This document shows positions 1-64,000 of a stretch of 64,000 bases of DNA, one piece after another. A model generated the notes under the pieces. The model saw nothing but the letters and a program-made list of their open reading frames with translations, was not told where the DNA came from and ran no database searches. The DNA is from Azonexus sp. (GTDB taxonomy: Bacteria > Pseudomonadota > Gammaproteobacteria > Burkholderiales > Rhodocyclaceae). Position 1 is the stretch's first letter. Every line of letters begins with the position of its first letter. The DNA is taken from assembly GCF_023150235.1 (NCBI RefSeq), contig NZ_JAKLLH010000002.1:150676-214675 (forward strand), read 5' to 3'. Made by a program: the position numbers and the translations under genes.

Positions 1-165
1 GCCGGGGTTTATGAAATCCTCGGCGAGGAAGAAGGCCAGCCGCGCTTGCAGATCAATGCCCAGAACTGCTTGCACTGCAAGACCTGCGACATCAAGGACC
101 CGACCCAGAACATCATGTGGACGGTGCCTGAAGGTGGCGGCGGTCCGAACTATCCGAACATGTAA
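1..165 (+). CDS. etfD: Electron transfer flavoprotein-ubiquinone oxidoreductase, C-terminal fragment
   Basis: This is the last 54 codons of a gene that begins before the window; base 1 is a first codon position. The fragment carries the C-terminal ferredoxin-like end of ETF-QO: a cysteine cluster [12 protein letters not shown] at about residues 23-34 of the fragment, followed by the typical tail with [17 protein letters not shown]. In this family the cysteines bind the 4Fe-4S cluster that passes electrons from electron transfer flavoprotein to membrane quinone, linking acyl-CoA dehydrogenases to the respiratory chain. The CxxC spacing and the tail are nearly diagnostic, so the call is firm although most of the protein is missing. 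Confidence 0.93.
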
Positions 166-177
166 ACGAATAGCGCG

Positions 178-426
178 ATGAAGCCAGCTCCTGCTCCGGT
201 GGTCCGCCTGCTCCCGCGTCTGGCATTGCGGCGCTCGCTCGTCGCCCTGCTGGCCGGCACGCTCCTGGCGGTACTGGCCCTGCTGCTCGGCGGGCTCGCC
301 GACCTGTGGCAGATGTCGGTCCTGGGTCTTGGCGTGCGCTTGCAGGCACTAGCCTTCGTCGCGGCAATCTTTGTCATCCTGGTCGTGGTGCTCGGCAGCA
401 ATGCCGACGCTTCCTTGCAACGATGA
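178..426 (+). CDS. Small two-helix membrane protein, unknown function
   Basis: An 82-residue protein that starts 12 bases after the etfD stop and is probably co-transcribed with it. It has a basic, proline-containing N-terminus (about residues 1-18), then two hydrophobic stretches at about 19-42 and 54-75 joined by a short loop, consistent with two membrane helices. No motif allows assignment to a known family. Position next to ETF-QO, a quinone-linked membrane enzyme, is suggestive only. Reading frame and base composition fit the neighbourhood. A terminator hairpin lies about 90 bases downstream, which supports a two-gene transcription unit ending here. Confidence 0.55.
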   Translation: MKPAPAPVVRLLPRLALRRSLVALLAGTLLAVLALLLGGLADLWQMSVLGLGVRLQALAFVAAIFVILVVVLGSNADASLQR

Positions 427-516
427 GCGGCTTTGGCCTCCGGGCCGGGTTGTTTGTCGAAACGACCACTCTGCGGGAGAGATAACGGGAGAACAGCAAC
501 CGTCATCTCTTTTTTA

Positions 517-545
517 CGGGGCCTTCGGGCCCCGCTTTTTTTGTT
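517..545 (+). terminator. Rho-independent terminator after the etfD unit
   Basis: A 7-bp GC stem, CGGGGCC/GGCCCCG, closes on a UUCG tetraloop and is followed by a run of T residues. Also preceded by a T run, so it could act weakly in the other direction. It separates the etfD unit from the diguanylate cyclase. Confidence 0.85.
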
Positions 546-652
546 TGTGATTTTTGCCACTTGCAATGGGCATGCTGCGTCTGGCATATTGCCGCCTTGT
601 TCAATTTTGTCCGTAGCCTCTGGCGGCGGATTTCTTGCAGCGGAAATTCCTC

Positions 653-1729
653 ATGGAACATCAAACCAGTCGTTTGCCGGGCCTGTTGGGAAAACTCGGG
701 CAGATGACGTCGATTCGCGATACCGAGTTGCTGGAGCAGAGTCTGCTGCGCACCCTGGGGCCGCTGCTGGGAGTGTTGGATACCTCGCTCTATCGCGTCG
801 ATGAACGCTATGGTTTTACCCGCGCCACTTATTGCCACCGCTCCAAGGTGCTTGAAGGCGCGGCCGTCGAGCGCGTGGTCGAGCGGATCGAGCAGGTGCT
901 GAACCCCGGCCATATCGATGCTGACGTCCTGGCCGTCACCGATAACGTCCGGCTGCTCGCCAAGCCCTGTACCAAGCGCCTGGCCAAAGGGGCGGCGAGT
1001 GAATTCCTGATCGCCTATCCTCTGTTCGCCGCCAACGAGATCGTCGGCTTCTTCGTCTTCCTGCGCGACCGCGAGGTCTCCCCCAGCGAAGACACCATGA
1101 TTCGCGGCGTGCTCGAGGTGTTCTCGAACTACTATGCCCTGCTCGATGTCAGCCAGCGTGATCGCCTGACCGGCTTGCTCAACCGCCAGGCGCTGGAATC
1201 GAGTTTCGAGCGCATCTGGGCCGCTCTCGAGCGCCACGGAATCCATCTGCCCGACGATGGCGAGCGTCGCACGCCGCCATCCAACAATTACTGGCTGGCG
1301 GTGATCGATATCGACCGCTTCAAGAGTATCAACGATACCTATGGCCACATGGTCGGCGACGAAATCCTGCTGCTGGCATCGCGCCTGATGGAAAACACCT
1401 TTCGTTCCAACGACCTGCTTTACCGTTATGGCGGCGAGGAATTCGTGGCGATCATCACCGCCGAGAACGATGCGATTGCACACAATGTCTTCGAGCGCGT
1501 GCGGCTTGCCGTCGAAGCGCACTCCTTTCCCCGGGTCGAGACCCTGACCATCAGCATCGGCTATGCCCAGGTATCGGCCGAGGTGCTGCCGGTGGAGGTC
1601 TTGAGCCGGGCCGACCGCTGTCTTTACCAGGCCAAGCAGGACGGACGCAACCGTATCTACGAATACGGTCAACTGCTGCGGGCGGGCATTTTCCAGGAAG
1701 TCGTCTGCGCCGAGCCCGAGTTCTTCTGA
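653..1729 (+). CDS. Diguanylate cyclase with N-terminal GAF-like sensory region
   Basis: A soluble protein of about 358 residues. The C-terminal half (about 175-345) is a GGDEF domain: the signature reads YGGEEF, preceded by the nucleotide-binding stretch FKSINDTYGHMVGDE, so it should convert two GTP into cyclic di-GMP. The signature is GGEEF, which is normally active. The N-terminal region (about 30-165) has the composition and length of a GAF-like sensory domain and no membrane helices. An in-frame TTG at 635, with GGCGGA nine bases upstream, is an alternative start; ATG at 653 is chosen as the first standard start codon. It is monocistronic, and its stop codon lies inside a long inverted repeat shared with minE downstream. 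Confidence 0.88.
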   Translation: MEHQTSRLPGLLGKLGQMTSIRDTELLEQSLLRTLGPLLGVLDTSLYRVDERYGFTRATYCHRSKVLEGAAVERVVERIEQVLNPGHIDADVLAVTDNVRLLAKPCTKRLAKGAASEFLIAYPLFAANEIVGFFVFLRDREVSPSEDTMIRGVLEVFSNYYALLDVSQRDRLTGLLNRQALESSFERIWAALERHGIHLPDDGERRTPPSNNYWLAVIDIDRFKSINDTYGHMVGDEILLLASRLMENTFRSNDLLYRYGGEEFVAIITAENDAIAHNVFERVRLAVEAHSFPRVETLTISIGYAQVSAEVLPVEVLSRADRCLYQAKQDGRNRIYEYGQLLRAGIFQEVVCAEPEFF

Positions 1730-1754
1730 GCGCCGCCCGGCGGCACTCAGAAGA
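1721..1754. terminator. Inverted repeat between convergent diguanylate cyclase and minE
   Basis: TTCTTCTGAG at 1721-1730 is repeated inverted as CTCAGAAGAA at 1745-1754, with a GC-rich centre that can extend the stem. The left arm contains the diguanylate cyclase stop codon. It sits exactly between two convergent genes and probably terminates transcription in both directions, although it has no long T tract. Confidence 0.6.
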
Positions 1755-1765
1755 AGGGACTCGTC

Positions 1766-2020
1766 TCAGTCCTTTTCCGGCAGGACGATATTGACTTCCA
1801 GGACCTCGTAACGGTCCTGTTTTTCCAGCGATACGCGGATGTCGTTCTGGTCGATCTTGACGTATTTCGAGATGACCGCGATCAGTTCGCGCTGCAATTG
1901 CGGCAGAAAGGTTGCGCTGCCGCCGCCGTCACGCTCGTGCGCGATGATCAGTTGCAGGCGCTCCTTCGCCACCTGGGCGGATTTCGGCTTGTTGCCGAAG
2001 AGCAGGGAGAGCAGGGACAT
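1766..2020 (-). CDS. minE: Cell division topological specificity factor MinE
   Basis: An 84-residue MinE, the usual length. The N-terminal amphipathic targeting segment MSLLSLLFG is followed by the anti-MinCD region (residues about 10-35, with [13 protein letters not shown]) and the C-terminal dimerisation domain (about 36-84). MinE binds MinD on the membrane, stimulates its ATPase and drives pole-to-pole oscillation, so that MinC inhibition is lowest at midcell. It is the last gene of minCDE and begins one base after the minD stop, so translation is probably coupled. The operon order C-D-E is the standard proteobacterial one. Confidence 0.97.
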
Positions 2021-2021
2021 C

Positions 2022-2837
2022 TTACTTGCCTCCGAACAGGCGCTTCAGCAGACCCGGCTTGACGTAGTCGACAAAGCGCAGCGGTCGGCTCTCGCCGAGG
2101 AAGCGGGCGATCACGTCCTGATAGGCGTCGGCGGCTTCGCTTTCCTTCTGGTGGATGACCGGGGTGCCCTGGTTCGAGGCTTGCAACACTTCCTCGGACT
2201 CGGGGATGACGCCGATGATCTCGACCCGCAGGATTTCCTGGATGTCCTTGTACGACAGCATTTCGCCGGCTTCGACGCGGCCCGGGTTGTAGCGGGTGAT
2301 CAGCAGGTGTTCCTTGACCGGTTCGCGGCCTTCGAGGGCGCGCCGCGACTTGGCCTGGAGGATGCCGAGGATGCGGTCGGAGTCGCGTACCGACGAGACC
2401 TCCGGATTGGTCACGACAATCGCTTCGTCGGCGAAGGTCAGCGCCATCACCGCGCCGTGCTCGATGCCGGCCGGCGAGTCGCAGATCACGTAGTCGAAGG
2501 CCATGTGTTCGAGTTCCTTGAGGACTTTCTCGACCCCGGCTTCGGTCAGCGCATCCTTGTCGCGGGTTTGCGAGGCCGGCAGCACGAACAGGTTGTCGCA
2601 GTGCTTGTCCTTGATCATCGCCTGGGTCAGCGTCGCTTCGCCGTTGATCACGTTGATCAGGTCATAGACCACGCGGCGTTCACAGCCCATGATCAGGTCG
2701 AGGTTGCGCAGGCCGACGTCGAAGTCGATCACGGCCGTCTTGAAACCGCGCAGGGCGAGGCCGGAAGAGAAGCTGGCGCTGGTGGTGGTCTTGCCGACGC
2801 CACCCTTGCCGGAGGTCACGGTAATGATGCGGGTCAC
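2022..2837 (-). CDS. minD: Septum site-determining ATPase MinD
   Basis: A 271-residue ParA/MinD-type ATPase. The deviant Walker A motif GKGGVGKTT is at about residues 10-18, the Walker B region [17 protein letters not shown] at about 35-51, and the C-terminal membrane-targeting amphipathic helix is visible as [14 protein letters not shown]-bound MinD dimerises on the inner membrane, recruits MinC and is released by MinE. The length matches E. coli MinD (270). It lies 36 bases downstream of minC and one base upstream of minE. All expected motifs are intact. Confidence 0.98.
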
Positions 2838-2873
2838 TTTAAGTTCTCGCTGGGATATGTGAATAGAGGGAGT

Positions 2874-3704
2874 TTATCTGAGCGCCAGCGCGGCGACGGC
2901 CAGGCGCATGGCATCGCCCTCCTGCCGCAGGCTGATCACGGCGGGCTGGCGGGCGAGGTCGGCGGGAACGCCGGCCTCGAAGGTACGGTACATGCCGGCG
3001 ATCGAGACCAGTTCGGCTTCGAGGCTGGTGGTGAAGATGCGGGCATCGGCGTTGCCGTTGGCACCGGCCAGGGCGCGGCCGCGCAAGGGGGCGTAAACGT
3101 GGATGCTGCCGTCGGCGATCACCTCGGCGCCGGCGCTGACCATGGCGGTGACGATCAGGTCGCCGCCGCGGGCATAGACGCGTTGTCCCGAGCGCAAGGG
3201 CTTGTCGACGATCAGCGTGGCGGCCGGGAGCGCTGCCGGCGGCGGGACCGGTGCCGCGCTCGGCGTCGGTGCTGCGGTCGGCGTCGGTGCTGCGGTCGGC
3301 GTCGGTGCTGCGGTCGGCGCCGGCGGTACGCTGGCGGCCGGGGCCGGGGGTTCGCTGGACGGGCGGGGCGGCGGGCTGCGACGGGCCAGGGCGTCGCCGC
3401 TGGCTTGCGGCAGACCGGCGGCGGCGGCATCGGCAGCGAGTCCGTCGCCCAGACCGTGGACGGCAATGGCGTGCAGGCCGGATTCGCCGAGCAATTGGCG
3501 GATCGCGCCCCAGTCGGCGGTCTCCGGCAGTCCGGCAGCATCGCTGAAGTCGAGCAAGGCCAGCTCGTCGCCGAAGAAATCAGGGGAGTTGCCGGTCAGT
3601 TCCTGCAACGCCAGGCGCAACGCCGATACATCCACGGTCGACAGCTGGATCAGGATGATTTTCAGGGTCGTGCCCTTGAACTGGATCGGTGCTTCTTTCG
3701 ACAT
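2874..3704 (-). CDS. minC: Septum site-determining protein MinC with repeat-expanded linker
   Basis: A 276-residue MinC. The N-terminal FtsZ-inhibiting domain (about 1-110) is followed by a proline/alanine/threonine linker (about 115-170) and the C-terminal beta-helix that binds MinD and dimerises (about 175-276, with [15 protein letters not shown]). MinC blocks FtsZ assembly away from midcell. Most of the linker is encoded by an 18-bp tandem repeat at 3250-3321, giving a PTAAPT hexapeptide repeated four times, so the protein is longer than E. coli MinC (231). The start at 3704 gives [11 protein letters not shown]; a longer open frame upstream is antisense to gpmI and not credible. It is divergent from gpmI. 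Confidence 0.94.
3250..3321. repeat. Four 18-bp tandem repeats inside minC
   Basis: Unit GGTGCTGCGGTCGGCGTC on the plus strand, at 3250 (degenerate), 3268, 3286 and 3304 (last unit ends GCC). The unit is a multiple of three and encodes six residues of the flexible MinC linker, so copy number can change without a frameshift. Confidence 0.9.
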
Positions 3705-3815
3705 GCTGGTGACGATCTGGCGGCGAACGGAGATTAACAAAGCGGCAATTATCCCATAGGCCGCGGCGGTGAACGGTAAAATCGCCCCTTTCATCCTCCC
3801 TTCCGGGTCTTCTCC

Positions 3816-5468
<1,653 letters not shown>

Positions 5469-5480
5469 CCCAGGGCCAGT

Positions 5481-5540
5481 GCTTTGCCCGTGTCGGCCGA
5501 TGGTGAATTGCCACGAGGACAAGCCGGCGCCGGGCAAAGC
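5481..5540. repeat. Spaced inverted repeat downstream of gpmI
   Basis: GCTTTGCCCG at 5481-5490 recurs inverted as CGGGCAAAGC at 5531-5540, with a 40-base spacer that holds a smaller CGGCGCCG palindrome. It could fold as a long stem that ends the gpmI transcript; there is no T tract, so the role is uncertain. Confidence 0.4.
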
Positions 5541-5640
5541 AATAGACGTTGTTTGCCATAAATCTGTAACGATTCGGTCATCGGAGAGCGATAATCGCGG
5601 GTTGAGCAATTACTTGTGGTCATTCGTCCGGGGGGGATCG

Positions 5641-6762
5641 ATGTTCTGGGGTAAAACAAGGGAGCTGACCGAGCTTCAGGCGCAATTTTCACGGTCGACG
5701 CAGGAAAACGCACAATTACGCAGCGACAACGACTTGCTGCGTACCCAGTTGGAAGCGCAGGCGGCTGCCTGGAAAATGAAGGAGTTCGAGTGCGACACCT
5801 TGCGCCAGATACTCGGACATCTTGCCGCCTTCAGCGATACCCTGGGCGGTTCGCAACAAAGCCTCGGCGCGATGGCGATGCAATTGCGCGAGGAACGGGC
5901 TCAAGCGGTACGGGCGGCGACGGTATCGGTGGAGAGCGGTCGGGTAACGACCGAGATCGCCTCCAGCCTCAACCAGCTGGCCAGCGATTCCTCCTCGGCG
6001 GCGGGCGCCGTCGCCAGCCTGGCTGACCAGGCCGAGCAGATCGATGCAATTGTCCAGTTGATCCACGACATCGCCGATCAGACCAACCTGCTGGCACTCA
6101 ATGCCGCAATCGAAGCTGCCCGCGCCGGCGAGTCGGGACGCGGCTTCGCGGTTGTTGCCGACGAGGTGCGTAAATTGGCCGAGCGCACTTCCAAGGCGAC
6201 GCGCGATATTTCCGAACTGGTGGCCGGCGTGCGCCACAACTCGGTGGCGGCCAAATCGGCAATGGACGGTCTGTCCCTGGCGGCCGGCAATTTCAGCCAG
6301 CGTGGCACGCAGGCTACCGAGCGCATGGCGCAGGTGGTGGTTTTGGCGCAGCGCATGGAGGGCGTCATTGCCGGCGGCGCCTTGAACAGTTTCGTCGAGC
6401 TGGCCAAGGTTGACCATCTGGTCTTCAAATTCCGCATCTACATGGGTCTTTTCGGCTTGATCACACTCGCAAGTTGCGATGTTGCTTCACATACCGGCTG
6501 TCGCCTCGGCAAGTGGTACTACGAAGGCGAGGGGCGAGAATGCTTCAGCCGTCTTGCCGGTTATCGCGAACTCGAGGCGCCGCATATCGAGGTGCACGCA
6601 GAGGGGATTGCCGCGCTGGCAGCGCGCGATCGCGGCGAGGTCGACAAAATGCTGTACCACGTGGAAAAGATGGAAAGTGCAAGCGGCAAGGTCGTGGCTT
6701 GTCTGGATCGAATGGCGGAAGCGGCGAAGAACGACCCGGCGCTGCTCTGCCACAGCGATTAG
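5641..6762 (+). CDS. Soluble chemoreceptor with C-terminal CZB zinc-binding domain
   Basis: A 373-residue methyl-accepting chemotaxis protein without signal peptide or membrane helices. An N-terminal coiled coil (about 5-60) leads into the signalling domain. The highly conserved tip [20 protein letters not shown] at about 149-168 would contact CheA and CheW. After it comes a CZB domain (about 255-365) with the expected zinc ligands: His in VDHLVFKF, Cys in GCRLGKWYY, and the His residues of [10 protein letters not shown]. Cytoplasmic CZB receptors are known to sense zinc or hypochlorous acid; which applies here cannot be read from sequence. The start has a strong GGGGGG ribosome site about 9 bases upstream. 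Its N-terminus contains a half copy of the dispersed palindrome (5686-5699). Confidence 0.92.
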
Positions 6763-6856
6763 GCTAAGGGTTTTCCCTGATGTCGCGGACTGGTCTTAGG
6801 CGGACAATCCCGCCCTTTGCGCAGGCCTCGCTGCGTCTTTACGGATTCTTCTCCAG

Positions 6857-7648
6857 ATGAAAAAAATGTTCTCCCTGCTGGCGCTGGCCCTGGTCGCCGG
6901 CTTGTCCCTGACCGCCTGCGGCAAGAAGGAAGCGGCGCCGGCGGCCGCCACGCCGGCACCGGCGGCCAAGATCGTGGTCGGCCTCGACGACAATTTTCCA
7001 CCGATGGGCTTCCGCGACGCCAAGGGTAATCTGGTCGGCTTCGACATCGATCTCGCCCGCGAAGCCGCCAAGCGTCTTGGCGCCGAAGTCGAGTTCAAGC
7101 CGATCGACTGGAACGCCAAGGAAGCCGAACTCGGCGGCAAGCGCGTCGACGTGCTGTGGAATGGCCTGACCATCACCGAGCCGCGCAAGGAAAAGATCGC
7201 CTTCACCGCGCCGTACCTGGAAAACCGCCAGATCGTGATCGTTGCCGCCAACTCGCCGCTGAAGACCAAGGCCGATCTGGCCGGCAAGGTGATCGGCGTG
7301 CAGGAAGGTTCTAGCGCGGTCGAAGCCATCGACAAGGACGCCGCCGGCAAGACGCTCAAGGAATTGAAGAAGTTCGGCGACAACGTCACCGCGCTGATGG
7401 ACCTGTCTACCGGCCGTCTCGATGCACTGGTGGTCGACGAAGTGGTCGGCCGCTACTACACCGCCAAGAAGCCGGGCGAATACACCATCCTCGACGAACA
7501 TTTCGGTACCGAGGAATACGGTGTCGGTGTGCGCAAGGACGACGCCGAGCTGCTCGGCAAGCTGCAGCAGGCGATGGATGCGATGAAGCAGGACGGCGCC
7601 GCCGCCCGCATCTCGACCGAGTGGTTCGGCAAGAACATCGTCAAGTAA
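6857..7648 (+). CDS. Polar amino acid ABC transporter substrate-binding lipoprotein
   Basis: A 263-residue periplasmic binding protein of family 3 (SBP_bac_3). The N-terminus is a lipoprotein signal with lipobox LTAC (Cys at about 21), then an alanine/proline linker, then the binding fold beginning IVVGLDDNFPPMGF. The motifs VGFDIDLAREAAKRLG and TITEPRKEKIAFTAPY are typical of binding proteins for polar amino acids such as Arg, Gln, Glu or cystine. It is first in a three-gene operon with a permease and an ATPase. A hairpin just after the stop probably keeps its level above that of the membrane genes. The exact substrate cannot be told from sequence. Confidence 0.92.
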   Translation: MKKMFSLLALALVAGLSLTACGKKEAAPAAATPAPAAKIVVGLDDNFPPMGFRDAKGNLVGFDIDLAREAAKRLGAEVEFKPIDWNAKEAELGGKRVDVLWNGLTITEPRKEKIAFTAPYLENRQIVIVAANSPLKTKADLAGKVIGVQEGSSAVEAIDKDAAGKTLKELKKFGDNVTALMDLSTGRLDALVVDEVVGRYYTAKKPGEYTILDEHFGTEEYGVGVRKDDAELLGKLQQAMDAMKQDGAAARISTEWFGKNIVK

Positions 7649-7653
7649 GGATC

Positions 7654-7676
7654 AGGCCTCGCGTACTGCGGGGCCT
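7654..7676 (+). terminator. Attenuating hairpin between binding-protein and permease genes
   Basis: Arms AGGCCTCGC and GCGGGGCCT (one G-U pair) around a 5-base loop, followed by TTCT. Placed between a binding-protein gene and its permease, this is the usual position for partial termination or 3'-end protection of the upstream message. Confidence 0.6.
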
Positions 7677-7705
7677 TTCTCCCGTCCCTCGGGCGGGGAG
7701 CACGC

Positions 7706-8359
7706 ATGGATTACCTCTTTCAGATACTCGGGCCCTTGCTCGCCGGCACTGGCGTCACGCTGCAGGTCTTTGCCCTGACGCTGTTGCTGGCGGTGCCGCT
7801 GGGCCTGGGGCTGGCCTTGCTGCGGCTGTCGCACTGGCCGCTGGCGCGGACGCTGGTCGGCGGCTATGTATGGTTGATGCGCGGCACGCCGCTGATGCTG
7901 CAGATGCTGTTCATCTACTTCGCGCTGCCCTTCGTGCCGGTGATCGGCATCCGCCTGCCCGATTTTCCGGCGGCGATTCTCGCCTTCGTGCTCAATTACG
8001 CGGCCTACTTTGCCGAAATCTTCCGTGCCGGCATCCAGTCGGTCGGCAAGGGGCAATACGAAGCGGCGCAAGTGCTCGGCATGAGCCGGGCGCAGACGAT
8101 GCGGCGGATCATCCTGCCGCAGATGGTCAAGCGCATCCTGCCGCCGCTGAGCAACGAGACGATCACGCTGGTCAAGGACACCTCGCTGATCTACGTGCTG
8201 GCCATGAACGACCTGTTGCGCGCCGCGCGTGGCCTGGTCCAGCGCGATTTCACGACCATGCCCTTTGTCGTCGCCGCCGCCTTTTACCTGGTGATGACGT
8301 TGTTGCTGACCTGGGGCTTCGCCCGCCTGGAGAAAAAATATGCCGTCTACGACGACTGA
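7706..8359 (+). CDS. Polar amino acid ABC transporter permease
   Basis: A 217-residue inner-membrane permease of the HisMQ/GlnP family with about five membrane helices. The early segment [16 protein letters not shown] and the cytoplasmic coupling EAA loop [20 protein letters not shown] (around 113-132) are both present; the latter docks on the ATPase. Only one permease gene is found, so it probably works as a homodimer. The next gene starts inside its last codons (20-base overlap), implying translational coupling. Confidence 0.94.
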
Positions 8360-9116
8360 GCCGATGCTGGTCGCCCGCGACCTGCACAAGCGCTTCGGCG
8401 AACACGAGGTGCTGCGCGGCGTCTCGCTGACGGTCGGCAAGGGCGAAGTGATCGCGGTGATCGGGCCGTCCGGCTCGGGCAAGAGCACCTTTCTGCGCTG
8501 TCTCAACCACCTGGAAAATATCGACCGGGGCGAGGTCCGCATCGCCGGCGAAGCCCTGGTCACGACCACGGCCGACGGGCTCTGCCGCTATGCGCCGGAA
8601 GCCGAGGCGCGGCGGATCTGCCAGCGGATGGGGATGGTCTTCCAGCACTTCAACCTGTTTCCGCACCTGACCGTGCTGCAGAACCTGATCGAGGCGCCGC
8701 TGACGGTCAAGGGGCTGAGCCGCGCCGAGATCGAGCCGCTGGCCGACGAACTGCTGCGCAAGGTCGGGCTGTTCGCCAAGCGCGACGCCTATCCGTCGCG
8801 GCTGTCCGGTGGCCAGAAGCAGCGGGTGGCGATTGCCCGCGCGCTGGCAATGGCACCCGACATCATGCTCTTCGACGAACCGACCTCGGCGCTCGACCCC
8901 GAACTCACCGGCGAAGTCCTGCGCAGCATGCGCCAGCTCGCCGACGAGCACATGACCATGCTCGTCGTCACTCACGAAATGAGCTTCGCCCGCGACGTGT
9001 CGACGCGGACCATCTTCATGGACGGCGGCGAAATCGTCGAAGCCGGTGCGCCGCAGGAATTGTTCGGCCGACCGCAACAGGCCCGCACCCAAGCCTTCCT
9101 GCGCCACATGCTGTAA
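8340..9116 (+). CDS. Polar amino acid ABC transporter ATP-binding protein
   Basis: A 258-residue ATPase of the GlnQ/HisP family. Walker [11 protein letters not shown] (about 45-54), Q-loop in [15 protein letters not shown], signature LSGGQKQR (about 157) and Walker [16 protein letters not shown] are intact, with the H-loop His in VVTHEM. It energises uptake through the permease whose gene it overlaps by 20 bases. The insertion between Walker A and the Q-loop (about 80-100) is slightly longer than in GlnQ. It ends the operon and is followed by the largest copy of the dispersed palindrome, which probably serves as the terminator. Confidence 0.95.
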
Positions 9117-9127
9117 ACCGCCGGGCC

Positions 9128-9173
9128 GGTTTTTGCCGATTTTCACGGTCGACCGTGAAAACCGGCAAAAACC
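9128..9173. repeat. Large copy of the dispersed GTCGAC palindrome, bidirectional terminator
   Basis: A 46-base inverted repeat centred between 9150 and 9151, with 23-bp arms and a single mismatch (9139/9162). The centre is TTTTCACGGTCGACCGTGAAAA. It lies between the convergent ATPase gene and the indolepyruvate oxidoreductase gene and can form a very stable hairpin in RNA from either strand. It is the most extended member of the repeat family in this window. Confidence 0.9.
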
Positions 9174-9191
9174 CGGGGGCGCGGCCAAGGC

Positions 9192-12100
9192 TCAAGCCGG
9201 GCCTGGCTTTGCCAACGTCGCGCGCAGCCTTGTGCGTAGCGGGTAGGCCTGGGTGGCGGCCTTGGCCCGCAAGAGGCCGAAACCACGGACCTCGGCGGGC
9301 CAGGCGGCGAGCTGGTGGGCTTCGCTGTCGGGGCCGTGTTGCAGGATCAAGTCGAGGTCGGCCTCGTAGGCGGTGAGCAGTTCGCGGTCGAGGGCTCGTT
9401 CGCTGCTCAAGCGGAGGGGATCGAACCAGCGCCCGCGCCAGTGCCGGCCGGCGGCCAGTACGCGCAGCCAAGGCAGTAGCCAGGGACCGAAAGCCTGCTT
9501 GCGCGGCCGTCCGTCGGCGGCCTCGCGGCGCCCCCAGGGCGGCACCAGGTGGAAGCTGGGACGCAAGGCCCGACCGGGCACCAGCGACTCGAATTGTTCG
9601 GAGAGCCGGGTAAGAAAATCGCTTTCGACGAACAGGCGAGCGACCTCGTACTCGTCCTTGGGCGCCAGCAGCCGCGCGTACTGCACGGCCACCAAACGGG
9701 TCAGCGCATCGTCGCCGAGTGCTCGCAAGGCCGCGATGCGGCGCTGGTAGCGGGCCGCCAGTTCGCTGTCCTGATAGGCGGTGAGGCGCTGTGCCCGATG
9801 TTCGATCAGCGCGTCGAGGGGGATTTCGCCCGCCGGTAGCGGCTGCAGCGGGCCGGCCAAAGCGGCGACCCGTTCGGGGAAGACGGCAGCCCGCCGCCCC
9901 CAGTTGAACGCTTCGAGATTGGCCGCGACCGCCGTGCCGTTGAGTTCGATTGCGCGCTCCAGTGCCGCCAGGCTCACCGGGACCAAGCCCTGCTGCCAGG
10001 CATGGCCGAGCAGCAGCAGGTTGGTGTAGATGGCATCGCCCATCAAGCGCAGCGCCAGCCCCTGGGCGTCGATGAAGCGCACCGCAGCGGTGCCGACGGT
10101 ATCGACCAGGCGTTGCTGCAAGGCCGCCCCCGGCAGTTTCCAGTCGCGCTGGCGGGTGAAGTCGGCGGTCGGCGTTTCGGCGCTATTGACCAGCACCCGG
10201 CTTTGCCCGGCGAGCAGTTTGGACAGCGCCTCACTGCCGGCGCTGACCACCAGGTCGCCGCCGATCAGCGCGTGCGCCTCGCCGGTCGCGATCCGCACCG
10301 CGTGGATGTCCTCCGCCCGGTCGGCGATGCGCAGGTGCGAGAAGACCGCCCCGTACTTCTGCGCCAGCCCGGTCATGTCGAGCACCGAGACGCCCTTGCC
10401 GTCGAGGTGCGCGGCCATCCCGAGCAAAGCCCCGACGGTGATCACGCCCATGCCGCCGACCCCGGTGAGCAGCAGGTTGTAGGGCGCGGCGGTCGCCGGC
10501 AAGGCCGGCAGCGGCAAAATTCCCCAATTTTCACGGTCGACCGTGGAAACCGAGTCTTTTCCGGCATCAGGCGGCGCCAGTCCTGCGCCTTTCTTCAAGC
10601 GCACGCCGTCGAGGGTGACGAAGCTCGGGCAGAAGCCCTTGAGGCAGGAGAAATCCTGGTTGCAGGCCGACTGGTCGATTGCCCGCTTGGTCCCGAACGG
10701 GGTTTCCAGCGGCACCACCGACAGGCAGTTGGATTGCCGCGAGCAATCGCCGCAGCCCTCACAAATCTCGGGATGGATCACCACCCGCCGCGCCACCGGC
10801 GGCAGCTTGCCGCGCTTGCGCCGCCGCCGCGCCTCAGTGGCACACATCTGGTCGTAGATCAGCACCGAGACGCCGGGGTACTCGCGCAGTTCGCGCTGGA
10901 CCCGGTCAAGTTCGTCGCGATGGACAATCGGCAAGGTCTGCCCGCCCGGCGTGGCGAGGTCAGTGATTTCGGCGTATTTATCGGGATCGTTGCTGACGAT
11001 CACCATTTTCTCGACGCCTTCCGCCGCCAGCTGCCGGGTCAGGCGCGGGATGCTCAGCTGGCCATCGACCGGCTGGCCACCGGTCATCGCCACCGCGTCG
11101 TTGTAGAGAATCTTGTAGGTGATCGCGACCTTGGCCGCCAGCGCCTGGCGGATGGCCAGGATGCCGGAGTGGAAGTAGGTGCCGTCGCCGAGGTTGGCGA
11201 AGATGTGCTTTTCCTCGGTAAACGGTGCCTGGCCGACCCAGGGCACGCCCTCGCCGCCCATGTGGGTATAGGTCGCGGTGCTGCGCCCCATCCAGGTCAC
11301 CATGTAGTGACAACCGATCCCGGCCACCGCCCGTGAACCTTCCGGGACCTGGGTCGAGGTGTTGTGCGGGCAGCCCGAGCAGAAGTGCGGCTTGCGCTCG
11401 GCGAGCACCAGTGGTGTCTGGCTGGCCTTCTGCTTCTGTGCGATCAAATCGAGCCGGGCATGGATCGCCGGCGAGGTGAAGAAGCGGCCGATACGCCCGG
11501 CGATCACCTTGGCAATCGTCGCCACCGGCAGCTCGCCGGTCGCCGGCAGCAGCCAATCGGCGTGCGCCAGATAGCCGCCCTCGCCTTCCACGGTCCACTC
11601 GCCTTTTTCGTCGAATTTGCCGATCACTCGCGGGCGCACGTCGCGATTTTGTGCGTCTGTCCAGTTATAGAGCTCCTCCTTGAGCTGGTATTCGAGCAGC
11701 TGCCGCTTTTCCTCGACCACCAGGATTTCCTCCAGCCCTGCGGCGAAACGACGGACGCCTTCCGGCTCCAGCGGCCAGACCATCCCGACCTTGTACAAGC
11801 GGATGCCGATCTGTGCCGCCAGCGCCTCGTCGATACCCAGTTCGTCGAGCGCCTGGCGCACGTCGAGATAGCTTTTGCCGGCGGTGAGGATGCCGAGCCG
11901 GGGCTGTGGCGAGTCGATCACCAGGCGGTCGAGGCGATTGGCCCGGCAATAGGCCAGCGCGGCGTAGAGCTTGAGGTTGAGCAGGCGCTTCTCCTGCTCC
12001 AGCGGCGGGTCCGGCCAGCGGATGTTGAGGCCGTCCGGCGGCAGCGCGAAATCCTGCGGCAGCACGATATCGACCGCCGCCGGATCGACATTGACCGAGG

Positions 12101-12755
12101 CCGAAGTCTCGACCGTATCGGCCAGCGCCTTGAACGCCACCCAGCAACCGGAATAGCGACTGAGCGCCCAGCCGTGCAGGCCGTATTCGATGTATTCCTG
12201 GATGTTCGCCGGGTAGAGCACCGGCATCAGCACCGCCTTGAAGATGTGCTCGGTCTGGTGCGGCAGGGTCGAGGACTTGGCCGCATGATCGTCGCCGGCG
12301 ACCACCAGCACCCCGCCGTGACGCGCCGAGCCGGCGGCGTTGGCGTGGCGGAAGACATCGCCGCAGCGGTCGACGCCCGGCCCCTTGCCGTACCACAGGC
12401 CGAACACTCCGTCGTAACGGGCGCCGGGAAACAGCCCGACCTGCTGGCTGCCCCACACCGCAGTCGCCGCCAGGTCCTCGTTGAGCCCCGGCTGGAAGGT
12501 GATGTGGTGTTCGGCAAGATGCTGTTGGGCTTTCCACAGGCCCTGGTCGAGCGGCCCGAGCGGGCTGCCGCGATAGCCGGAAATGAAGCCGGCGGTATTC
12601 AGGCCGGCGGCCAGGTCGCGCTCGCGCTGCAGCATGGGCAGGCGGATCAGCGCCTGGGTTCCGGTCAGGTAGACGCGGCCGGTCCGGGTATAACGATCAT
12701 CGAGGCGGGCCTCGGGCTCCGGTTTGGCATGGACTGCGGAATCGGCGGGGTTCAT
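9192..12755 (-). CDS. Indolepyruvate:ferredoxin oxidoreductase, fused subunits
   Basis: A 1187-residue fused 2-oxoacid:ferredoxin oxidoreductase. The N-terminal part (about 20-440) resembles the IorA pyrimidine-binding region; KPHFCSGCPHNTSTQV and LGDGTYFHSG (about 470-560) belong to the thiamine diphosphate-binding part; CEGCGDCSRQSNC with further Cys residues to about 730 is an iron-sulfur region; the C-terminal part (from about 775, LLLTGVGGMGVITVGALLG) is the IorB-like gamma domain. The enzyme oxidatively decarboxylates aryl pyruvates from aromatic amino acids to aryl-acetyl-CoA and reduces ferredoxin. ATG at 12755 is chosen for its strong GGAGGAGA site; an earlier in-frame start has none. 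The linker before the gamma domain contains residues encoded by a full palindrome copy. Confidence 0.92.
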   Translation of the reverse strand: MNPADSAVHAKPEPEARLDDRYTRTGRVYLTGTQALIRLPMLQRERDLAAGLNTAGFISGYRGSPLGPLDQGLWKAQQHLAEHHITFQPGLNEDLAATAVWGSQQVGLFPGARYDGVFGLWYGKGPGVDRCGDVFRHANAAGSARHGGVLVVAGDDHAAKSSTLPHQTEHIFKAVLMPVLYPANIQEYIEYGLHGWALSRYSGCWVAFKALADTVETSASVNVDPAAVDIVLPQDFALPPDGLNIRWPDPPLEQEKRLLNLKLYAALAYCRANRLDRLVIDSPQPRLGILTAGKSYLDVRQALDELGIDEALAAQIGIRLYKVGMVWPLEPEGVRRFAAGLEEILVVEEKRQLLEYQLKEELYNWTDAQNRDVRPRVIGKFDEKGEWTVEGEGGYLAHADWLLPATGELPVATIAKVIAGRIGRFFTSPAIHARLDLIAQKQKASQTPLVLAERKPHFCSGCPHNTSTQVPEGSRAVAGIGCHYMVTWMGRSTATYTHMGGEGVPWVGQAPFTEEKHIFANLGDGTYFHSGILAIRQALAAKVAITYKILYNDAVAMTGGQPVDGQLSIPRLTRQLAAEGVEKMVIVSNDPDKYAEITDLATPGGQTLPIVHRDELDRVQRELREYPGVSVLIYDQMCATEARRRRKRGKLPPVARRVVIHPEICEGCGDCSRQSNCLSVVPLETPFGTKRAIDQSACNQDFSCLKGFCPSFVTLDGVRLKKGAGLAPPDAGKDSVSTVDRENWGILPLPALPATAAPYNLLLTGVGGMGVITVGALLGMAAHLDGKGVSVLDMTGLAQKYGAVFSHLRIADRAEDIHAVRIATGEAHALIGGDLVVSAGSEALSKLLAGQSRVLVNSAETPTADFTRQRDWKLPGAALQQRLVDTVGTAAVRFIDAQGLALRLMGDAIYTNLLLLGHAWQQGLVPVSLAALERAIELNGTAVAANLEAFNWGRRAAVFPERVAALAGPLQPLPAGEIPLDALIEHRAQRLTAYQDSELAARYQRRIAALRALGDDALTRLVAVQYARLLAPKDEYEVARLFVESDFLTRLSEQFESLVPGRALRPSFHLVPPWGRREAADGRPRKQAFGPWLLPWLRVLAAGRHWRGRWFDPLRLSSERALDRELLTAYEADLDLILQHGPDSEAHQLAAWPAEVRGFGLLRAKAATQAYPLRTRLRATLAKPGPA
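10528..10549. repeat. Palindrome copy inside the indolepyruvate oxidoreductase gene
   Basis: TTTTCACGGTCGACCGTGGAAA lies in frame within the coding region, at the junction between the iron-sulfur part and the gamma domain. On the coding strand it reads VSTVDREN. The 14-base core CACGGTCGACCGTG (10532-10545) is identical to that at 9144-9157. Confidence 0.9.
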
Positions 12756-12884
12756 CGCGGTCTCCTCCCTGTGCATCGGCCCTGGCAGCCGGTCGGTGTG
12801 GCGCCGTGGGCGACGCTACGCACCCGTGAGCGTTTGAACCCCGCCGCCGGCAGGAGGTTCCATCTGGAATCCCGGGCCGGTCGC

Positions 12885-12973
12885 GAGTCAGGCCGCTGAG
12901 TCAGGCCGCTGAGTCAGGCCGCTGAGTCAGGCCGCTGAGTCAGGCCGCTGAGTCAGGCCGCTGAGTCAGGCCG
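12885..12973. repeat. 13-bp tandem repeat touching the histidine kinase stop codon
   Basis: Unit GAGTCAGGCCGCT repeated six times without change from 12885 to 12962, then an 11-base partial copy to 12973. The stop codon of the kinase gene (TGA, plus-strand TCA at 12966-12968) lies in the last partial unit, so the array extends the 3' untranslated region of that gene towards the oxidoreductase promoter. Confidence 0.95.
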
Positions 12974-14849
12974 GTGCGCGTGAGGCGATGGGGAGGGTGA
13001 AGCCGAGGTGTACCGTGAAGACGCTGCCTTCGCCTTCGCGGCTTTCAACGGTCAGGCGTCCGCCCATCCGCTCGACGAGCTGCCGCGAAATCGCCAGTCC
13101 CAGGCCGGCGCCGCCGTAGGCCCGGGTCAGCGAGCCATCGGCCTGGGTGAAAGGCTGGAAGATCTGCTCCACCTGGTCGGCCGGAATGCCGACGCCGGTA
13201 TCGCTGACGACGATGGCCGTTTCCAGCTGGCCGGGGGTTTTTGCCTCGATGCGCAGGTCGACCGTGATCATGCCCTGAGCGGTGAATTTGATGGCATTGC
13301 CGATCAGGTTGAGCAAGACCTGACGGATGCGCAGGGCATCGCCGAGCACATCCTGCGGCAGGTCGGCGGGCAAGCCCAGGCGCAGTTCCAGCCCCTTGCG
13401 CTGGCATTGCGGAATCATCAGGCGCACCACGTCGCCGATGACCGCGCCGAGTGCCATGGGCTGCTGGCGGATGAGCAGCTTGCCGGCGTCGAGGCGCGAC
13501 ATTTCGAGGATGTCGCTCAGTATTCCGAGCAGGGAACGCGCCGAATCCAGCGAAATCTGGATGGCACGCCGGGTCTCCTCATCCTCCGTCGTCATCAGCG
13601 CGATTTCACCCATGCCGATGATGCCGTTCATCGGCGTGCGCAGCTCGTGGCTCATGTTGGCGAGAAATTCGCTCTTGGCGCGGTTTGCTCCCTCGGCGGC
13701 CTCCTTGGCCTGCTCCAGGCTGAGCATGATCCGGTTGCGTTCGGCCTCGCTGGCGGCCAGCGCCTCCTCGGCCTGGTTGCGGGCGGCGAGAAAACCGTTG
13801 AAGGCGGTGGCCACGGTCTGGATTTCGGCGCTCCCGCTCACCGTTACCGGGGCGGATGCCTCGCCGGGACGCATGCCGTGCGCCCGTTCGTCCATGGCGT
13901 CGGCCAGCGTGGCCAGGGGGGCGAACAGGCGGCGAGCCAGCCACCAGACCATCGGCATGGCGAGCAGGATGATCAGCAGCGTCACCAGCGCCATGTCGCG
14001 CTGAATCTTGGCCACCGGCTGCAGCGCCTGTTCCGCCGGAATCACCGAGGCCAGTATCCAGCCGGTACTGACCAGCCGCTTGAAGGTGTAGAAACCGTGC
14101 AGCCCCCGGTGATTGACCCCTTCCAGCGTGCCTTCGTAGCCGGCCAGGGCGCGGGCAAGGACCGGGTTTTCCTGCTCGCCGGGGATTTTCTGCAGGATCA
14201 GCGTCCGGTCCGGGTGGGCGATGAAGTGATGGTCGGAAGAAACAAGGTAGAAATAGCCGCGTTCTCCGAGCTTGCGATTGTTCAATTCGCCGATCAGGTT
14301 GGGTTTGTGCAGATTGAGCACGCCGCCGACGATGGCGGCAAGCTCGCCGCGCGCATCGAGAACCGGCGCGGCGATGACAATGATCGGCTGGCGTGTGGCC
14401 TTGCCGAGAATGGGCTGGGAGGTGAAGGGCTGGCGCGTGGTCTGCACGGCCTGGATGTAATCGCGGGCCGACATGTCCAGCCCGCGCCGCCCGGCTTTTT
14501 GCGGCCAGTCCACCAGGAGCACGCCGCGTGCGTCGAAAATGTAGAGGTCATCGAACAGCGCCAGCAATTCGTTCTTGCCCTGGAGGTGGCGCTCGAGGGC
14601 CGCCAGGTCGCCCAGGTGCTCGGCGGGCAGGGTGCGTGCCGAGTGCAGCAGAACGTTCTGGCGCTCCTCGATCTTGTCGTCCAGGTGTTCGGCCAGGGCG
14701 CTGAGAAGCGCGAACTGCTCCTTCTCGATCCCGGCCTGAAGGTCGGAGCGCAGGGAATGGAATTGTGCGAACGACTGCGCGATCAGGAGCAGGATGGCGA
14801 TGGCAGCGGCGCCGAGCGTCAGTTTGAGCTTGAGGCTGAACGAGGACAT
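12966..14849 (-). CDS. Membrane sensor histidine kinase with periplasmic Cache domain
   Basis: A 627-residue kinase. Membrane helix 1 is at about 8-28, a large periplasmic region (about 30-280) has dCache character ([28 protein letters not shown]), and helix 2 is at about 286-306. A HAMP-like linker and coiled coil follow, then HisKA with His401 in [13 protein letters not shown] and the ATPase domain with N-box [10 protein letters not shown]1 box DTGVGIP and G2 box [10 protein letters not shown]. No receiver domain is attached and no response regulator gene is adjacent, so the partner is elsewhere. Cache domains usually bind small organic ligands. The gene is upstream of the indolepyruvate oxidoreductase in the same direction, separated by the tandem repeat. 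Confidence 0.9.
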
Positions 14850-14865
14850 GATGATCGGGAGAAAA

Positions 14866-16299
14866 TCAGTCGGTCATTCTATTACGGGCTGGCGACGATT
14901 CCCCCGGGATTTGCGGGGTTTTTGCAAAAAGTATCTTCTCCGGGTTGAGCAGGCCGCGTGGATCGAGTGCGTCCTTCAGCGCCTGCATCACCGCCACCGC
15001 CACCTCGCCATGCTCGCGCTGCAGGTACTTGCGCTTGCCCAGGCCGATCCCGTGTTCGCCGGTGCACGTGCCTTCCATCGCAATCGCCCGTTCGACGACA
15101 CGCGCACTGATCCACGCCGCTTCTTCCATCTCTTTCGGATTGTCCGGATCGACCAGTACCACCAGGTGGAAGTTGCCATCGCCGACGTGCCCGAACAAGG
15201 CAATCGGGATCGACACCTGCGCGATGTCGGTCTGCGTTTCGGCAATGCATTCGGCCAGCCGCGAAATCGGCACGCAGACGTCGGTCGGGAAACAGCGGCA
15301 ACCCGGCTTCAGTTGCAGACAGGCGAAATAGGCATCGTGGCGCGCCTGCCACAGCCGCGAGCGCTCCTCGGGCCGCGTCGCCCAGGCGAAATCGGTACCG
15401 CCCAGCTCGCTAGCCAGCGCCTGCACCGTCTCGGCCTGTTCGGCAACACCGGCCGGCGAACCGTGGAATTCGAAAAACAGCGTCGGCGCCTCGGCCAGCG
15501 TCGTCTTGCTGAAGCGGTTGATCGCCGCCAGCGCCAATTGATCGAGCAATTCGATGCGCGCCACCGGCACGCCGAGCTGGATGGTCTGGATCACCGCCTG
15601 CACCGCCGCCGCGATGCTCGGAAAAGTGCACACCGCCGCCGAAATCGCTTCGGGAATCGGGTAGAGCTTGACCGTCAGCTCGGTCATGATCCCCAGCGTG
15701 CCCTCCGAGCCGACCAGCAGGCGGGTCAGGTCATAGCCGGCCGACGACTTGCGGGCCCGGCCGCCGGTCTGCAGCACGCGGCCGTCGGCGAGTACCGTAG
15801 TGGTCGCCAGCACGTTGTCCTTCATCGTGCCGTAGCGCACGGCATTGGTCCCGGAAGCCCGGGTCGCGGCCATCCCGCCCAGGGTCGCATCGGCGCCCGG
15901 ATCGATCGGGAAAAACAGGCCGGTACCTTTCAGGGCCTCGTTCAACTGCATCCGCGTCACCCCGGCCTGGACCGTCGCGTCGCCGTCCTCGGCATGGATC
16001 GCGACGATCTTGTTCATCCCCGAAAGATCCAGCGAAATCCCGCCCTGCGGCGCCAGCACATGCCCCTCGACCGAGGAGCCGACGCCGTAGGGAATCAGCG
16101 GCACGCCGTATTCGCTGCACAGGCGGGCGACTTCGACCGCTTCCTCGGTGCTGCCGATTTGGACCACAGCATCCGGTAGCATGGGCGGATGGACCGATTC
16201 GTCGCGGCCGTGCTGCAAACGCTGCGATTCGCCGGTGCTGAAAGCCCGGCCGAAGCGTTGACTGAGGATTTCCTTGAGCGGTAGAGGTAAAGCGGACAC
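14866..16299 (-). CDS. FAD-linked oxidase, D-lactate dehydrogenase/GlcD type
   Basis: A flavoprotein of about 477 residues. The FAD-binding PCMH domain shows [30 protein letters not shown] and [20 protein letters not shown] (about 70-230). The C-terminal FAD-oxidase domain has the metal and active-site region HVGDGNFH, then [15 protein letters not shown] near the end. The family includes D-lactate dehydrogenase (cytochrome) and the glycolate oxidase GlcD subunit; no GlcE/GlcF genes are near, which favours a single-subunit D-2-hydroxyacid dehydrogenase. GTG at 16299 is preferred because GGAG lies six bases upstream. ATG at 16335 and TTG at 16344 are open in frame but lack a good site. Divergent from the livK-type gene. 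Confidence 0.85.
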
Positions 16300-16470
16300 G
16301 AATTTCTCCGGAAAAAACGGCAACTCTGCAAACATTTCCGGCAAATTACCACAGTGACCGATACGTATTGACGGCGAAGGCCGGCACCGCGAGAATCGGG
16401 ACCATTTTTCAAGCCCTTTTCATTTCATCGATCTGCAATTCGTTCATTTACCGGAAACCAGGAGCCTCGC

Positions 16471-17736
16471 ATGCAACCGAAGATTTCAGCCCTAGCCCTT
16501 TCCGTCGTCGCGGCCTTCACGCTCTCCGCCTGCGGCCAGAAGGAGGAGGTCAAACCCGCCGCTGCTCCGGCGCCGGGGGCAGCGCAAAAGAGTGAAACCC
16601 TGATCAGGATCGGCCACGTTGCCCCGATGACCGGCCCGCAGGCACACTTGGGCAAGGACAACGAGAACGGCGCCCGCCTGGCCATCGAGGAACTGAATGC
16701 CCTGGGGCTGGAAATCGGCGGTGCCAAGGCGAGGTTTGAATTGCTTGGCGAAGACGACCAGGCCGACCCCAAGCAAGGCACCACCGTTGCCCAGAAACTG
16801 GTCGATGCCAAGGTTAACGGCGTCATCGGTCATCTCAACTCCGGGACGACGATTCCAGCTTCCAAACTCTATTTCGATGCCGGCATCCCGCAGGTTTCGG
16901 GGTCGGCAACCAATCCGACCTATACCCGCCAGGGCTTCAAGACGGCCTTCCGGGTGATGGCCAACGATGTACAGCAGGGCAAGGTGCTCGGCGAATTTGC
17001 CGTCAAACAGGGCGCCAGGAGCGTTGCCGTGGTCGATGACCGCACTGCTTACGGTCAGGGCTTGGCCGACGAGTTCCGCAAGGCCGCCGAAGCCGCCGGC
17101 CTCAAGGTCGTCGCCAGTGAATACACCAACGACAAGGCCACCGATTTCAAGGCGATCCTGACCAAGATCAAGTCCAAGGCACCGGACCTGATCTTCTTCG
17201 GCGGCATGGACGCCCAGGGGGGGCCGATGGTCAAGCAGATGGCCGAACTCGGGATCAAGGCCCGGTTTCTTGGTGGCGACGGCGTATGTACGCCGGAGTT
17301 CATGAAACTCGGTGGCGAGGCGGCCGAAGGCCAGTACTGCTCGCTGCCCGGCCAGCCGCTGGAAAAGCTGGCCAAGGGCCCGGAATTCAAGGACAAGTTC
17401 GCCAAGAAATTCAATACAGGCATCCAGCTCTATGCCCCCTACGTCTACGACGCGGTGATGGTGATGGCCGACGCGATGAAGCGCGCCGGTTCGGCCGACC
17501 CGGCCAAATACCTGCCGGAACTGGGCAAGACCCGGTACGACGGCGTTACCGCGCTAGTCGAATTCGATGAATTCGGCGACCTCAAGGGAGGGGCCATTTC
17601 CCTCTACCAGTACAAGGGCGGCAAGCTGGAGTACGTCGAGACCCTGGGTGGCGCAGCCGCGCCAGCCACCGAAGCGGCCAAGGCGGAGACCGCGCCGGCA
17701 CCGGCCGTGACGCCGGCACCCGCCGACAAGAAATAA
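16471..17736 (+). CDS. livK: Branched-chain amino acid-type ABC transporter binding lipoprotein
   Basis: A 421-residue Peripla_BP_6 family protein. The lipobox LSAC is at about residues 18-21, so it should be a lipid-anchored periplasmic receptor. A linker follows, then the fold starting IRIGHVAPMTGPQAHLGKD, with GVIGHLNSGTTIPAS and the ligand-hinge region YTRQGFKTAFRVMANDVQQG typical of Leu/Ile/Val and related amino acid receptors. The C-terminus carries an unusual alanine/proline tail of about 35 residues (PAPAVTPAPADKK). It leads the livKHMGF operon and is followed by a strong terminator-like hairpin that should raise its level over the downstream genes. Ribosome site AGGAGCC. Confidence 0.93.
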   Translation: MQPKISALALSVVAAFTLSACGQKEEVKPAAAPAPGAAQKSETLIRIGHVAPMTGPQAHLGKDNENGARLAIEELNALGLEIGGAKARFELLGEDDQADPKQGTTVAQKLVDAKVNGVIGHLNSGTTIPASKLYFDAGIPQVSGSATNPTYTRQGFKTAFRVMANDVQQGKVLGEFAVKQGARSVAVVDDRTAYGQGLADEFRKAAEAAGLKVVASEYTNDKATDFKAILTKIKSKAPDLIFFGGMDAQGGPMVKQMAELGIKARFLGGDGVCTPEFMKLGGEAAEGQYCSLPGQPLEKLAKGPEFKDKFAKKFNTGIQLYAPYVYDAVMVMADAMKRAGSADPAKYLPELGKTRYDGVTALVEFDEFGDLKGGAISLYQYKGGKLEYVETLGGAAAPATEAAKAETAPAPAVTPAPADKK

Positions 17737-17752
17737 GCCGCTCCGGGCTTCC

Positions 17753-17787
17753 GCAAACGGCGCCGCGAGGCGCCGTTTGCTCTTTTT
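17753..17787 (+). terminator. Hairpin terminator between livK and livH
   Basis: Perfect 12-bp stem GCAAACGGCGCC/GGCGCCGTTTGC with a GCGA loop, followed by TCTTTTT. This is a complete intrinsic terminator inside the operon; read-through would give low levels of the permease and ATPase messages. Confidence 0.85.
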
Positions 17788-17805
17788 GCGGACCTGAAAG
17801 TCAAT

Positions 17806-18729
17806 ATGGATATCTTCCTGCAGCAAATCGTCAACGGTCTGGTCCAGGGCAGCATTTATGCCCTGGTCGCACTGGGCTACACGATGGTGTACGGGATCAT
17901 GGGCCTGATCAACTTCGCGCACGGCGAAGTCGTCATGATCGGCACCCTGACCGCAATCACCGTCGCTGGCTCGCTGCTCGCCGCCGGCATGCCGCCGGCG
18001 CTGGCCGGCCTCGCCGCGCTGATCGTCGCCACCCTGCTGTGCATGGCGCTCGGCTGGGGCCTCGAACGGATCGCCTACCGCCCGCTGCGCAACGCGCCGC
18101 GCCTGACGCCGCTGATCACCGCGATCGGCATGTCGATCATCCTGCAAAACCTGGCAATGATTCTTTGGGGCCGTAACTACCAGACCTTCCCGCCACTCTT
18201 CCCGAAAGTCAATTTCGAGCTGGCCGGCGTTCATTTCACCGCCGTCCAGGTGATCATCGTTCTCCTCTCGGCCGCGACCATGCTCAGCCTGACGCTACTG
18301 GTCTACCGCACCAAGCTCGGCATGGCGATGCGCGCCACCGCCCAGAACCCGGCCGTCGCCGGGCTGATGGGGGTGAATAGCAATCGCGTGATTTCCGCCG
18401 CCTTCGTGATCGGCTCGGCGCTCGCCGCGCTGGCCGGAATCATGGTCGGCGCCTATTACGAGATCGCGCATTACCAGATGGGCTTCATGCTCGGCCTCAA
18501 GGCCTTCACCGCCGCCGTGCTCGGCGGCATCGGCAACCTGCTCGGGGCGATGGCCGGCGGCATCCTGCTCGGGCTCATCGAAGCGCTCGGTGCCGGCTAT
18601 ATCGGCGACCTCACCGGCGGCTTCCTCGGCAGCCACTACCAGGACATCTTCGCCTTCATGGTCCTGATCGTGGTGCTGATGTTCCGCCCCAGCGGCTTGT
18701 TTGGCGAAAAGACGGGAGACCGCGCATGA
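17806..18729 (+). CDS. livH: Branched-chain amino acid ABC transporter permease LivH
   Basis: A 307-residue inner-membrane permease with about eight hydrophobic helices. The N-terminal segment FLQQIVNGLVQGSIYALVAL and GIMGLINFAHGEVVMIG are hallmark LivH sequences; the coupling region RATAQNPAVAGLMGVNSNRV is at about 178-197. It pairs with LivM to form the membrane channel. The start follows the terminator-like hairpin by about 20 bases, and the stop overlaps the livM start as ATGA. Confidence 0.97.
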   Translation: MDIFLQQIVNGLVQGSIYALVALGYTMVYGIMGLINFAHGEVVMIGTLTAITVAGSLLAAGMPPALAGLAALIVATLLCMALGWGLERIAYRPLRNAPRLTPLITAIGMSIILQNLAMILWGRNYQTFPPLFPKVNFELAGVHFTAVQVIIVLLSAATMLSLTLLVYRTKLGMAMRATAQNPAVAGLMGVNSNRVISAAFVIGSALAALAGIMVGAYYEIAHYQMGFMLGLKAFTAAVLGGIGNLLGAMAGGILLGLIEALGAGYIGDLTGGFLGSHYQDIFAFMVLIVVLMFRPSGLFGEKTGDRA

Positions 18730-19805
18730 GTATCAAAAACTGGCTTTTGCCACGGTCGACCGTGGGAATCGGCTTAATTGCCATCGCGCTGATCGCGCTG
18801 CCCTTCGCCCTCGCCACCGGCGGCCAGGCCTGGGTGCGGATCGCCAATTTCGCGATCCTCTACGTCTTCCTCGCCCTCGGCCTGAACATCGTGGTCGGTC
18901 TCGCCGGCCTGCTCGACCTCGGCTATATCGCGTTCTACGCGGTCGGTGCCTACACCTGGGCGCTGCTCGCCAGTCCGCACTTCGGGCTGCACCTGCCGGT
19001 CTGGGCGATCCTGCCGATCGGCGCCGCCTGCGCCTGCGTTGCCGGCGTGCTGCTCGGCTCGCCGACATTGAAACTGCGCGGCGACTACCTGGCCATCGTC
19101 ACCCTCGGCTTCGGCGAGATCGTGCGCATCTTCATGAACAACCTGAATGCCCCGATCAACATCACCAACGGCGCCCAGGGCATCACCCTGATCGACCCGG
19201 TCAAGATCGGCGACTTCAGCTTTGCCGGCAACAGCACCATTTTCGGCCTGACGCTGAGTGGACCGCAGAAATACTATTTCCTGCTGGTCGCGCTGGCCTT
19301 GCTGGTGATCGTGGTCAACCTGCGCCTGCAAAATTCGCGGATCGGCCGCGCCTGGCAGGCAATCCGCGAGGATGAAATCGCCGCCAAGGCGGTCGGGATC
19401 AACACCCGCAACGTCAAGCTGCTCGCCTTCGCGATGGGCGCTTCGTTCGGCGGCATTGCCGGCGGCGTCTTCGCCGCGATGCAGGGCTTCGTCTCGCCGG
19501 AAAGCTTCTCGTTGATCGAGTCGGTGATGATCCTGGCGATGGTGGTGCTCGGCGGCATGGGCCACATCCCCGGCGTGATCCTCGGTGCAGTGCTGCTGGC
19601 GATCCTGCCGGAAGCCTTGCGCTACGGCGTCGCGCCGCTGCAGCAACTACTCTTCGGCAAGGTGCTGGTCGACCCGGAAAGCCTGCGCATGCTGATCTTC
19701 GGCCTGGCGCTGGTGCTGGTGATGCGCTTCAAGCCGGCTGGTCTGTGGCCGGCGCCCGAGCGCAAGGCTCACGGCAACCCAAACCCGGAGGAGGGACGCG
19801 CATGA
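18726..19805 (+). CDS. livM: Branched-chain amino acid ABC transporter permease LivM
   Basis: A 359-residue permease with about nine helices. Family motifs are clear: FLALGLNIVVGLAGLLDLGYIAFYAVGAY, LRGDYLAIVTLGFGEIVRIF, and the coupling region AIREDEIAAKAVGIN. The second half matches LivM, with FAAMQGFVSPESFSLIES. Four-base ATGA overlaps occur at both ends (livH and livG), so translation is coupled. Codons 8-13 come from a complete copy of the dispersed palindrome (18749-18762), giving PRSTVG just before the first helix. This suggests the palindrome inserted at, or evolved within, a tolerant N-terminal segment. Confidence 0.96.
   Translation: MSIKNWLLPRSTVGIGLIAIALIALPFALATGGQAWVRIANFAILYVFLALGLNIVVGLAGLLDLGYIAFYAVGAYTWALLASPHFGLHLPVWAILPIGAACACVAGVLLGSPTLKLRGDYLAIVTLGFGEIVRIFMNNLNAPINITNGAQGITLIDPVKIGDFSFAGNSTIFGLTLSGPQKYYFLLVALALLVIVVNLRLQNSRIGRAWQAIREDEIAAKAVGINTRNVKLLAFAMGASFGGIAGGVFAAMQGFVSPESFSLIESVMILAMVVLGGMGHIPGVILGAVLLAILPEALRYGVAPLQQLLFGKVLVDPESLRMLIFGLALVLVMRFKPAGLWPAPERKAHGNPNPEEGRA
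18749..18762. repeat. Palindrome copy in the livM N-terminal codons
   Basis: CACGGTCGACCGTG, the exact 14-base core of the dispersed palindrome, lies in frame 24 bases after the livM start and encodes part of PRSTVG. Confidence 0.9.
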
Positions 19806-20579
19806 GCGACAACACCAATCCGACGCACAAGCCGGTGCTGCTGGCCGCCAAGCAGGTGGCCAAGCACTTCGGCGGAGTCAAGGCACTGCGCGATGTCTCG
19901 CTGACCATCCGCCAGGGCGAAATCTACGGCCTGATCGGTCCCAACGGGGCCGGCAAGACCACTTTCTTCAACTGCATGACCGGGCTCTACATTCCCGACG
20001 GCGGCGGTTTCGACTTCACCGGCACGCCGCTGGTCGCCGATGCGCCCGACCAGGCGGCGGCGCGCGGCATCGCCCGCACCTTCCAGAACATCCGCCTGTT
20101 CGGCAACATGAGCGCGCTCGAAAACGTGATGGTCGGTCGCCACGTGCGCACCCGCGCCGGCGTCATCGGCGCGATGTTCAACAGCGCTGCGACCCGTGCC
20201 GAAGAAGCGGCGATCCGCGAGCGGGCGATGGCGCTGCTGCACTACGTCGACATCGCCGAGCGCGCCGACGACCTGGCCAAGAACCTCTCCTACGGCGAGC
20301 AACGCCGGCTGGAGATCGCCCGCGCGCTGGCCACCGAACCCAAGCTGCTCTGTCTCGACGAACCGGCGGCGGGCATGAACGCCACCGAAACCGGCGAACT
20401 GCGCGAGCTGATCGAGGGCATCCGCGGCGACGGCACGACAGTCCTGCTGATCGAGCACGACGTCAAGCTGGTGATGGGTTTGTGCGACCGCGTCGCCGTG
20501 CTCGACTACGGCGCGCTGGTTATCGAGGATGTACCCGCCGTGGTGCAGAATGATCAACGTGTGATTGAGGCATACCTAG

Positions 20580-20587
<8 letters not shown>
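19802..20587 (+). CDS. livG: Branched-chain amino acid ABC transporter ATPase LivG
   Basis: A 261-residue ATPase. Walker A GPNGAGKTTF, the LivG-specific GIARTFQNIRLFGNMSALEN, signature LSYGEQRRLEIARAL and Walker B LLCLDEPAAGMN are all present, with the H-loop His in LIEHDVKLVM. LivG forms the ATPase pair with LivF. The ATG at 19802 is preceded by GGAGGAGGGACGCGC and overlaps the livM stop; an earlier in-frame start would lie deep in livM. The gene ends eight bases into livF. Confidence 0.96.
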
Positions 20588-21281
<694 letters not shown>

Positions 21282-21282
21282 T

Positions 21283-21312
21283 ACGGTCGACCGTGCCGGC
21301 GGCGTTTTTTTA
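21283..21312. repeat. Palindrome copy and possible terminator after livF
   Basis: ACGGTCGACCGT at 21283-21294 starts one base after the livF stop codon. It is followed by GCCGGCGGCG and a run of seven T residues (21305-21311). The combination looks like a terminator built on the dispersed palindrome. Confidence 0.65.
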
Positions 21313-21472
21313 AAATTATCAAACCGCCGGGCTCCAGTCTGGGAGACAATCCAGGCCGAGCCGCAGCGTCGATCCCAACGGAATGGCGCCTTGCGGCGTC
21401 CGTGTTGATCGGGCGTCGAAAGCGACGAAACAGACCGGCAACGAACAAACGAATATCAAGAATCGACCAAGC

Positions 21473-22117
21473 ATGTACCTACGCCACCTCGCCCTCCTGC
21501 TGAGCACCCTGCCGCTGCTCGCCTCCGCCACCACCTCGGTGGAAAAACCCGCCGATCCGCCACCCGCTACCCCCAAGCTCGCCTACGGGCTGCTGATGAA
21601 GCAGGGCGACAAGATCGTTTTTTCTCCCTGCCGCGACCGCAGCTACGCGCTGGTCGACGATATTTCGCCGGATCAGACCGTCACTCGCGGCCTCAATCTG
21701 GTTGGGCTCGATCAGGGTAAAAAGCTCTACGTCGAACTGGTCGGCAGTGTCGAGGGAATTGCCCTCAAGGCCAGCGGCCTGAACATGGCGCGTACCGACG
21801 GTCGTTGCCAGCAACCCGGCGGTCAGGACGAGAACTGGCGGGCGGCGGGACACGAGCCCGGCTGGCTGCTCGCCGCCGGTGGCGAGCGCGTGACGCTCAA
21901 GCGCCAGGGAAGCAACGATCCGGTCTGGTGGCCCTACCAGGAATTCAAGCGCAACGGTCGTTCGGCCAGCTTCAGCGCCCGCAGTGGTGGCGAGACGCTG
22001 GAACTCCAGTTCGAGCAGCAACTCTGCCGCGATACCACCGCCGACGCCGTTTTTGGCTGGAGCGCGACCTTGACGCATAACGGCAAGACCCTCAAGGGCT
22101 GTGCCTGGCAGCGCTGA
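21473..22117 (+). CDS. COG3650-like secreted protein, unknown function
   Basis: About 214 residues, with an N-terminal signal peptide (RHLALLLSTLPLLASA). The body has a first part (about 35-120) rich in beta-strand patterns and a second part with AAGHEPGWLLAAGGERVTL and, at the end, WSATLTHNGKTLKGCAWQR. The pairing of a GxEPGW motif with a late TLxGCA and a conserved Cys in QQLCRDT resembles the COG3650/META-like family of periplasmic or outer-membrane proteins, whose function is not known. ATG at 21473 is chosen because it directly precedes the signal peptide; an in-frame start at 21383 would add a non-signal leader. Confidence 0.65.
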   Translation: MYLRHLALLLSTLPLLASATTSVEKPADPPPATPKLAYGLLMKQGDKIVFSPCRDRSYALVDDISPDQTVTRGLNLVGLDQGKKLYVELVGSVEGIALKASGLNMARTDGRCQQPGGQDENWRAAGHEPGWLLAAGGERVTLKRQGSNDPVWWPYQEFKRNGRSASFSARSGGETLELQFEQQLCRDTTADAVFGWSATLTHNGKTLKGCAWQR

Positions 22118-22123
22118 AACCGC

Positions 22124-22147
22124 CGGGCGCCGCTCGTCCGGCGCCCG
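22124..22147. terminator. Hairpin between convergent COG3650-like gene and terC
   Basis: Nine-bp GC stem CGGGCGCCG/CGGCGCCCG with a six-base loop, between two convergent genes. No T tract; likely a bidirectional transcription block. Confidence 0.5.
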
Positions 22148-22166
22148 CTTCGCCCCTGTCCGCCGT

Positions 22167-22922
22167 CTAACCCTCGCTTTCCCGCGTATAGGGCTCGCGT
22201 AGTTCGACCGGCTTGCCTTCCTTCCTGCGCATGCGGATGTTGAGCATTTCGACGCCAACCGAGAAAGCCATCGCGAAGTAGATGTAGCCCTTGGGCACGT
22301 GGTGGCCGAAACCGTCGGCGATGAGCACGACGCCGACGACGACCAGGAAGGATAGCGCCAGCATCTTGATGGTCGGGTGGCTGGAGACGAATTCGCCGAT
22401 GTGGCGGGCGAAGAGCATCATCAGGCCAACCGAGGCGACCACCGCCGCAATCATCACGCCGACCTGGCTGACCATGCCGACCGCGGTGATGATCGAGTCG
22501 AGCGAGAAGACCAGGTCGATCACCATGATCTGGGCAATCACGCCGGCAAAGGTCGAGGCCACCTTGCGCGATTCCTCGCCTTCCTCGCCTTCGAGCAACT
22601 GGTGCACTTCGCCGGTGCTTTTCCAGATCAGGAACAGACCGCCGCCGATGAGGATCAGGTCGCGCCCGGAGATGTCGTGGCCGAGCAGGGTCAGCACCGG
22701 CTCGGTCAGGCCGACGATCCACGAGAGCAGCAGCAACAGGCCGATACGCATGAACATCGCCAGGAAGAGGCCGATCCGGCGTGCGAATTCGCGCTGTTCC
22801 GGCGGCAACTTGTCGACCAGGATGGAGATGAAGATGATGTTGTCGATTCCGAGCACCAGTTCCAGCGCGGTGAGCGTGAAAAAGGCAATCCAGATTTCCG
22901 GCGAGGTCAGCAGTTCAAGCAT
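22167..22922 (-). CDS. TerC-family integral membrane protein
   Basis: A 251-residue protein with about seven membrane helices. The family motifs are ALELVLGIDNIIFISI (about 20-35) and VIDLVFSLDSIITAVGM (about 134-150), whose acidic residues in the membrane are typical of TerC/YjbE/Alx proteins. A soluble acidic loop (GEVHQLLEGEEGEESRK) separates the two halves. TerC proteins are linked to tellurite resistance and to manganese export or metal loading of exported enzymes; which applies here is not known. The start at 22922 gives MLELLTSPEIW; a longer upstream frame is not credible. Confidence 0.88.
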   Translation of the reverse strand: MLELLTSPEIWIAFFTLTALELVLGIDNIIFISILVDKLPPEQREFARRIGLFLAMFMRIGLLLLLSWIVGLTEPVLTLLGHDISGRDLILIGGGLFLIWKSTGEVHQLLEGEEGEESRKVASTFAGVIAQIMVIDLVFSLDSIITAVGMVSQVGVMIAAVVASVGLMMLFARHIGEFVSSHPTIKMLALSFLVVVGVVLIADGFGHHVPKGYIYFAMAFSVGVEMLNIRMRRKEGKPVELREPYTRESEG

Positions 22923-23084
22923 GGCGGGTATCCGCAAGAGAAGTAAGTCGCGGATTGTAGGGGCATCGCCCCGGACCTCGCCAGCGTGAGGCGGGGAAAG
23001 ATGCTTCGGAAAAACAGAAGCGGCGGGCCGGGGGCGGGCGAACGGAGGTCCGCTCGGCTTGCGACGGCAAATTCGGCCAGGATG

Positions 23085-23096
23085 ACGGTCGACCGT
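23085..23096. repeat. Palindrome copy upstream of the methyltransferase gene
   Basis: ACGGTCGACCGT, part of GACGGTCGACCGTGAAAATGCGG, in the 249-base gap between the divergent terC and methyltransferase genes. Apart from this copy no other element was recognised in the gap. Confidence 0.8.
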
Positions 23097-23171
23097 GAAA
23101 ATGCGGAAAAAGGCGCTTGTATCGAGCTTGGCAGGCAGCGGAGGCCCGTCGATCTGGCATAGAATCGCCGC

Positions 23172-23954
23172 ATGCCGAAATCCTCTTCCCTGTCGCCCTC
23201 GGCCCGCCAGTTTGCCTTGCAGGCTGCGGCTGCGATCCTCGTCCTGTCGCTGGCCTGGCCCTATTACGGCTGGCAACTCGCGGCACTGCCGTGGGCTGAA
23301 ACCAGCTATGCCATCGGTTGCGTTGCCTTCGCCCTGGCCACGCTTTCCCGCCAGCCCTGGTGGTGGCGCCTGATGCACTTGCTCTTCCTGCCGGCGGTGT
23401 GGTTTACGCATCGCCTGCAGATCGATCCCGCCTGGTTCCTGGCAGCTTTCATCTTCCTGCTCCTGGTCTACCGTGGCGCTCTTTCCGGGCAGGTGCCGCT
23501 CTATTTTTCCAATCGCGAAACGGTGGCCTCCCTGGCCGAACTGGTCGAACGACGGGCGGCGGGGCGGGCCTGCCGCTTCGCCGATCTCGGGGCCGGTATC
23601 GGCAGCACCGTCATCGCCTTGGCGGATCGCGTGCCGCAGCTTTTCTGCACCGGGGTCGAGAATGCACCGCTGACCTGGCTGGCCGGGCGGCTGCTGGCCG
23701 TCGGTCGCGGCAATCTGTGCTGGCAGTGGGAGGATCTCTGGCAACTCGATCTCGGCGAACACGATGTCGTCTATGCCTTTCTCTCGCCGGCGCCGATGCC
23801 CGCGTTATGGGAAAAAGTGCAGCGCGAGATGCGGCCGGGCAGTCTTTTCGTCAGCAACAGCTTTCCCGTTCCCGGCGTTGTCCCGGATGCCGTGATCGAA
23901 GTGCCTTGCCGCCCCGCCCGCCCGCTCTATTGTTATGAAATCGCCAGCCGCTGA
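23172..23954 (+). CDS. Membrane-anchored class I SAM-dependent methyltransferase
   Basis: A 260-residue protein. The first third (about 10-105) contains three to four hydrophobic segments. It is followed by a Rossmann-type methyltransferase core with motif I FADLGAGIGSTVIALA (about 136-151) and an acidic residue at the end of strand 2 in TGVENAP. The C-terminal core ends at about residue 260. The substrate is unknown; membrane anchoring suggests a lipid, quinone or membrane protein target. The gene overlaps the next one, a histidine kinase, by 20 bases, so the two are probably co-translated and functionally linked. Confidence 0.75.
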   Translation: MPKSSSLSPSARQFALQAAAAILVLSLAWPYYGWQLAALPWAETSYAIGCVAFALATLSRQPWWWRLMHLLFLPAVWFTHRLQIDPAWFLAAFIFLLLVYRGALSGQVPLYFSNRETVASLAELVERRAAGRACRFADLGAGIGSTVIALADRVPQLFCTGVENAPLTWLAGRLLAVGRGNLCWQWEDLWQLDLGEHDVVYAFLSPAPMPALWEKVQREMRPGSLFVSNSFPVPGVVPDAVIEVPCRPARPLYCYEIASR

Positions 23955-26064
23955 ACCGCCTCCCGGGCCGTTGGGCAAGCCGCGGGCCAGGGCCGCGATG
24001 CCGGGCAACAAGCCGGTATCCCTGGTGCCGCTGATCGCCTTGCTCGGTTCGCTGGCAGTTTTCGTGGCCCTGGTCGCCAATCTCTATCTTTCGCGGCAGC
24101 GCGAGATCGAGGGTGGCGAGCGCCGCCTGCAGCATTTCAGCATCATGATGGCCGAGCACACGGCGCGTTCCTTCGAGGCGGTCGATATTCTCCTGCGCGA
24201 AATCGCGACCGACCTGTCGCAGAACCGCGGCGACTGGGAGCGCTGGGACGTGGCGCACGGCTGGGAATACCTGGCACAGCGGCATTCGCGGGCCATGCCG
24301 CAGTTGCGCGACCTGATCGTTTTCGACCGTCAGGGCAACCAGCGTTTCATCTCGACCTACTTTCCGCCACCGCACATCAATGTCCGCGACCGACCCTATT
24401 TTGCCCGCCTGGAAGAGGGGGCGAATATCGCGACCTATGGCCCCTACATCGGCCGCAATTCCGGGCGCTATACCTATGCGCTGGCCCGTCGTCTGCTGGC
24501 GTCGGGCGGCCAATTCGCCGGGGCTGCCTTTGCCGCCATCGAGCCCAGTTATCTGCAGGATTTCTGCTGGTACAACCGCTTGTCCGACGATTTCGAGGCC
24601 CTGCTGGTCAATGCCAAGGGCGAGGTGGTTGCTTCCTGCCGGCCTACCGACATGAGCCGACAATCGCCGATGCTGGGAACGCGGGCGGAAGAAAGCCTGT
24701 TTGACGGACAGCTGATCGGCCAGCTCGGCGGCAGCGGCATCGTCAATCATGAAGGAATCATGGCATCGGTGTCGCCTGTACCGAGCTTCCCCGATCTGCG
24801 CATCGTCGCCGCGATCCCGGAAAAAACCCTCCTGCTCAACTGGCAAAGCCGGATGCTGGAGCTGACGACCCTGGGCCTCCTTCTCAGCGCCTTGCTGCTG
24901 GTTATTTCCATCCTCGTCAAGCGGCAGTTCCGGGCCATGCTGCGCATGACGAACGAACTGCAGGCGAGCCGGCAACTCCTGGAGGAAAGAGTGCGCGAGG
25001 CGACACAGAAACTGGAGGCGCAAAAGAACGAAGCCGAGCGCGCCAACAAGGCCAAGAGTCGTTTCTTGGCTGCCGCCAGCCACGATTTGCGGCAGCCGCT
25101 GCATGCCTTGTCGCTCTTTTCCGCCGATTTGCTGCGCCAGGTCGGCAACGGCGTGACGCACACGCTGCCGCGTCTTTCCGAGCAGATTGCACAGTCCACC
25201 TCGGTGCTCGGCGAATTGCTCGATTCGCTGCTCGACATTTCCCGTCTCGATGTCGCCGGAATCAAACCGGAAATCCACCCCTCGGCCCTCAACCCCGTGT
25301 TCGAGCGTCTTGCCTCATCGTTCCGGCGCACCGCCGTCGAGCGCGGCCTGCGCCTGCGGGTTCGCCCGACCCGGCTATGGGTCGAAACCGATCCGCTCAT
25401 GCTCGAGCGCATTCTCGTCAACCTCCTGGCGAACGCCCTGCGCTACACGCCGCGAGGCGGCACCGTGCTGCTGGCGGCGCGGCGAAGGGGGGGGCAGGTC
25501 GCAGTCGAGGTGCGCGACAGCGGCATCGGCATCGCCACCGAACACCAGGCGGCGATCTTCGCCGAGTTCTACCAGGTCGGAAATAGCGCGCGCGAACAGA
25601 ACAAGGGCCTGGGTCTCGGTCTCTCCATCGTCGACCGCCTGGTTCGCGCACTCGACATCCGCATCGAACTGAAATCGCGTCCTGGAGAAGGAACGCGCTT
25701 CGGGCTGCTGCTGCCCGCGTCGAGGGAAGTCCGCAGCCCGCCAGCGGAGACCGTTGCCGCAGCGGGCGATGTCTGCCTCATCGGTCGCGGCGCACATTTT
25801 GACCTGATCGAAAACCTGCTGCGTTCCTGGGAATACCGGCTTAGTCGCCACGCCGACATCGATGCCGTCGCCCTGCTGCCCGAAGGAATCGTGATCCTCG
25901 ACGCGGCGTCACTGGCACGGTTGGGCGGCGGGGCCTGCGGTCTCTCCCTGATCTGCCTCGTCTCCGAAGGCGAGGCACCACCGCCGGCCGGCATTCATCC
26001 TCTTCCCCTGCCGGTCAGGCCGGCAAGGCTGCGCGCCCTGCTGCGCGCCTGCGGCAAGCAGTAA
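23935..26064 (+). CDS. Sensor histidine kinase with periplasmic Cache region and degenerate receiver
   Basis: A 709-residue kinase. Helix 1 at about 30-52, a periplasmic dCache-like region (about 55-305, with RDRPYFARLEEG and YTYALARRLL), helix 2 at about 310-329 and a coiled coil (about 335-375). HisKA has His383 in AASHDLRQPLHALSLF, a variant typical of NodV-like kinases; the ATPase domain shows NLLANALRYTP, DSGIGIA and GLGLGLSIV. The last 105 residues look like a receiver fold whose phosphorylation site region is VILDAAS, but the early acidic pair and the conserved Lys are not evident, so it is probably a pseudo-receiver. The start overlaps the methyltransferase gene. A NarL-type regulator gene converges from the other side and may be the partner. 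Confidence 0.85.
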   Translation: MKSPAAEPPPGPLGKPRARAAMPGNKPVSLVPLIALLGSLAVFVALVANLYLSRQREIEGGERRLQHFSIMMAEHTARSFEAVDILLREIATDLSQNRGDWERWDVAHGWEYLAQRHSRAMPQLRDLIVFDRQGNQRFISTYFPPPHINVRDRPYFARLEEGANIATYGPYIGRNSGRYTYALARRLLASGGQFAGAAFAAIEPSYLQDFCWYNRLSDDFEALLVNAKGEVVASCRPTDMSRQSPMLGTRAEESLFDGQLIGQLGGSGIVNHEGIMASVSPVPSFPDLRIVAAIPEKTLLLNWQSRMLELTTLGLLLSALLLVISILVKRQFRAMLRMTNELQASRQLLEERVREATQKLEAQKNEAERANKAKSRFLAAASHDLRQPLHALSLFSADLLRQVGNGVTHTLPRLSEQIAQSTSVLGELLDSLLDISRLDVAGIKPEIHPSALNPVFERLASSFRRTAVERGLRLRVRPTRLWVETDPLMLERILVNLLANALRYTPRGGTVLLAARRRGGQVAVEVRDSGIGIATEHQAAIFAEFYQVGNSAREQNKGLGLGLSIVDRLVRALDIRIELKSRPGEGTRFGLLLPASREVRSPPAETVAAAGDVCLIGRGAHFDLIENLLRSWEYRLSRHADIDAVALLPEGIVILDAASLARLGGGACGLSLICLVSEGEAPPPAGIHPLPLPVRPARLRALLRACGKQ

Positions 26065-26145
26065 GCGGCAGACCTCGTGACACAAGATCGCTGCTCCTGC
26101 TTGCTTCGGGGCCGCCGTTCCCGCCGCTGGGCGGGGTGGGAATGC

Positions 26146-26817
26146 TCAGAAAATATCCTCGAAATCGATGCCGTAACGGGCAACGGCCACCAGGGCCTGT
26201 GTCCGGCTACTGACGTCGAGGGTGCGGAAAATCGCCGATGCGTGGATTTTGACCGTGCCTTCGGAGAGGCTCAGCTGCTCGGCGATGTCCCGGTTGGAGA
26301 AACCGCGCACCATCAACCCCAGCACCTGTGCCTGCCGCTCGGTGAGGCCGATTTCACAGGGTTTGACGCTGATCGGAAAGCGGTTGGTTTCGCGTAGTTC
26401 GTTCTCGTCGGTAATGCGGTTGCTCGGTTGCCCGGAGGGGCGGAAGATGTTGCCATCGAGCACGCTGCGCGCGGCGGCGAGCAAGGCTTCGCCCGAGCAG
26501 GCCTTGGGGATGAAGCCGGAGGCACCCAGGCTGAGAACACGATTGACCGTCGGCGTGTCGTCGTAGGCGGAAACCACCACCACCGGCATCGCCGGGTAGC
26601 GGCGACGTAGCACGTCGAGACCGGAAAAGCCGTCGATGCCGGGCAGGGCAAGGTCGAGAAAGACGAGGTCGTACTCGCCGTTGTCGTCGAGCAGGGTCAG
26701 GGCCATCTCGAAATCGGCGGCCTCGGCAAGTTCCACTTCCTCGTCGACCTGCGCCAGCAGACGCACCAGCCCCTCCCGGACCAAGGCATGATCTTCGACT
26801 ACCAGTAGTTTCAGCAT
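26146..26817 (-). CDS. NarL/LuxR-family two-component response regulator
   Basis: A 223-residue regulator. The receiver domain (about 1-120) has the acidic pair in VVEDHAL, the phospho-acceptor Asp in VFLDLALPGIDG (about 55) and the conserved Lys in GFIPKA. A linker leads to the LuxR-type helix-turn-helix (about 160-215): LTERQAQVLGLMVRGFSNRD and SEGTVKIHASAIFRTL. It is convergent with the histidine kinase gene that ends 82 bases away, which makes that kinase the likely partner. Its targets are not visible; the divergent PhaM gene starts 102 bases from its start codon. Confidence 0.9.
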   Translation of the reverse strand: MLKLLVVEDHALVREGLVRLLAQVDEEVELAEAADFEMALTLLDDNGEYDLVFLDLALPGIDGFSGLDVLRRRYPAMPVVVVSAYDDTPTVNRVLSLGASGFIPKACSGEALLAAARSVLDGNIFRPSGQPSNRITDENELRETNRFPISVKPCEIGLTERQAQVLGLMVRGFSNRDIAEQLSLSEGTVKIHASAIFRTLDVSSRTQALVAVARYGIDFEDIF

Positions 26818-26919
26818 TTATTATTTCCCTTCCGTTCTCCCTGGGTCGGACTGCTAATTTACCATTCCGGGCCACAAAAGTGGTTTAACATGAGGTCATC
26901 AAAGCGGAGGAGAACGGAA

Positions 26920-27399
26920 ATGTCGGACGATCAGACTCACGACCCACTCAATTTCATGCGCAACCTCTGGGGCAACATGGGCTTTTCGCTCCCCGGCATG
27001 GTGACGCCGACTTTCGACGTCGAGGAACTCGACAAGCGCATCAAGGACATGAAAGCCGTCGAAGGCTGGCTGCGGATGAACCTCTCGATGCTGCAGATGA
27101 CCATCCAGAGCCTGGAAATGCAACGCACGACGGTGTCGACCGTGCAGGCGATGGGACGCATGGCATCCGACGCCGCACGTTCGGCCACGGAAGAGCGCAA
27201 TACCGACGAAACCACGGTCGACGCCCAGAAAAGCGCATTTTCCGAAGCAGCAATGTGGCCTTGGCAGATGATGCAGCAAATGCGCGAGCAAATGCAGCAG
27301 CACGCCGAAACCGCCGCCCAGACCGCCCAGGCGGAGACCACCCCGGAAACCGAATCCCCCACCGGCAAATCGCCGCGACGCGGCAGGAAGACCGACTGA
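26920..27399 (+). CDS. phaM: PhaM-family polyhydroxyalkanoate granule regulatory protein
   Basis: A 159-residue protein matching the PhaM family. The conserved N-terminal half reads DPLNFMRNLWGNMG, then PTFDVEELDKRIKDMKAVE and LRMNLSMLQMTIQSLEMQ (about 30-75). It is followed by a coiled, glutamine/methionine-rich stretch and a basic tail KSPRRGRKTD. In Ralstonia, PhaM binds PHB synthase and the nucleoid and governs granule number and segregation; the basic tail fits DNA contact. The ATG at 26920 has GGAGG nine bases upstream and gives the expected family start. A phasin gene lies 9.5 kb away, so storage genes are scattered. Confidence 0.88.
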   Translation: MSDDQTHDPLNFMRNLWGNMGFSLPGMVTPTFDVEELDKRIKDMKAVEGWLRMNLSMLQMTIQSLEMQRTTVSTVQAMGRMASDAARSATEERNTDETTVDAQKSAFSEAAMWPWQMMQQMREQMQQHAETAAQTAQAETTPETESPTGKSPRRGRKTD

Positions 27400-27546
27400 C
27401 GGCGCGCTCTGGCTGGCCGAACGCTAGCGCCTGCTGCACATGCTGTTCGTCGCCACCGCCGTCTGGCTGCTTGCCGCCGGCCTCCTGCTCCGGGCCTGGA
27501 GCCCGCCTGCACCCGGCTTGAAATCGCGCCAGCCAGCCGCGCGCGC

Positions 27547-27759
27547 TTACTGGCCGAGCGGTGCCGCCGAAGGATCATTGTCGTCCGGCTCGATTCCCCA
27601 GTCGCCCCACAGATACCAGTCGTTACCCAGCATCTCGGCCGGATGCTGGGTCCGCCCCGAACCATTGCCGCACATCAATGCATCCTTGGCGCAATAACGG
27701 TCGCAGCCCCAGCAAATGCGCTCGGGGTGCTTCGGGTGGAGGGGGAATTTCTTGGCCAT
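27547..27759 (-). CDS. DUF3079 family small protein
   Basis: A 70-residue protein matching the betaproteobacterial DUF3079 family from the first residue: MAKKFPLHPKHPERICWGCD, then YCAKDALMCGNGSGRTQHP. Four cysteines in two pairs (CWGCDRYC and MCGN) suggest metal binding. The function is not known. The gene has its own start with no obvious operon partner, and the upstream 150 bases between phaM and this gene contain only a possible short hydrophobic frame. Confidence 0.88.
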   Translation of the reverse strand: MAKKFPLHPKHPERICWGCDRYCAKDALMCGNGSGRTQHPAEMLGNDWYLWGDWGIEPDDNDPSAAPLGQ

Positions 27760-27955
27760 GCGTGGCAGTTTAAGCGGGCCGGGTGCAGCCGGCCTTGACC
27801 TTACGCAAGCGGGCTGGGGTGGGCTGTGACCGGATCAGCCTGGCCGGGGGTGGAAGCGCTCCTGAACGGTCTGTGACCGTGATTAAAAGCTGGGGCTCAA
27901 CGTTTGAATTCACCGGCCTACTCAGCGTTTCGCGCAGGTCCGCCCGACTGCCGGG

Positions 27956-28498
27956 TTAGCCATTGGTGCCACGAAGAAGCAACTTTGCAACGACGGACGG
28001 AACATCATTTTCGTAGGAGCCTTCGGACAATTGTTGAAGTTGCTCGCGAATCCAGTTTGCGTCGAAGAGCACCCAGCCATTTCTTTGGAATAGATCTGCG
28101 ACGGCAGAATGCTCATTGGGTTTGATCTTTGCAGCCATCAATGCGAGGTGAACCGTTGGGTTCTCGATGACTGCACCCGATTCAACAAGCTGTTGCGTAA
28201 GCCGAGAGAATACGACCTCTCTCAACTTCGGTTCGTTGAACAACTTGTAACGATCCGTCTTCGGCTTCTGAAAACTCGCGAGTTGCACTCCGGTGGAATC
28301 GAGATATGCCTTGCACTCAACCACTAACAATTCGTTGTCTTTTGGTTTGTATGCGATGAGGTCAATTTCCCAACGCGGACTGGAATGCCGCCCAATGGCT
28401 ATTTTCTCCTCCTTTGTGAGTGCAACCTTGAAGCTTGGATAGACCCAATAGCCAGCCCGAGTGAGCAAGGAAGCTGCGAGTTGTTCGAAGGCGTTCAT
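27956..28498 (-). CDS. PD-(D/E)XK nuclease-like protein, accessory
   Basis: A 180-residue protein. The N-terminal half has a restriction-endonuclease-like core: a helix with FEQLAASLLTRAGYWVYP, then RWEIDLIAYKPKDNELLVVECKAY (about 41-64). The Asp and the E-x-K give the D...ExK arrangement of PD-(D/E)XK folds; the helical C-terminal half ends with a basic tail. A nuclease role is inferred from this motif only; single-domain members also occur in defence loci and as housekeeping Holliday-type proteins. Base composition is visibly lower in GC than the flanking genes, which suggests transfer. It is last of three genes on the minus strand, after the proline-rich peptide and a membrane protein. Confidence 0.55.
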   Translation of the reverse strand: MNAFEQLAASLLTRAGYWVYPSFKVALTKEEKIAIGRHSSPRWEIDLIAYKPKDNELLVVECKAYLDSTGVQLASFQKPKTDRYKLFNEPKLREVVFSRLTQQLVESGAVIENPTVHLALMAAKIKPNEHSAVADLFQRNGWVLFDANWIREQLQQLSEGSYENDVPSVVAKLLLRGTNG

Positions 28499-28582
28499 AT
28501 GTGTAAATGGCTAACGTTAAAAATCACCGGACGTAGGCAAGCACACCTTGCCGGAGATCCGGTGAATTGTGATGTTTTCCAA

Positions 28583-28729
28583 CTACTTCTTCGGCTGCGG
28601 CGGAGGCGTAAGTGGCGCCATTGGCCTGACCCCGCTTGGTGGTGGATTAACGTTTGCTTGCTCCCTACGCCCCGGAGCAGTTGGGAAAATTTTCGGTTGC
28701 GGTGGCTGAAATTTTGGAGGGTTCGCCAT
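28583..28729 (-). CDS. Proline-rich 48-residue peptide, unknown function
   Basis: A short open frame starting with ATG at 28729 and preceded by GGAG at a normal distance (GGAGTAATGAC-ATG). The product begins MANPPKFQPPQPKIFPTAPG and ends TPPPQPKK, with 17 prolines and no hydrophobic segment. It lies four bases after the stop of the membrane protein gene and 84 bases before the nuclease-like gene, all in the same direction. The good ribosome site, clean proline-rich composition and placement favour a true small gene. An overlapping frame beginning MTWRTLQ has an arginine/serine-rich product and is less likely. Confidence 0.5.
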   Translation of the reverse strand: MANPPKFQPPQPKIFPTAPGRREQANVNPPPSGVRPMAPLTPPPQPKK

Positions 28730-28733
28730 GTCA

Positions 28734-29333
28734 TTACTCCTTCGATTGGTCAATAAACTCTACCCACTTAACATCCTTTGTATTGATAAGCAGACCTTCA
28801 ATGCCGCTTAAGAGCTGGTGTTCACCCGACTCGGACAGCCAACCAGGCTGAACGATAAAGAAGTGGCCCTTCTCTGGCTCCGATGGCCAAACCTGCGGGT
28901 AGCCGGAAAGGCGACGCTCGTCGGCAAGATGAAGAACGACGTGACCTTGGCGTTCAGAAAGTACGCCATGCCATTCAGATGGATGCGACGCCCTAGTTGT
29001 AAAACCTTTTGCTCGTATCCACCTGTGAAACGAATCCTTGTTCGTTAGGTATGCCAAAGAGGTGCCAACAAAAACAGCAATAAACGCCAATGCAATAGTT
29101 TCCGCTCCACTGTCCCACGGACGGATAGGAATCCGCGTTCCGATCAGCTCAAGCGACCAACGGGCAATGGGAAGAACCGCCTGTACCAAGAACGTAAAGA
29201 TCAGTGCCTGAATCACTCGCTCAAATTGTGACGGCTTCACATGCGAAGTAAGGCCATAAAACACCCATGCCGCTAGCAAGCCCGGCAGCAAATACTGCAA
29301 GAGAGCGGTTGTTTCCTTGGATAGTTCGGGCAT
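28734..29333 (-). CDS. Accessory membrane protein with cytoplasmic C-terminal domain (DUF6338-like)
   Basis: A 199-residue protein. Two hydrophobic helices near the N-terminus (about 10-30 and 38-62) and a third at about 79-95 are followed by a soluble domain of about 100 residues with beta-rich patterns (WHGVLSERQGHVVLHLADER, KGHFFIVQPGW). The layout resembles proteins annotated as DUF6338, but the match is from memory and weak. Lower GC than its neighbours and its place at the head of a three-gene minus-strand group suggest horizontally acquired cargo. No function can be given. Confidence 0.5.
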   Translation of the reverse strand: MPELSKETTALLQYLLPGLLAAWVFYGLTSHVKPSQFERVIQALIFTFLVQAVLPIARWSLELIGTRIPIRPWDSGAETIALAFIAVFVGTSLAYLTNKDSFHRWIRAKGFTTRASHPSEWHGVLSERQGHVVLHLADERRLSGYPQVWPSEPEKGHFFIVQPGWLSESGEHQLLSGIEGLLINTKDVKWVEFIDQSKE

Positions 29334-29640
29334 AGCTGTAGTTCGCTACAGTGAAGTAGGCGTCAATCTTGCAGGGGTTTTCGCCTGCGTGAAATTCATA
29401 TTGCTGCGTTGCATACCTGTAATCCCCCTTGCCATCTTGCTCTTCGTGATTGCGCTGTACGGATGAACAACACTAAATATTCGGCCAAACCCTACAAGCC
29501 AAAAAACGTGCCAATGGAATTATACAGATGTCTTCAGGTGCCTTGAGCAGCGGCCACTTCAGGACAATTCCTGCCGACAAGCCACAGTCAGGCAGCCCCT
29601 AGCCGCAGGCCCAAGCACCACCCCACCAAAGCACAGGCGT
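29334..29640. other. AT-richer gap without a supported gene
   Basis: This stretch between the accessory genes and the ybiT region has lower GC than the rest of the window. It contains one possible 25-residue hydrophobic frame (29389-29466, plus strand, GTG start) and no recognisable RNA or repeat. The low composition continues that of the three accessory genes, so the acquired segment probably extends to about 29,580. Confidence 0.5.
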
Positions 29641-29674
29641 GAAAAAGCCGAAAGCTTTCGCCTTCGGCTTTTTC
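29641..29674. terminator. Bidirectional terminator downstream of ybiT
   Basis: Twelve-bp stem GAAAAAGCCGAA/TTCGGCTTTTTC around a ten-base loop, giving a T run on both strands. It lies 35 bases beyond the ybiT stop codon (minus strand). The right arm runs into CACGGTCAACG, a degenerate half of the dispersed palindrome. Confidence 0.85.
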
Positions 29675-29708
29675 ACGGTCAACGCCCGGAAACGGGCAAA
29701 AACCAGTT

Positions 29709-31331
29709 TTACTCGACGCCTTGCGAGGCGAGGTAGTCTTCGTAGCCGCCGAGGTAGTCGACGATGCTGCCGTCGCCGCGTACTTCGAGGACGCGGGTCG
29801 CCAGCGAGGAGACGAATTCGCGGTCGTGCGAGACGAAGATCAGGGTGCCGGGGAATTTTTCCAGGCCGCTGTTGAGGGCTTCGATCGATTCCATGTCGAG
29901 GTGGTTGGTCGGTTCGTCCATCACCAGCACGTTCGGCTTTTGTAGCATCAGCTTGCCGAAGAGCATGCGGCCTTGTTCGCCGCCGGAGATGACGTTGACC
30001 GGCTTTTTCTGTTCGTCGCCGGAGAAGAGCAGGCGGCCGAGGGTGCCACGGATCAGGGTTTCCAGGTCGCCGCCTTCTTCGACCGAGGCGCGGGCGTAGC
30101 CGATGATCCAGTCGGTGAGGCTTTCGCCGTTGGCGAATTCGGCGCTGTGGTCCTGCGCGTAGTAGCCGGGCTTGGCCTTTTCGGCCCATTTGAGGCTGCC
30201 GAACTGCGGCTGCAGTTCGCCCATCAGCAGCTTGAGGAAGGTGGTTTTACCGACGCCGTTTTCACCGATCACGGCGATGCGCTCGCCGCCGTTGATGGTC
30301 AGGGTCAGGTTGTTGAAGATCTTGCGCTCGCTGCCTTCGTAGGCGAAGGAGAGGTTTTCGATCTCGACCGCCTGGCGGTGCAGCTTCTGCTTGTCGTCGT
30401 GCTCGAAGCGGATCCACGGGTACTGGCGCGACGAGGGTTTGACGTCTTCCGGCTTGAGTTTGTCGATCAGCTTGAGACGGCTGGTCGCCTGCTTGGCCTT
30501 GGAGGCGTTGGCCGAGAAGCGGCGGACGAAGGTCTGCAGTTCGGCGATCCGTTCCTTGGCCTTGGCGTTGGCGTTCTGCTGGCGCTCGCGGGCCTGCTGC
30601 GCGGCTTCCATGAAGTCGTCGTAGTTGCCGGCGTAGGTGGTGATCTTGCCGTAGTCCAGGTCGGCCATGTGGGTGCACACCTGGTTCAGGAAGTGGCGGT
30701 CGTGCGAGATGATGATCATCGTCGAGTCACGGCCGTTCAACACGTCTTCCAGCCAGCGGATGGTGTTGATGTCGAGGTTGTTGGTCGGTTCGTCGAGGAG
30801 CAGGATGTCCGGGTTGGCGAACAGCGCCTGGCAGAGCAGCACGCGCAGCTTCCAGCCGGGGGCGACTTCGCTCATCGGGCCGTTGTGCTGCGAGGTCGGG
30901 ATGCCGACGCCGAGCAGCAGTTCGCCGGCGCGCGATTCGGCGGTGTAGCCGTCGTATTCGCCGACCTTGCCTTCGAGTTCGGCGGCGCGCATGTAGTCGT
31001 CTTCGCTCGCTTCCGGGTTGGCGTAGATCGCGTCGCGTTCCTGGATCGCCGCCCACAGTTCCTCGTGGCCCATCATCACCACGTCGAGCACGCGCATGTC
31101 TTCGTAGGCGAACTGGTCCTGCTTGAGGTAGGCCATGCGCTCATGGACGTCCTTGGAAACGTTGCCGGCCGACGGTTCGAGCGCGCCGCAGAGGATCTTC
31201 ATGAAGGTGGATTTGCCGGCGCCGTTGGCCCCGATCAGGCCGTAGCGATAGCCTTCGCCGAACTTGACGTTGACGTTCTCGAACAGGGGCTTGACCCCGA
31301 ATTGCATGGTAATGTTGGCGGCGACGAGCAC
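29709..31331 (-). CDS. ybiT: ABC-F family ATPase YbiT
   Basis: A 540-residue ABC-F protein with two ATPase domains and no membrane part. Domain 1: Walker [11 protein letters not shown], signature in [19 protein letters not shown], Walker [13 protein letters not shown]. The interdomain linker (about 245-320) contains [15 protein letters not shown]. Domain 2: [34 protein letters not shown]. The order of motifs and segments such as [19 protein letters not shown] match YbiT rather than EttA or Uup. ABC-F proteins bind the ribosome E site and relieve stalls. A GTG start at 31331 gives the family N-terminus [13 protein letters not shown]. coli YbiT has 530 residues. Confidence 0.93.
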
Positions 31332-31388
31332 GGTGTTTCCGATCTCTGAAATAAACGCAAAATAGTCGGCAATTTTACCTGCTTTCGC

Positions 31389-31398
31389 CGGTCGACCG
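31389..31398. repeat. Palindrome copy between ybiT and gshA
   Basis: CGGTCGACCG, followed by TGGG, in the 159-base region between divergent ybiT and gshA. The core is intact but the outer A/T arms are not. Confidence 0.75.
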
Positions 31399-31490
31399 TG
31401 GGCATTGAAGCTGGCGCTTTCATCCCCATATAAGAAAGCCCGCTGTAAGATGCTTTCCGACTTCTTTCCGCCGCAAGGCAAGGCTGATTC

Positions 31491-32777
31491 ATGGTTCCAC
31501 ATCTCACCACCGCGCTGAGCGGTCCCCTGCTCGAACTCGAACGCCGTTTTCTCGCGGCCAGCCCGCAGATCGAGCACTGGTTGCGCGGCCAGTGGCTGGA
31601 ACACACGCCCCCCTTCTACTCCTCGGTCGATCTGCGCAATTCCGGCTTCAAGCTGGCGCCGGTCGATACCAACCTGTTTCCTGGCGGCTTCAACAACCTG
31701 AATCCGGCCTTCCTGCCCTTGTGCGTGCAGGCGGCGATGAGCGCGATTGAAAAATTCTGCCCGGAAGCGCGCAGCCTGCTGCTGATCCCGGAAAACCACA
31801 CGCGTAACGCCTTTTACCTGCAAAACGTTGCCCAGATCGCCGCCATCCTGACCCAGACCGGGCTCAACGTGCGCATCGGTAGCCTGATCCCCGACCTGCA
31901 GGCGCCGCTCACGGTCGACCTGCCGAATGGCCAGAATTTGTTGCTCGAACCGCTGGTGCGCAAGGGCAACCGGATCGGCGTCGCCGGCTTCGAGCCCTGC
32001 GCGATCCTGCTCAACAACGACTTGTCGGCCGGCATCCCGGCCATCCTGCAGGGGCTGGACGAACAGTTCGTGCTGCCGCCGGTGCATGCTGGCTGGGCGG
32101 TGCGCCGCAAGTCCAACCACTTCGCCGCCTACGACGAGGTCGCCAACACCTTTGCCAAGGAGATCGGGATTGATCCGTGGCGGATCAATCCGGCCTTCTC
32201 GGTCTGCCGCTCGATCAATTTCCACGAGCGCCAGGGCGAGGAATGCCTGGCCGCCAACGTCGCCGCCGTGCTCGACATCGTGCGCGAGAAGTACAAGGAA
32301 TACGGCATCAACGAGACGCCCTACGTGGTGGTCAAGGCCGATGCCGGCACCTACGGCATGGGGGTGATGACGGTGCGCGACGCCGACGAGGTGATCGCCT
32401 TGAACCGCAAGCAGCGCAACAAGATGAGCGTGGTCAAGGAAGGCCTGGAAGTCTCCGAGGTGATCATCCAGGAAGGCGTACATTCCTTCGAAACGGTCAA
32501 TGAAGGCGTCGCCGAGCCGGTGGTGTACATGATCGACCGCTACGTCGTCGGCGGTTTCTACCGCGTGCATAGCGGCCGGGGCAAGGACGAAAACCTCAAC
32601 GCGCCGGGGATGCACTTCGAGCCGCTGGCCTTCGAAACCGGCTGCAACCTGCCCGACTACCGCTGCGGCAACCCCGATTCGCCGCCCAACCGCTTCTATG
32701 CCTACGGCGTCGTCGGCCGCCTGGCCTGCCTCGCCGCCGCGCTGGAGCTGGAACGGACGGCGCCGGACGCAGTCTGA
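31491..32777 (+). CDS. gshA: Glutamate-cysteine ligase, PF08886 type
   Basis: A 428-residue ligase of the GshA family found in beta- and some gammaproteobacteria, unrelated in sequence to E. coli GshA. Recognisable stretches include [20 protein letters not shown], an ATP-grasp-like region [17 protein letters not shown] (about 283-299), and [13 protein letters not shown]. It makes gamma-glutamylcysteine from glutamate, cysteine and ATP, the first step of glutathione synthesis. The gene is six bases upstream of gshB, so both steps are in one operon with apbE. The start ATG at 31491 is preceded by AAGG. Confidence 0.93.
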
Positions 32778-32783
32778 GCGGGC

Positions 32784-33803
32784 ATGGGACAACAGCTACA
32801 TTTCGAGAAACACCTGCTCGGCGGACGCAGCCAGACCCTCAAGTTCGCCTTCGTGATCGACCCCCTGCACAGCCTCAAGCCGTGGAAGGATTCGACCATT
32901 GCGATGATGCGCGCGACCGAGAAGCACGGCCACGAGGTCTTCGCCATCGAGGCCCACACCCTCGGCTGGCGGCGCCCCGAGCCTGGCCAGAGCGGCGGCG
33001 TGTTCGGCCTGGCGATGCATCTGCACCCGCGCCCTGACGATCACGACTGGTATCGCGAAACCGGCCGCGACTGGCTGCTGCTGAATTCCTTCGACGTCGT
33101 GATCATGCGCAAGGACCCGCCCTTCGACGCCGAATACCTGGCCGCGACCTGGCTGCTCGAACGCGCCGAAGCCGAAGGCGTGCGCGTCTTCAACCGACCG
33201 CGGGCGCTGCGCGAGCATTCGGAAAAACTGGCGATCATGGAGTTCGCCGACTTCATCCCACCCACCCTGGTCGCCCGCGACATCGCCCAGTTGCAGCACT
33301 TCATTGACGAAGAACACGACGTGATCGTCAAGCCGCTCGACGGGATGGGCGGCAGCCAGATTTTTCGCATCCAGAAAAATGACCCGAACCGCAACGTGAT
33401 CCTCGAAACGATGACCCGCCTGGGCCGCCGCACGATCATGGCGCAACGCTACCTGCCCGAGATCGCGCAGGGCGACAAACGCATCCTGCTGATCGGCGGC
33501 AAACCGGTGCCGTATTGCCTGGCGCGCATTCCCAAGGTCGGCGAGACGCGCGGCAACCTCGCCGTCGGCGGTGTCGGCGTTGCCCAGGACCTGTCGCCCA
33601 ACGACCGCCAGATCGCCGAACACCTCGGCCCGATCCTGGCCAAGCGCGGGCTGCTGCTGGTCGGGCTCGACGTGATCGGCAATCAGCTCACCGAAATCAA
33701 CGTCACCAGCCCGACCTGCATGGTCGAGATCAAGCAGCAAACCGCCTTCGACGCCGCCGGCGCCTTCATCACCACCATCGAACACCTATGCGGCGTTTAT
33801 TGA
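32784..33803 (+). CDS. gshB: Glutathione synthetase
   Basis: A 339-residue ATP-grasp enzyme that joins glycine to gamma-glutamylcysteine. N-terminal substrate domain with [20 protein letters not shown] (about 20-39) and the ATP-grasp core with [16 protein letters not shown], plus [17 protein letters not shown] and [10 protein letters not shown] (metal and nucleotide ligands). It is slightly longer than E. coli GshB (316), mainly at the N-terminus. It follows gshA by six bases and overlaps the following apbE-like gene by 16 bases. Confidence 0.96.
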
Positions 33804-34843
33804 GTGCCGGGCTGCTGCTCGGCACGCTATTGCTCACCGCCTGCCATCCGACGCCGCTGCAGGAACAGCAGGCCTATGTTTTCGGCACCCGCGTCGAAGT
33901 CGTCGTGGTCGGCAGCGAAGCCGAGCGTGCGCGCAGCGCCATCGCCGCCGTGCTCCGCGAATTCGACCGCCTGCACCAGAACTACCATGCCTGGCAGCCA
34001 TCGCAGCTGAGCGCACTGAATTCGGCACTGGCGGCCGGTCGATCGTGGCCAGTCGAGCCCGAGCTGGCAGCGCTGATCCGCGACGCGCAGCAACTCACCG
34101 CCCAGGGCGAAGGCCTGTTCGACCCCGGGATCGGCCGGCTGATTGCGCTGTGGGGCTTCCAGTCCGAGGAATTCAAGGCGCAGCTGCCCGACCCCGCCGC
34201 GCTCGCCGCCTGGCAGCGCGAACGGCCGGGGATCGCCGACCTCCAGCTCGGCCCCGATGGCCGGGCGAGCAGCCGCAAGCGTCTGCTCGCGCTCGACTTC
34301 GGCGGCTACCTGAAGGGTGTCGCCCTCGACCGCGCCGCCGCAATCCTGCGCGAACAAGGGATCAAGGACGCGCTGATCAACATCGGCGGCAATGTCATCG
34401 CGCTCGGCAGCAAGGACGGCCGCCCCTGGCGCGTCGGCATCCAGCACCCGCGCCAGCCGGGACCACTGGCGACGCTGGAACTGCATGACGGCGAAGCGAT
34501 CGGCACCTCGGGCGACTACCAGCGCTTCTTCGAACTCGCCGGCAAGCGCTACTCGCACCTGCTCGACCCGCGCAGCGGCCAGCCGGTCGAGCACACCCAG
34601 GCGGTGACCGTGGTGATTCCCGGCGGGCAGGGCGGGCGCGGCGCTGGCACGCTGTCGGACGCAAGCTCGAAGCCGATTTTCGTCGCCGGCCCTGAACGCT
34701 GGCGCGAACTCGCCGGCAAGCTGGGAATTTCGCTGGTTTTGCGCGTCGATCGTGACAACGGCATCGAATTGACGCGAGAATTGCAGCAACGCCTGCACTT
34801 CGTCGGCGATATCAAGGACTTGTCGATCAAGGTCGTGCCATGA
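33788..34843 (+). CDS. ApbE-like FAD:protein FMN transferase lipoprotein
   Basis: A 351-residue protein with a lipoprotein signal (LLLGTLLLTAC, Cys at about 19). The ApbE fold is clear: FGTRVEVVV, AWQPSQLSALNSA, LDFGGYLKGVALDRAAAIL, INIGGNVIALG and EAIGTSGDYQRFFE with SHLLDPRSGQPV. ApbE proteins attach FMN to threonines of Nqr/Rnf and related subunits and hold FAD with Mg2+. Two usual metal-site features differ: the late motif reads LSDASSKPIF, with Lys where DxxST is usual, and GGN replaces GGD. It may be a divergent or specialised member. It starts inside gshB and ends with an ATGA overlap with a tiny membrane protein gene. Confidence 0.82.
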   Translation: MRRLLSAGLLLGTLLLTACHPTPLQEQQAYVFGTRVEVVVVGSEAERARSAIAAVLREFDRLHQNYHAWQPSQLSALNSALAAGRSWPVEPELAALIRDAQQLTAQGEGLFDPGIGRLIALWGFQSEEFKAQLPDPAALAAWQRERPGIADLQLGPDGRASSRKRLLALDFGGYLKGVALDRAAAILREQGIKDALINIGGNVIALGSKDGRPWRVGIQHPRQPGPLATLELHDGEAIGTSGDYQRFFELAGKRYSHLLDPRSGQPVEHTQAVTVVIPGGQGGRGAGTLSDASSKPIFVAGPERWRELAGKLGISLVLRVDRDNGIELTRELQQRLHFVGDIKDLSIKVVP

Positions 34844-35007
34844 GCCCACTCGAACACAGCCAGACTTTCCAGCGCCTGCGCCAGCTGGTCGCCGCCGACC
34901 TCGCCGACGAACGCTGGAAAGCCCGCCAGGCAAGGCGTTTCGGCCTGGCCTTTACCTTGCTGGGCTTGCTTCTGCTGCTGGCGCTTGCCTGGCGACTCCA
35001 GACCTGA
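34840..35007 (+). CDS. Small single-helix membrane protein coupled to apbE
   Basis: A 55-residue product starting MSPLEHSQTFQRLRQL; its ATG overlaps the apbE stop (ATGA). The first 33 residues are charged and likely helical; residues about 34-52 are a leucine-rich membrane helix (LAFTLLGLLLLLALAWRL). The overlap, intact frame and composition indicate a true gene of the gshAB-apbE operon. It is too short for family assignment; an accessory role with the ApbE lipoprotein at the membrane is only a guess. Confidence 0.7.
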   Translation: MSPLEHSQTFQRLRQLVAADLADERWKARQARRFGLAFTLLGLLLLLALAWRLQT

Positions 35008-35049
35008 ATTTGCTGGCGCCATCCTTCTCGTCCGTCGGCCGTGAGGGCC

Positions 35050-35502
35050 TTATTCCGGTTGGCGCGAATCGATGCTCAGGGTGACCGGCCCGTCGTTGAC
35101 CAGCGCCACCTGCATGTCGGCGCCAAAAATCCCCGTGGCTACGGGCCGGCCGAGGCCGCTTTCGAGCCGGCTGACAAAACGCTCGAACAGAGGCTGGGAA
35201 ATGTCGCCGCGAGCAGCTCGATTCCAGGACGGACGGTTGCCTTTCCTGATTGAGGCGTAGAGGGTGAATTGCGATACCGCGAGAATTTCACCGCCCACTT
35301 CCTGCACACTGCGGTTCATGATGCCTTCGGCATCGCAAAACAGGCGCAGGCGCAGGAGTTTGCCCGCCATCCACTCGAGATCGGCTTCCTCGTCGTCGGC
35401 CTCGAACCCGGCGAGCAGGAGCAGCCCGGCAGCGATTTTTCCGCAAATCCGTCCGTCGACCGTGACGGACGCCGCCGTCACCCTTTGTACAATGACCCGC
35501 AT
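35050..35502 (-). CDS. dtd: D-aminoacyl-tRNA deacylase
   Basis: A 150-residue DTD that removes D-amino acids (and glycine mischarged on tRNA-Ala) from tRNA. The active-site motifs are SQFTLYA (about 79-85) and, near the C-terminus, [12 protein letters not shown], the latter supplying the cross-subunit Gly-Pro proofreading pair. Length and start MRVIVQRV are typical. It is convergent with the gshA operon and reads from a start near 35502; a variant of the dispersed GTCGAC inverted repeat (35451-35470) lies within its first codons. Confidence 0.95.
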
Positions 35503-35682
35503 TGATCCCCATACCTCAGTTCAGGTGCAGTTTTTGCTGGTGAGCGCAGATTTGCCAATGCCCTGGCGGAGTGTTGCCGAAGGGGCTGTCGGGCGAGTAT
35601 CGGCATCGGTGCCAAAAGCCGAAAATCCGTACCATCCGCGCATTTTTCCGCCTCATCGTAAGACTAACTCCGGTTTGAAACC

Positions 35683-35804
35683 CCGCCCTTCAGGGCGGTG
35701 GGAGCCGACCCCGGCCTGAAGGCCGGGGTTTCAGGCGACCGTTTTGGGAGGGGATGCAAACCCCTTCCCAAACATGTTTGACCGACAGGCATGAATGCCT
35801 GTCG
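35683..35804. repeat. Cluster of four consecutive hairpins
   Basis: Within 122 bases four stem-loops follow each other: CCGCCC/GGGCGG (35683-35698), ACCCCGGCC-TGAA-GGCCGGGGT (35708-35729), TTTGGGAGGGG/CCCCTTCCCAAA (about 35743-35772) and CGACAGGCAT-GA-ATGCCTGTCG (35783-35804). The gap between dtd and the PilZ gene (35503-35850) holds nothing else. The first two resemble subterminal hairpins of IS200/IS605-type elements or REP clusters; no transposase remains. They may also end the PilZ-STAS transcript. Confidence 0.7.
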
Positions 35805-35850
35805 CTAATTTCTTGCTGACTACTCCGTGTCGTGAATTCTACTGCCCTGC

Positions 35851-36525
35851 TCAGGGTGCGGCCGTCGCCAGTTCCCGATTCAGTTTGTCGCAGCGACCGC
35901 AAATCCCGGCGACCGTGAGCAGGGCGCGCACATCGCCGGAGCAGCCGGTCAGGGCCACGCCCCGCGAGACGGCAAGGTCGATGACGCCGATACCGGCACC
36001 GTCGATGCCGTTGCAGCGGCTCAGGTCGATTTTTTTCACCCGGCGTGTCAGGTGCACCAACTGGCGTGCCGTGTCGAAATGCAGCCGCCCATGCACCTGT
36101 GCCTGGCCGTGTTGATCCAGGGAGATGCAGCCGAGATTCCAGTGCGAGCGTAGATGGTCAACCAGCGGCTTGAGGACTGGCGTGCCGCTATCGACGTGCA
36201 AGCCGAGCAGCAGATCGTCGCCATGATAGTGCCGTCGCCGGATGCTGGCCTGCCCGGAGGCAAGGCCAAGTGGCGAGTGAATTTCCCAGGCGATCTCGAC
36301 TTCGTCGTGCAGCGGCAGCTTGGGCGCTTCGCCCAGCAGGCGGGTGCAGAATCCCGACTCGGAAATGTCGAGCAGGACGCCAGCCAGATCGTGGCGGCGG
36401 GCGTTATGGACAACGCTGATGCCGACCTTGAGGCTATCCGGCGGCACCGAGGTGCCGGGAATGCGGTAGCGTGCCTGCTGGCGACGCTCCATGGCCCTTG
36501 TTTCTGCTTCCTGCGTCTTGTACAT
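35851..36525 (-). CDS. PilZ domain protein with C-terminal STAS-like domain
   Basis: A 224-residue soluble protein. The N-terminal PilZ domain (about 12-125) has both cyclic di-GMP binding motifs, RRQQAR at 14-19 (RxxxR) and DISESG at 53-58 (DxSxxG). The C-terminal part (about 140-215) has a STAS/anti-anti-sigma pattern: GRLHFDTARQLVHL, KKIDLSRCNGIDGAGIGVID and GDVRALLTVAGI. The usual phosphorylatable Ser of DSAG is Gly here (IDGAG), as in non-phosphorylated STAS proteins such as MlaB-like ones. So it could pass a c-di-GMP signal to a STAS partner. ATG at 36525 has GGAG eight bases upstream. Monocistronic. Confidence 0.75.
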   Translation of the reverse strand: MYKTQEAETRAMERRQQARYRIPGTSVPPDSLKVGISVVHNARRHDLAGVLLDISESGFCTRLLGEAPKLPLHDEVEIAWEIHSPLGLASGQASIRRRHYHGDDLLLGLHVDSGTPVLKPLVDHLRSHWNLGCISLDQHGQAQVHGRLHFDTARQLVHLTRRVKKIDLSRCNGIDGAGIGVIDLAVSRGVALTGCSGDVRALLTVAGICGRCDKLNRELATAAP

Positions 36526-36691
36526 GATTCGTCTCCGGCACGGGCAATACATAACATCCTGCAGCAACCGGCCTCAATGGCCGGAAAAGATTCACCGATA
36601 ATAAACTAAATGAGTAAATTCGGCATGCCGTCGAGGTCGGAGCCGTGTATTTTCCATCGTGGTGTCGGGCGAAGGGTGGGGCGCGCGCGGA

Positions 36692-36720
36692 CAAAAAAAT
36701 GCCCGCACAAGGCGGGCATA
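36692..36720 (-). terminator. Intrinsic terminator downstream of the phasin gene
   Basis: Eight-bp stem ATGCCCGC/GCGGGCAT with a five-base loop; read on the minus strand it is followed by a run of seven T residues. It lies 154 bases beyond the phasin stop, in a gap (36526-36873) where nothing else was recognised. Confidence 0.85.
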
Positions 36721-36873
36721 AATCCATTCTTGGAAATGGAGGAGACAGAGCGCATTATGCAGCAGGCTCTTGTGCGATGCAGCAATTATTTTGTTGCAGT
36801 CTGTAACGGTCAGTAATCATTGTTGTTGCTGTGCACAATTTTCCTCCGGGGCGGCCGGGGGGCGTGGCGAAAC

Positions 36874-37413
36874 TTATTTACGCACACCCTTGGTCATCGC
36901 TTCCGCCGCTTGTGTCACGGCAGAAAAATTGGCCTGCGCCAGTTCGGCAAACTGCCGGCTCATTTCGTTCATTCGGGAAAATGAAGAGTTCATGTTGTCG
37001 ACCGCGGACTGAATTCCGCCGAAGCCACCCACGGTGCCCTGCGGCAGCGAGCGGGCGGATTGCTGGACGGCTTCGGCCAGGGACTTCTGGAAACCAGCGA
37101 ACTGTGCCTCCATCAGCTTGGTCAATTCGCCCTGACCCTGGGTGGCAATCTCGTAAATCGAGCGCGAATAGCCGACGGCCTTTTCCAGTGCCGGCTGCGC
37201 CAGCGATGACTGGATATCGACGGCTTCCTTGGCGTTTTTGGCGGCCAGCACGGCCTTGGCGCCGGAAGCGGAATCCTCGATGGCGGCACGCGCCGTGCTC
37301 AGGTTCAGTGCGGCGATGCGTTCGGCCGAGGCCAGGGCGACATTGGCTACCGCCTGCAGGGATTCGACAGCCGCCTTGTTGGCGGTTGCCAGCTGTTCAA
37401 GATTGATCGACAT
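36874..37413 (-). CDS. phaP: Phasin family protein
   Basis: A 179-residue phasin, the main coat protein type of polyhydroxyalkanoate granules. It opens with MSINLEQLATANKAAVESLQ and continues as a largely amphipathic helix rich in alanine, glutamine and glutamate, with LAQPALEKAVGYSRSIYEI in the middle. Length and composition agree with PhaP1-type phasins of betaproteobacteria (about 180-190). It has its own strong terminator, as expected for an abundant protein. Ribosome site GGAGG precedes the start. Together with phaM at 26920 it shows that the organism stores PHA. Confidence 0.9.
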   Translation of the reverse strand: MSINLEQLATANKAAVESLQAVANVALASAERIAALNLSTARAAIEDSASGAKAVLAAKNAKEAVDIQSSLAQPALEKAVGYSRSIYEIATQGQGELTKLMEAQFAGFQKSLAEAVQQSARSLPQGTVGGFGGIQSAVDNMNSSFSRMNEMSRQFAELAQANFSAVTQAAEAMTKGVRK

Positions 37414-37526
37414 GGTTTACTCCTCCAGAAATGACAAATTTGGGATGCTCTTCAATTGTAGTCCCCAAATATTGCGATGGATATTGCGATGGACCCGGTT
37501 TGGCCGGCATCCGCCGCCGCGCCGTT

Positions 37527-38132
37527 TTACATCCCCAGCGAGTCGAGCAGATTGTCGCGATCTTCTTCGGGGTCGAATTCGGCGATCTTGATGAATTCAG
37601 TACGGTCAACTGCCAGTTCGAGGTAAAAAATATTGTTCTTGCCGGTAAAGAAGCTGACGCGCCGGGCTTCCGGTGCATCCAGATTGGCACCAACGCTGAG
37701 GGTGACCTGCTTGTTGATAACCAGCATCTTCGGCTGATTCTGCGTGATGTGGGTTTGCAGTTCGCGCTCGACGCGGCCGGTGAAGTCGCCGACCATCTGG
37801 TTCATCAGTTCGCCCATCACATTGCTGACTTCGTCCGAAGTATAAGAGACCGCCAGTTCCTCGCGGGCCATGCCCATGTTCAGCAGGTAGGATTCGTAGA
37901 GTTCCATTGCCGCCTGGGCGGAAAAGTTGAGTACGACAAGACCGGAAAAACCGCCATCGAAGAGTACGAAGCAGCCGATATCGGGCTTCAGGCAGGTCTT
38001 GCTGATTTTCTGCACCATGCCGGAGTAGCGAATCGGCTGCTGCGTGGCCGTGGTCAGCACGCGGCTGACCGAATTGCACAGGGTTTTCAGTAAATCCTCG
38101 GTGCCGAATACGACAGGGGCTTGCATGTTCAT
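37527..38132 (-). CDS. DUF3334 family protein, CheX-like fold
   Basis: A 201-residue soluble protein of the DUF3334 family. The pattern CFVLFDGGFSGLVVLNFSAQ (about 54-73), VSNVMGELMNQMVGDFTGRV (about 102-121) and VSFFTGKNNIFYLELAVDRTE resembles the CheC/CheX/FliN-type phosphatase fold, but the E-x-x-N active pair of CheX is not securely located. Function is unknown. It lies next to a stand-alone CZB protein (divergent, 144 bases apart), which fits a link with chemotaxis or c-di-GMP signalling. Confidence 0.75.
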   Translation of the reverse strand: MNMQAPVVFGTEDLLKTLCNSVSRVLTTATQQPIRYSGMVQKISKTCLKPDIGCFVLFDGGFSGLVVLNFSAQAAMELYESYLLNMGMAREELAVSYTSDEVSNVMGELMNQMVGDFTGRVERELQTHITQNQPKMLVINKQVTLSVGANLDAPEARRVSFFTGKNNIFYLELAVDRTEFIKIAEFDPEEDRDNLLDSLGM

Positions 38133-38276
38133 GATCGATTTTTTCCAGCCGAAAGATGTTCAATGTATAACAGCCGCTCCGCTTAGGCCAGTCCTTGCTG
38201 CTCGGGCCTGTTTCCGGGGGCTGCAAGGGCGGGCGGAAAGCGGCATACTGTGCGCTCTCCACCGAAAGAACGTGCC

Positions 38277-38636
38277 ATGGCGCTGAATAGTATCGATCAG
38301 GCGATCCTGGCCCACCATACTTGGGTGGTCAGGTTTCAAACGGCGATTCAGGGTGTAAACCGCGAATCCTTCAATCTCGCCAGCGCGCGCGACGATACGG
38401 CCTGCGCGCTGGGTCGCTGGCTCGATACGCCTGCCTCGCTGGCTTTGCTCGGCCCCGATGCCAGCCAGGAGATCAAGGTACTGCACAAGACTTTCCACGA
38501 AATAGCCGGAGACCTTGCGGAGAAAATCAACCGTCAGGATGCGCTCGACGAGCTTGAACTGCTCCTTGGCGAATTCGAGAATCTATCGGGGCAATTGGTG
38601 CAGTTGTTGCGTCTGGCCAAGCGGCGCATGCCCTGA
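38277..38636 (+). CDS. Stand-alone CZB (chemoreceptor zinc-binding) domain protein
   Basis: A 119-residue protein that consists only of a CZB domain. The zinc ligands are visible: His in AILAHHTWVVRFQ (about 11-23), Cys in TACALGRWLD (about 44-53) and the two His of LHKTFHEIAGDL (about 70-82). Stand-alone CZB proteins can regulate other signalling proteins, for instance zinc control of a diguanylate cyclase in E. coli DgcZ where CZB is fused. It has no GGDEF or MCP domain here and no operon partner. ATG at 38277 is the best start; a longer frame from 38250 has a poor leader. Confidence 0.8.
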   Translation: MALNSIDQAILAHHTWVVRFQTAIQGVNRESFNLASARDDTACALGRWLDTPASLALLGPDASQEIKVLHKTFHEIAGDLAEKINRQDALDELELLLGEFENLSGQLVQLLRLAKRRMP

Positions 38637-38720
38637 GCCAGTTCAGGGGGGCGGTGGCTGTGCTGTTCTCGTCGGTCGCGGGTGAGCGTATTCGCCGCTC
38701 CGCCAGGTATTCGGCGGTAC

Positions 38721-39623
38721 TCAGTAGCCGTGTCCGAGCCAGGTGGCCCAGAGCGGCAGCGTGAGCATCGCGCCCAGGGTCGTTGCCGAGATCAGCCAGG
38801 CGACGCTGCGCCCATCGCCCCCCATGCGCATGGCCAGGATGTAGGCCGAGGAGGCCGTAGGCAAGGCGGCAAAGAGGACGACGATCTGTCGGTGCAGGCC
38901 GTCCAGCCCCAGCCGGGCTGCGATCAGGGTCGCCACCAGCGGGAGTAGCAGGAGCTTGACGGCAAGGAGCCAGATGGCAAAAGAGCGGACGCCGGGTGTG
39001 TTTTCCAGGCGTAGCGCGGCTCCGACCGTAATCAGGCCAAGGGCAATCGAGGCGTCGGCCAGACGGGCGAGGAAGGCTTGTACCGGGGCCGGCGGGGCAA
39101 AACCGGCAAGATTGAGGGCGAAGCCGGCGGCGGTTGCCCAGATCAGAGGATTTTTCGCTACCTCCCGCCAGAGTCCGCTGCTGCCGTGGCGGGCAAGCAT
39201 CCAGACCGAAACCAGGTTGGCCAGCGGCACGGCGGCACCGACGATCAGCCCCATGGTCGCAATCCCCGGTGCGCCGAACAGCATGCCGGCAATCGCCAGG
39301 GCGATATAGGAATTGAAACGGTAGGCACACTGAAACATCGAGGCAAACGTGAGTGCCGGCATGTGAAGCAGGATTTTCGGCAGCAGTCCGAGCAGCATGC
39401 CGGCACCCATGGTGGCAAACGCGGTGGCCAGTAGCGGCAGGGCGGCGAGGAGGTCGAGCCGGGTCCGCAGAATGGCGTTGACCAGCAGTGCGGGAAAAAG
39501 GATGAAATAAACCAGTTTTTCGACGCCATTCCAGAAGTGGTCGCCGAGACCCATCCAGCGGCGGATGCCGGCGCCGAGCAGGATCAAGGCAAAATCCGGG
39601 AGCAGGAGCAGGGTCGTGGTCAT
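38721..39623 (-). CDS. AEC-family (auxin efflux carrier-like) transporter
   Basis: A 300-residue membrane protein with about ten helices in two five-helix halves, the AEC layout. Family features include FILFPALLVNAIL (about 41-53), CAYRFNSYIALAIAG (about 99-113), NPLIWATAAGFALNLAG and FAALPTASSAYILAMRMGGD near the C-terminus. Members export or exchange organic acids such as malate or malonate, and aromatic auxins in plants; the substrate is unknown here. Monocistronic, converging with the CZB gene. Confidence 0.88.
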   Translation of the reverse strand: MTTTLLLLPDFALILLGAGIRRWMGLGDHFWNGVEKLVYFILFPALLVNAILRTRLDLLAALPLLATAFATMGAGMLLGLLPKILLHMPALTFASMFQCAYRFNSYIALAIAGMLFGAPGIATMGLIVGAAVPLANLVSVWMLARHGSSGLWREVAKNPLIWATAAGFALNLAGFAPPAPVQAFLARLADASIALGLITVGAALRLENTPGVRSFAIWLLAVKLLLLPLVATLIAARLGLDGLHRQIVVLFAALPTASSAYILAMRMGGDGRSVAWLISATTLGAMLTLPLWATWLGHGY

Positions 39624-39692
39624 TCCCGCATTTTAAGCAGGTGGCGGCCGGCGGGCATTGTGGATGTCCGCAGGCATCGGGAGCCGGCGGGT

Positions 39693-40895
39693 TCAGCCAG
39701 TGTGGCCGAGGATGCCGCCCTCTTGCAGACGTTCGATGTCGCTATCGCCATAGCCGGCTTGATGCAGGATTTCCCGGTTGTGCTCGCCACTGCGCGGCGC
39801 GGGCCGACGGATTGCGAATTCGTGCTGCGACAACCTGAACGGCGGGGCGAACTGGGTGAGCTCCGGGTCGGCCGGGTGCTGGCGGATGACCATGCGGCGG
39901 GCGACGATCTGTTCATTTTCCAGGGCTTCCTCCGGCGACAAAATCGGGGTCACGCAGCAGTCGACCGTGGCAAAGCGACTGGCCCACTCATCGCGCCCGC
40001 GCGTGGCGAACAATTGCGCCATGTCTTCGCGCAGTTCCGGGTCGAATTGGCGGGCAAGCCAGTCGGGCCGTTCGAGAACCTTGCAGCAGCCTTGCCAGAA
40101 TTTTTCCTCGAGCGCGCCGACTGCCATATGTCGTCCATCGCGGCAGCGATAGACGGCGTAGCATGGCAGCCCTCCGGACAAGACATCGCCGCCGGCGGGT
40201 GCCGCATGCCCGGACTCTGCCAGGCGCAACATCGCGAAATAGGTGTGGGCGAGGACGCTGTCGGTCATCGCTACATCGACGTGACGTCCGCGCCTAGTGC
40301 GTTGCGCCTCGATGACGGCGGCGAGAATGCCGGTGGTGGCGGTCAGCGCGCCGCCGAGCAGATCGGCAATCTGGATATTGGGAATCGCCGGATCGCCGCC
40401 AGTGCGGCCGATCTGGCCGAGGATGCCGGCGTAGCCGAGATAGTTGATGTCGTGTCCGGCAAGGTCGCGATAGGGACCGTCCTGACCGTAGCCGCTGATT
40501 GCGCAGTAGACGATGCGCGGATTGAGCGCTGCAACCGTGTTGTAGCCGATACCGAGTTTGTCGACGACGCCGGGGCGGAAACTTTCAATGATCACATCGG
40601 CGTCGCGGGCCAGGCGCAGAAAGACCTCGACACCCACGGGCTGCTTCAGGTCGAGACAGAGGCCGCGCTTGTTGCGGTTGATCATGCGGAAATAGGCACT
40701 GTCCTTGCCGTCGGTGGTTTTTCCAGTGCCTAGGCTGCGGGCGTAGTCGCCTGCGCCTGGGTCTTCGATCTTGATGACGTCGGCGCCGAGGTCGGCCAGA
40801 TGGAGCGTGGCCACCGGGCCGGGCAGGAGTCGGGTCAGGTCGAGGATGCGAATCCCGGAGAGCGGGCCGCAGCCGGATTCAGGCTTTGTCTGCAT
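39693..40895 (-). CDS. CaiB/BaiF family (class III) CoA transferase
   Basis: A 400-residue CoA transferase. The N-terminal Rossmann part begins GIRILDLTRLLPGPVATLHL with LADLGADVIKIEDPGAGDYAR. The catalytic Asp expected after the LNRNKRG region is present as INRNKRGLCLDLK with the downstream SFRPGVVDKLGIGY, and Asp in VAMTDSVLAH is in the family position (about 199). The closest look is to alpha-methylacyl-CoA racemase and fatty acid racemase types (YAGILGQIGRTGG). The ATG at 40895 has AGAGGA in front; an upstream frame would be antisense to other coding. It belongs beside acyl-CoA ligase genes, so it may activate or epimerise branched or aromatic acids. Confidence 0.85.
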   Translation of the reverse strand: MQTKPESGCGPLSGIRILDLTRLLPGPVATLHLADLGADVIKIEDPGAGDYARSLGTGKTTDGKDSAYFRMINRNKRGLCLDLKQPVGVEVFLRLARDADVIIESFRPGVVDKLGIGYNTVAALNPRIVYCAISGYGQDGPYRDLAGHDINYLGYAGILGQIGRTGGDPAIPNIQIADLLGGALTATTGILAAVIEAQRTRRGRHVDVAMTDSVLAHTYFAMLRLAESGHAAPAGGDVLSGGLPCYAVYRCRDGRHMAVGALEEKFWQGCCKVLERPDWLARQFDPELREDMAQLFATRGRDEWASRFATVDCCVTPILSPEEALENEQIVARRMVIRQHPADPELTQFAPPFRLSQHEFAIRRPAPRSGEHNREILHQAGYGDSDIERLQEGGILGHTG

Positions 40896-40962
40896 GTTTT
40901 TTCCTCTTTGGGTACTGCCGGATTGCGCGATGCCTTCGGGCGGTCGCGGCATGTGCGCCGCT

Positions 40963-41487
40963 TTATTCGTTGCGACAGGGGCCGAGCAGATCGGCCTCGA
41001 GCTCGATTTCCAGGTCGCGTTCCAATGGGTGGTCGATGAACTTGCCGCGCCACAGGCGACCGGCATTTTCCGCCTTGCGTTCGTGAGGCGTTTCCCAGTC
41101 TTGTACGCGTATGCGCACCATTCCGACCTGTTGCTGCCGCTCGCTCTCTGCCCGCTCGCCGCAAGGGGGGGCGAGGAGCAGGCGCTTGTATCCTTCACGT
41201 GGGTAAGACTTGCAATTCTTGCCGGGAAAATCCGGGCAGGCGACGACGGTTTGCCGGCGGATTTCCGCACTTATCACCTCGCCCCGCAGGTAATACTGCG
41301 GTTCGCTCTGCATCCAGCCTTCCCTGCCTTCCTCATAGAGTACGCATTGCCCCGGCTGCAAGAGTTCTGGATGCTTGAACAGCAGTTCCGCCGACGGCCG
41401 CAAGGCGGGTGCTCCCGCCTGGGTCGCGAGCGGGAGGTGGATGCAGGAAAGGGCGATCAGACGGAAAAAAAAGGCAAGCGTGCGCAT
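40963..41487 (-). CDS. Secreted protein of unknown function
   Basis: About 174 residues beginning MRTLAFFFRLIALSC, a signal peptide with possible cleavage near ATQAGA (about 24-30). The mature part has five or six cysteines, with CPDFPGKNCKSYPREGYKR and APPCGERAESER, and ends GPCRNE. No family was recognised; the cysteines suggest periplasmic disulphides. A TTG at 41526 is open in frame inside the 3' end of the CoA ligase gene and would add 13 residues. The overlap would fit translational coupling; the shorter start is taken because the signal peptide begins there. Confidence 0.5.
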   Translation of the reverse strand: MRTLAFFFRLIALSCIHLPLATQAGAPALRPSAELLFKHPELLQPGQCVLYEEGREGWMQSEPQYYLRGEVISAEIRRQTVVACPDFPGKNCKSYPREGYKRLLLAPPCGERAESERQQQVGMVRIRVQDWETPHERKAENAGRLWRGKFIDHPLERDLEIELEADLLGPCRNE

Positions 41488-41503
41488 GAAGGACAATACC
41501 GGG

Positions 41504-42733
41504 TCAATAAACCCGGCAATCTTCAATCACCTTGCCGTCGTTCGGCAAGTCCCCTGGAGCGGAAAAGCGTAGCTCGCCGCGTAACTTGGTGACTTCGCGC
41601 AAGCTACTCAGGAGGCGGCTTTCCAATCCATCGCCGATGCTCCCGGTCTCGCAATGCAGCGTCATGCGATCCTGCCCGCCAGGATTTTCGACCACCAGCC
41701 GCATGCGCCCGATCTCCGGGAAACGTCGGGCAATTTCGGTAATTTGTTCGGGATGCACGAACATGCCTTTGACCTTGGTCGTCTGGTCGGCGCGTCCCAG
41801 CCACCCCTTGAGCCGGATATTGCTGCGGCCGCAGGGCGAGGGGCCGGGAAGAATGGCGGAGAGGTCGCCGGTAGCGAAACGGATCAGCGGATAATCAGCA
41901 TTGAAGCCGGTGACGACCACTTCGCCGACTTCGCCGTCGGGAACCGGGTCGCCACTACCGGGGCGGACAATTTCGACCAGCAGTTCCTCCTCGACGACGA
42001 GACCGGAACCCATCTCGGTTTCGTAGGCAATGGCACCGATCTCGGCCGTGGCGTAGCACTGGCGGACGGCGATGCCGCGTTCGGCCAGCCAGTGGCGGGT
42101 GATGCCGGGCAGGGCTTCGCCGGAAACCACGGCTTTCTTCAGCGAGGAAATGTCGGCCCCGCTTTCCTCGGCTTTCTCGACGATGATCCGGAGGAATGAG
42201 GGGGTGCCGACATATCCGTCCGGGCGCAGGTCGACCATGGCCTGGACTTGCTGTTCAGTCTGCCCGACCCCCCCGGGAAAGATCGCACATCCGAGCTTGC
42301 GGGCACCCCCCTCGAAAATGAAGGCTCCGGGCGTGAAGTGGTAGGAGAAACAGTTATGGATCAGGTGACCTCGCCGAAACCCCGCTGCATGCAGGACACG
42401 CGCCATGCGCCAGTGATCGGTGTCGTTACCCTGCAATTCGTAGATCGGTCCGGGGGAGGCAAAAACACGCCGTGCATGGCCACCGGCGAGGGCATTGAGT
42501 CCGCCGAAGGGGGGCGTCTGCTTCTGCAGGTCGATCAGCTCGCGCTTGCGCGTCAGTGGCAGTTTGGCCAGTGCCGCCCGCGTGCTGCAACTGGCGGGGT
42601 CGAAATCGGCAAGGTGCCGGGCGTAATAAGGGCTGTGTTCCCTGGCATGCGCAACCTGGCGGGCGAGCCTGTCGAGCAGGTCGGCTTCGCGTTCCGCGGG
42701 GCTGCGGGTTTCGAGCGGGTCGTAATAGCTCAT
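41504..42733 (-). CDS. PaaK-like adenylate-forming CoA ligase
   Basis: A 409-residue member of the phenylacetate-CoA ligase (PaaK) branch. Segments include YYDPLETRSPAEREADLLDR at the start, GYVGTPSFLRIIVEKAEESG, VVSGEALPG, ATAEIGAIAYE and the C-terminal GWLGRADQTTKVKGMFVHPEQ. The usual PaaK phosphate-binding TSGTTG stretch is replaced by VFASPGPIYELQGN (about 93-106), so it may be a specialised or divergent ligase. It activates a carboxylic acid to its CoA thioester. ATG at 42733 has GGAG nine bases upstream. Just downstream of the liv-type cluster in the same direction, it probably handles the imported acid. Confidence 0.85.
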   Translation of the reverse strand: MSYYDPLETRSPAEREADLLDRLARQVAHAREHSPYYARHLADFDPASCSTRAALAKLPLTRKRELIDLQKQTPPFGGLNALAGGHARRVFASPGPIYELQGNDTDHWRMARVLHAAGFRRGHLIHNCFSYHFTPGAFIFEGGARKLGCAIFPGGVGQTEQQVQAMVDLRPDGYVGTPSFLRIIVEKAEESGADISSLKKAVVSGEALPGITRHWLAERGIAVRQCYATAEIGAIAYETEMGSGLVVEEELLVEIVRPGSGDPVPDGEVGEVVVTGFNADYPLIRFATGDLSAILPGPSPCGRSNIRLKGWLGRADQTTKVKGMFVHPEQITEIARRFPEIGRMRLVVENPGGQDRMTLHCETGSIGDGLESRLLSSLREVTKLRGELRFSAPGDLPNDGKVIEDCRVY

Positions 42734-42753
42734 GTCGTTTTCTCCGTTTTCTG

Positions 42754-42763
42754 CGGTCGACCG
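42754..42763. repeat. Palindrome copy between livF-like and PaaK-like genes
   Basis: CGGTCGACCG followed by TGGAAA, located 20 bases upstream of the PaaK-like start. A second small palindrome CCTCGCCGGCGAGG follows at 42783-42796. The pair fills the 150-base gap downstream of the livF-like gene. Confidence 0.75.
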
Positions 42764-42883
42764 TGGAAATGGCGGTTTTTTGCCTCGCCGGCGAGGTTTC
42801 AGGGAAAAGTGGGGCAAACCGGCGCCGCCACGCCACCTGGGCGGCGTGGTCGAAGCTGTTTGCGGGGAATGACTGGGGGCGGG

Positions 42884-43714
42884 TCAGGAAAGCCAGCGCT
42901 TGCGGCGCCGGTAGTGCTTCACTTCCTTGAAGGATTTGCGCCCGGCCGACGAGAGTCCAAGGTAGAACTCCTTGACGTCCTCATTGGTGCGCAGGTCTTC
43001 GGCATCGCCTTCCATCACCACCCGGCCGTTTTCCAGGATGTAGCCGAAATCGGCGTACTTCAGCGCGACCATGGTGTTTTGTTCGGCGAGCAGGAAGCTG
43101 ATGTTCTCGCGGCTGTTGAGATCCTTGACGATCTCGAAGACCTCTTCGACGATCTGTGGTGCCAGACCCATCGAGGGCTCGTCGAGCAGCACCATCTCGG
43201 GGTTCGCCATCAGTGCCCGGCCGATTGCGCACATCTGTTGCTCGCCGCCCGAGGTGTAGCCGGCCTGAGAGGTCCGGCGGGTCTTCAACCGCGGGAAGTA
43301 GTGATAGACCTTCTCCAGGTTTTCCTTCAACTGGCCGCGCGAAATCGAACGGGTGTAGGCGCCGGTCAGCAGGTTTTCCTCGATCGTCAGGTGGCCGAAG
43401 CAGTGGCGTCCTTCCATCACCTGGATGACGCCGCGCTTGACCAGTTCGTTGGGGGTCAGCTGGTCGACGCGCTGGCCCTTGTATTCGACCGAGCCCTTGG
43501 TGACATCGCCGCGCTCGGCATGCAGCAGGTTGGAGATCGCCTTCAGCGTCGTCGATTTGCCGGCGCCGTTGGCCCCCAGCAGGGCCACGATCTTGCCTTT
43601 GGGGACACTCAACGAAACGCCCTTGAGCACCAGAATCACGTGGTCGTAAATGACCTCGATGTTGTTGATGCTGAGGTAGTGATCGCTGGCGGCAGTAGTG
43701 GTTTGTGTAGTCAT
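42884..43714 (-). CDS. Liv-type ABC transporter ATPase (LivF-like), second system
   Basis: A 276-residue ATPase. Walker [11 protein letters not shown], signature TSGGEQQMCAIGRAL and Walker B VLLDEPSMGLAPQ match LivF, with the family phrase QVMEGRHCFGHLTIEENLL. It has a basic C-terminal extension (SAGRKSFKEVKHYRRRKRWL), which is common in LivF homologues clustered with acyl-CoA ligases. The real start is ATG at 43714 (AGGA at a short distance). It lies downstream of the binding-protein gene, separated by a 7-bp tandem repeat. Confidence 0.93.
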   Translation of the reverse strand: MTTQTTTAASDHYLSINNIEVIYDHVILVLKGVSLSVPKGKIVALLGANGAGKSTTLKAISNLLHAERGDVTKGSVEYKGQRVDQLTPNELVKRGVIQVMEGRHCFGHLTIEENLLTGAYTRSISRGQLKENLEKVYHYFPRLKTRRTSQAGYTSGGEQQMCAIGRALMANPEMVLLDEPSMGLAPQIVEEVFEIVKDLNSRENISFLLAEQNTMVALKYADFGYILENGRVVMEGDAEDLRTNEDVKEFYLGLSSAGRKSFKEVKHYRRRKRWLS

Positions 43715-43775
43715 GGCAATCCTGGTGTTCTTTAGGATCGAGGATGGAGGATCGAGGGTTTTGAGTTTTGACTCA

Positions 43776-43829
43776 ATCCTCAATCCTCGATCCTCGATCC
43801 TCGATCCTCGATCCTCGATCCTCGATCCT
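43776..43829. repeat. 7-bp tandem repeat array abutting the binding-protein stop codon
   Basis: Unit ATCCTCG: six perfect copies at 43783-43824, a degenerate copy just before (ATCCTCA, 43776-43782) and a partial one after, reaching the stop codon at 43829. Upstream on the plus strand the complementary AGGATCGAGGA pattern (43733-43755) can pair with the array, giving a long imperfect hairpin around TTGAGTTTTGACTCAA. It sits between two genes of the liv-like operon. Confidence 0.92.
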
Positions 43830-45151
43830 TATTTCTCTTTCGAGCAGTCGCGCGGGGTGATGCCCTTTTCCTTCGCGTACTGCTTGGCGGAGGCTTGGAA
43901 CAGCGGGTGGATCAGGGCCTTGTTACCCTCGATCCAGCCGGAAACCGGAACCCACTTGTCGCCGTCCCACTGCTGGATCTTGACCTTGCCCGAGCCTTCG
44001 TGGTTGTCGCACGAGGTCTTGATTTCCGGCAGCAGGTCGGTGGCGCCGATCTGCTTCAGGCGGTCTTCGGTGATGTTCAGATTTTCCAGCGCCCAGCGGG
44101 TTTGTTCGCCGTTCAGTGCCTTGCCCTTGCCATACTTTTCCTGGCCCTTGCGGATTGCTTCGACCGAGAGCACGGCGGCAGAAACCCCGCGGTTATAGAG
44201 GATGGTGCCGATCTTGGCCTTGTCGCTGAGGTTGCCCTTGCCTGCGCCATAAACGGTCTTCTCGATGTCGGCAATCAGCGGCACGTTCTTGCCGGCGACG
44301 TTCCAAGTTGCGGCCATGTAGCCCTTGGCCGATTCGCCTGCAGGAACCACGTCCTCTTCCGAGCCGGTCCACCACGATCCAATCATCTTGTCACGCGGGA
44401 AACCGACCTTCTGGGCCGCCTTCAGTGCGGTCTGGTTCATCACACCCCAGCCCCAGAAAACGACGAAATCGGGCTTTTCCTGGCGGATCTTCAGCCATTG
44501 GGCACCCTGCTCGTTACCCGGGTGGGCGACCGGGATCTGCACCAGCTGGAACTTGTTGAGCGAGGCTTCGGCTTCGAGCGCGATGATCGCTTCCTTGCCG
44601 TAGGCCGAGTCATGATAGAGATAGACGATCTTCTTGCCGGCCAGGTTGCCGCCCATCTTTTCCTTGATGAACTTGACGATGGCCGAGGCTTGCATCTGGT
44701 AGGTCGTGACCAGCGGGAAGGCGTACGGGAAGACCGAGCCGTCAACCGCGTCGGTACGGCCGTAGCCCATCATCGCCAGCGGCAGCTTGTCCTGCGCTGA
44801 TTTGTCGATCAGCGCGTAGGAGATGCCGGTGGACATGGTGTGGATCGGACCGGCCGATTTGGCGGCCTTGCCCTTCAGCCGCTCGTAGCATTCGACGCCT
44901 TTGGCGTTGTTGTATTCGGTCTCGCACTCCTCGTAGGTCAGGGTGACGCCATTGACGCCCTTCTCCGTGAGGTTGACGTAATTCAGGTAGTCGATGAAGC
45001 CGCCGTAGAAGGATTGGCCGTTGGCACCGTAGGGGCCGACGCGATAGCTGGTCATCGGGAAAAACTGTTCTTCGGCAGCCAGCGCATTTTGCGACAGCAT
45101 GGCAATGGCCAGGGTGGCGGCAGCGAGAACGGGTTTGCAGGTTTTAATCAT
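43829..45151 (-). CDS. Liv-type ABC transporter periplasmic binding protein, second system
   Basis: A 440-residue Peripla_BP_6 protein with a cleavable signal peptide (LAAATLAIAMLSQNALA, about 9-25) and no lipobox, unlike the first system. Landmarks: SYRVGPYGANGQSFYGGFID, LTYEECETEYNNAKGVECYE and WGWGVMNQTALKAAQKVGFP. The three Cys and the length are as in the receptor group seen beside acyl-CoA ligases and aromatic or fatty acid catabolism. The ligand is therefore more likely an organic acid than an amino acid, but sequence alone does not show it. ATG at 45151 follows GGAG by nine bases. Confidence 0.9.
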   Translation of the reverse strand: MIKTCKPVLAAATLAIAMLSQNALAAEEQFFPMTSYRVGPYGANGQSFYGGFIDYLNYVNLTEKGVNGVTLTYEECETEYNNAKGVECYERLKGKAAKSAGPIHTMSTGISYALIDKSAQDKLPLAMMGYGRTDAVDGSVFPYAFPLVTTYQMQASAIVKFIKEKMGGNLAGKKIVYLYHDSAYGKEAIIALEAEASLNKFQLVQIPVAHPGNEQGAQWLKIRQEKPDFVVFWGWGVMNQTALKAAQKVGFPRDKMIGSWWTGSEEDVVPAGESAKGYMAATWNVAGKNVPLIADIEKTVYGAGKGNLSDKAKIGTILYNRGVSAAVLSVEAIRKGQEKYGKGKALNGEQTRWALENLNITEDRLKQIGATDLLPEIKTSCDNHEGSGKVKIQQWDGDKWVPVSGWIEGNKALIHPLFQASAKQYAKEKGITPRDCSKEK

Positions 45152-45219
45152 CTTTAATGTCTCCTCCAATGTTGCAAATGGCGGCGACCAGCGGTCGCCG
45201 TGTCGAAAATGACCAGTCC

Positions 45220-46296
45220 TCAGTGTGGGAAGGGCCACAAACGCAGTTTCTCCTTGGTGATCTGCCACAGGCGGGCAAGCCCGTGCGGCTCGACGATCAG
45301 GAAGAACATGATCAATGCGCCGAAAATCAGGATCTGGATGTGCGAGACCGTGGCGCTCGAGAACGGGAGGCCGAAGAGGCCGGCAAAGAAGGGCAGCAGC
45401 ACGTCGAGCAGGATCGGCAGCAGCAGGATGAAGGCAGCACCGAGGAAGCTGCCCATGATCGAGCCGACTCCGCCGATGATGATCATGAACAGGATCTTGA
45501 ACGACATGTCGAGCGAGAAGCCATCCGGTTCGACCGAGCCGAGGTAGCAGAAGGCGTAGAGGGCACCGGCGACACCGCAGTAGAAGGAGCTGATGGCAAA
45601 GGCGAGCAGCTTGGTCGGCATCAGGCGGATGCCGATCACCGAAGCCGCCACGTCCATGTCGCGAACCGCCATCCAGGCGCGGCCGGTCGATGAGCGGACC
45701 AGGTTCTTCGCGGCCAGGGCCAGTACAACCACGATCGACAGGACCAACAGGTATTTTTCGGTCGGCGTCTTCAGCTCATGACCGAAGATGATCAGTTGCT
45801 GGGTTGAAATCACGCCTGACGAGGAGTTGTTCGACAGCCAGGGGAATTTGGTCAGGCACCAGACGATGAAGAACTGGGCGGCCAGGGTGGCCACGGCGAG
45901 GTAGAAACCCTTGATCCGCAGCGACGGCAGTCCGAAGAGGATACCGACGGCGGCTGCGGTGAGACCGCCGCAGAGGAAGGAGATCAGGATCGGGATCCCT
46001 TCGATCCGCAACTGGAAGTTGTACGCCGCATAGGCACCGACAGCCATGAAAGCGGCCGAGCCGAGCGACAGCTGGCCGGCGTAACCGGTCAGGATGTTGA
46101 GCCCGAGCGCCGCCAGGAAAAAAATCAGGAAGGGGATCAGGATCGCCGAGAACCAGTATTCACTGGCGAACAACGGTACTCCGATGAAGGCGATCAGCAG
46201 CAGGGTAATGACCCCGATCCGGTCTTGGCGGATCGGGAATAGCTGCTGGTCGGCCGCGTAAGTGGTCTTGAATTGACCGGCTTCACGATAAAGCAT
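45220..46296 (-). CDS. Liv-type ABC transporter permease (LivM-like), second system
   Basis: A 358-residue permease with about nine helices. FFLAALGLNILTGYAGQLSLG and LRIKGFYLAVATLAAQFFIV are LivM hallmarks; the coupling loop is AVRDMDVAASVIGIRLMP. It has an N-terminal cytoplasmic extension of about 25 residues before helix 1 (LYREAGQFKTTYAADQQLFP). It follows the LivH-like gene by 46 bases and precedes the binding-protein gene. Confidence 0.95.
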   Translation of the reverse strand: MLYREAGQFKTTYAADQQLFPIRQDRIGVITLLLIAFIGVPLFASEYWFSAILIPFLIFFLAALGLNILTGYAGQLSLGSAAFMAVGAYAAYNFQLRIEGIPILISFLCGGLTAAAVGILFGLPSLRIKGFYLAVATLAAQFFIVWCLTKFPWLSNNSSSGVISTQQLIIFGHELKTPTEKYLLVLSIVVVLALAAKNLVRSSTGRAWMAVRDMDVAASVIGIRLMPTKLLAFAISSFYCGVAGALYAFCYLGSVEPDGFSLDMSFKILFMIIIGGVGSIMGSFLGAAFILLLPILLDVLLPFFAGLFGLPFSSATVSHIQILIFGALIMFFLIVEPHGLARLWQITKEKLRLWPFPH

Positions 46297-46342
46297 GTTT
46301 TTTAGTCCTTATTCGCTAGTATTTGCTCGGGGAGCAAAGGCG

Positions 46343-47257
46343 TTACACGCGGTCGATATGCTTCTCGCCGAACAGGCCTTCCGGGCGAACCAGCAGGAAG
46401 AGCAGGGCGAGAACGTAGGGGAACCAGCCTTCGATACCGCCGAAGTTGCCGCCGAACAGGTTCTGCATCACCGGCGGAATGTAGATCTCGGCCAGTTTTT
46501 CCGATGCGCCGATGATCAGTCCGCCGACGATTGCGCCAGGAACCGAGGTGAAGCCACCGAGGATCAGCACCGGCAAGGCTTTCAGCGCGGTGAAAGTGAG
46601 CGCGAACTGGACTCCGTTGCGGGCACCCCACATCATCCCGGCAACCAGTGCGACAAAGCCGGCGACGCCCCAGACGATGGCCCAGATGTTCTGCAGAGGA
46701 ATGCCGATCGACAGCGCAGCCTGGTGATCGTCGGCGACGGCACGCAGCGCCCGGCCGATCCGGGTGTATTGGAAGAACAGCGCCAGCGTCGCGACCAGAA
46801 CCGAGGCGACCAGCGCGGCGACCAGGTCGAAGCGGGAAATCACCATGTTGAAATTTTCGAGGATGTACTCGATCGGTTCGTCGACGATGCCGACATCCAG
46901 TGCCCGCGGTTCGGAGCCGAAAATCATCGGTGCCAGGCCTTCGATGAAGAAAGCCAGGCCGATGGTGGCCATGAACAGCGCGATCGGCGGCTGGTTGACC
47001 AGCTTGCGCAGCACGAATTTTTCGGTCGCGATGCCGAACAGGGTCATGATCGCAAAGGCGAGGATGACCGCCAGCCACAGTGGCGCACCTTTCTCCATGC
47101 AGCCGACGACCGATAGCGCAGCCAGGTAGACCATTGCGCCCTGGGCGAAATTGAAGACGCCGGAGGCTTTGTAGATCATCACGAAACCGAGGGCTACCAG
47201 GGCGTACATGACGCCGGACAGTAGCCCGCCAATCAGGACTTCAAAAAAGAAGTTCAT
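46343..47257 (-). CDS. Liv-type ABC transporter permease (LivH-like), second system
   Basis: A 304-residue permease with about eight helices. FEVLIGGLLSGVMYALVALG and GVFNFAQGAMVYLAAL correspond to the LivH N-terminal signature; the coupling loop is RAVADDHQAALSIGIPLQ. It starts 12 bases after the LivG-like gene ends and forms the channel with the LivM-like protein. Confidence 0.95.
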   Translation of the reverse strand: MNFFFEVLIGGLLSGVMYALVALGFVMIYKASGVFNFAQGAMVYLAALSVVGCMEKGAPLWLAVILAFAIMTLFGIATEKFVLRKLVNQPPIALFMATIGLAFFIEGLAPMIFGSEPRALDVGIVDEPIEYILENFNMVISRFDLVAALVASVLVATLALFFQYTRIGRALRAVADDHQAALSIGIPLQNIWAIVWGVAGFVALVAGMMWGARNGVQFALTFTALKALPVLILGGFTSVPGAIVGGLIIGASEKLAEIYIPPVMQNLFGGNFGGIEGWFPYVLALLFLLVRPEGLFGEKHIDRV

Positions 47258-47269
47258 CTGCCTGTCTCC

Positions 47270-48052
47270 TTAGTGTCCGGCGCCGAGATAGGCGCGGATC
47301 ACGTCTTCGTTGTTTTTCACGTCGTCGGGCAGTCCGTCGCCGATTTTCTTGCCGTAGTCGAGTACGACGACGCGGTCGGAAATATCCATGACCACGCCCA
47401 TGTCGTGTTCGATCAGGACGATGGTGGTCCCGAACTGGTCATTGACGTCGAGGATGAAGCGGCACATGTCCTGCTTCTCCTCGACGTTCATGCCCGCCAT
47501 CGGCTCGTCGAGCAGCAGCATCGACGGTTCGGCAGCCAGTGCCCGACCCAGTTCGACGCGCTTCTGCAGGCCGTAGGGCAGGCGTCCGACCGGGGTTTTG
47601 CGGATGTGCTGGATTTCCAGGAAGTCGATCACCTCTTCGACCTTGCGCCGGTGTTCCAGCTCTTCATTCTTGGCCCGGCCAAACCACAGCGCATGCTCGA
47701 TGAAGTTGGACTTCATCTTGGTAATGCGCCCGGTCATGATGTTGTCGAGCACGCTCATGCCCTTGAACAGCGCGATGTTCTGGAAGGTGCGCGCGATATT
47801 CTGCTGCGCCGCCATGTGCGGCTCCATCTTCCGGCGTTCCTGACCGTGCCAGAAAATTTTGCCGTCCTGTGGGTGGTAAACGCCGTTGATGACGTTCAGC
47901 ATCGAACTCTTGCCGGCCCCGTTGGGGCCGATGATCGAGCGGATTTCGTGTTCGCGGACGTCGAAGGAAATGTCGGTTAGCGCCTTGACGCCGCCGAAGC
48001 GCAGGGAAATATTCTGCAGGTCGAGAATGACGTCGCCTATTTTCTTGGACAT
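47270..48052 (-). CDS. Liv-type ABC transporter ATPase (LivG-like), second system
   Basis: A 260-residue ATPase with Walker A GPNGAGKSSM, NIARTFQNIALFKGMSVLDN, signature LPYGLQKRVELGRAL and Walker B MLLLDEPMAGMN. Length and motifs match LivG; the signature has LPYG instead of the usual LSGG, which is normal for this branch. It starts one base before the end of the acyl-CoA synthetase gene region, so translation of the two is probably coupled. Confidence 0.95.
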   Translation of the reverse strand: MSKKIGDVILDLQNISLRFGGVKALTDISFDVREHEIRSIIGPNGAGKSSMLNVINGVYHPQDGKIFWHGQERRKMEPHMAAQQNIARTFQNIALFKGMSVLDNIMTGRITKMKSNFIEHALWFGRAKNEELEHRRKVEEVIDFLEIQHIRKTPVGRLPYGLQKRVELGRALAAEPSMLLLDEPMAGMNVEEKQDMCRFILDVNDQFGTTIVLIEHDMGVVMDISDRVVVLDYGKKIGDGLPDDVKNNEDVIRAYLGAGH

Positions 48053-48053
48053 G

Positions 48054-50021
48054 TCAGGCAGCCTTTTTCGCGATCGGGAAGGTCTTGGCGTCGACGATTT
48101 TGAGGTCGGCGGATACCTTGCCGCGACGACCGTCCTCGAACTTGACCTCGGTTTCGATGAACTGATTCGTCTTGCCTTCGTAGAGGGCGTCGATCAGCAC
48201 CTTGTATTTCTCGGCAACGAAGTTGCGCCGAACCTTGCGGGTGCGGGTCAGTTCGTCGTCGTCGGGGTCCAGTTCCTTGTGCAGAATCAGGAAACGATGA
48301 ACCTGTGAGTCGGCCATCATCGTGTCGTGCACCAGATCGGCATTGACCTGCTCGATACATTCGCGGAGCAGTTCGAGAACCTCAATCTTGCAGGCCAGAT
48401 CGGTGTAGCCGGCATAGGCGATCCCGCGCCGTTCGGCCCAGTTGCCGACCGCCCCCATGTCGATGTTGATGAAGGCGCAGACCTGTTCCCGGTTGGCGCC
48501 GAAGCAGACGGCTTCCTTGACGTACTGGAAGAACTTGAGCTTGTTCTCGATGTAGTTGGGCGCGAACATCGCCCCGTTGGACAGTTTGCCGACATCCTTG
48601 GCGCGGTCGATGATCTTCAGGTGACCGTCTTCGTCGAGGAAGCCGGCATCGCCGGTGAGAAAATAGCCGTCGCCATTGATCGATTCGGCGGTGGCATCCG
48701 GGCGCTTGTAGTACTCCTTGAGCAGCATCGGGCCTTTGACCAGCACTTCGCCGTTGTCGGCAATCTTAATGTCGACGCCGGGTGCTGGCTGGCCGACCGA
48801 GTCGAATTTGATCTGGCTGTCGGGCTGCATGCAGACGTAGGCGCAGGTTTCGGTCTGACCGTAGAACTGCTTCAGATTGATTCCGATCGAGCGGTAAAAC
48901 TTGAACAGGTCGGGGCCGATGGCCGCGCCGGCGGTGTAGGCCACCTTGATGCGGCTCATGCCGAGCACATTGCGCAACGGCCCGTAAACCAGCAGGTTGC
49001 CCAGTGCGTACTGCATGCGTTCGCCAAAGGCGACCGACTTGCCGTCGAGGATGTCGGCGCCGCAACGTTTCGCCACTTCCATGAAATGGTGGAACATCCG
49101 GTATTTCAGCTTGCCGGCATCCTCCATGCGAATCATGACCGAGGTCAGCAGACTCTCGAAAACGCGGGGTGGGGCGAAGTAATAGGTCGGCCCGATCTCG
49201 CGCAGGTCGCTCATCACGGTATCGCCGGATTCCGGGCAGTTGATGGTGAAGCCGGCAACCAGCGCCTGAGCGTAGGAAAAAAGGTGATCGCCGACCCAGG
49301 CCATGGGCAGGTAGGAAAGGATGTCGCCATCCGCACCCATGCGGTCGACCTGAACGCCACCCTGGGCCGCGGCGATGAACGCGGTGTGTGTTTGGCAGAC
49401 CCCCTTGGGCTTGCCGGTGGTGCCCGAGGTGTAAAGCATCACCGAGGTATCGTCGTAATGGCCTTTTTCAACTTCGCCATTGAGAAAATCCGGGTGGTTG
49501 CGATCATGAATCCGCCCCATTTCCATCAAGGCGTGGATGTCATGCAGGAAGGTCTGATTGTAGTGCCGCATGCCACGAGGGTCGTCGTAGACGATATGTT
49601 CCAGAGCCGGGAGCTGCTCGCGGATTTCGAGCAGTTTGTCGACCTGTTCCTGGTCCTCGACGATGGCAAAGCGGATGCTGGCATCCTGCAGGACGAAGAG
49701 CATCTCGGCAGCCACGGCATCCTGGTAAAGCGGCACGGGCACGCCGCCAAGACATTGCGCCGCGGTCATCATCATGTACAGGTGCGGTCGGTTGTCACCG
49801 ATGATGGCAAGATTGTCGCCACGCTTGAAACCGAGCTCCGACAAGCCGCAGGCGAGAGCACGGACGCGTTCGGCAACTTCGCTCCAGGACCAGGTCTGCC
49901 AGATGCCAAGATATTTTTCCCGCATTGCTGGCGCATTCGGCCGGGTACGGGCATGGTTGAAAAGCAGCCGCGGGAAGGTGTGCAAACCATCCAGCGCGGC
50001 GTAATTCGCCTGCGTCGGCAT
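48054..50021 (-). CDS. Long-chain acyl-CoA synthetase-like AMP-dependent ligase
   Basis: A 655-residue ANL enzyme. The phosphate loop is VMLYTSGTTGKPKGVCQTHT (about 193-212), the acyl/AMP motif FYGQTETCAYVCM and the hinge motif DGYFLTGDAGFLDEDGHLKI with RAKDVGKLSNGAMF. The length and the late sequence place it with the bubblegum/ACS-like group acting on long-chain, aromatic or steroid acids. It is the first gene of the second liv-like operon and is one base from the LivG-like gene. That order (ligase, then importer, then a second ligase) suggests that the imported substrate is an acid destined for CoA-dependent degradation. Confidence 0.9.
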   Translation of the reverse strand: MPTQANYAALDGLHTFPRLLFNHARTRPNAPAMREKYLGIWQTWSWSEVAERVRALACGLSELGFKRGDNLAIIGDNRPHLYMMMTAAQCLGGVPVPLYQDAVAAEMLFVLQDASIRFAIVEDQEQVDKLLEIREQLPALEHIVYDDPRGMRHYNQTFLHDIHALMEMGRIHDRNHPDFLNGEVEKGHYDDTSVMLYTSGTTGKPKGVCQTHTAFIAAAQGGVQVDRMGADGDILSYLPMAWVGDHLFSYAQALVAGFTINCPESGDTVMSDLREIGPTYYFAPPRVFESLLTSVMIRMEDAGKLKYRMFHHFMEVAKRCGADILDGKSVAFGERMQYALGNLLVYGPLRNVLGMSRIKVAYTAGAAIGPDLFKFYRSIGINLKQFYGQTETCAYVCMQPDSQIKFDSVGQPAPGVDIKIADNGEVLVKGPMLLKEYYKRPDATAESINGDGYFLTGDAGFLDEDGHLKIIDRAKDVGKLSNGAMFAPNYIENKLKFFQYVKEAVCFGANREQVCAFINIDMGAVGNWAERRGIAYAGYTDLACKIEVLELLRECIEQVNADLVHDTMMADSQVHRFLILHKELDPDDDELTRTRKVRRNFVAEKYKVLIDALYEGKTNQFIETEVKFEDGRRGKVSADLKIVDAKTFPIAKKAA

Positions 50022-50175
50022 TTAGTGTCTCCTCATGCCGCACTTTCGGGGTGCGGTCTAACGTTCGTTTTGAATGGTTGATGCATTCTGACCACGACCT
50101 TGACTTGCGTAAACCTTGCAGCGCAGCAAAACGTCATTGACCATTGGTTGATTCAGTGTAGGGAAGGGCTCAGCT

Positions 50176-50199
50176 TATAATTGTCGTCCGGCGGACAAT
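50176..50199 (+). promoter_or_regulatory. Promoter -10 and inverted repeat before the Crp/Fnr-type gene
   Basis: A perfect -10 hexamer TATAAT at 50176-50181 is overlapped by the inverted repeat ATTGTC-8-GACAAT (50180-50199), which would cover the transcription start. No good -35 is seen at the usual distance. The position suggests autoregulation or activator control of the regulator gene at 50212 or of the divergent ligase operon. Confidence 0.45.
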
Positions 50200-50211
50200 C
50201 CAGGAAAAAAT

Positions 50212-50886
50212 TTGAGAACAGCGGAAGATCTGCTCCGCTCCTCGCAATGGGGACGGACATTGAGCGAAGACGAGATCGAGCGTGCCCTTGCCGGCATTTT
50301 CGAGCGTAGTTACGCCGCCGGCGCTTTCGTCTGCATGAAAGGCGAGCCGGTCGATTACTGGATGGGGATGGTCAGTGGTCTGGGTAAAATGGCTAGCCAC
50401 TGGACGACCGGCAAGACAACCTCCTTTACTGGTATCAGCGACGGAGCCTGGTTCGGCGAGGGCTCGTTGCTGAAAAGCGAGGCGCGCCGCTACGACGTGA
50501 TGGCGATTCGCGAATCGCGGGTGGCGTTCATGAACAAAAGCACTTTTCTATGGTTGCTTGACCACAGCATTGGTTTCAACCGCTACCTGATCACTCAGCT
50601 CAACGAGCGCCTGGGCCAGTTTATCGGGATGATGGAAAACGAGCGCCTGCTCGATACCGATGCCCGTATCGCCCGGGGCCTGGCCGCTTTGTTCAACCCC
50701 GTGCTCTATCCGGGGACCCGTCGCTTGTTACAGATTTCGCAGGAAGAGCTGGGTTATCTGGCGGGGGTTTCGCGCCAGAGGGCGAACCAGGCAATCAAGG
50801 TGCTCGAAGATGCCGGCCTGGTGCGCAGCGAGTATGGTGGGATCAATGTTCTCGACCTCGAAGGCTTGCGCCGTTTTGGCGATTGA
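50212..50886 (+). CDS. Crp/Fnr-family transcriptional regulator
   Basis: A 224-residue regulator. The N-terminal cyclic-nucleotide-binding fold (about 20-135) includes GAFVCMKGEPVDYWMG and GAWFGEGSLLKSEARRYDVMA. There is a dimerisation helix and a C-terminal winged helix-turn-helix (about 150-220): LQISQEELGYLAGVSRQRAN and KVLEDAGLVRSEYGGINV. Cysteines for an FNR cluster are absent, so it is not an FNR oxygen sensor. The start is TTG at 50212 with AGGA nine bases upstream. It is divergent from the acyl-CoA synthetase and second liv-like operon, its most likely target. Confidence 0.88.
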   Translation: MRTAEDLLRSSQWGRTLSEDEIERALAGIFERSYAAGAFVCMKGEPVDYWMGMVSGLGKMASHWTTGKTTSFTGISDGAWFGEGSLLKSEARRYDVMAIRESRVAFMNKSTFLWLLDHSIGFNRYLITQLNERLGQFIGMMENERLLDTDARIARGLAALFNPVLYPGTRRLLQISQEELGYLAGVSRQRANQAIKVLEDAGLVRSEYGGINVLDLEGLRRFGD

Positions 50887-50893
50887 GCATCGA

Positions 50894-51793
50894 TCACGCA
50901 ATCTTGACCTGACACAAGGCTTCGACGGCCGGATGGCGGATGCGCCGTTCGCTTGAAATGGCGTAGATCTGCTCGCTGACACCCTGCATTTCGCCGATGC
51001 GGAGGGCATTGAGCTGCTGGCTTACCTGCGCTGCCAGCGCCAGCGGTGCCGGGAACAAACCGAGACCTCCGCGGCCGAAGGTATTGAGCAGGGCGTTGTC
51101 TTCGAATTCGCCGACGATGCGGGGGCGAACCTTGTATTCCTGTTGCAGGTTTTCCAGCCAGCGGTCGATGCGTGCGCGCAGCGCGTGGTGGCGGCTGGGG
51201 AGCAGTAGCGGCGCGGCGTCGAGCGAGGCGGGAAAATTCGCCGCGTGGCGCTTGGCCAGTTCCTCGCTGGCGAAAAGACCAGTGGCAAAATCGCCCAGTT
51301 GAGTGCTGAACAGTTTGAGGTTGCTGCCCCCGGGGGCGGGTCGGTCGGTGAGAACCACATCGAGGCGGTGCAGGGCCAGGTCGGCCAGCAGGTCGTCGAA
51401 TTCGTCCTCTTCGCAAATCAGGCGCAGTTCTCCGGGGGCTGTCACCAGGGTGTTCAGGAGTTGATAGGCCAGTAGTTTGGGAATCCCGTCCGTAATGCCG
51501 GCGCGCAGGCGCAAAATGCCGCTGCTATCGTGCTGTTGCACTGCGTCGAGCAGGGCTTCGCCTAGCTGGAAAATTTGGTCGGCGTAGCCTTGCACCATGC
51601 GTCCTACTTCGCTGAGCGCCAGGCCCCGCCCCTGCGGCACGAAGAGTGCCTTGCCGAGTTGCCCTTCAAGTAGCGAGAGTTGTCCGCTGATGGTCTGGAT
51701 TGCGACGCCGAGACGTTCGGCCGCGCGGGTGATGCTGCCTTCTTGGGCGACGACCCAGAAGTAGTGCAGGTGTTTGTAGTTGAGGTTCTGCAT
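50894..51793 (-). CDS. nhaR: LysR-family transcriptional regulator, NhaR-like
   Basis: A 299-residue LysR protein. The N-terminal helix-turn-helix reads NYKHLHYFWVVAQEGSITRA and AERLGVAIQTISGQLSLLEG (about 5-45), which is the NhaR type of start. The C-terminal effector domain (about 90-295) is complete. NhaR of E. coli activates the Na+/H+ antiporter gene and pga in response to sodium; no antiporter gene is beside it here, so the regulon is unknown. It converges with the Crp-type gene across seven bases and is divergent from htpX. Confidence 0.85.
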   Translation of the reverse strand: MQNLNYKHLHYFWVVAQEGSITRAAERLGVAIQTISGQLSLLEGQLGKALFVPQGRGLALSEVGRMVQGYADQIFQLGEALLDAVQQHDSSGILRLRAGITDGIPKLLAYQLLNTLVTAPGELRLICEEDEFDDLLADLALHRLDVVLTDRPAPGGSNLKLFSTQLGDFATGLFASEELAKRHAANFPASLDAAPLLLPSRHHALRARIDRWLENLQQEYKVRPRIVGEFEDNALLNTFGRGGLGLFPAPLALAAQVSQQLNALRIGEMQGVSEQIYAISSERRIRHPAVEALCQVKIA

Positions 51794-51896
51794 TTTTTCT
51801 TCGATAAAAACGTAATTTCACTCATTTTGCTGCTGTTTTTGTTGTTTGCGCAATGCGTTAGCATCGCGCCGTCCCTAATTTTTTCAGGAGAACGAG

Positions 51897-52772
51897 ATGA
51901 AACGTGTTCTGCTTTTCCTTGCAACCAATATTGCAGTGATGTTGGTCCTCGGCTTGGTAACCAGCCTTCTGGGGGTCAATCGCTTCCTGACAGCCAACGG
52001 TCTCAACCTTGGCATGTTGCTGGCCTTTGCCGGTGTAATCGGCTTCGGCGGGGCCTTCATTTCCCTGCTGATGTCCAAGCCGATGGCGAAATGGAGCACC
52101 GGTGCGCAGGTGATCGAGAACCCCTCTACCTCGACCGAACTGTGGTTGGTCGATACGGTTTCCCGGCTCGCCGGGCGTGCCGGCCTGCCGATGCCGGAGG
52201 TGGCGATTTATGAAGGTGAGCCGAATGCCTTTGCTACCGGGGCGACCAAGAACAGTTCGTTGGTGGCTGTCTCGACCGGGCTGTTGCAAAGCATGAGCCG
52301 TGAAGAGGTCGAGGCGGTACTGGCGCATGAAGTGGCACACATCGCCAATGGCGACATGGTGACGCTGACCCTGATCCAGGGGGTAGTGAACACCTTCGTG
52401 GTCTTCCTGTCGCGGGTGATTGCCTATGCGGTCGACAGTTTTCTCAGGAAGGACGAGGAATCCTCCTCCGGGCCGGGAATGGCTTACATGGCAACGAGCA
52501 TCGTTTGCGAGCTGTTGTTTGGCGTTCTCGCCAGCATCATCGTCGCCTGGTTCTCGCGGCAGCGTGAATTCCGTGCCGATGCCGGCGCCGCCCGCCTGAT
52601 GGGCAGCGCGCGTCCGATGCAGAATGCCCTCCGCCGCCTGGGTGGGCTGCATACCGAACCCTTGCCGCAGAATATGGCAGCCTCGGGGATTGCCGGTGGT
52701 GCGGGTTGGATGGCTTTGCTGGCCTCGCACCCGCCGCTGGAAGAGCGGATTGCTGCTTTGTCAGGAAATTGA
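51897..52772 (+). CDS. htpX: Membrane metalloprotease HtpX
   Basis: A 291-residue zinc protease of the inner membrane. N-terminal helices (about 5-25 and 35-55), the zinc site [15 protein letters not shown] (HExxH at about 141-145) with the third ligand Glu later in the [12 protein letters not shown] segment, and a helix pair near 155-215. It degrades misfolded membrane proteins in concert with FtsH. Length is the family norm (about 290). Ribosome site AGGAGAACGAG. Monocistronic; the following RND operon starts 53 bases downstream with no obvious terminator. Confidence 0.96.
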
Positions 52773-52825
52773 CTGTTAGCTGACGAATTGCTGACAACTT
52801 GATCCTCTTTTGGTACATTCCGCGG

Positions 52826-54064
52826 ATGATGCAACGCACAAAAATGCTTCTTGCCTGTTGCCTGGCCTCGGCGCTGTCGCTGGGCCAGGCCGCAGAATAC
52901 GATCTGCCGGCACTGGAAAAGATGGCGCTTTCCAGTAGCAGGACGGCGCTGGCTGCTCGCGATCAACTGCTGGCGGCACGTTATGCCGCCGAGTCGGCTC
53001 GTGCTTTTCCTAATCCCGAGTTGGAATATCTGGCCGGCAATCAGCGCAGTCGTGCCGGCCTCGGCGTGGCCGGCGATGCTCGCAGCGTTTCCCTCAGCCA
53101 GCCGCTCGATCTGCCCTGGCGGCGTATGCCGCGAATTGCGGCGGCGGATGCAGGTTTCGAGGTGGCAACGGCTGCCGCCGGGATGCAGGAGGCCGATCTT
53201 CTGGTCAGCCTGCGGACTCGCTATTTCAATCTGCTGCGCCGCGAGGCCGAGTTGAAAAATGCCCGCGAAGACGTGTCGACCGTGGAAGAAATGCACTCAC
53301 GCATTGCCATGCGCGTGCAGACCGGCGAGGCTGCCCGTTTCGAGCTGATCAAGGCTGATGCCGAATTGCTCAATGCGCGCAAGAATCTTCAGGCGGCGGG
53401 TGTTCGGGTTGAGCAGGCTCGTTCTCAACTGCGGCAGGCGGTGGGCGATGGCCTGCCTGCCGCTTTCACCCTCACCGGGCGCCTGCGCGATGTGCCGCAG
53501 CTTCCCGAGCTTGAGCGTTTGCGTTCGGAAATGCTGCAATACAGTCCGGACCTGAAGCGTGCGCAGGCCGAGGTTCAGCGTGCGGAACGGCTGCTGGAGC
53601 TGGAGAAATCCCTGCGCCTGCCGGCGGTGGCGCTGCGTGCCGGTGTTGACGAGGACCCGGAACTGCGAACTTCGCGCCTTGGGTTGCAGTTCAGCATTCC
53701 TCTCTGGGACCGGCGCCAGGCGCCGCTTGCCGAGGCGGCGGCCCAGCTCTCGCGCAGCCGGCATGAATTCGAGGGGCAGCGTTTTTCCCTCGCACAGGGG
53801 CTGGAAATTGCCTACCAGCAATATGAAATTGCCCTGGCGCAGGTGAGTGCGCTGGAATCCGGGATCGTTCGCCAGGCCGAAGCGGCTTTGCGCGTGGCGA
53901 CGGCTGCCTATCGTTTTGGCGAGCGTGGATTCCTTGAAGTCCTGGACGCCCAGCGTGTATTCCGTGCTGCGCGGGCCGAATTGATCCTTGCCCGGCACGA
54001 ACTGGCTGGCGCCTGGATCGAGATTGAACGATTGAGAGCTTTGCCCAAGGAAGAAAAACAATGA
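52826..54064 (+). CDS. Outer membrane efflux protein of a heavy-metal RND system (TolC/CzcC type)
   Basis: About 412 residues with a signal peptide (RTKMLLACCLASALSLGQAA). The body is the long helical OEP repeat of the TolC family, including RNLEV-like repeats such as ELEYLAGNQRSRAG and, in the second half, LGLQFSIPLWDRRQAPLAEA. It would form the outer-membrane tunnel for the tripartite pump. Two adjacent ATGs (52826 and 52829) are possible. A half copy of the dispersed palindrome (53275-53287) gives the VSTVEE residues. Its last codon overlaps the adaptor gene (ATGA). Confidence 0.9.
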   Translation: MMQRTKMLLACCLASALSLGQAAEYDLPALEKMALSSSRTALAARDQLLAARYAAESARAFPNPELEYLAGNQRSRAGLGVAGDARSVSLSQPLDLPWRRMPRIAAADAGFEVATAAAGMQEADLLVSLRTRYFNLLRREAELKNAREDVSTVEEMHSRIAMRVQTGEAARFELIKADAELLNARKNLQAAGVRVEQARSQLRQAVGDGLPAAFTLTGRLRDVPQLPELERLRSEMLQYSPDLKRAQAEVQRAERLLELEKSLRLPAVALRAGVDEDPELRTSRLGLQFSIPLWDRRQAPLAEAAAQLSRSRHEFEGQRFSLAQGLEIAYQQYEIALAQVSALESGIVRQAEAALRVATAAYRFGERGFLEVLDAQRVFRAARAELILARHELAGAWIEIERLRALPKEEKQ

Positions 54065-55200
54065 AAAAAGCGCTGATTCTGGCGTTGACCGTGTTCAGCC
54101 TGGCGGCTTGCAAGGAAAGCGCCCGTCAGGAGACGGGGACTCAGGCCAACGATCCTTCGCTGGTGGCGCCGGCAGCCGAACTGCGCGCGCAACTACGCTT
54201 GGGAGTCGTCGACAAGGCCTTGATTTCCGAGACCTTGCGTGTGGCCGGACAGATCGATTTCGATGAACAGCACTTGGCGCGTATTGGTGCCACGGTGACC
54301 GGCCGGGTGACGCAGATCGATGCCCTGCTCGGTCAGGAAGTGAAAAAGGGCGATGTGCTGGCCCGCCTCAATAGCAGCGAACTGTCGAGCCAGCAGTTGA
54401 GCTATCTCAAGGCTCGGGCCGAGCTCGAGTTGAACCGGCGCAATGTCGAACGTGCCCGTGCCCTTTTCGATGCCGACGTGATCAGCGCCGCCGAGTTGCA
54501 GCGGCGCGAAAGCGAGTATCAGATTTCGCGGGCCGAAGCGCGCGCGGCGGCCGATCAATTGTTGCTCCTCGGTGTCACGCAGCAGGCAATCGAGCGTCTG
54601 GGGACGCAGGGGGCGGTCAATTCGGTGACGCCGGTGGTGGCATCGATTGCCGGGGTCGTGGTCGAGCGCAAGCTGGCGCCCGGTCAGGTGGTGCAGCCGG
54701 CGGACAGCCTGTTCGTGATCGCCGATCTGGCACGTGTCTGGGCCGAAGCCGAAGTCCCCGAACAGCAGGTTTCCCAGGTCAAGGTCGGGCAGGTGGTTTC
54801 GATCCTGGTGCCGGCGCTGGGTAACGAAAAGCTGACCGGGAAATTGATTTTCGTCGGCCAGACCGTGAACCCGGAAACGCGTACGGTGCTGGTGCGAACC
54901 GAATTGGATAACCGTGACGGCAGGCTGAAACCAGCCATGCTGGCGAGCATGCTGATCGAGGCACGTCCCGCCGAACGCCTGGTGGTTCCGGCCAGTGCCG
55001 TGGTGCGAGAGAGTGATGAGGACCATGTTTTCGTGATGGTCGATGAGCAATCCTTCCGCTTGGCCAAGGTCAAGCTGGGGCCTGAGCAACAGGGGCGACG
55101 GGTCGTTCTTTCCGGTCTCCAGGGCGGTGAAAAAATCGTCGTCGAAGGCGCATTTCACCTGAACAACGAACGCAATCGCAAGGAAATGGAGGGCGCGTGA
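54061..55200 (+). CDS. RND efflux periplasmic adaptor lipoprotein (CzcB/CusB type)
   Basis: A 379-residue adaptor with lipobox LAAC (Cys at about 17). Features include the beta-barrel/lipoyl halves with VTGRVTQIDALLGQEVKKGD (about 79-98) and VVERKLAPGQVVQPADSLFV, around a helical hairpin (about 110-160) with LNRRNVERARALFDADVISA. The C-terminal part fits the HlyD/CusB family. No N-terminal metal-binding methionine or histidine cluster is visible. It bridges the inner-membrane pump and outer-membrane protein. It overlaps both neighbours by four bases. Confidence 0.93.
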   Translation: MKKALILALTVFSLAACKESARQETGTQANDPSLVAPAAELRAQLRLGVVDKALISETLRVAGQIDFDEQHLARIGATVTGRVTQIDALLGQEVKKGDVLARLNSSELSSQQLSYLKARAELELNRRNVERARALFDADVISAAELQRRESEYQISRAEARAAADQLLLLGVTQQAIERLGTQGAVNSVTPVVASIAGVVVERKLAPGQVVQPADSLFVIADLARVWAEAEVPEQQVSQVKVGQVVSILVPALGNEKLTGKLIFVGQTVNPETRTVLVRTELDNRDGRLKPAMLASMLIEARPAERLVVPASAVVRESDEDHVFVMVDEQSFRLAKVKLGPEQQGRRVVLSGLQGGEKIVVEGAFHLNNERNRKEMEGA

Positions 55201-58200
55201 TCGAATCTCTCGTCCGTGCTGCACTCAAGCAGCGTCTGGTCATCGCGGTGATTGCTTCCGTGCTGTTCTTTTTTGGCCTGGATGCCGCGCGCAAACTCTC
55301 GGTCGACGCCTTTCCCGATGTGACCAATGTCCAGGTCCAGATTGCGACCGAGGCACCGGGGCGTTCGCCGGAGGAGGTCGAACGTTTTGCCACTGTGCCG
55401 CTGGAAGTGGCGATGACCGGCTTGCCGGGTCTGGAGGAAATGCGCTCGCTCAACAAGCCGGGCTTGTCGCTGATCACCCTGGTGTTTTCCGACAAGACCA
55501 ATGTCTATTTTGCCCGGCAATTGGTGATGGAGCGCTTGCTCGAGGTTACGCCGAAGCTGCCGCAGGGGATCGTCCCGGTTCTCGGGCCGGTATCGACCGG
55601 CTTGGGCGAGGTGTACCAGTACACCCTGGAGCGCCCCGATGACGGTGAGCGGACCCTGTCGCAAGAAGAATTGATGCAGCGCCGGACGGCACAGGACTGG
55701 GTGGTGCGCCCGCTCCTGCGCTCGATTCCGGGGGTGGCGGAGATCAATTCGCAGGGCGGTTTTGCCAAGCAGTACCAGGTACTCGTCAACCCGGAAAAAT
55801 TGCGCCATTACGCGTTGACCGTGGGCGACGTCTATCAGGCGGTTGGCCGCAACAACGCCAATGCCGGCGGTGGCGTGCTGCCGCAGTACGCCGAGCAGTT
55901 CCTGATCCGTGGCGTCGGCCTGGTGCGCGATCTCGATGACTTGCGGATGATCGTGCTCAAGGAAAAGGATGGCGTGCCGGTGCGGATCGGCGATGTCGCG
56001 GAAGTCCAGATCGGGCATGAGGTCCGCCAGGGGGCGGTGGTCAAGAATGGCACCACCGAGGCGGTCGGCGGGGTGGTGATGATGATCGCCGGTGGTAACG
56101 CCAAGGAGGTCGTTAGCCGGATCAAGGGGCGTGTCGATGAGATCAATCGCAAAGGCATGCTGCCCGATGGGTTGAAGATCGTTCCTTATTACGACCGGTC
56201 GGAATTGGTCGATGCCGCCTTGTGGACCGTGACCAAGGTCTTGCTCGAAGGCGTGGTCCTGGTCGTGGTGGTGCTTTTCCTTTTCCTCGGCGATGTGCGT
56301 TCGTCGCTGATTGTTGTGGCCACCTTGCTGTTGACGCCCCTGCTGACCTTCATGGCCATGAATCACCTGGGGATTTCTGCGAATCTGATGTCCTTGGGCG
56401 GCTTGGCGATTGCGATCGGCCTGATGGTCGATGGTTCGGTAGTGGTCGTCGAGAATGCCTTTTCGCTCCTTGGTCGGGCGGCAAAAAGCGGCGAGAGTCA
56501 GACGCGGATCATTCTGCGGGCGGTGGTTGAGGTGGCGACCCCGGTGATCTTCGGTGTCGGCATCATCATTCTCGTGTTCCTGCCGCTGATGACCTTGCAG
56601 GGGATGGAAGGCAAGATGTTTGCGCCGCTGGCCTATACCATTGCCATCGCGCTGGGGATTTCCCTTGTTTTGTCGCTGACGCTGACGCCGGTGATGTCTA
56701 CTTATCTGCTGAAGCCGCCGGCCCATGACGGCGATCACGATACGCGCCTGATCGCGGCGATGAAGCGTCGCTACCTGGCGCTTCTGCAGCTGGCGCTTAA
56801 CAATCGGCGCAAGACGGTGCTGGCGGCGGTGGCGACTTTTGTGTTGACGCTGGGTTTGTTGCCCTTGCTGGGAACCGCGTTCATCCCTGAAATGAAAGAG
56901 GGCTCGGTTGTCCCCGGGATCAACCGGGTACCCAATATTTCGCTTGATGAGTCGATCAAGATGGAAATGGAGGCGATGCGGCTGGTGATGCAGATTCCCG
57001 GCGTCAAGTCGGCCGTGTCGGGCGTGGGGCGTGGAGAGTCTCCGGCGGACCCGCAAGGACCTAATGAATCGACGCCGATCGTGAGTCTCAAGCCGCGTAG
57101 CGAATGGCCGTCCGGTTGGACGCAGGACGATATTCAGGACGCAATGCGCGACAAGCTGAAGGCTTTGCCCGGCGTCCAGATCGTCATGGCGCAGCCGATT
57201 TCCGATCGGGTGGATGAAATGGTCACCGGTGTCCGTTCGGATATCGCAGTCAAGGTTTTTGGCGACGATATCGAACAACTGCGGCGGATTGCCGGCCAGA
57301 TCGGCAAGGTGGCGCAGAGCTTGCGGGGAGCCCAGGACTTGCGGATCGAGCGGGTCAGCGGGCAACAGTACCTGACGGTCGAAATCAATCGTCAGGCGAT
57401 TGCACGCCTCGGACTTAACGTTGCCGATGTCAATGATCTGCTCGAAACCGCGGTCGGCGGCAAGGAAGCGACCGAGATCTTCGAGGGTGAGCGACGTTTC
57501 CCTGGCGTGGTCCGCTTGCCGGAGCGCTTCCGCAATAATATCGAGGCCATTTCCAATATCCTGATCACGTCGCCGAACGGCGCCCAGGCTCGCCTGGCCG
57601 ATGTCGCCAATATCCGTGTGATGGACGGGCCGGCGCAGATTTCGCGGGAGCTCGGCAAACGCCGCATCGTGGTCGGCGTCAACGTCAAGGATCGCGACCT
57701 GGGCGGTTTCGTCGCCGAACTGCAGCAGAAAGTCGAGCGTCAGATCAAGCTGCCGGAAGGGTATTACCTCGAATGGGGCGGTCAGTTCCAGAACATGGAG
57801 CGGGCGCTCGGGCATTTGACGGTGATTATCCCGATCACCATCGCCGCCATCTTCTTCCTGCTGTTCCTGCTCTTCAATTCCTTGCGCTACGCAACGCTGA
57901 TCATCACCGTGCTGCCATTCGCCTCGATTGGAGGCGTCATCGGCTTGTTCGTCACCGGCGAATACCTGTCGGTACCGGCGTCGGTCGGCTTCATTGCGCT
58001 GTGGGGGATCGCGGTGCTGAACGGGGTAGTGCTGGTTTCCTATATCCGCTCCTTGCGGCAGGAAGGCCGCAGCGTTGCCGAGGCCGTGATCGAGGGGGCG
58101 ACGCTGCGCTTCCGGCCGGTGATGATGACGGCGACGGTGGCGATGCTGGGCCTGATTCCCTTCCTGTTCTCAAGCGGCCCCGGGTCGGAGGTACAGCGAC

Positions 58201-58307
58201 CGCTGGCGATCGTCGTCATCGGCGGTTTGATCACCTCGACCTTGTTGACTCTGGTCGTGGTCCCCACCATTTATCGCTGGTTTGACGAAGAGGAGGTCGA
58301 GGCATGA
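55197..58307 (+). CDS. Heavy-metal efflux RND pump (CzcA/CusA family)
   Basis: A 1036-residue inner-membrane pump with the twelve-helix RND plan and two large periplasmic loops. The proton-relay helix 4 contains LAIAIGLMVDGSVVVVENAF (about 400-419), the region used to sort heavy-metal pumps. Here DGS-VVVEN with AIGLM is unlike both the DFG...DGA-VEN of Co/Zn/Cd CzcA and the AIGAMVDA-MIEN of Cu/Ag CusA, so the metal is not fixed by sequence. Other family signs are GIDAARKLSVDAFPDVTNVQ-like beginnings and PVMSTYLLKPP. The operon order C-B-A with four-base overlaps is the classic HME-RND layout. Confidence 0.94.
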   Translation: MIESLVRAALKQRLVIAVIASVLFFFGLDAARKLSVDAFPDVTNVQVQIATEAPGRSPEEVERFATVPLEVAMTGLPGLEEMRSLNKPGLSLITLVFSDKTNVYFARQLVMERLLEVTPKLPQGIVPVLGPVSTGLGEVYQYTLERPDDGERTLSQEELMQRRTAQDWVVRPLLRSIPGVAEINSQGGFAKQYQVLVNPEKLRHYALTVGDVYQAVGRNNANAGGGVLPQYAEQFLIRGVGLVRDLDDLRMIVLKEKDGVPVRIGDVAEVQIGHEVRQGAVVKNGTTEAVGGVVMMIAGGNAKEVVSRIKGRVDEINRKGMLPDGLKIVPYYDRSELVDAALWTVTKVLLEGVVLVVVVLFLFLGDVRSSLIVVATLLLTPLLTFMAMNHLGISANLMSLGGLAIAIGLMVDGSVVVVENAFSLLGRAAKSGESQTRIILRAVVEVATPVIFGVGIIILVFLPLMTLQGMEGKMFAPLAYTIAIALGISLVLSLTLTPVMSTYLLKPPAHDGDHDTRLIAAMKRRYLALLQLALNNRRKTVLAAVATFVLTLGLLPLLGTAFIPEMKEGSVVPGINRVPNISLDESIKMEMEAMRLVMQIPGVKSAVSGVGRGESPADPQGPNESTPIVSLKPRSEWPSGWTQDDIQDAMRDKLKALPGVQIVMAQPISDRVDEMVTGVRSDIAVKVFGDDIEQLRRIAGQIGKVAQSLRGAQDLRIERVSGQQYLTVEINRQAIARLGLNVADVNDLLETAVGGKEATEIFEGERRFPGVVRLPERFRNNIEAISNILITSPNGAQARLADVANIRVMDGPAQISRELGKRRIVVGVNVKDRDLGGFVAELQQKVERQIKLPEGYYLEWGGQFQNMERALGHLTVIIPITIAAIFFLLFLLFNSLRYATLIITVLPFASIGGVIGLFVTGEYLSVPASVGFIALWGIAVLNGVVLVSYIRSLRQEGRSVAEAVIEGATLRFRPVMMTATVAMLGLIPFLFSSGPGSEVQRPLAIVVIGGLITSTLLTLVVVPTIYRWFDEEEVEA

Positions 58308-58651
58308 AGGAGATCAAGGCCGTAGTCCGTCCGAACAAGCTTGCACTGCTGCGCGAGGCTCTGGTGCTGATGCCCGGCTTTCCGGGAATGACGGTAACCC
58401 AGGTCGAGGGATGCAGCGCGCCTTCCCGGCATGTGCAGGCCAAGGTCAGGATCAAGGATGAGCTGACCGATTATTCACCCAAGGTCAGGATAGAAATCGT
58501 CGCTCCCGACGAAGTTGCCGAAGCCATATTCCGGCGTATTGCCGAAGTGGCACAAACCGGCCATTACGGCGATGGCCTGGTCTGGATGACCGACGTGGGG
58601 AAGGCGGCTTTCGTTTTCAGAACCGCGCCGGGTAGCGACGACGGGCTCTGA
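58304..58651 (+). CDS. PII-like signalling protein of the heavy-metal RND operon (PII-NG type)
   Basis: A 115-residue protein with a PII-like ferredoxin fold. MKEIKAVVRPNKLALLREAL resembles the GlnB N-terminus, DYSPKVRIEIVAPDEVAEAI matches the strand after the T-loop, and GDGLVWMTDVGKAAFVFRT resembles the C-terminal strand and ATP-contact region. The T-loop is short and lacks the GlnB uridylylation context. PII-like proteins encoded beside heavy-metal RND pumps form a separate group (PII-NG), with nitrogen control unlikely. The ATGA overlap with the pump gene shows it belongs to the operon and probably senses a nucleotide or metal state. Confidence 0.82.
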   Translation: MKEIKAVVRPNKLALLREALVLMPGFPGMTVTQVEGCSAPSRHVQAKVRIKDELTDYSPKVRIEIVAPDEVAEAIFRRIAEVAQTGHYGDGLVWMTDVGKAAFVFRTAPGSDDGL

Positions 58652-58657
58652 TTTTTG

Positions 58658-58687
58658 CCCTTTGACACGGTCGACCGTGTCAAAGGG
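58658..58687. repeat. Perfect 30-base palindrome between convergent genes
   Basis: CCCTTTGACACGGTC followed by its exact reverse complement, centred at 58672/58673. The inner 14 bases are the dispersed core CACGGTCGACCGTG; the outer arms differ from those at 9128. It stands in a 42-base gap between the RND operon and the convergent unknown gene and probably blocks transcription both ways. Confidence 0.95.
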
Positions 58688-58693
58688 TAAATT

Positions 58694-59467
58694 TTAGCGA
58701 TCACCAGTATCGATCAGGCTTATCAGGCGGACGAGGTGGCTGATTTCTCCCTCGATGCGCTCCCGGTACCATGCGTACTCGAGACTGGCCGGCTTGTTGC
58801 CAGTCAGTTTGTAAAGGCGGCGAGCCTGGTGCATGACGCCCCAGAGTTCGAGTTGTTCGGCGTGTGCCGCCAGTTCCTCCGCCTCGGTTTTCAGCGCGTA
58901 GGCGTCCGGTGGTAGCGCAGCCAGGGCATCGCGCATGGCATCGACACGTTCCAGCGACTCCTCGCTGAACAGCCGGTCGATTAGCGGCGAACGCTCCTGT
59001 TCGCGTTGCTGGAACTGCTTTTCCAGGCGTTGTGCAAAGTGACGGCAGCGCTCGCCGAAAGTTTCGTGCTCCAGACCCTTTTCTTCATCCAGACCTTCGA
59101 TGGCAGCAGTCAGGGCGGCTATCAGCTTGGGCTGCTCGCCGTCGATCTCCAGGCGGTCGGCCGCACTGGCCAGGGCCTCGCCGAAGCGCAGGCAATCGGC
59201 GTCGGCGGTCTCCATTCCGGTGGCGTAGAGCGAGAAGAGCGCAGGGCGCAGGTCGCCATCGCCATCCAGGTGCCGGTTGCTCCAGGCCTGATGCAGGCGC
59301 CGGGTAGCCGCCAGCCAGCGCTGGTTCAGCCCCGGATCGAAGCGGGCCGGCGCGGGACGTGCTAGCAGAGGGAGGATCGCAGCAGTGGCATCCAGGGTGG
59401 GGGCCAGGGCGTTGCGGGTCTGTTCGAGTTCTTCCTCGGAAATCGGGTGCATGCGGATTGTGTCCAT
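58694..59467 (-). CDS. Helical protein of unknown function
   Basis: A 257-residue protein, rich in glutamate, leucine, alanine and arginine, predicted by eye to be almost all helix, with no signal peptide or membrane segment. Patterns such as HFAQRLEKQFQQREQERSPL and RVDAMRDALAALPPDAYAL look like coiled or bundle helices; the end has EYAWYRERIEGEISHLVRLI. No motif permits family assignment. A second in-frame ATG at 59452 is possible. It follows the VOC gene in the same direction across a 45-base gap containing a GC hairpin. Confidence 0.6.
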   Translation of the reverse strand: MDTIRMHPISEEELEQTRNALAPTLDATAAILPLLARPAPARFDPGLNQRWLAATRRLHQAWSNRHLDGDGDLRPALFSLYATGMETADADCLRFGEALASAADRLEIDGEQPKLIAALTAAIEGLDEEKGLEHETFGERCRHFAQRLEKQFQQREQERSPLIDRLFSEESLERVDAMRDALAALPPDAYALKTEAEELAAHAEQLELWGVMHQARRLYKLTGNKPASLEYAWYRERIEGEISHLVRLISLIDTGDR

Positions 59468-59476
59468 CGGGCAAGA

Positions 59477-59497
59477 GGGGCGCCCTTCTGGCGCCCC
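59477..59497. terminator. GC hairpin between the VOC gene and the unknown gene
   Basis: Eight-bp stem GGGGCGCC/GGCGCCCC around CTTCT. There is no T tract on the minus strand, so it may only attenuate transcription from the VOC gene into the next gene. Confidence 0.4.
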
Positions 59498-59512
59498 GTT
59501 CGCGGATGGCGC

Positions 59513-59989
59513 TTATTGAGCCGCAAGACGGGCAAAGGCGTCAACGACCTCGGCCGGTGCCTGAACCAGTTCGATCAGCACGCCTTCGCCGCCAATCGGG
59601 AATTCCTCGTTGCCCTTGGGGTGCAGGAAGCAGATATCGAAGCCGGCGGCGCCCTTGCGAATCCCGCCCGGGGCAAAGCGTACACCGTTGGCCGACAGCC
59701 ATTCGACGGCCTTCGGCAGGTCGTCGATCCACAGGCCGACGTGATTCAGCGGGGTGGCATGCACGGCAGGCTTCTTTTCCGGGTCGAGCGGTTGCATCAG
59801 GTCGACCTCGACCTTGAACGGGCCGCTGCCCATCGCACAAATATCTTCGTCGACGTTCTCCCGCTCGGAAACGAAGTTGCCGGTAATTTCGAGGCCGAGT
59901 TTTTCGACCCAGAGAGTCTTCAGTTTTTCCTTGGACGGACCACCAATGGCGATTTGCTGGATGCCGAGAACCTTGAACGGACGCTGCAT
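59513..59989 (-). CDS. VOC (glyoxalase/dioxygenase superfamily) protein
   Basis: A 158-residue protein of the vicinal oxygen chelate superfamily. [20 protein letters not shown] starts the first module, and [21 protein letters not shown] (about 85-105) the second, with a metal-site His and a C-terminal acidic ligand in GVLIELVQ. The size and the HVGLWIDDL pattern recall methylmalonyl-CoA epimerase relatives, but the reaction cannot be given. ATG at 59989 has AGGA upstream. It is separated from lgt by about 60 bases in the same direction, and they may share a transcript. Confidence 0.72.
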
Positions 59990-60050
59990 GATCTGTTTCC
60001 TGTGTGAGTGAAAGACGTAATCCATAATTATAGAGATTCGCCCTCGACTC

Positions 60051-60848
60051 TCAAGCGGAAGATTGGGCTGGCTGCCGGGTACGCAACAGCAGGAAGAGAC
60101 CAACGGCGATCATCGGCAGCGACAGCCATTGGCCCATGCTGATCGAATAGGAATGGCCGAAGATGCCGACGTCGGGTTCGCGGAAGAATTCGGTTGCGAA
60201 GCGGCAGATTCCATAGCCGACCAGGAATAGTCCCGAGGCGAAGCCGCGGGGGCGGGTTTTCACGGTCGACAGCCACAAAACGGCAAAAAGCAGCAGGCCT
60301 TCGAGGCCGATGTGGTAAAGCTGCGAAGGATGACGTGGCAGCAGATCGCCAGCCTGCGGGAAAACCATGGCCCAGGGCAGATTTTCTCCTGCAATCCGGC
60401 CCCATAGCTCCCCGTTGATGAAATTACCCAGGCGTCCGGCGGCCAGCCCGAGTGGAACCAGCGGGGCAATGAAATCGGTGATCCCTAGCCAGTTCCGTCC
60501 GTGCTTTCTGGCCCACACCGCCATGGCTAGCAACACGCCAAGAAAGCCACCGTGAAAGCTCATGCCCCCCTTCCAGACGGCCAGGATTTCCAGCGGGTGC
60601 GCGAGATAGAAGCCGGGTTCATAGAACAGCACTTGCCCCAGGCGTCCTCCCAGAATGACGCCCAGCATGCCGTGGAAGAGCAGGTCGTCGAGCTGTTCGT
60701 GGCTGAGGGGGGCGCCGCCACGGGCGAGTCTGAATCGCCCGAGGGCGATGAACTGGGCGAAGGCCAGGAGGTACATGAGGCCGTACCAGCGGACCGAAAG
60801 TGGGCCGAGCGAGAAAGCGACTGGGTCGAATTGCGGGTGAATCAGCAT
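60051..60848 (-). CDS. lgt: Phosphatidylglycerol:prolipoprotein diacylglyceryl transferase
   Basis: A 265-residue inner-membrane enzyme that adds diacylglycerol to the lipobox cysteine of prolipoproteins. Seven helices; the signature [20 protein letters not shown] (about 95-114) and the Lgt motif [14 protein letters not shown] (about 140-153) are present, and HPSQLY marks the later conserved region. The loop [19 protein letters not shown] is encoded in part by a half copy of the dispersed palindrome (60257-60270). Substrates in this window include the SBPs, the CzcB-type adaptor and the ApbE lipoprotein. It is divergent from ilvD. Confidence 0.95.
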
Positions 60849-60942
60849 CGGTGGCGAGAGTGGGCTAGAATTGCCCGATTATAGTTCGCGCCGCCGGCCA
60901 TGCCCGTCCGGCGCATTGACTTTGTCCGACACGGAGACTTTC

Positions 60943-62796
60943 ATGCCCCAGTATCGTTCCCGCACTTCCACCCACGGTCGCAACATGGCCGGTGCACGCG
61001 CCCTGTGGCGCGCCACCGGCATGAAGGACGGCGACTTCGGCAAACCGATCATCGCGGTGGTCAATAGCTTCACGCAGTTTGTTCCCGGCCATGTGCATCT
61101 CAAGGACATGGGGCAACTGGTGGCCCGTGAAATCGAGGCTGCCGGCGGCATTGCCAAGGAGTTCAATACCATCGCCATCGATGACGGCATCGCCATGGGG
61201 CATAGCGGCATGCTCTATTCGCTGCCCAGTCGCGACCTGATTGCCGACTCGGTCGAATACATGGTCAATGCTCACTGTGCCGATGCGATGGTCTGCATTT
61301 CCAATTGCGACAAGATCACGCCGGGAATGTTGATGGCAGCCATGCGTCTCAATATTCCCGTGGTTTTTGTTTCCGGTGGGCCGATGGAGGCCGGGAAGGT
61401 GACTTGGGAGGATCGTGAGATCAAGATCGATTTGATCGATGCAATGATCAAGGCTGGCGATCAGAGCGTTTCCGATCGCGAAGTCGATGACTTCGAGCGC
61501 TCCGCCTGCCCCACTTGCGGCTCCTGTTCGGGGATGTTTACCGCCAATTCGATGAATTGCCTGACCGAGGCCCTGGGCTTGTCGCTGCCGGGAAATGGCA
61601 CGGTGGTGGCGACTCATGCCGATCGCAAGCAATTGTTCCTGCGTGCAGGGCGCCTCATCGTCGATCTCTGTCGGCGCCATTACGAGCAGGGCGACCTCTC
61701 GATCCTGCCGCGCAGCATGGTCGGCAAGGCTGCGTTCGAGAATGCAATGGCGCTGGATGTATCGATGGGCGGTTCGACCAATACGGTGCTCCATATTCTT
61801 GCAGCTGCTCGCGAGGCAGGCGTGGATTTCACGATGGCCGATATCGACGCCATTTCGCGCAAGGTTCCGTGTCTGGCCAAGGTGGCACCGGCGACGCAGG
61901 ATTACCATATCGAAGACGTTCATCGCGCCGGCGGAATCATGGGCATCCTCGCCGAACTGTCGCGCGGTGGCTTGATTCACCGCGACGTGCCGACGGTGCA
62001 CAGCAAGACCCTGGGTGAGGCTATCGATACCTACGATGTCATGCGTACCGCGGCACCTGACGTTCTCGAGTTTTTCAAGGCTGCGCCAGGTGGCGTCTCC
62101 ACTCAGGTGGCTTTTTCCCAGAGCCGCCGCTATCCAGAACTGGATATGGATCGCTCGCACGGCTGTATTCGCAATATTTCCAGCGCCTACTCCAAGGATG
62201 GTGGCTTGGCTGTTCTTTACGGCAATATCGCCGTGGACGGCTGTATCGTGAAAACGGCGGGGGTGGATGAGTCGATCTGGAAATTCAATGGTCGTGCCCG
62301 TGTTTTCGAGAGCCAGGATTCTGCCGTTGATGCCATTCTTGGCGGGAAGGTTGTTGCAGGGGACGTGGTGGTGATCCGCTATGAAGGCCCCAAGGGTGGG
62401 CCGGGCATGCAGGAGATGCTGTATCCGACCTCCTACTTGAAGTCCATGGGGTTGGGTAAGGACTGCGCACTCCTGACCGATGGCCGTTTCTCCGGTGGCA
62501 CATCCGGCCTTTCTATCGGTCACGCCTCGCCGGAGGCTGCCGATGGCGGAGCGATTGCCTTGGTTTGCGAGGGCGACCGGATCGAAATCGATATCCCCAA
62601 GCGCAGCATTCAGTTGCTGGTCTCCGACAGTGAGCTGGTAAACCGGCGTAAAACCATGGAAGCGAAGGGAGATGCGGCCTGGAAGCCGGAAAATCGCGAG
62701 CGTGTCGTGTCGGCAGCCCTGCAGGCTTACGCCCTGATGACCACTTCTGCAGACAAGGGCGCGGTGCGTGATGTCACCCAGATACGGCGCAAGTAA
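60943..62796 (+). CDS. ilvD: Dihydroxy-acid dehydratase
   Basis: A 617-residue IlvD, the size of the E. coli enzyme. It dehydrates 2,3-dihydroxyisovalerate and 2,3-dihydroxy-3-methylvalerate in valine and isoleucine synthesis using a labile Fe-S cluster. Cluster cysteines are in [13 protein letters not shown] (Cys about 122) and in [18 protein letters not shown] (about 187-204), with [20 protein letters not shown] near the C-terminus. The ATG at 60943 has GGAG seven bases upstream; an open frame from 60871 adds a non-homologous leader. Divergent from lgt. Confidence 0.97.
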
Positions 62797-62954
62797 GGGC
62801 CGGGGTGCCGATCTGATCATCCGTCAATCGTGGTGCCGGAAATTCCAGGGAAAAACCCCGGCATCGCGAGAAGAAAACTAGCGCCCGGCGCGTATCGGCT
62901 ATATCATCGGCCGCTCTTCTTTTCTCATCAACTCTTCTACCACGGAGCAAGATA

Positions 62955-63263
62955 ATGAAAGCTATTTACGTTGCGATGATGGCGGCTGCCGGTATCGTCA
63001 TGGCAGGTCAGGCGCACGCTGACGAGGCGCTGGCCAAGGCCAAAAACTGCATGTCCTGTCACGCTATCGACAAAAAGCTGGTTGGTCCTTCCTACAAGGA
63101 TGTCGCGGCAAAATACAAGGCCGACAAGACCGCAGCCGACAAGCTGGCTGCCAAGATCAAGACCGGCGGCAAGGGGGTTTGGGGTGAGATCCCGATGCCT
63201 CCGAACAATGTTTCCGAAGCCGACGCCAAGAAACTTGCCGCCTGGGTTCTGGCGATCAAATAA
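62955..63263 (+). CDS. Class I c-type cytochrome (cytochrome c551/c552-like)
   Basis: A 102-residue periplasmic cytochrome. The signal peptide (MMAAAGIVMAGQAHA, cleavage near residue 22) precedes a mature chain of about 80 residues with one haem site CMSCH (about 32-36) and the distal methionine in WGEIPMPPNN (about 79). Size and the MPPNNVSEADAKKLAAWVL ending match c551-type donors to nitrite reductase or cytochrome oxidases. It is monocistronic and followed by an excellent terminator. Confidence 0.93.
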   Translation: MKAIYVAMMAAAGIVMAGQAHADEALAKAKNCMSCHAIDKKLVGPSYKDVAAKYKADKTAADKLAAKIKTGGKGVWGEIPMPPNNVSEADAKKLAAWVLAIK

Positions 63264-63309
63264 GTATTTTGCCCGCCGGCGCCGCTCCTGCGGCAGGCTA
63301 CAGTGCTTT

Positions 63310-63343
63310 GAAAACGCCCTGCCTTGTGCAGGGCGTTTTCTTT
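63310..63343 (+). terminator. Rho-independent terminator after the cytochrome gene
   Basis: Thirteen-bp stem GAAAACGCCCTGC/GCAGGGCGTTTTC around CTTGT (one bulge-free arm pair), followed by TTT. It separates the cytochrome gene from the tRNA-tuf operon. Confidence 0.85.
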
Positions 63344-63458
63344 AAGCCTCAAGGTGTTTTTGTGGCGAGGGGCTGGTTGCTGGAGATGGGTTTGAGCTGC
63401 CGTGAAAACCTATTTTCAGGTGCTTGTGCAAAAAAAGAAAAAAGAAAAGAAAAAAGTG

Positions 63459-63487
63459 TTGACGTGATGGTCTGTTCTCTGGAGAAT
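63459..63487 (+). promoter_or_regulatory. Sigma-70 type promoter of the tRNA-tuf operon
   Basis: -35 TTGACG at 63459-63464, a 17-base spacer and -10 GAGAAT at 63482-63487, followed by a GC-rich discriminator, 13 bases upstream of the first tRNA. An A/G-rich track with phased A runs (63430-63456) immediately before it looks like an UP element or curved DNA, as is usual for stable RNA promoters. Confidence 0.6.
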
Positions 63488-63500
63488 AGCGGGCTCTTCA

Positions 63501-63585
63501 GGAGGGATTCCCGAGCGGTCAAAGGGATCAGACTGTAAATCTGACGGCACAGCCTTCGAAGGTTCGAATCCTTCTCCCTCCACCA
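63501..63585 (+). tRNA. tRNA-Tyr (GTA anticodon)
   Basis: An 85-base tRNA with long variable arm; acceptor GGAGGGA/TCCCTCC, anticodon loop CTGTAAA gives GTA, T-loop GGTTCGAATCC, encoded CCA. First of three tRNAs before tuf. Confidence 0.95.
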
Positions 63586-63624
63586 GATTTGCGCTGTAGC
63601 GGTAAGTGCTGCGAGCGAGGTTAA

Positions 63625-63698
63625 GCGGGTGTAGCTCAATGGTAGAGCTGAAGCCTTCCAAGCTTAAGACGAGGGTTCGATTCCCTTCACCCGCTCCA
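63625..63698 (+). tRNA. tRNA-Gly (TCC anticodon)
   Basis: A 74-base tRNA; acceptor GCGGGTG/CACCCGC, anticodon loop CTTCCAA gives TCC, T-loop GGGTTCGATTCCC, encoded CCA. Confidence 0.95.
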
Positions 63699-63727
63699 CG
63701 AATCGATATGGTTGGAGTTTTGGGTAG

Positions 63728-63802
<75 letters not shown>

Positions 63803-63854
63803 CCATTAGCTTGCTTCTGGGTTTTTTGCTTACTTGATTATTTGAGGAACTGGA

Positions 63855-64000
63855 ATGGCTAAGGAAAAATTCGAGCGTACGAAACCGCACGTCAACGTTG
63901 GCACGATTGGTCACGTTGACCACGGCAAGACCACGCTGACTGCCGCAATCACTACCGTGCTGGCTGCCAAGTTCGGTGGCGCTGCCAAGAAGTACGACGA
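63855..64000 (+). CDS. tuf: Elongation factor Tu, N-terminal fragment
   Basis: The first 48 codons of EF-Tu, cut off by the window end. The start [20 protein letters not shown] is followed by the G1 motif GHVDHGKT (residues 19-26) that binds GTP phosphates. It delivers aminoacyl-tRNA to the ribosome. GAGGA lies eight bases before the start. The tRNA-Tyr/Gly/Thr-tuf linkage is the usual arrangement for tufB in proteobacteria. Confidence 0.97.

Follow-up and report, generated by a model that had tools for sequence, protein, structure and literature searches.

A dispersed palindrome of Azonexus: probably a self-specific DNA uptake signal in double form

A 64-kb stretch from the genome of Azonexus sp. 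(G000; 3.42 Mb in 50 contigs), here called the window, carries a short perfect palindrome, CGGTCGACCG, in several dispersed copies, and the question is what these copies are. The genus is placed by the NCBI taxonomy in the Betaproteobacteria, Rhodocyclales. All eight copies reported in the original prediction were verified, at positions 9146, 10534, 18753, 21284, 23086, 31389, 42754 and 58668; for the third one, the span of 18749-18762 was slightly off, the perfect palindrome occupying 18750-18765. Five half copies were likewise confirmed, at 5690, 29674, 39960, 53275 and 60261. No other 10-base palindrome of the window is as common as CGGTCGACCG, the runner-up having four copies. Its strong over-representation stands: dinucleotide-preserving shuffles give an expectation of 0.20 copies, so that the 0.06 assumed earlier was somewhat low, and none of 100 shuffles reached eight. 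Counted genome-wide, as had been proposed, the 14-mer CACGGTCGACCGTG occurs 187 times, against 0 for its reversed control.

Sequences surrounding the core were analyzed in a 464-kb sample (63% GC), composed of the window and 20 further stretches; since these were picked for holding sites, densities calculated from the sample run high. Around the 62 palindromes of the sample, A/T-rich tracts are located on both sides, at +8..+12 and +18..+22 from the centre, the outer one reaching up to 93% A/T, while hardly any signal is left past about +24. The arms are thus not free, contrary to the earlier view that they vary and only the core is conserved. Perfect arms of at least 13 bases per side were found in 11 of 73 distinct sites, where shuffled arms give about 0.7. 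Among half sites, the 55 of the GTCGACCGTG form, which lack the left CG, have two far-tract positions at 100% A/T, and the 39 of the GTTGACCGTG form have two at 98%; in both sets, the left side keeps the far tract together with a weaker near one, the right side a weak near tract only. In a scan of all 7-mers for A/T tetrads located a constant number of bases away, CACGGTC at distance 25 ranked first, both in G000 and in a sister species (G101).

The real unit, missed at first, is the non-palindromic half, with its A/T tracts on one side, the palindrome being its double form. The unit spans 29 bases: CACGGTCRAC, then a weaker A/T tract and, about ten bases on, a strong one; the tract centres lie about 14-15 and 24-25 bases downstream of the first C in CGGTC. 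Since GTCGAC is self-complementary, two cores can overlap into CACGGTCGACCGTG, and the palindrome consists of two CACGGTCRAC cores overlapping head to head; opposed cores in G000 share these six bases, which results in a perfect 14-base palindrome. The pattern CACGGTCRAC-N15-WWWW occurs 908 times in G000 (467 forward, 441 reverse) and 872 times in G101 (429 forward, 443 reverse), with no control match in either genome; the CGGTCRAC form with tract is present in 1148 copies in G000, versus 23 for the control. Single, non-palindromic sites are 96 of the 162 motif sites in the 464-kb sample. In the same sample of site-bearing stretches, the core was found in 183 perfect and 162 one-mismatch copies, or 126 and 41 when accompanied by the tract, whereas the reversed control word gave 4 and 97. 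Copies identified in the window are reported in Table 1.

Table 1. Copies of the motif in the window; remarks on the sister species refer to G101.
Feature	Position	Strand	Remark
Double motif, gap between convergent genes	9129..9172	.	Perfect palindrome 9140-9161; arms differ in sister species, still palindromic
Double motif in gene 9192-12776 (-)	10517..10560	.	Gap-free conservation in sister species
Double motif, 5' end of permease gene	18736..18779	.	Conserved in sister species; inside the gene if translation starts at 18726, whereas our gene caller starts it at 18762
Double motif, just past stop of gene 20580-21281	21267..21310	.	+ half TACGG variant; - half without full far tract
Motif within CGGTCGACCG palindrome, inside gene 22167-23762 (TerC family)	23069..23097	-	
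Motif within CGGTCGACCG palindrome, inside predicted gene 29709-32792	31372..31400	-	
Double motif, intergenic, TGCGG / CACGG halves	42737..42780	.	- half conserved in sister species
Double motif, gap between convergent genes	58651..58694	.	30-base perfect palindrome 58658-58687; both arms altered in sister species
Single motif, TACGGTCAAC variant with tract	1664..1692	+	
Single motif	3633..3661	+	Conserved in sister species
Single motif	5690..5718	+	Absent from sister species, alignment with small gaps
Single motif	13238..13266	-	Substitutions in sister species
Single motif	27116..27144	-	Conserved in sister species
Single motif	27213..27241	+	TACGGTCGAC in sister species
Single motif, CACGGTCAAC form, intergenic	29674..29702	+	
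Single motif	31910..31938	+	
Single motif	35436..35464	-	
Single motif, CGCGGTCGAC variant with tract	36978..37006	-	
Single motif, TACGGTCAAC variant with tract	37601..37629	+	
Single motif	39941..39969	-	Conserved in sister species
Single motif	53256..53284	-	Conserved in sister species
Single motif, CACGGTCAAC form	54065..54093	-	Substitutions in sister species
Single motif, CACGGTCAAC form	55795..55823	-	Core conserved in sister species
Single motif	60261..60289	+	Conserved in sister species

The expectation that relatives should hold copies fails for the exact 14-mer, which is almost absent from the congeners (35 genomes with 0-17 copies each), and is borne out for the underlying motif. 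For the latter, 76 genomes of the Azonexus group, 70-100% complete, were surveyed with the pattern CGGTCRAC-N15-WWWW, the first two bases being left free: 40 of them are rich, with 391-1785 sites each, G030 having 1384 and G074 1785, and 36 are poor, with 9-159, while reversed controls do not exceed 31 per genome. Out of 249 genomes drawn from the family, 241 come from 67 other genera; none of these exceeds 27 sites, which is about what the controls give, and the CACGGTCRAC form is present 0-3 times in 40 genomes, one from each of 40 other families of the order. The motif without its first two bases is a genus trait, restricted to the Azonexus group. A longer form of the pattern was found in six stretches of named genomes, five from Azonexus or Dechloromonas and one from Bryobacterales; the last match was attributed to chance, as it lacks a tract and the 8 kb examined contain no other site, and a plasmid search with it returned nothing useful.

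The two bases preceding CGGTC define dialects: G000 and G101 have CA, G030 has mostly CA or GA, and G074 and G008 have TG. In small samples, AG is the commonest prefix of G062, and CGGTCAAC is the preferred form in G066 and G111, where the near tract is stronger. These samples comprise 60-464 kb and 15-162 sites per genome, the last few being small. No alternative dialect was detected in the motif-poor genomes G017, G067, G034, G070, G015 and G100, searched over 80-100 kb each. When 30 of the 76 genomes are placed on a tree of one gene, which has many weak forks, the distribution of rich (300 sites or more) and poor genomes requires no fewer than four changes, versus about 10 with shuffled labels.

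As the motif shows most marks of the known uptake signals, USS and DUS, at a lower density, we read it as a probable DNA uptake signal of the genus Azonexus, specific for self DNA, with the palindrome as its double form. To our knowledge, DNA uptake signals are known only from the Pasteurellaceae and the Neisseriaceae, the latter being betaproteobacterial like Azonexus. DUS have reportedly led, in one study, to the finding of ICEs. As described in PMC1626085, USS and DUS have a density of about one per kb, no bias in orientation, fairly regular spacing, pairs in opposition, a non-coding excess along with many genic copies, and more perfect than one-mismatch copies; the Hin USS has two A/T motifs 3' of its core, USS arise by mutation, and uptake sequences are stated there not to be known in other transformable bacteria. 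The USS is described as a 9-nt core plus two discontinuous downstream A/T regions, thought to aid melting and kinking (PMC12616744), and rigid, slightly bent A/T tracts have been suggested to favour uptake (PMC7811141). Other sources report uptake signals inside terminators (PMC1852404), a frame and position bias of uptake signals in genes (PMC2346458) and, for Simonsiella muelleri, dialects and overlapping dyad pairs, without frame preference (PMC3630211).

Like the Pasteurellaceae USS (Hin AAGTGCGGT, Apl ACAAGCGGT), the Azonexus motif combines a short strict core with two A/T-rich segments on the 3' side, the near one being weak in G000, and it shares with them the presence in both orientations, the non-coding excess, the opposed pairs, the clade dialects and the origin by point mutation (PMC1626085). 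Spacing is somewhat regular in USS; here it was significantly more even than random in one of three contiguous stretches (p 0.012; 0.095 and 0.233 in the others). The dialect TGCGGTCRAC of G074 and G008 has TGCGGT in common with the Hin USS core. On the other hand, the prefix of the Azonexus core CGGTCRAC is variable (CA, TG, AG, others), unlike the USS global consensus ANNNGCGGT, and its tracts are more distant from the core, their centres being separated by about 10 bases instead of the 12 of the Hin USS (PMC1626085). The overlap of opposed cores in G000 and the betaproteobacterial host are further differences. Neisseriaceae DUS (GCCGTCTGAA, receptor ComP) resemble the motif in their dialects, which there extend across a family, and in their terminator pairs (PMC1852404), and those of S. 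muelleri in their overlapping dyad pairs (PMC3630211); the DUS core, however, is unrelated, and PMC1626085 presents DUS without flanking A/T motifs, whereas Azonexus has flanking tracts.

If the motif is an uptake signal, its core would be recognised by a cell-surface receptor associated with type IV pili, the A/T tracts would bend or kink the DNA for entry into the outer-membrane pore, and the DNA would be handed on to ComEA and ComEC. Recombination of preferentially taken-up fragments would then slowly enrich the genome in the signal (molecular drive). At the ends of genes, opposed pairs probably also act as intrinsic terminators, which would explain their compensated arms. We also favour, with some reserve, the wider view that Azonexus has independently evolved a third system of self-DNA recognition in uptake. 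Its signal would be genus-wide, varying in dialect by species, accompanied by A/T tracts as in Haemophilus and able to form palindromic doubles; about half of the species would hold it in abundance, the others having lost or lacking it, and mobile islands would sit inside comEC in at least two species. It would be a third case beside Pasteurellaceae and Neisseriaceae, with rich and poor species and several dialects within one genus; the origin, drift and loss of uptake signals could then be traced, the receptor could be found by species comparison, and strains of Azonexus and Dechloromonas might prove transformable once the motif is added to the DNA.

Placement of the sites was evaluated on genes predicted by our own gene caller, by which 90% of the 464-kb sample is coding. 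Among the 162 motif sites with tract, 102 fall within predicted genes and 60 outside, which corresponds to a non-coding excess. The 62 palindromes are distributed over predicted genes (26) and convergent (17), co-directional (18) and divergent (1) gaps, where only 2.4% of random positions are convergent; 3 of 15 intergenic single sites lie in divergent gaps. Within genes, 61 of 81 single sites are confined to two frames, a single one taking 33 of the 41 same-strand and 28 of the 40 opposite-strand copies, and the favoured frames read, by codons, TV(D/N) or (S/L)TV. This frame bias and the excess of perfect cores speak against in-gene copies being due to chance.

The part of the original prediction which proposed a protein-binding site is sustained to the extent that the motif is a sequence-specific, conserved site, often within genes. 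It might be bound by an abundant intracellular protein, nucleoid-associated or chromosome-organising, with the A/T tracts serving for bending. Dyad double sites and phased A/T tracts would suit such a protein, but the palindromes nearly avoid divergent gaps, even if some single sites are found there. Conservation in place relative to G101, and the failure of competence genes to track the motif, are in line with it; the prevalence of perfect over one-mismatch cores is unlike regulatory sites, as these are characterised in PMC1626085. Since strand polarity is also lacking over the initial 0.76-0.83 Mb of G101, and since the sites are abundant in only about half of the genus and shift dialect genome-wide, we hold this explanation to be unlikely.

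Intergenic and genic palindromes differ in folding. Intergenic ones show a mean energy of -19.7 kcal/mol (n=36), versus -12.4 for random intergenic DNA as the control, while genic ones reach -14.2 (n=26), on a level with random coding DNA at -14.5. Among the 36 intergenic palindromes, 30 have a T-rich tail on one side or both, but so do 14 of the 26 genic ones. Strong folding of the intergenic copies, placement at convergent gene ends and compensatory changes in the arms are features expected from a family of intrinsic terminators having a loop-proximal sequence in common. Since most sites are genic, and genic palindromes do not fold better than random, termination appears to be a secondary use; terminators as the only explanation were rejected as very improbable, in agreement with the initial judgement that the pattern is not simply that of a terminator.

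The window was compared with 160 kb of G101; 50.3 kb could be aligned, at 84% identity, leaving 6 of the 25 window cores unaligned. Of the 19 aligned cores, 15 are conserved in place, three differ by substitutions only and one lies in an alignment with small gaps; no inserted unit was apparent at any of these sites. All 15 G101 cores located in aligned parts are also present in the window. At the two palindromes between convergent genes (9144 and 58666), the core and the position of the tract are kept, and both arms have changed, remaining complementary. For the rich and poor sister pair G030 and G069, only two sites were alignable, both with substitutions, one remaining a site in both genomes. 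The alignments indicate that copies change by substitution, not by insertion.

REP and BIME elements are dispersed palindromes with many intergenic copies. A mobile palindrome of REP or MITE type, copied by a transposase, would account for copy number and palindromy, and young copied elements typically have a strict consensus too (PMC1626085). The Azonexus unit, in contrast, is non-palindromic and mostly single, its in-gene copies keep the reading frame, and neither insertion boundaries nor shared flanks past about 24 bases from the centre are seen. With no inserted unit among the 19 sites aligned to G101, this explanation was rejected and is given scarcely any credence; the suggested enzyme-maintained REP-like element is thus unsupported.

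Strand polarity was evaluated in the complete genome of G101, where the first 100 sites extend to 831 kb on the + strand and 758 kb on the - strand, and against local GC skew in the sample, where G-rich segments hold 55 forward and 62 reverse sites, and C-rich ones 17 and 14. A strand-polar guide, KOPS- or Chi-like, was rejected, the sites showing no polarity over the initial 0.76-0.83 Mb of G101, where a stretch symmetric about the origin would hide it, or relative to local skew in the sample. A restriction-modification, repair or Chi-like recombination motif, which the genus-limited occurrence and high copy number would suit, is extremely improbable, given a 29-base footprint with A/T tracts and this lack of polarity.

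Several results speak against the reading as an uptake signal. Competence genes fail to follow the motif, and its copies, at 0.34 per kb in G000 and 0.48 per kb in G074, are sparser than the about one per kb of USS and DUS. The lack of another dialect in the six poor genomes sampled, the two spacing tests of three without significance and the undepleted low-GC bins of G000 also count against it. ComEC was identified in 71 of the 76 genus genomes, the five misses being all less than 90% complete, and a ComEA-family match in 75, 67 of them above the curated cut-off; among the nine genomes without a match over the cut-off, five are motif-rich (G003, G014, G066, G082 and G106). Neither gene separates rich from poor species in this set. 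Some rich genomes have a damaged comEC (split in G002; in pieces on two contigs, with a stop, in G008; possibly damaged in G018), and in poor genomes, for example G015, G063 and G070, the gene is apparently whole. G000 itself carries ComEC and ComEA-family matches, as well as 15 prepilin-type matches over the cut-off. A FimT-like protein has matches in 67 of the 76 genomes, close ones (62-71% identity) only in G101, which is rich, and in G028 and G109, which are poor, and therefore does not follow the motif; among ComEC, ComEA and this one FimT-like protein, searched in the 76 genomes, no lead to the receptor emerged. A literature search covering titles and the beginnings of abstracts of open-access journal papers found, among the papers listed, no report of such a motif in the Azonexus group and no title on competence in Azonexus or Dechloromonas.

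An uptake signal would be expected to be scarce in foreign DNA. A 33.7-kb island inside comEC of the rich genome G002 contains no cores, where the mean of that genome predicts about 6.4 sites (Poisson probability about 0.002), the true expectation for this single low-GC island being lower, in view of its GC content of 0.515. Low-GC 5-kb bins of G000 are not depleted of sites.

The competence gene comEC is interrupted in two species (genomes G067 and G002) by some 32-34 kb, at the same place, about position 26-28 of the PF03772 domain. Judging from its sequence, the first protein of the G067 insert looks like a large serine recombinase, and the insert also carries what we take, by the same kind of recognition, to be AAA-, vWA- and phosphatase-like genes. 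The comEC genes of G017 and G018 may be split in the same way.

In the motif-poor genome G069 (118 sites), the sites listed are partly clustered, on contigs C10, C14, C17 and C25, at least 8 of those on C14 falling inside 7.5 kb. Such clusters resemble patches imported from a motif-rich relative. Within the source genome of the window, two palindromes about 1 kb apart on one contig have flanks alike over some 100 bases; here the motif has been carried along in a local duplication.

Besides the palindrome, the source genome contains another dispersed repeat, intergenic and roughly 150 bases long, with one end similar to TTCATCGTAAGACTAACTCCGG and the opposite end to AAACATGTTTGACCGACAGGCATGAATGCC. 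Both ends are present in 9 copies within the 464 kb sample. When the window copy was compared with Rfam, nothing scored above the gathering score.

Coordinates of the described features (G, genome; C, contig; L, sequence stretch)
Feature	Location	Strand	Stretch
comEC split locus, G067	G067:C1:2218607-2251879		L151, L152
comEC split locus, G002	G002:C33:109525-144033		L153, L203
Palindrome pair	G000:C16, 9717 and 10765		L035
~150-base repeat, window copy	about 35650-35800		window
~150-base repeat, similar copies	L017:13865, L018:7820, L020:3227, L020:18474
~150-base repeat, further similar copies	L031:3270, L032:1555, L032:10774, L033:1436
Betaproteobacteria_toxic_sRNA (RF02278)	36693-36747	-	window

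The window also holds an Rfam match to a toxic sRNA family; it scores 51.1 bits, where the gathering score is 50. In the motif-rich genome G030 (stretches L036-L051), a repeat containing the words CTGCCTATC and TTTCTGAGC, which looks like a type I-F CRISPR repeat, is present about 80 times in 310 kb.
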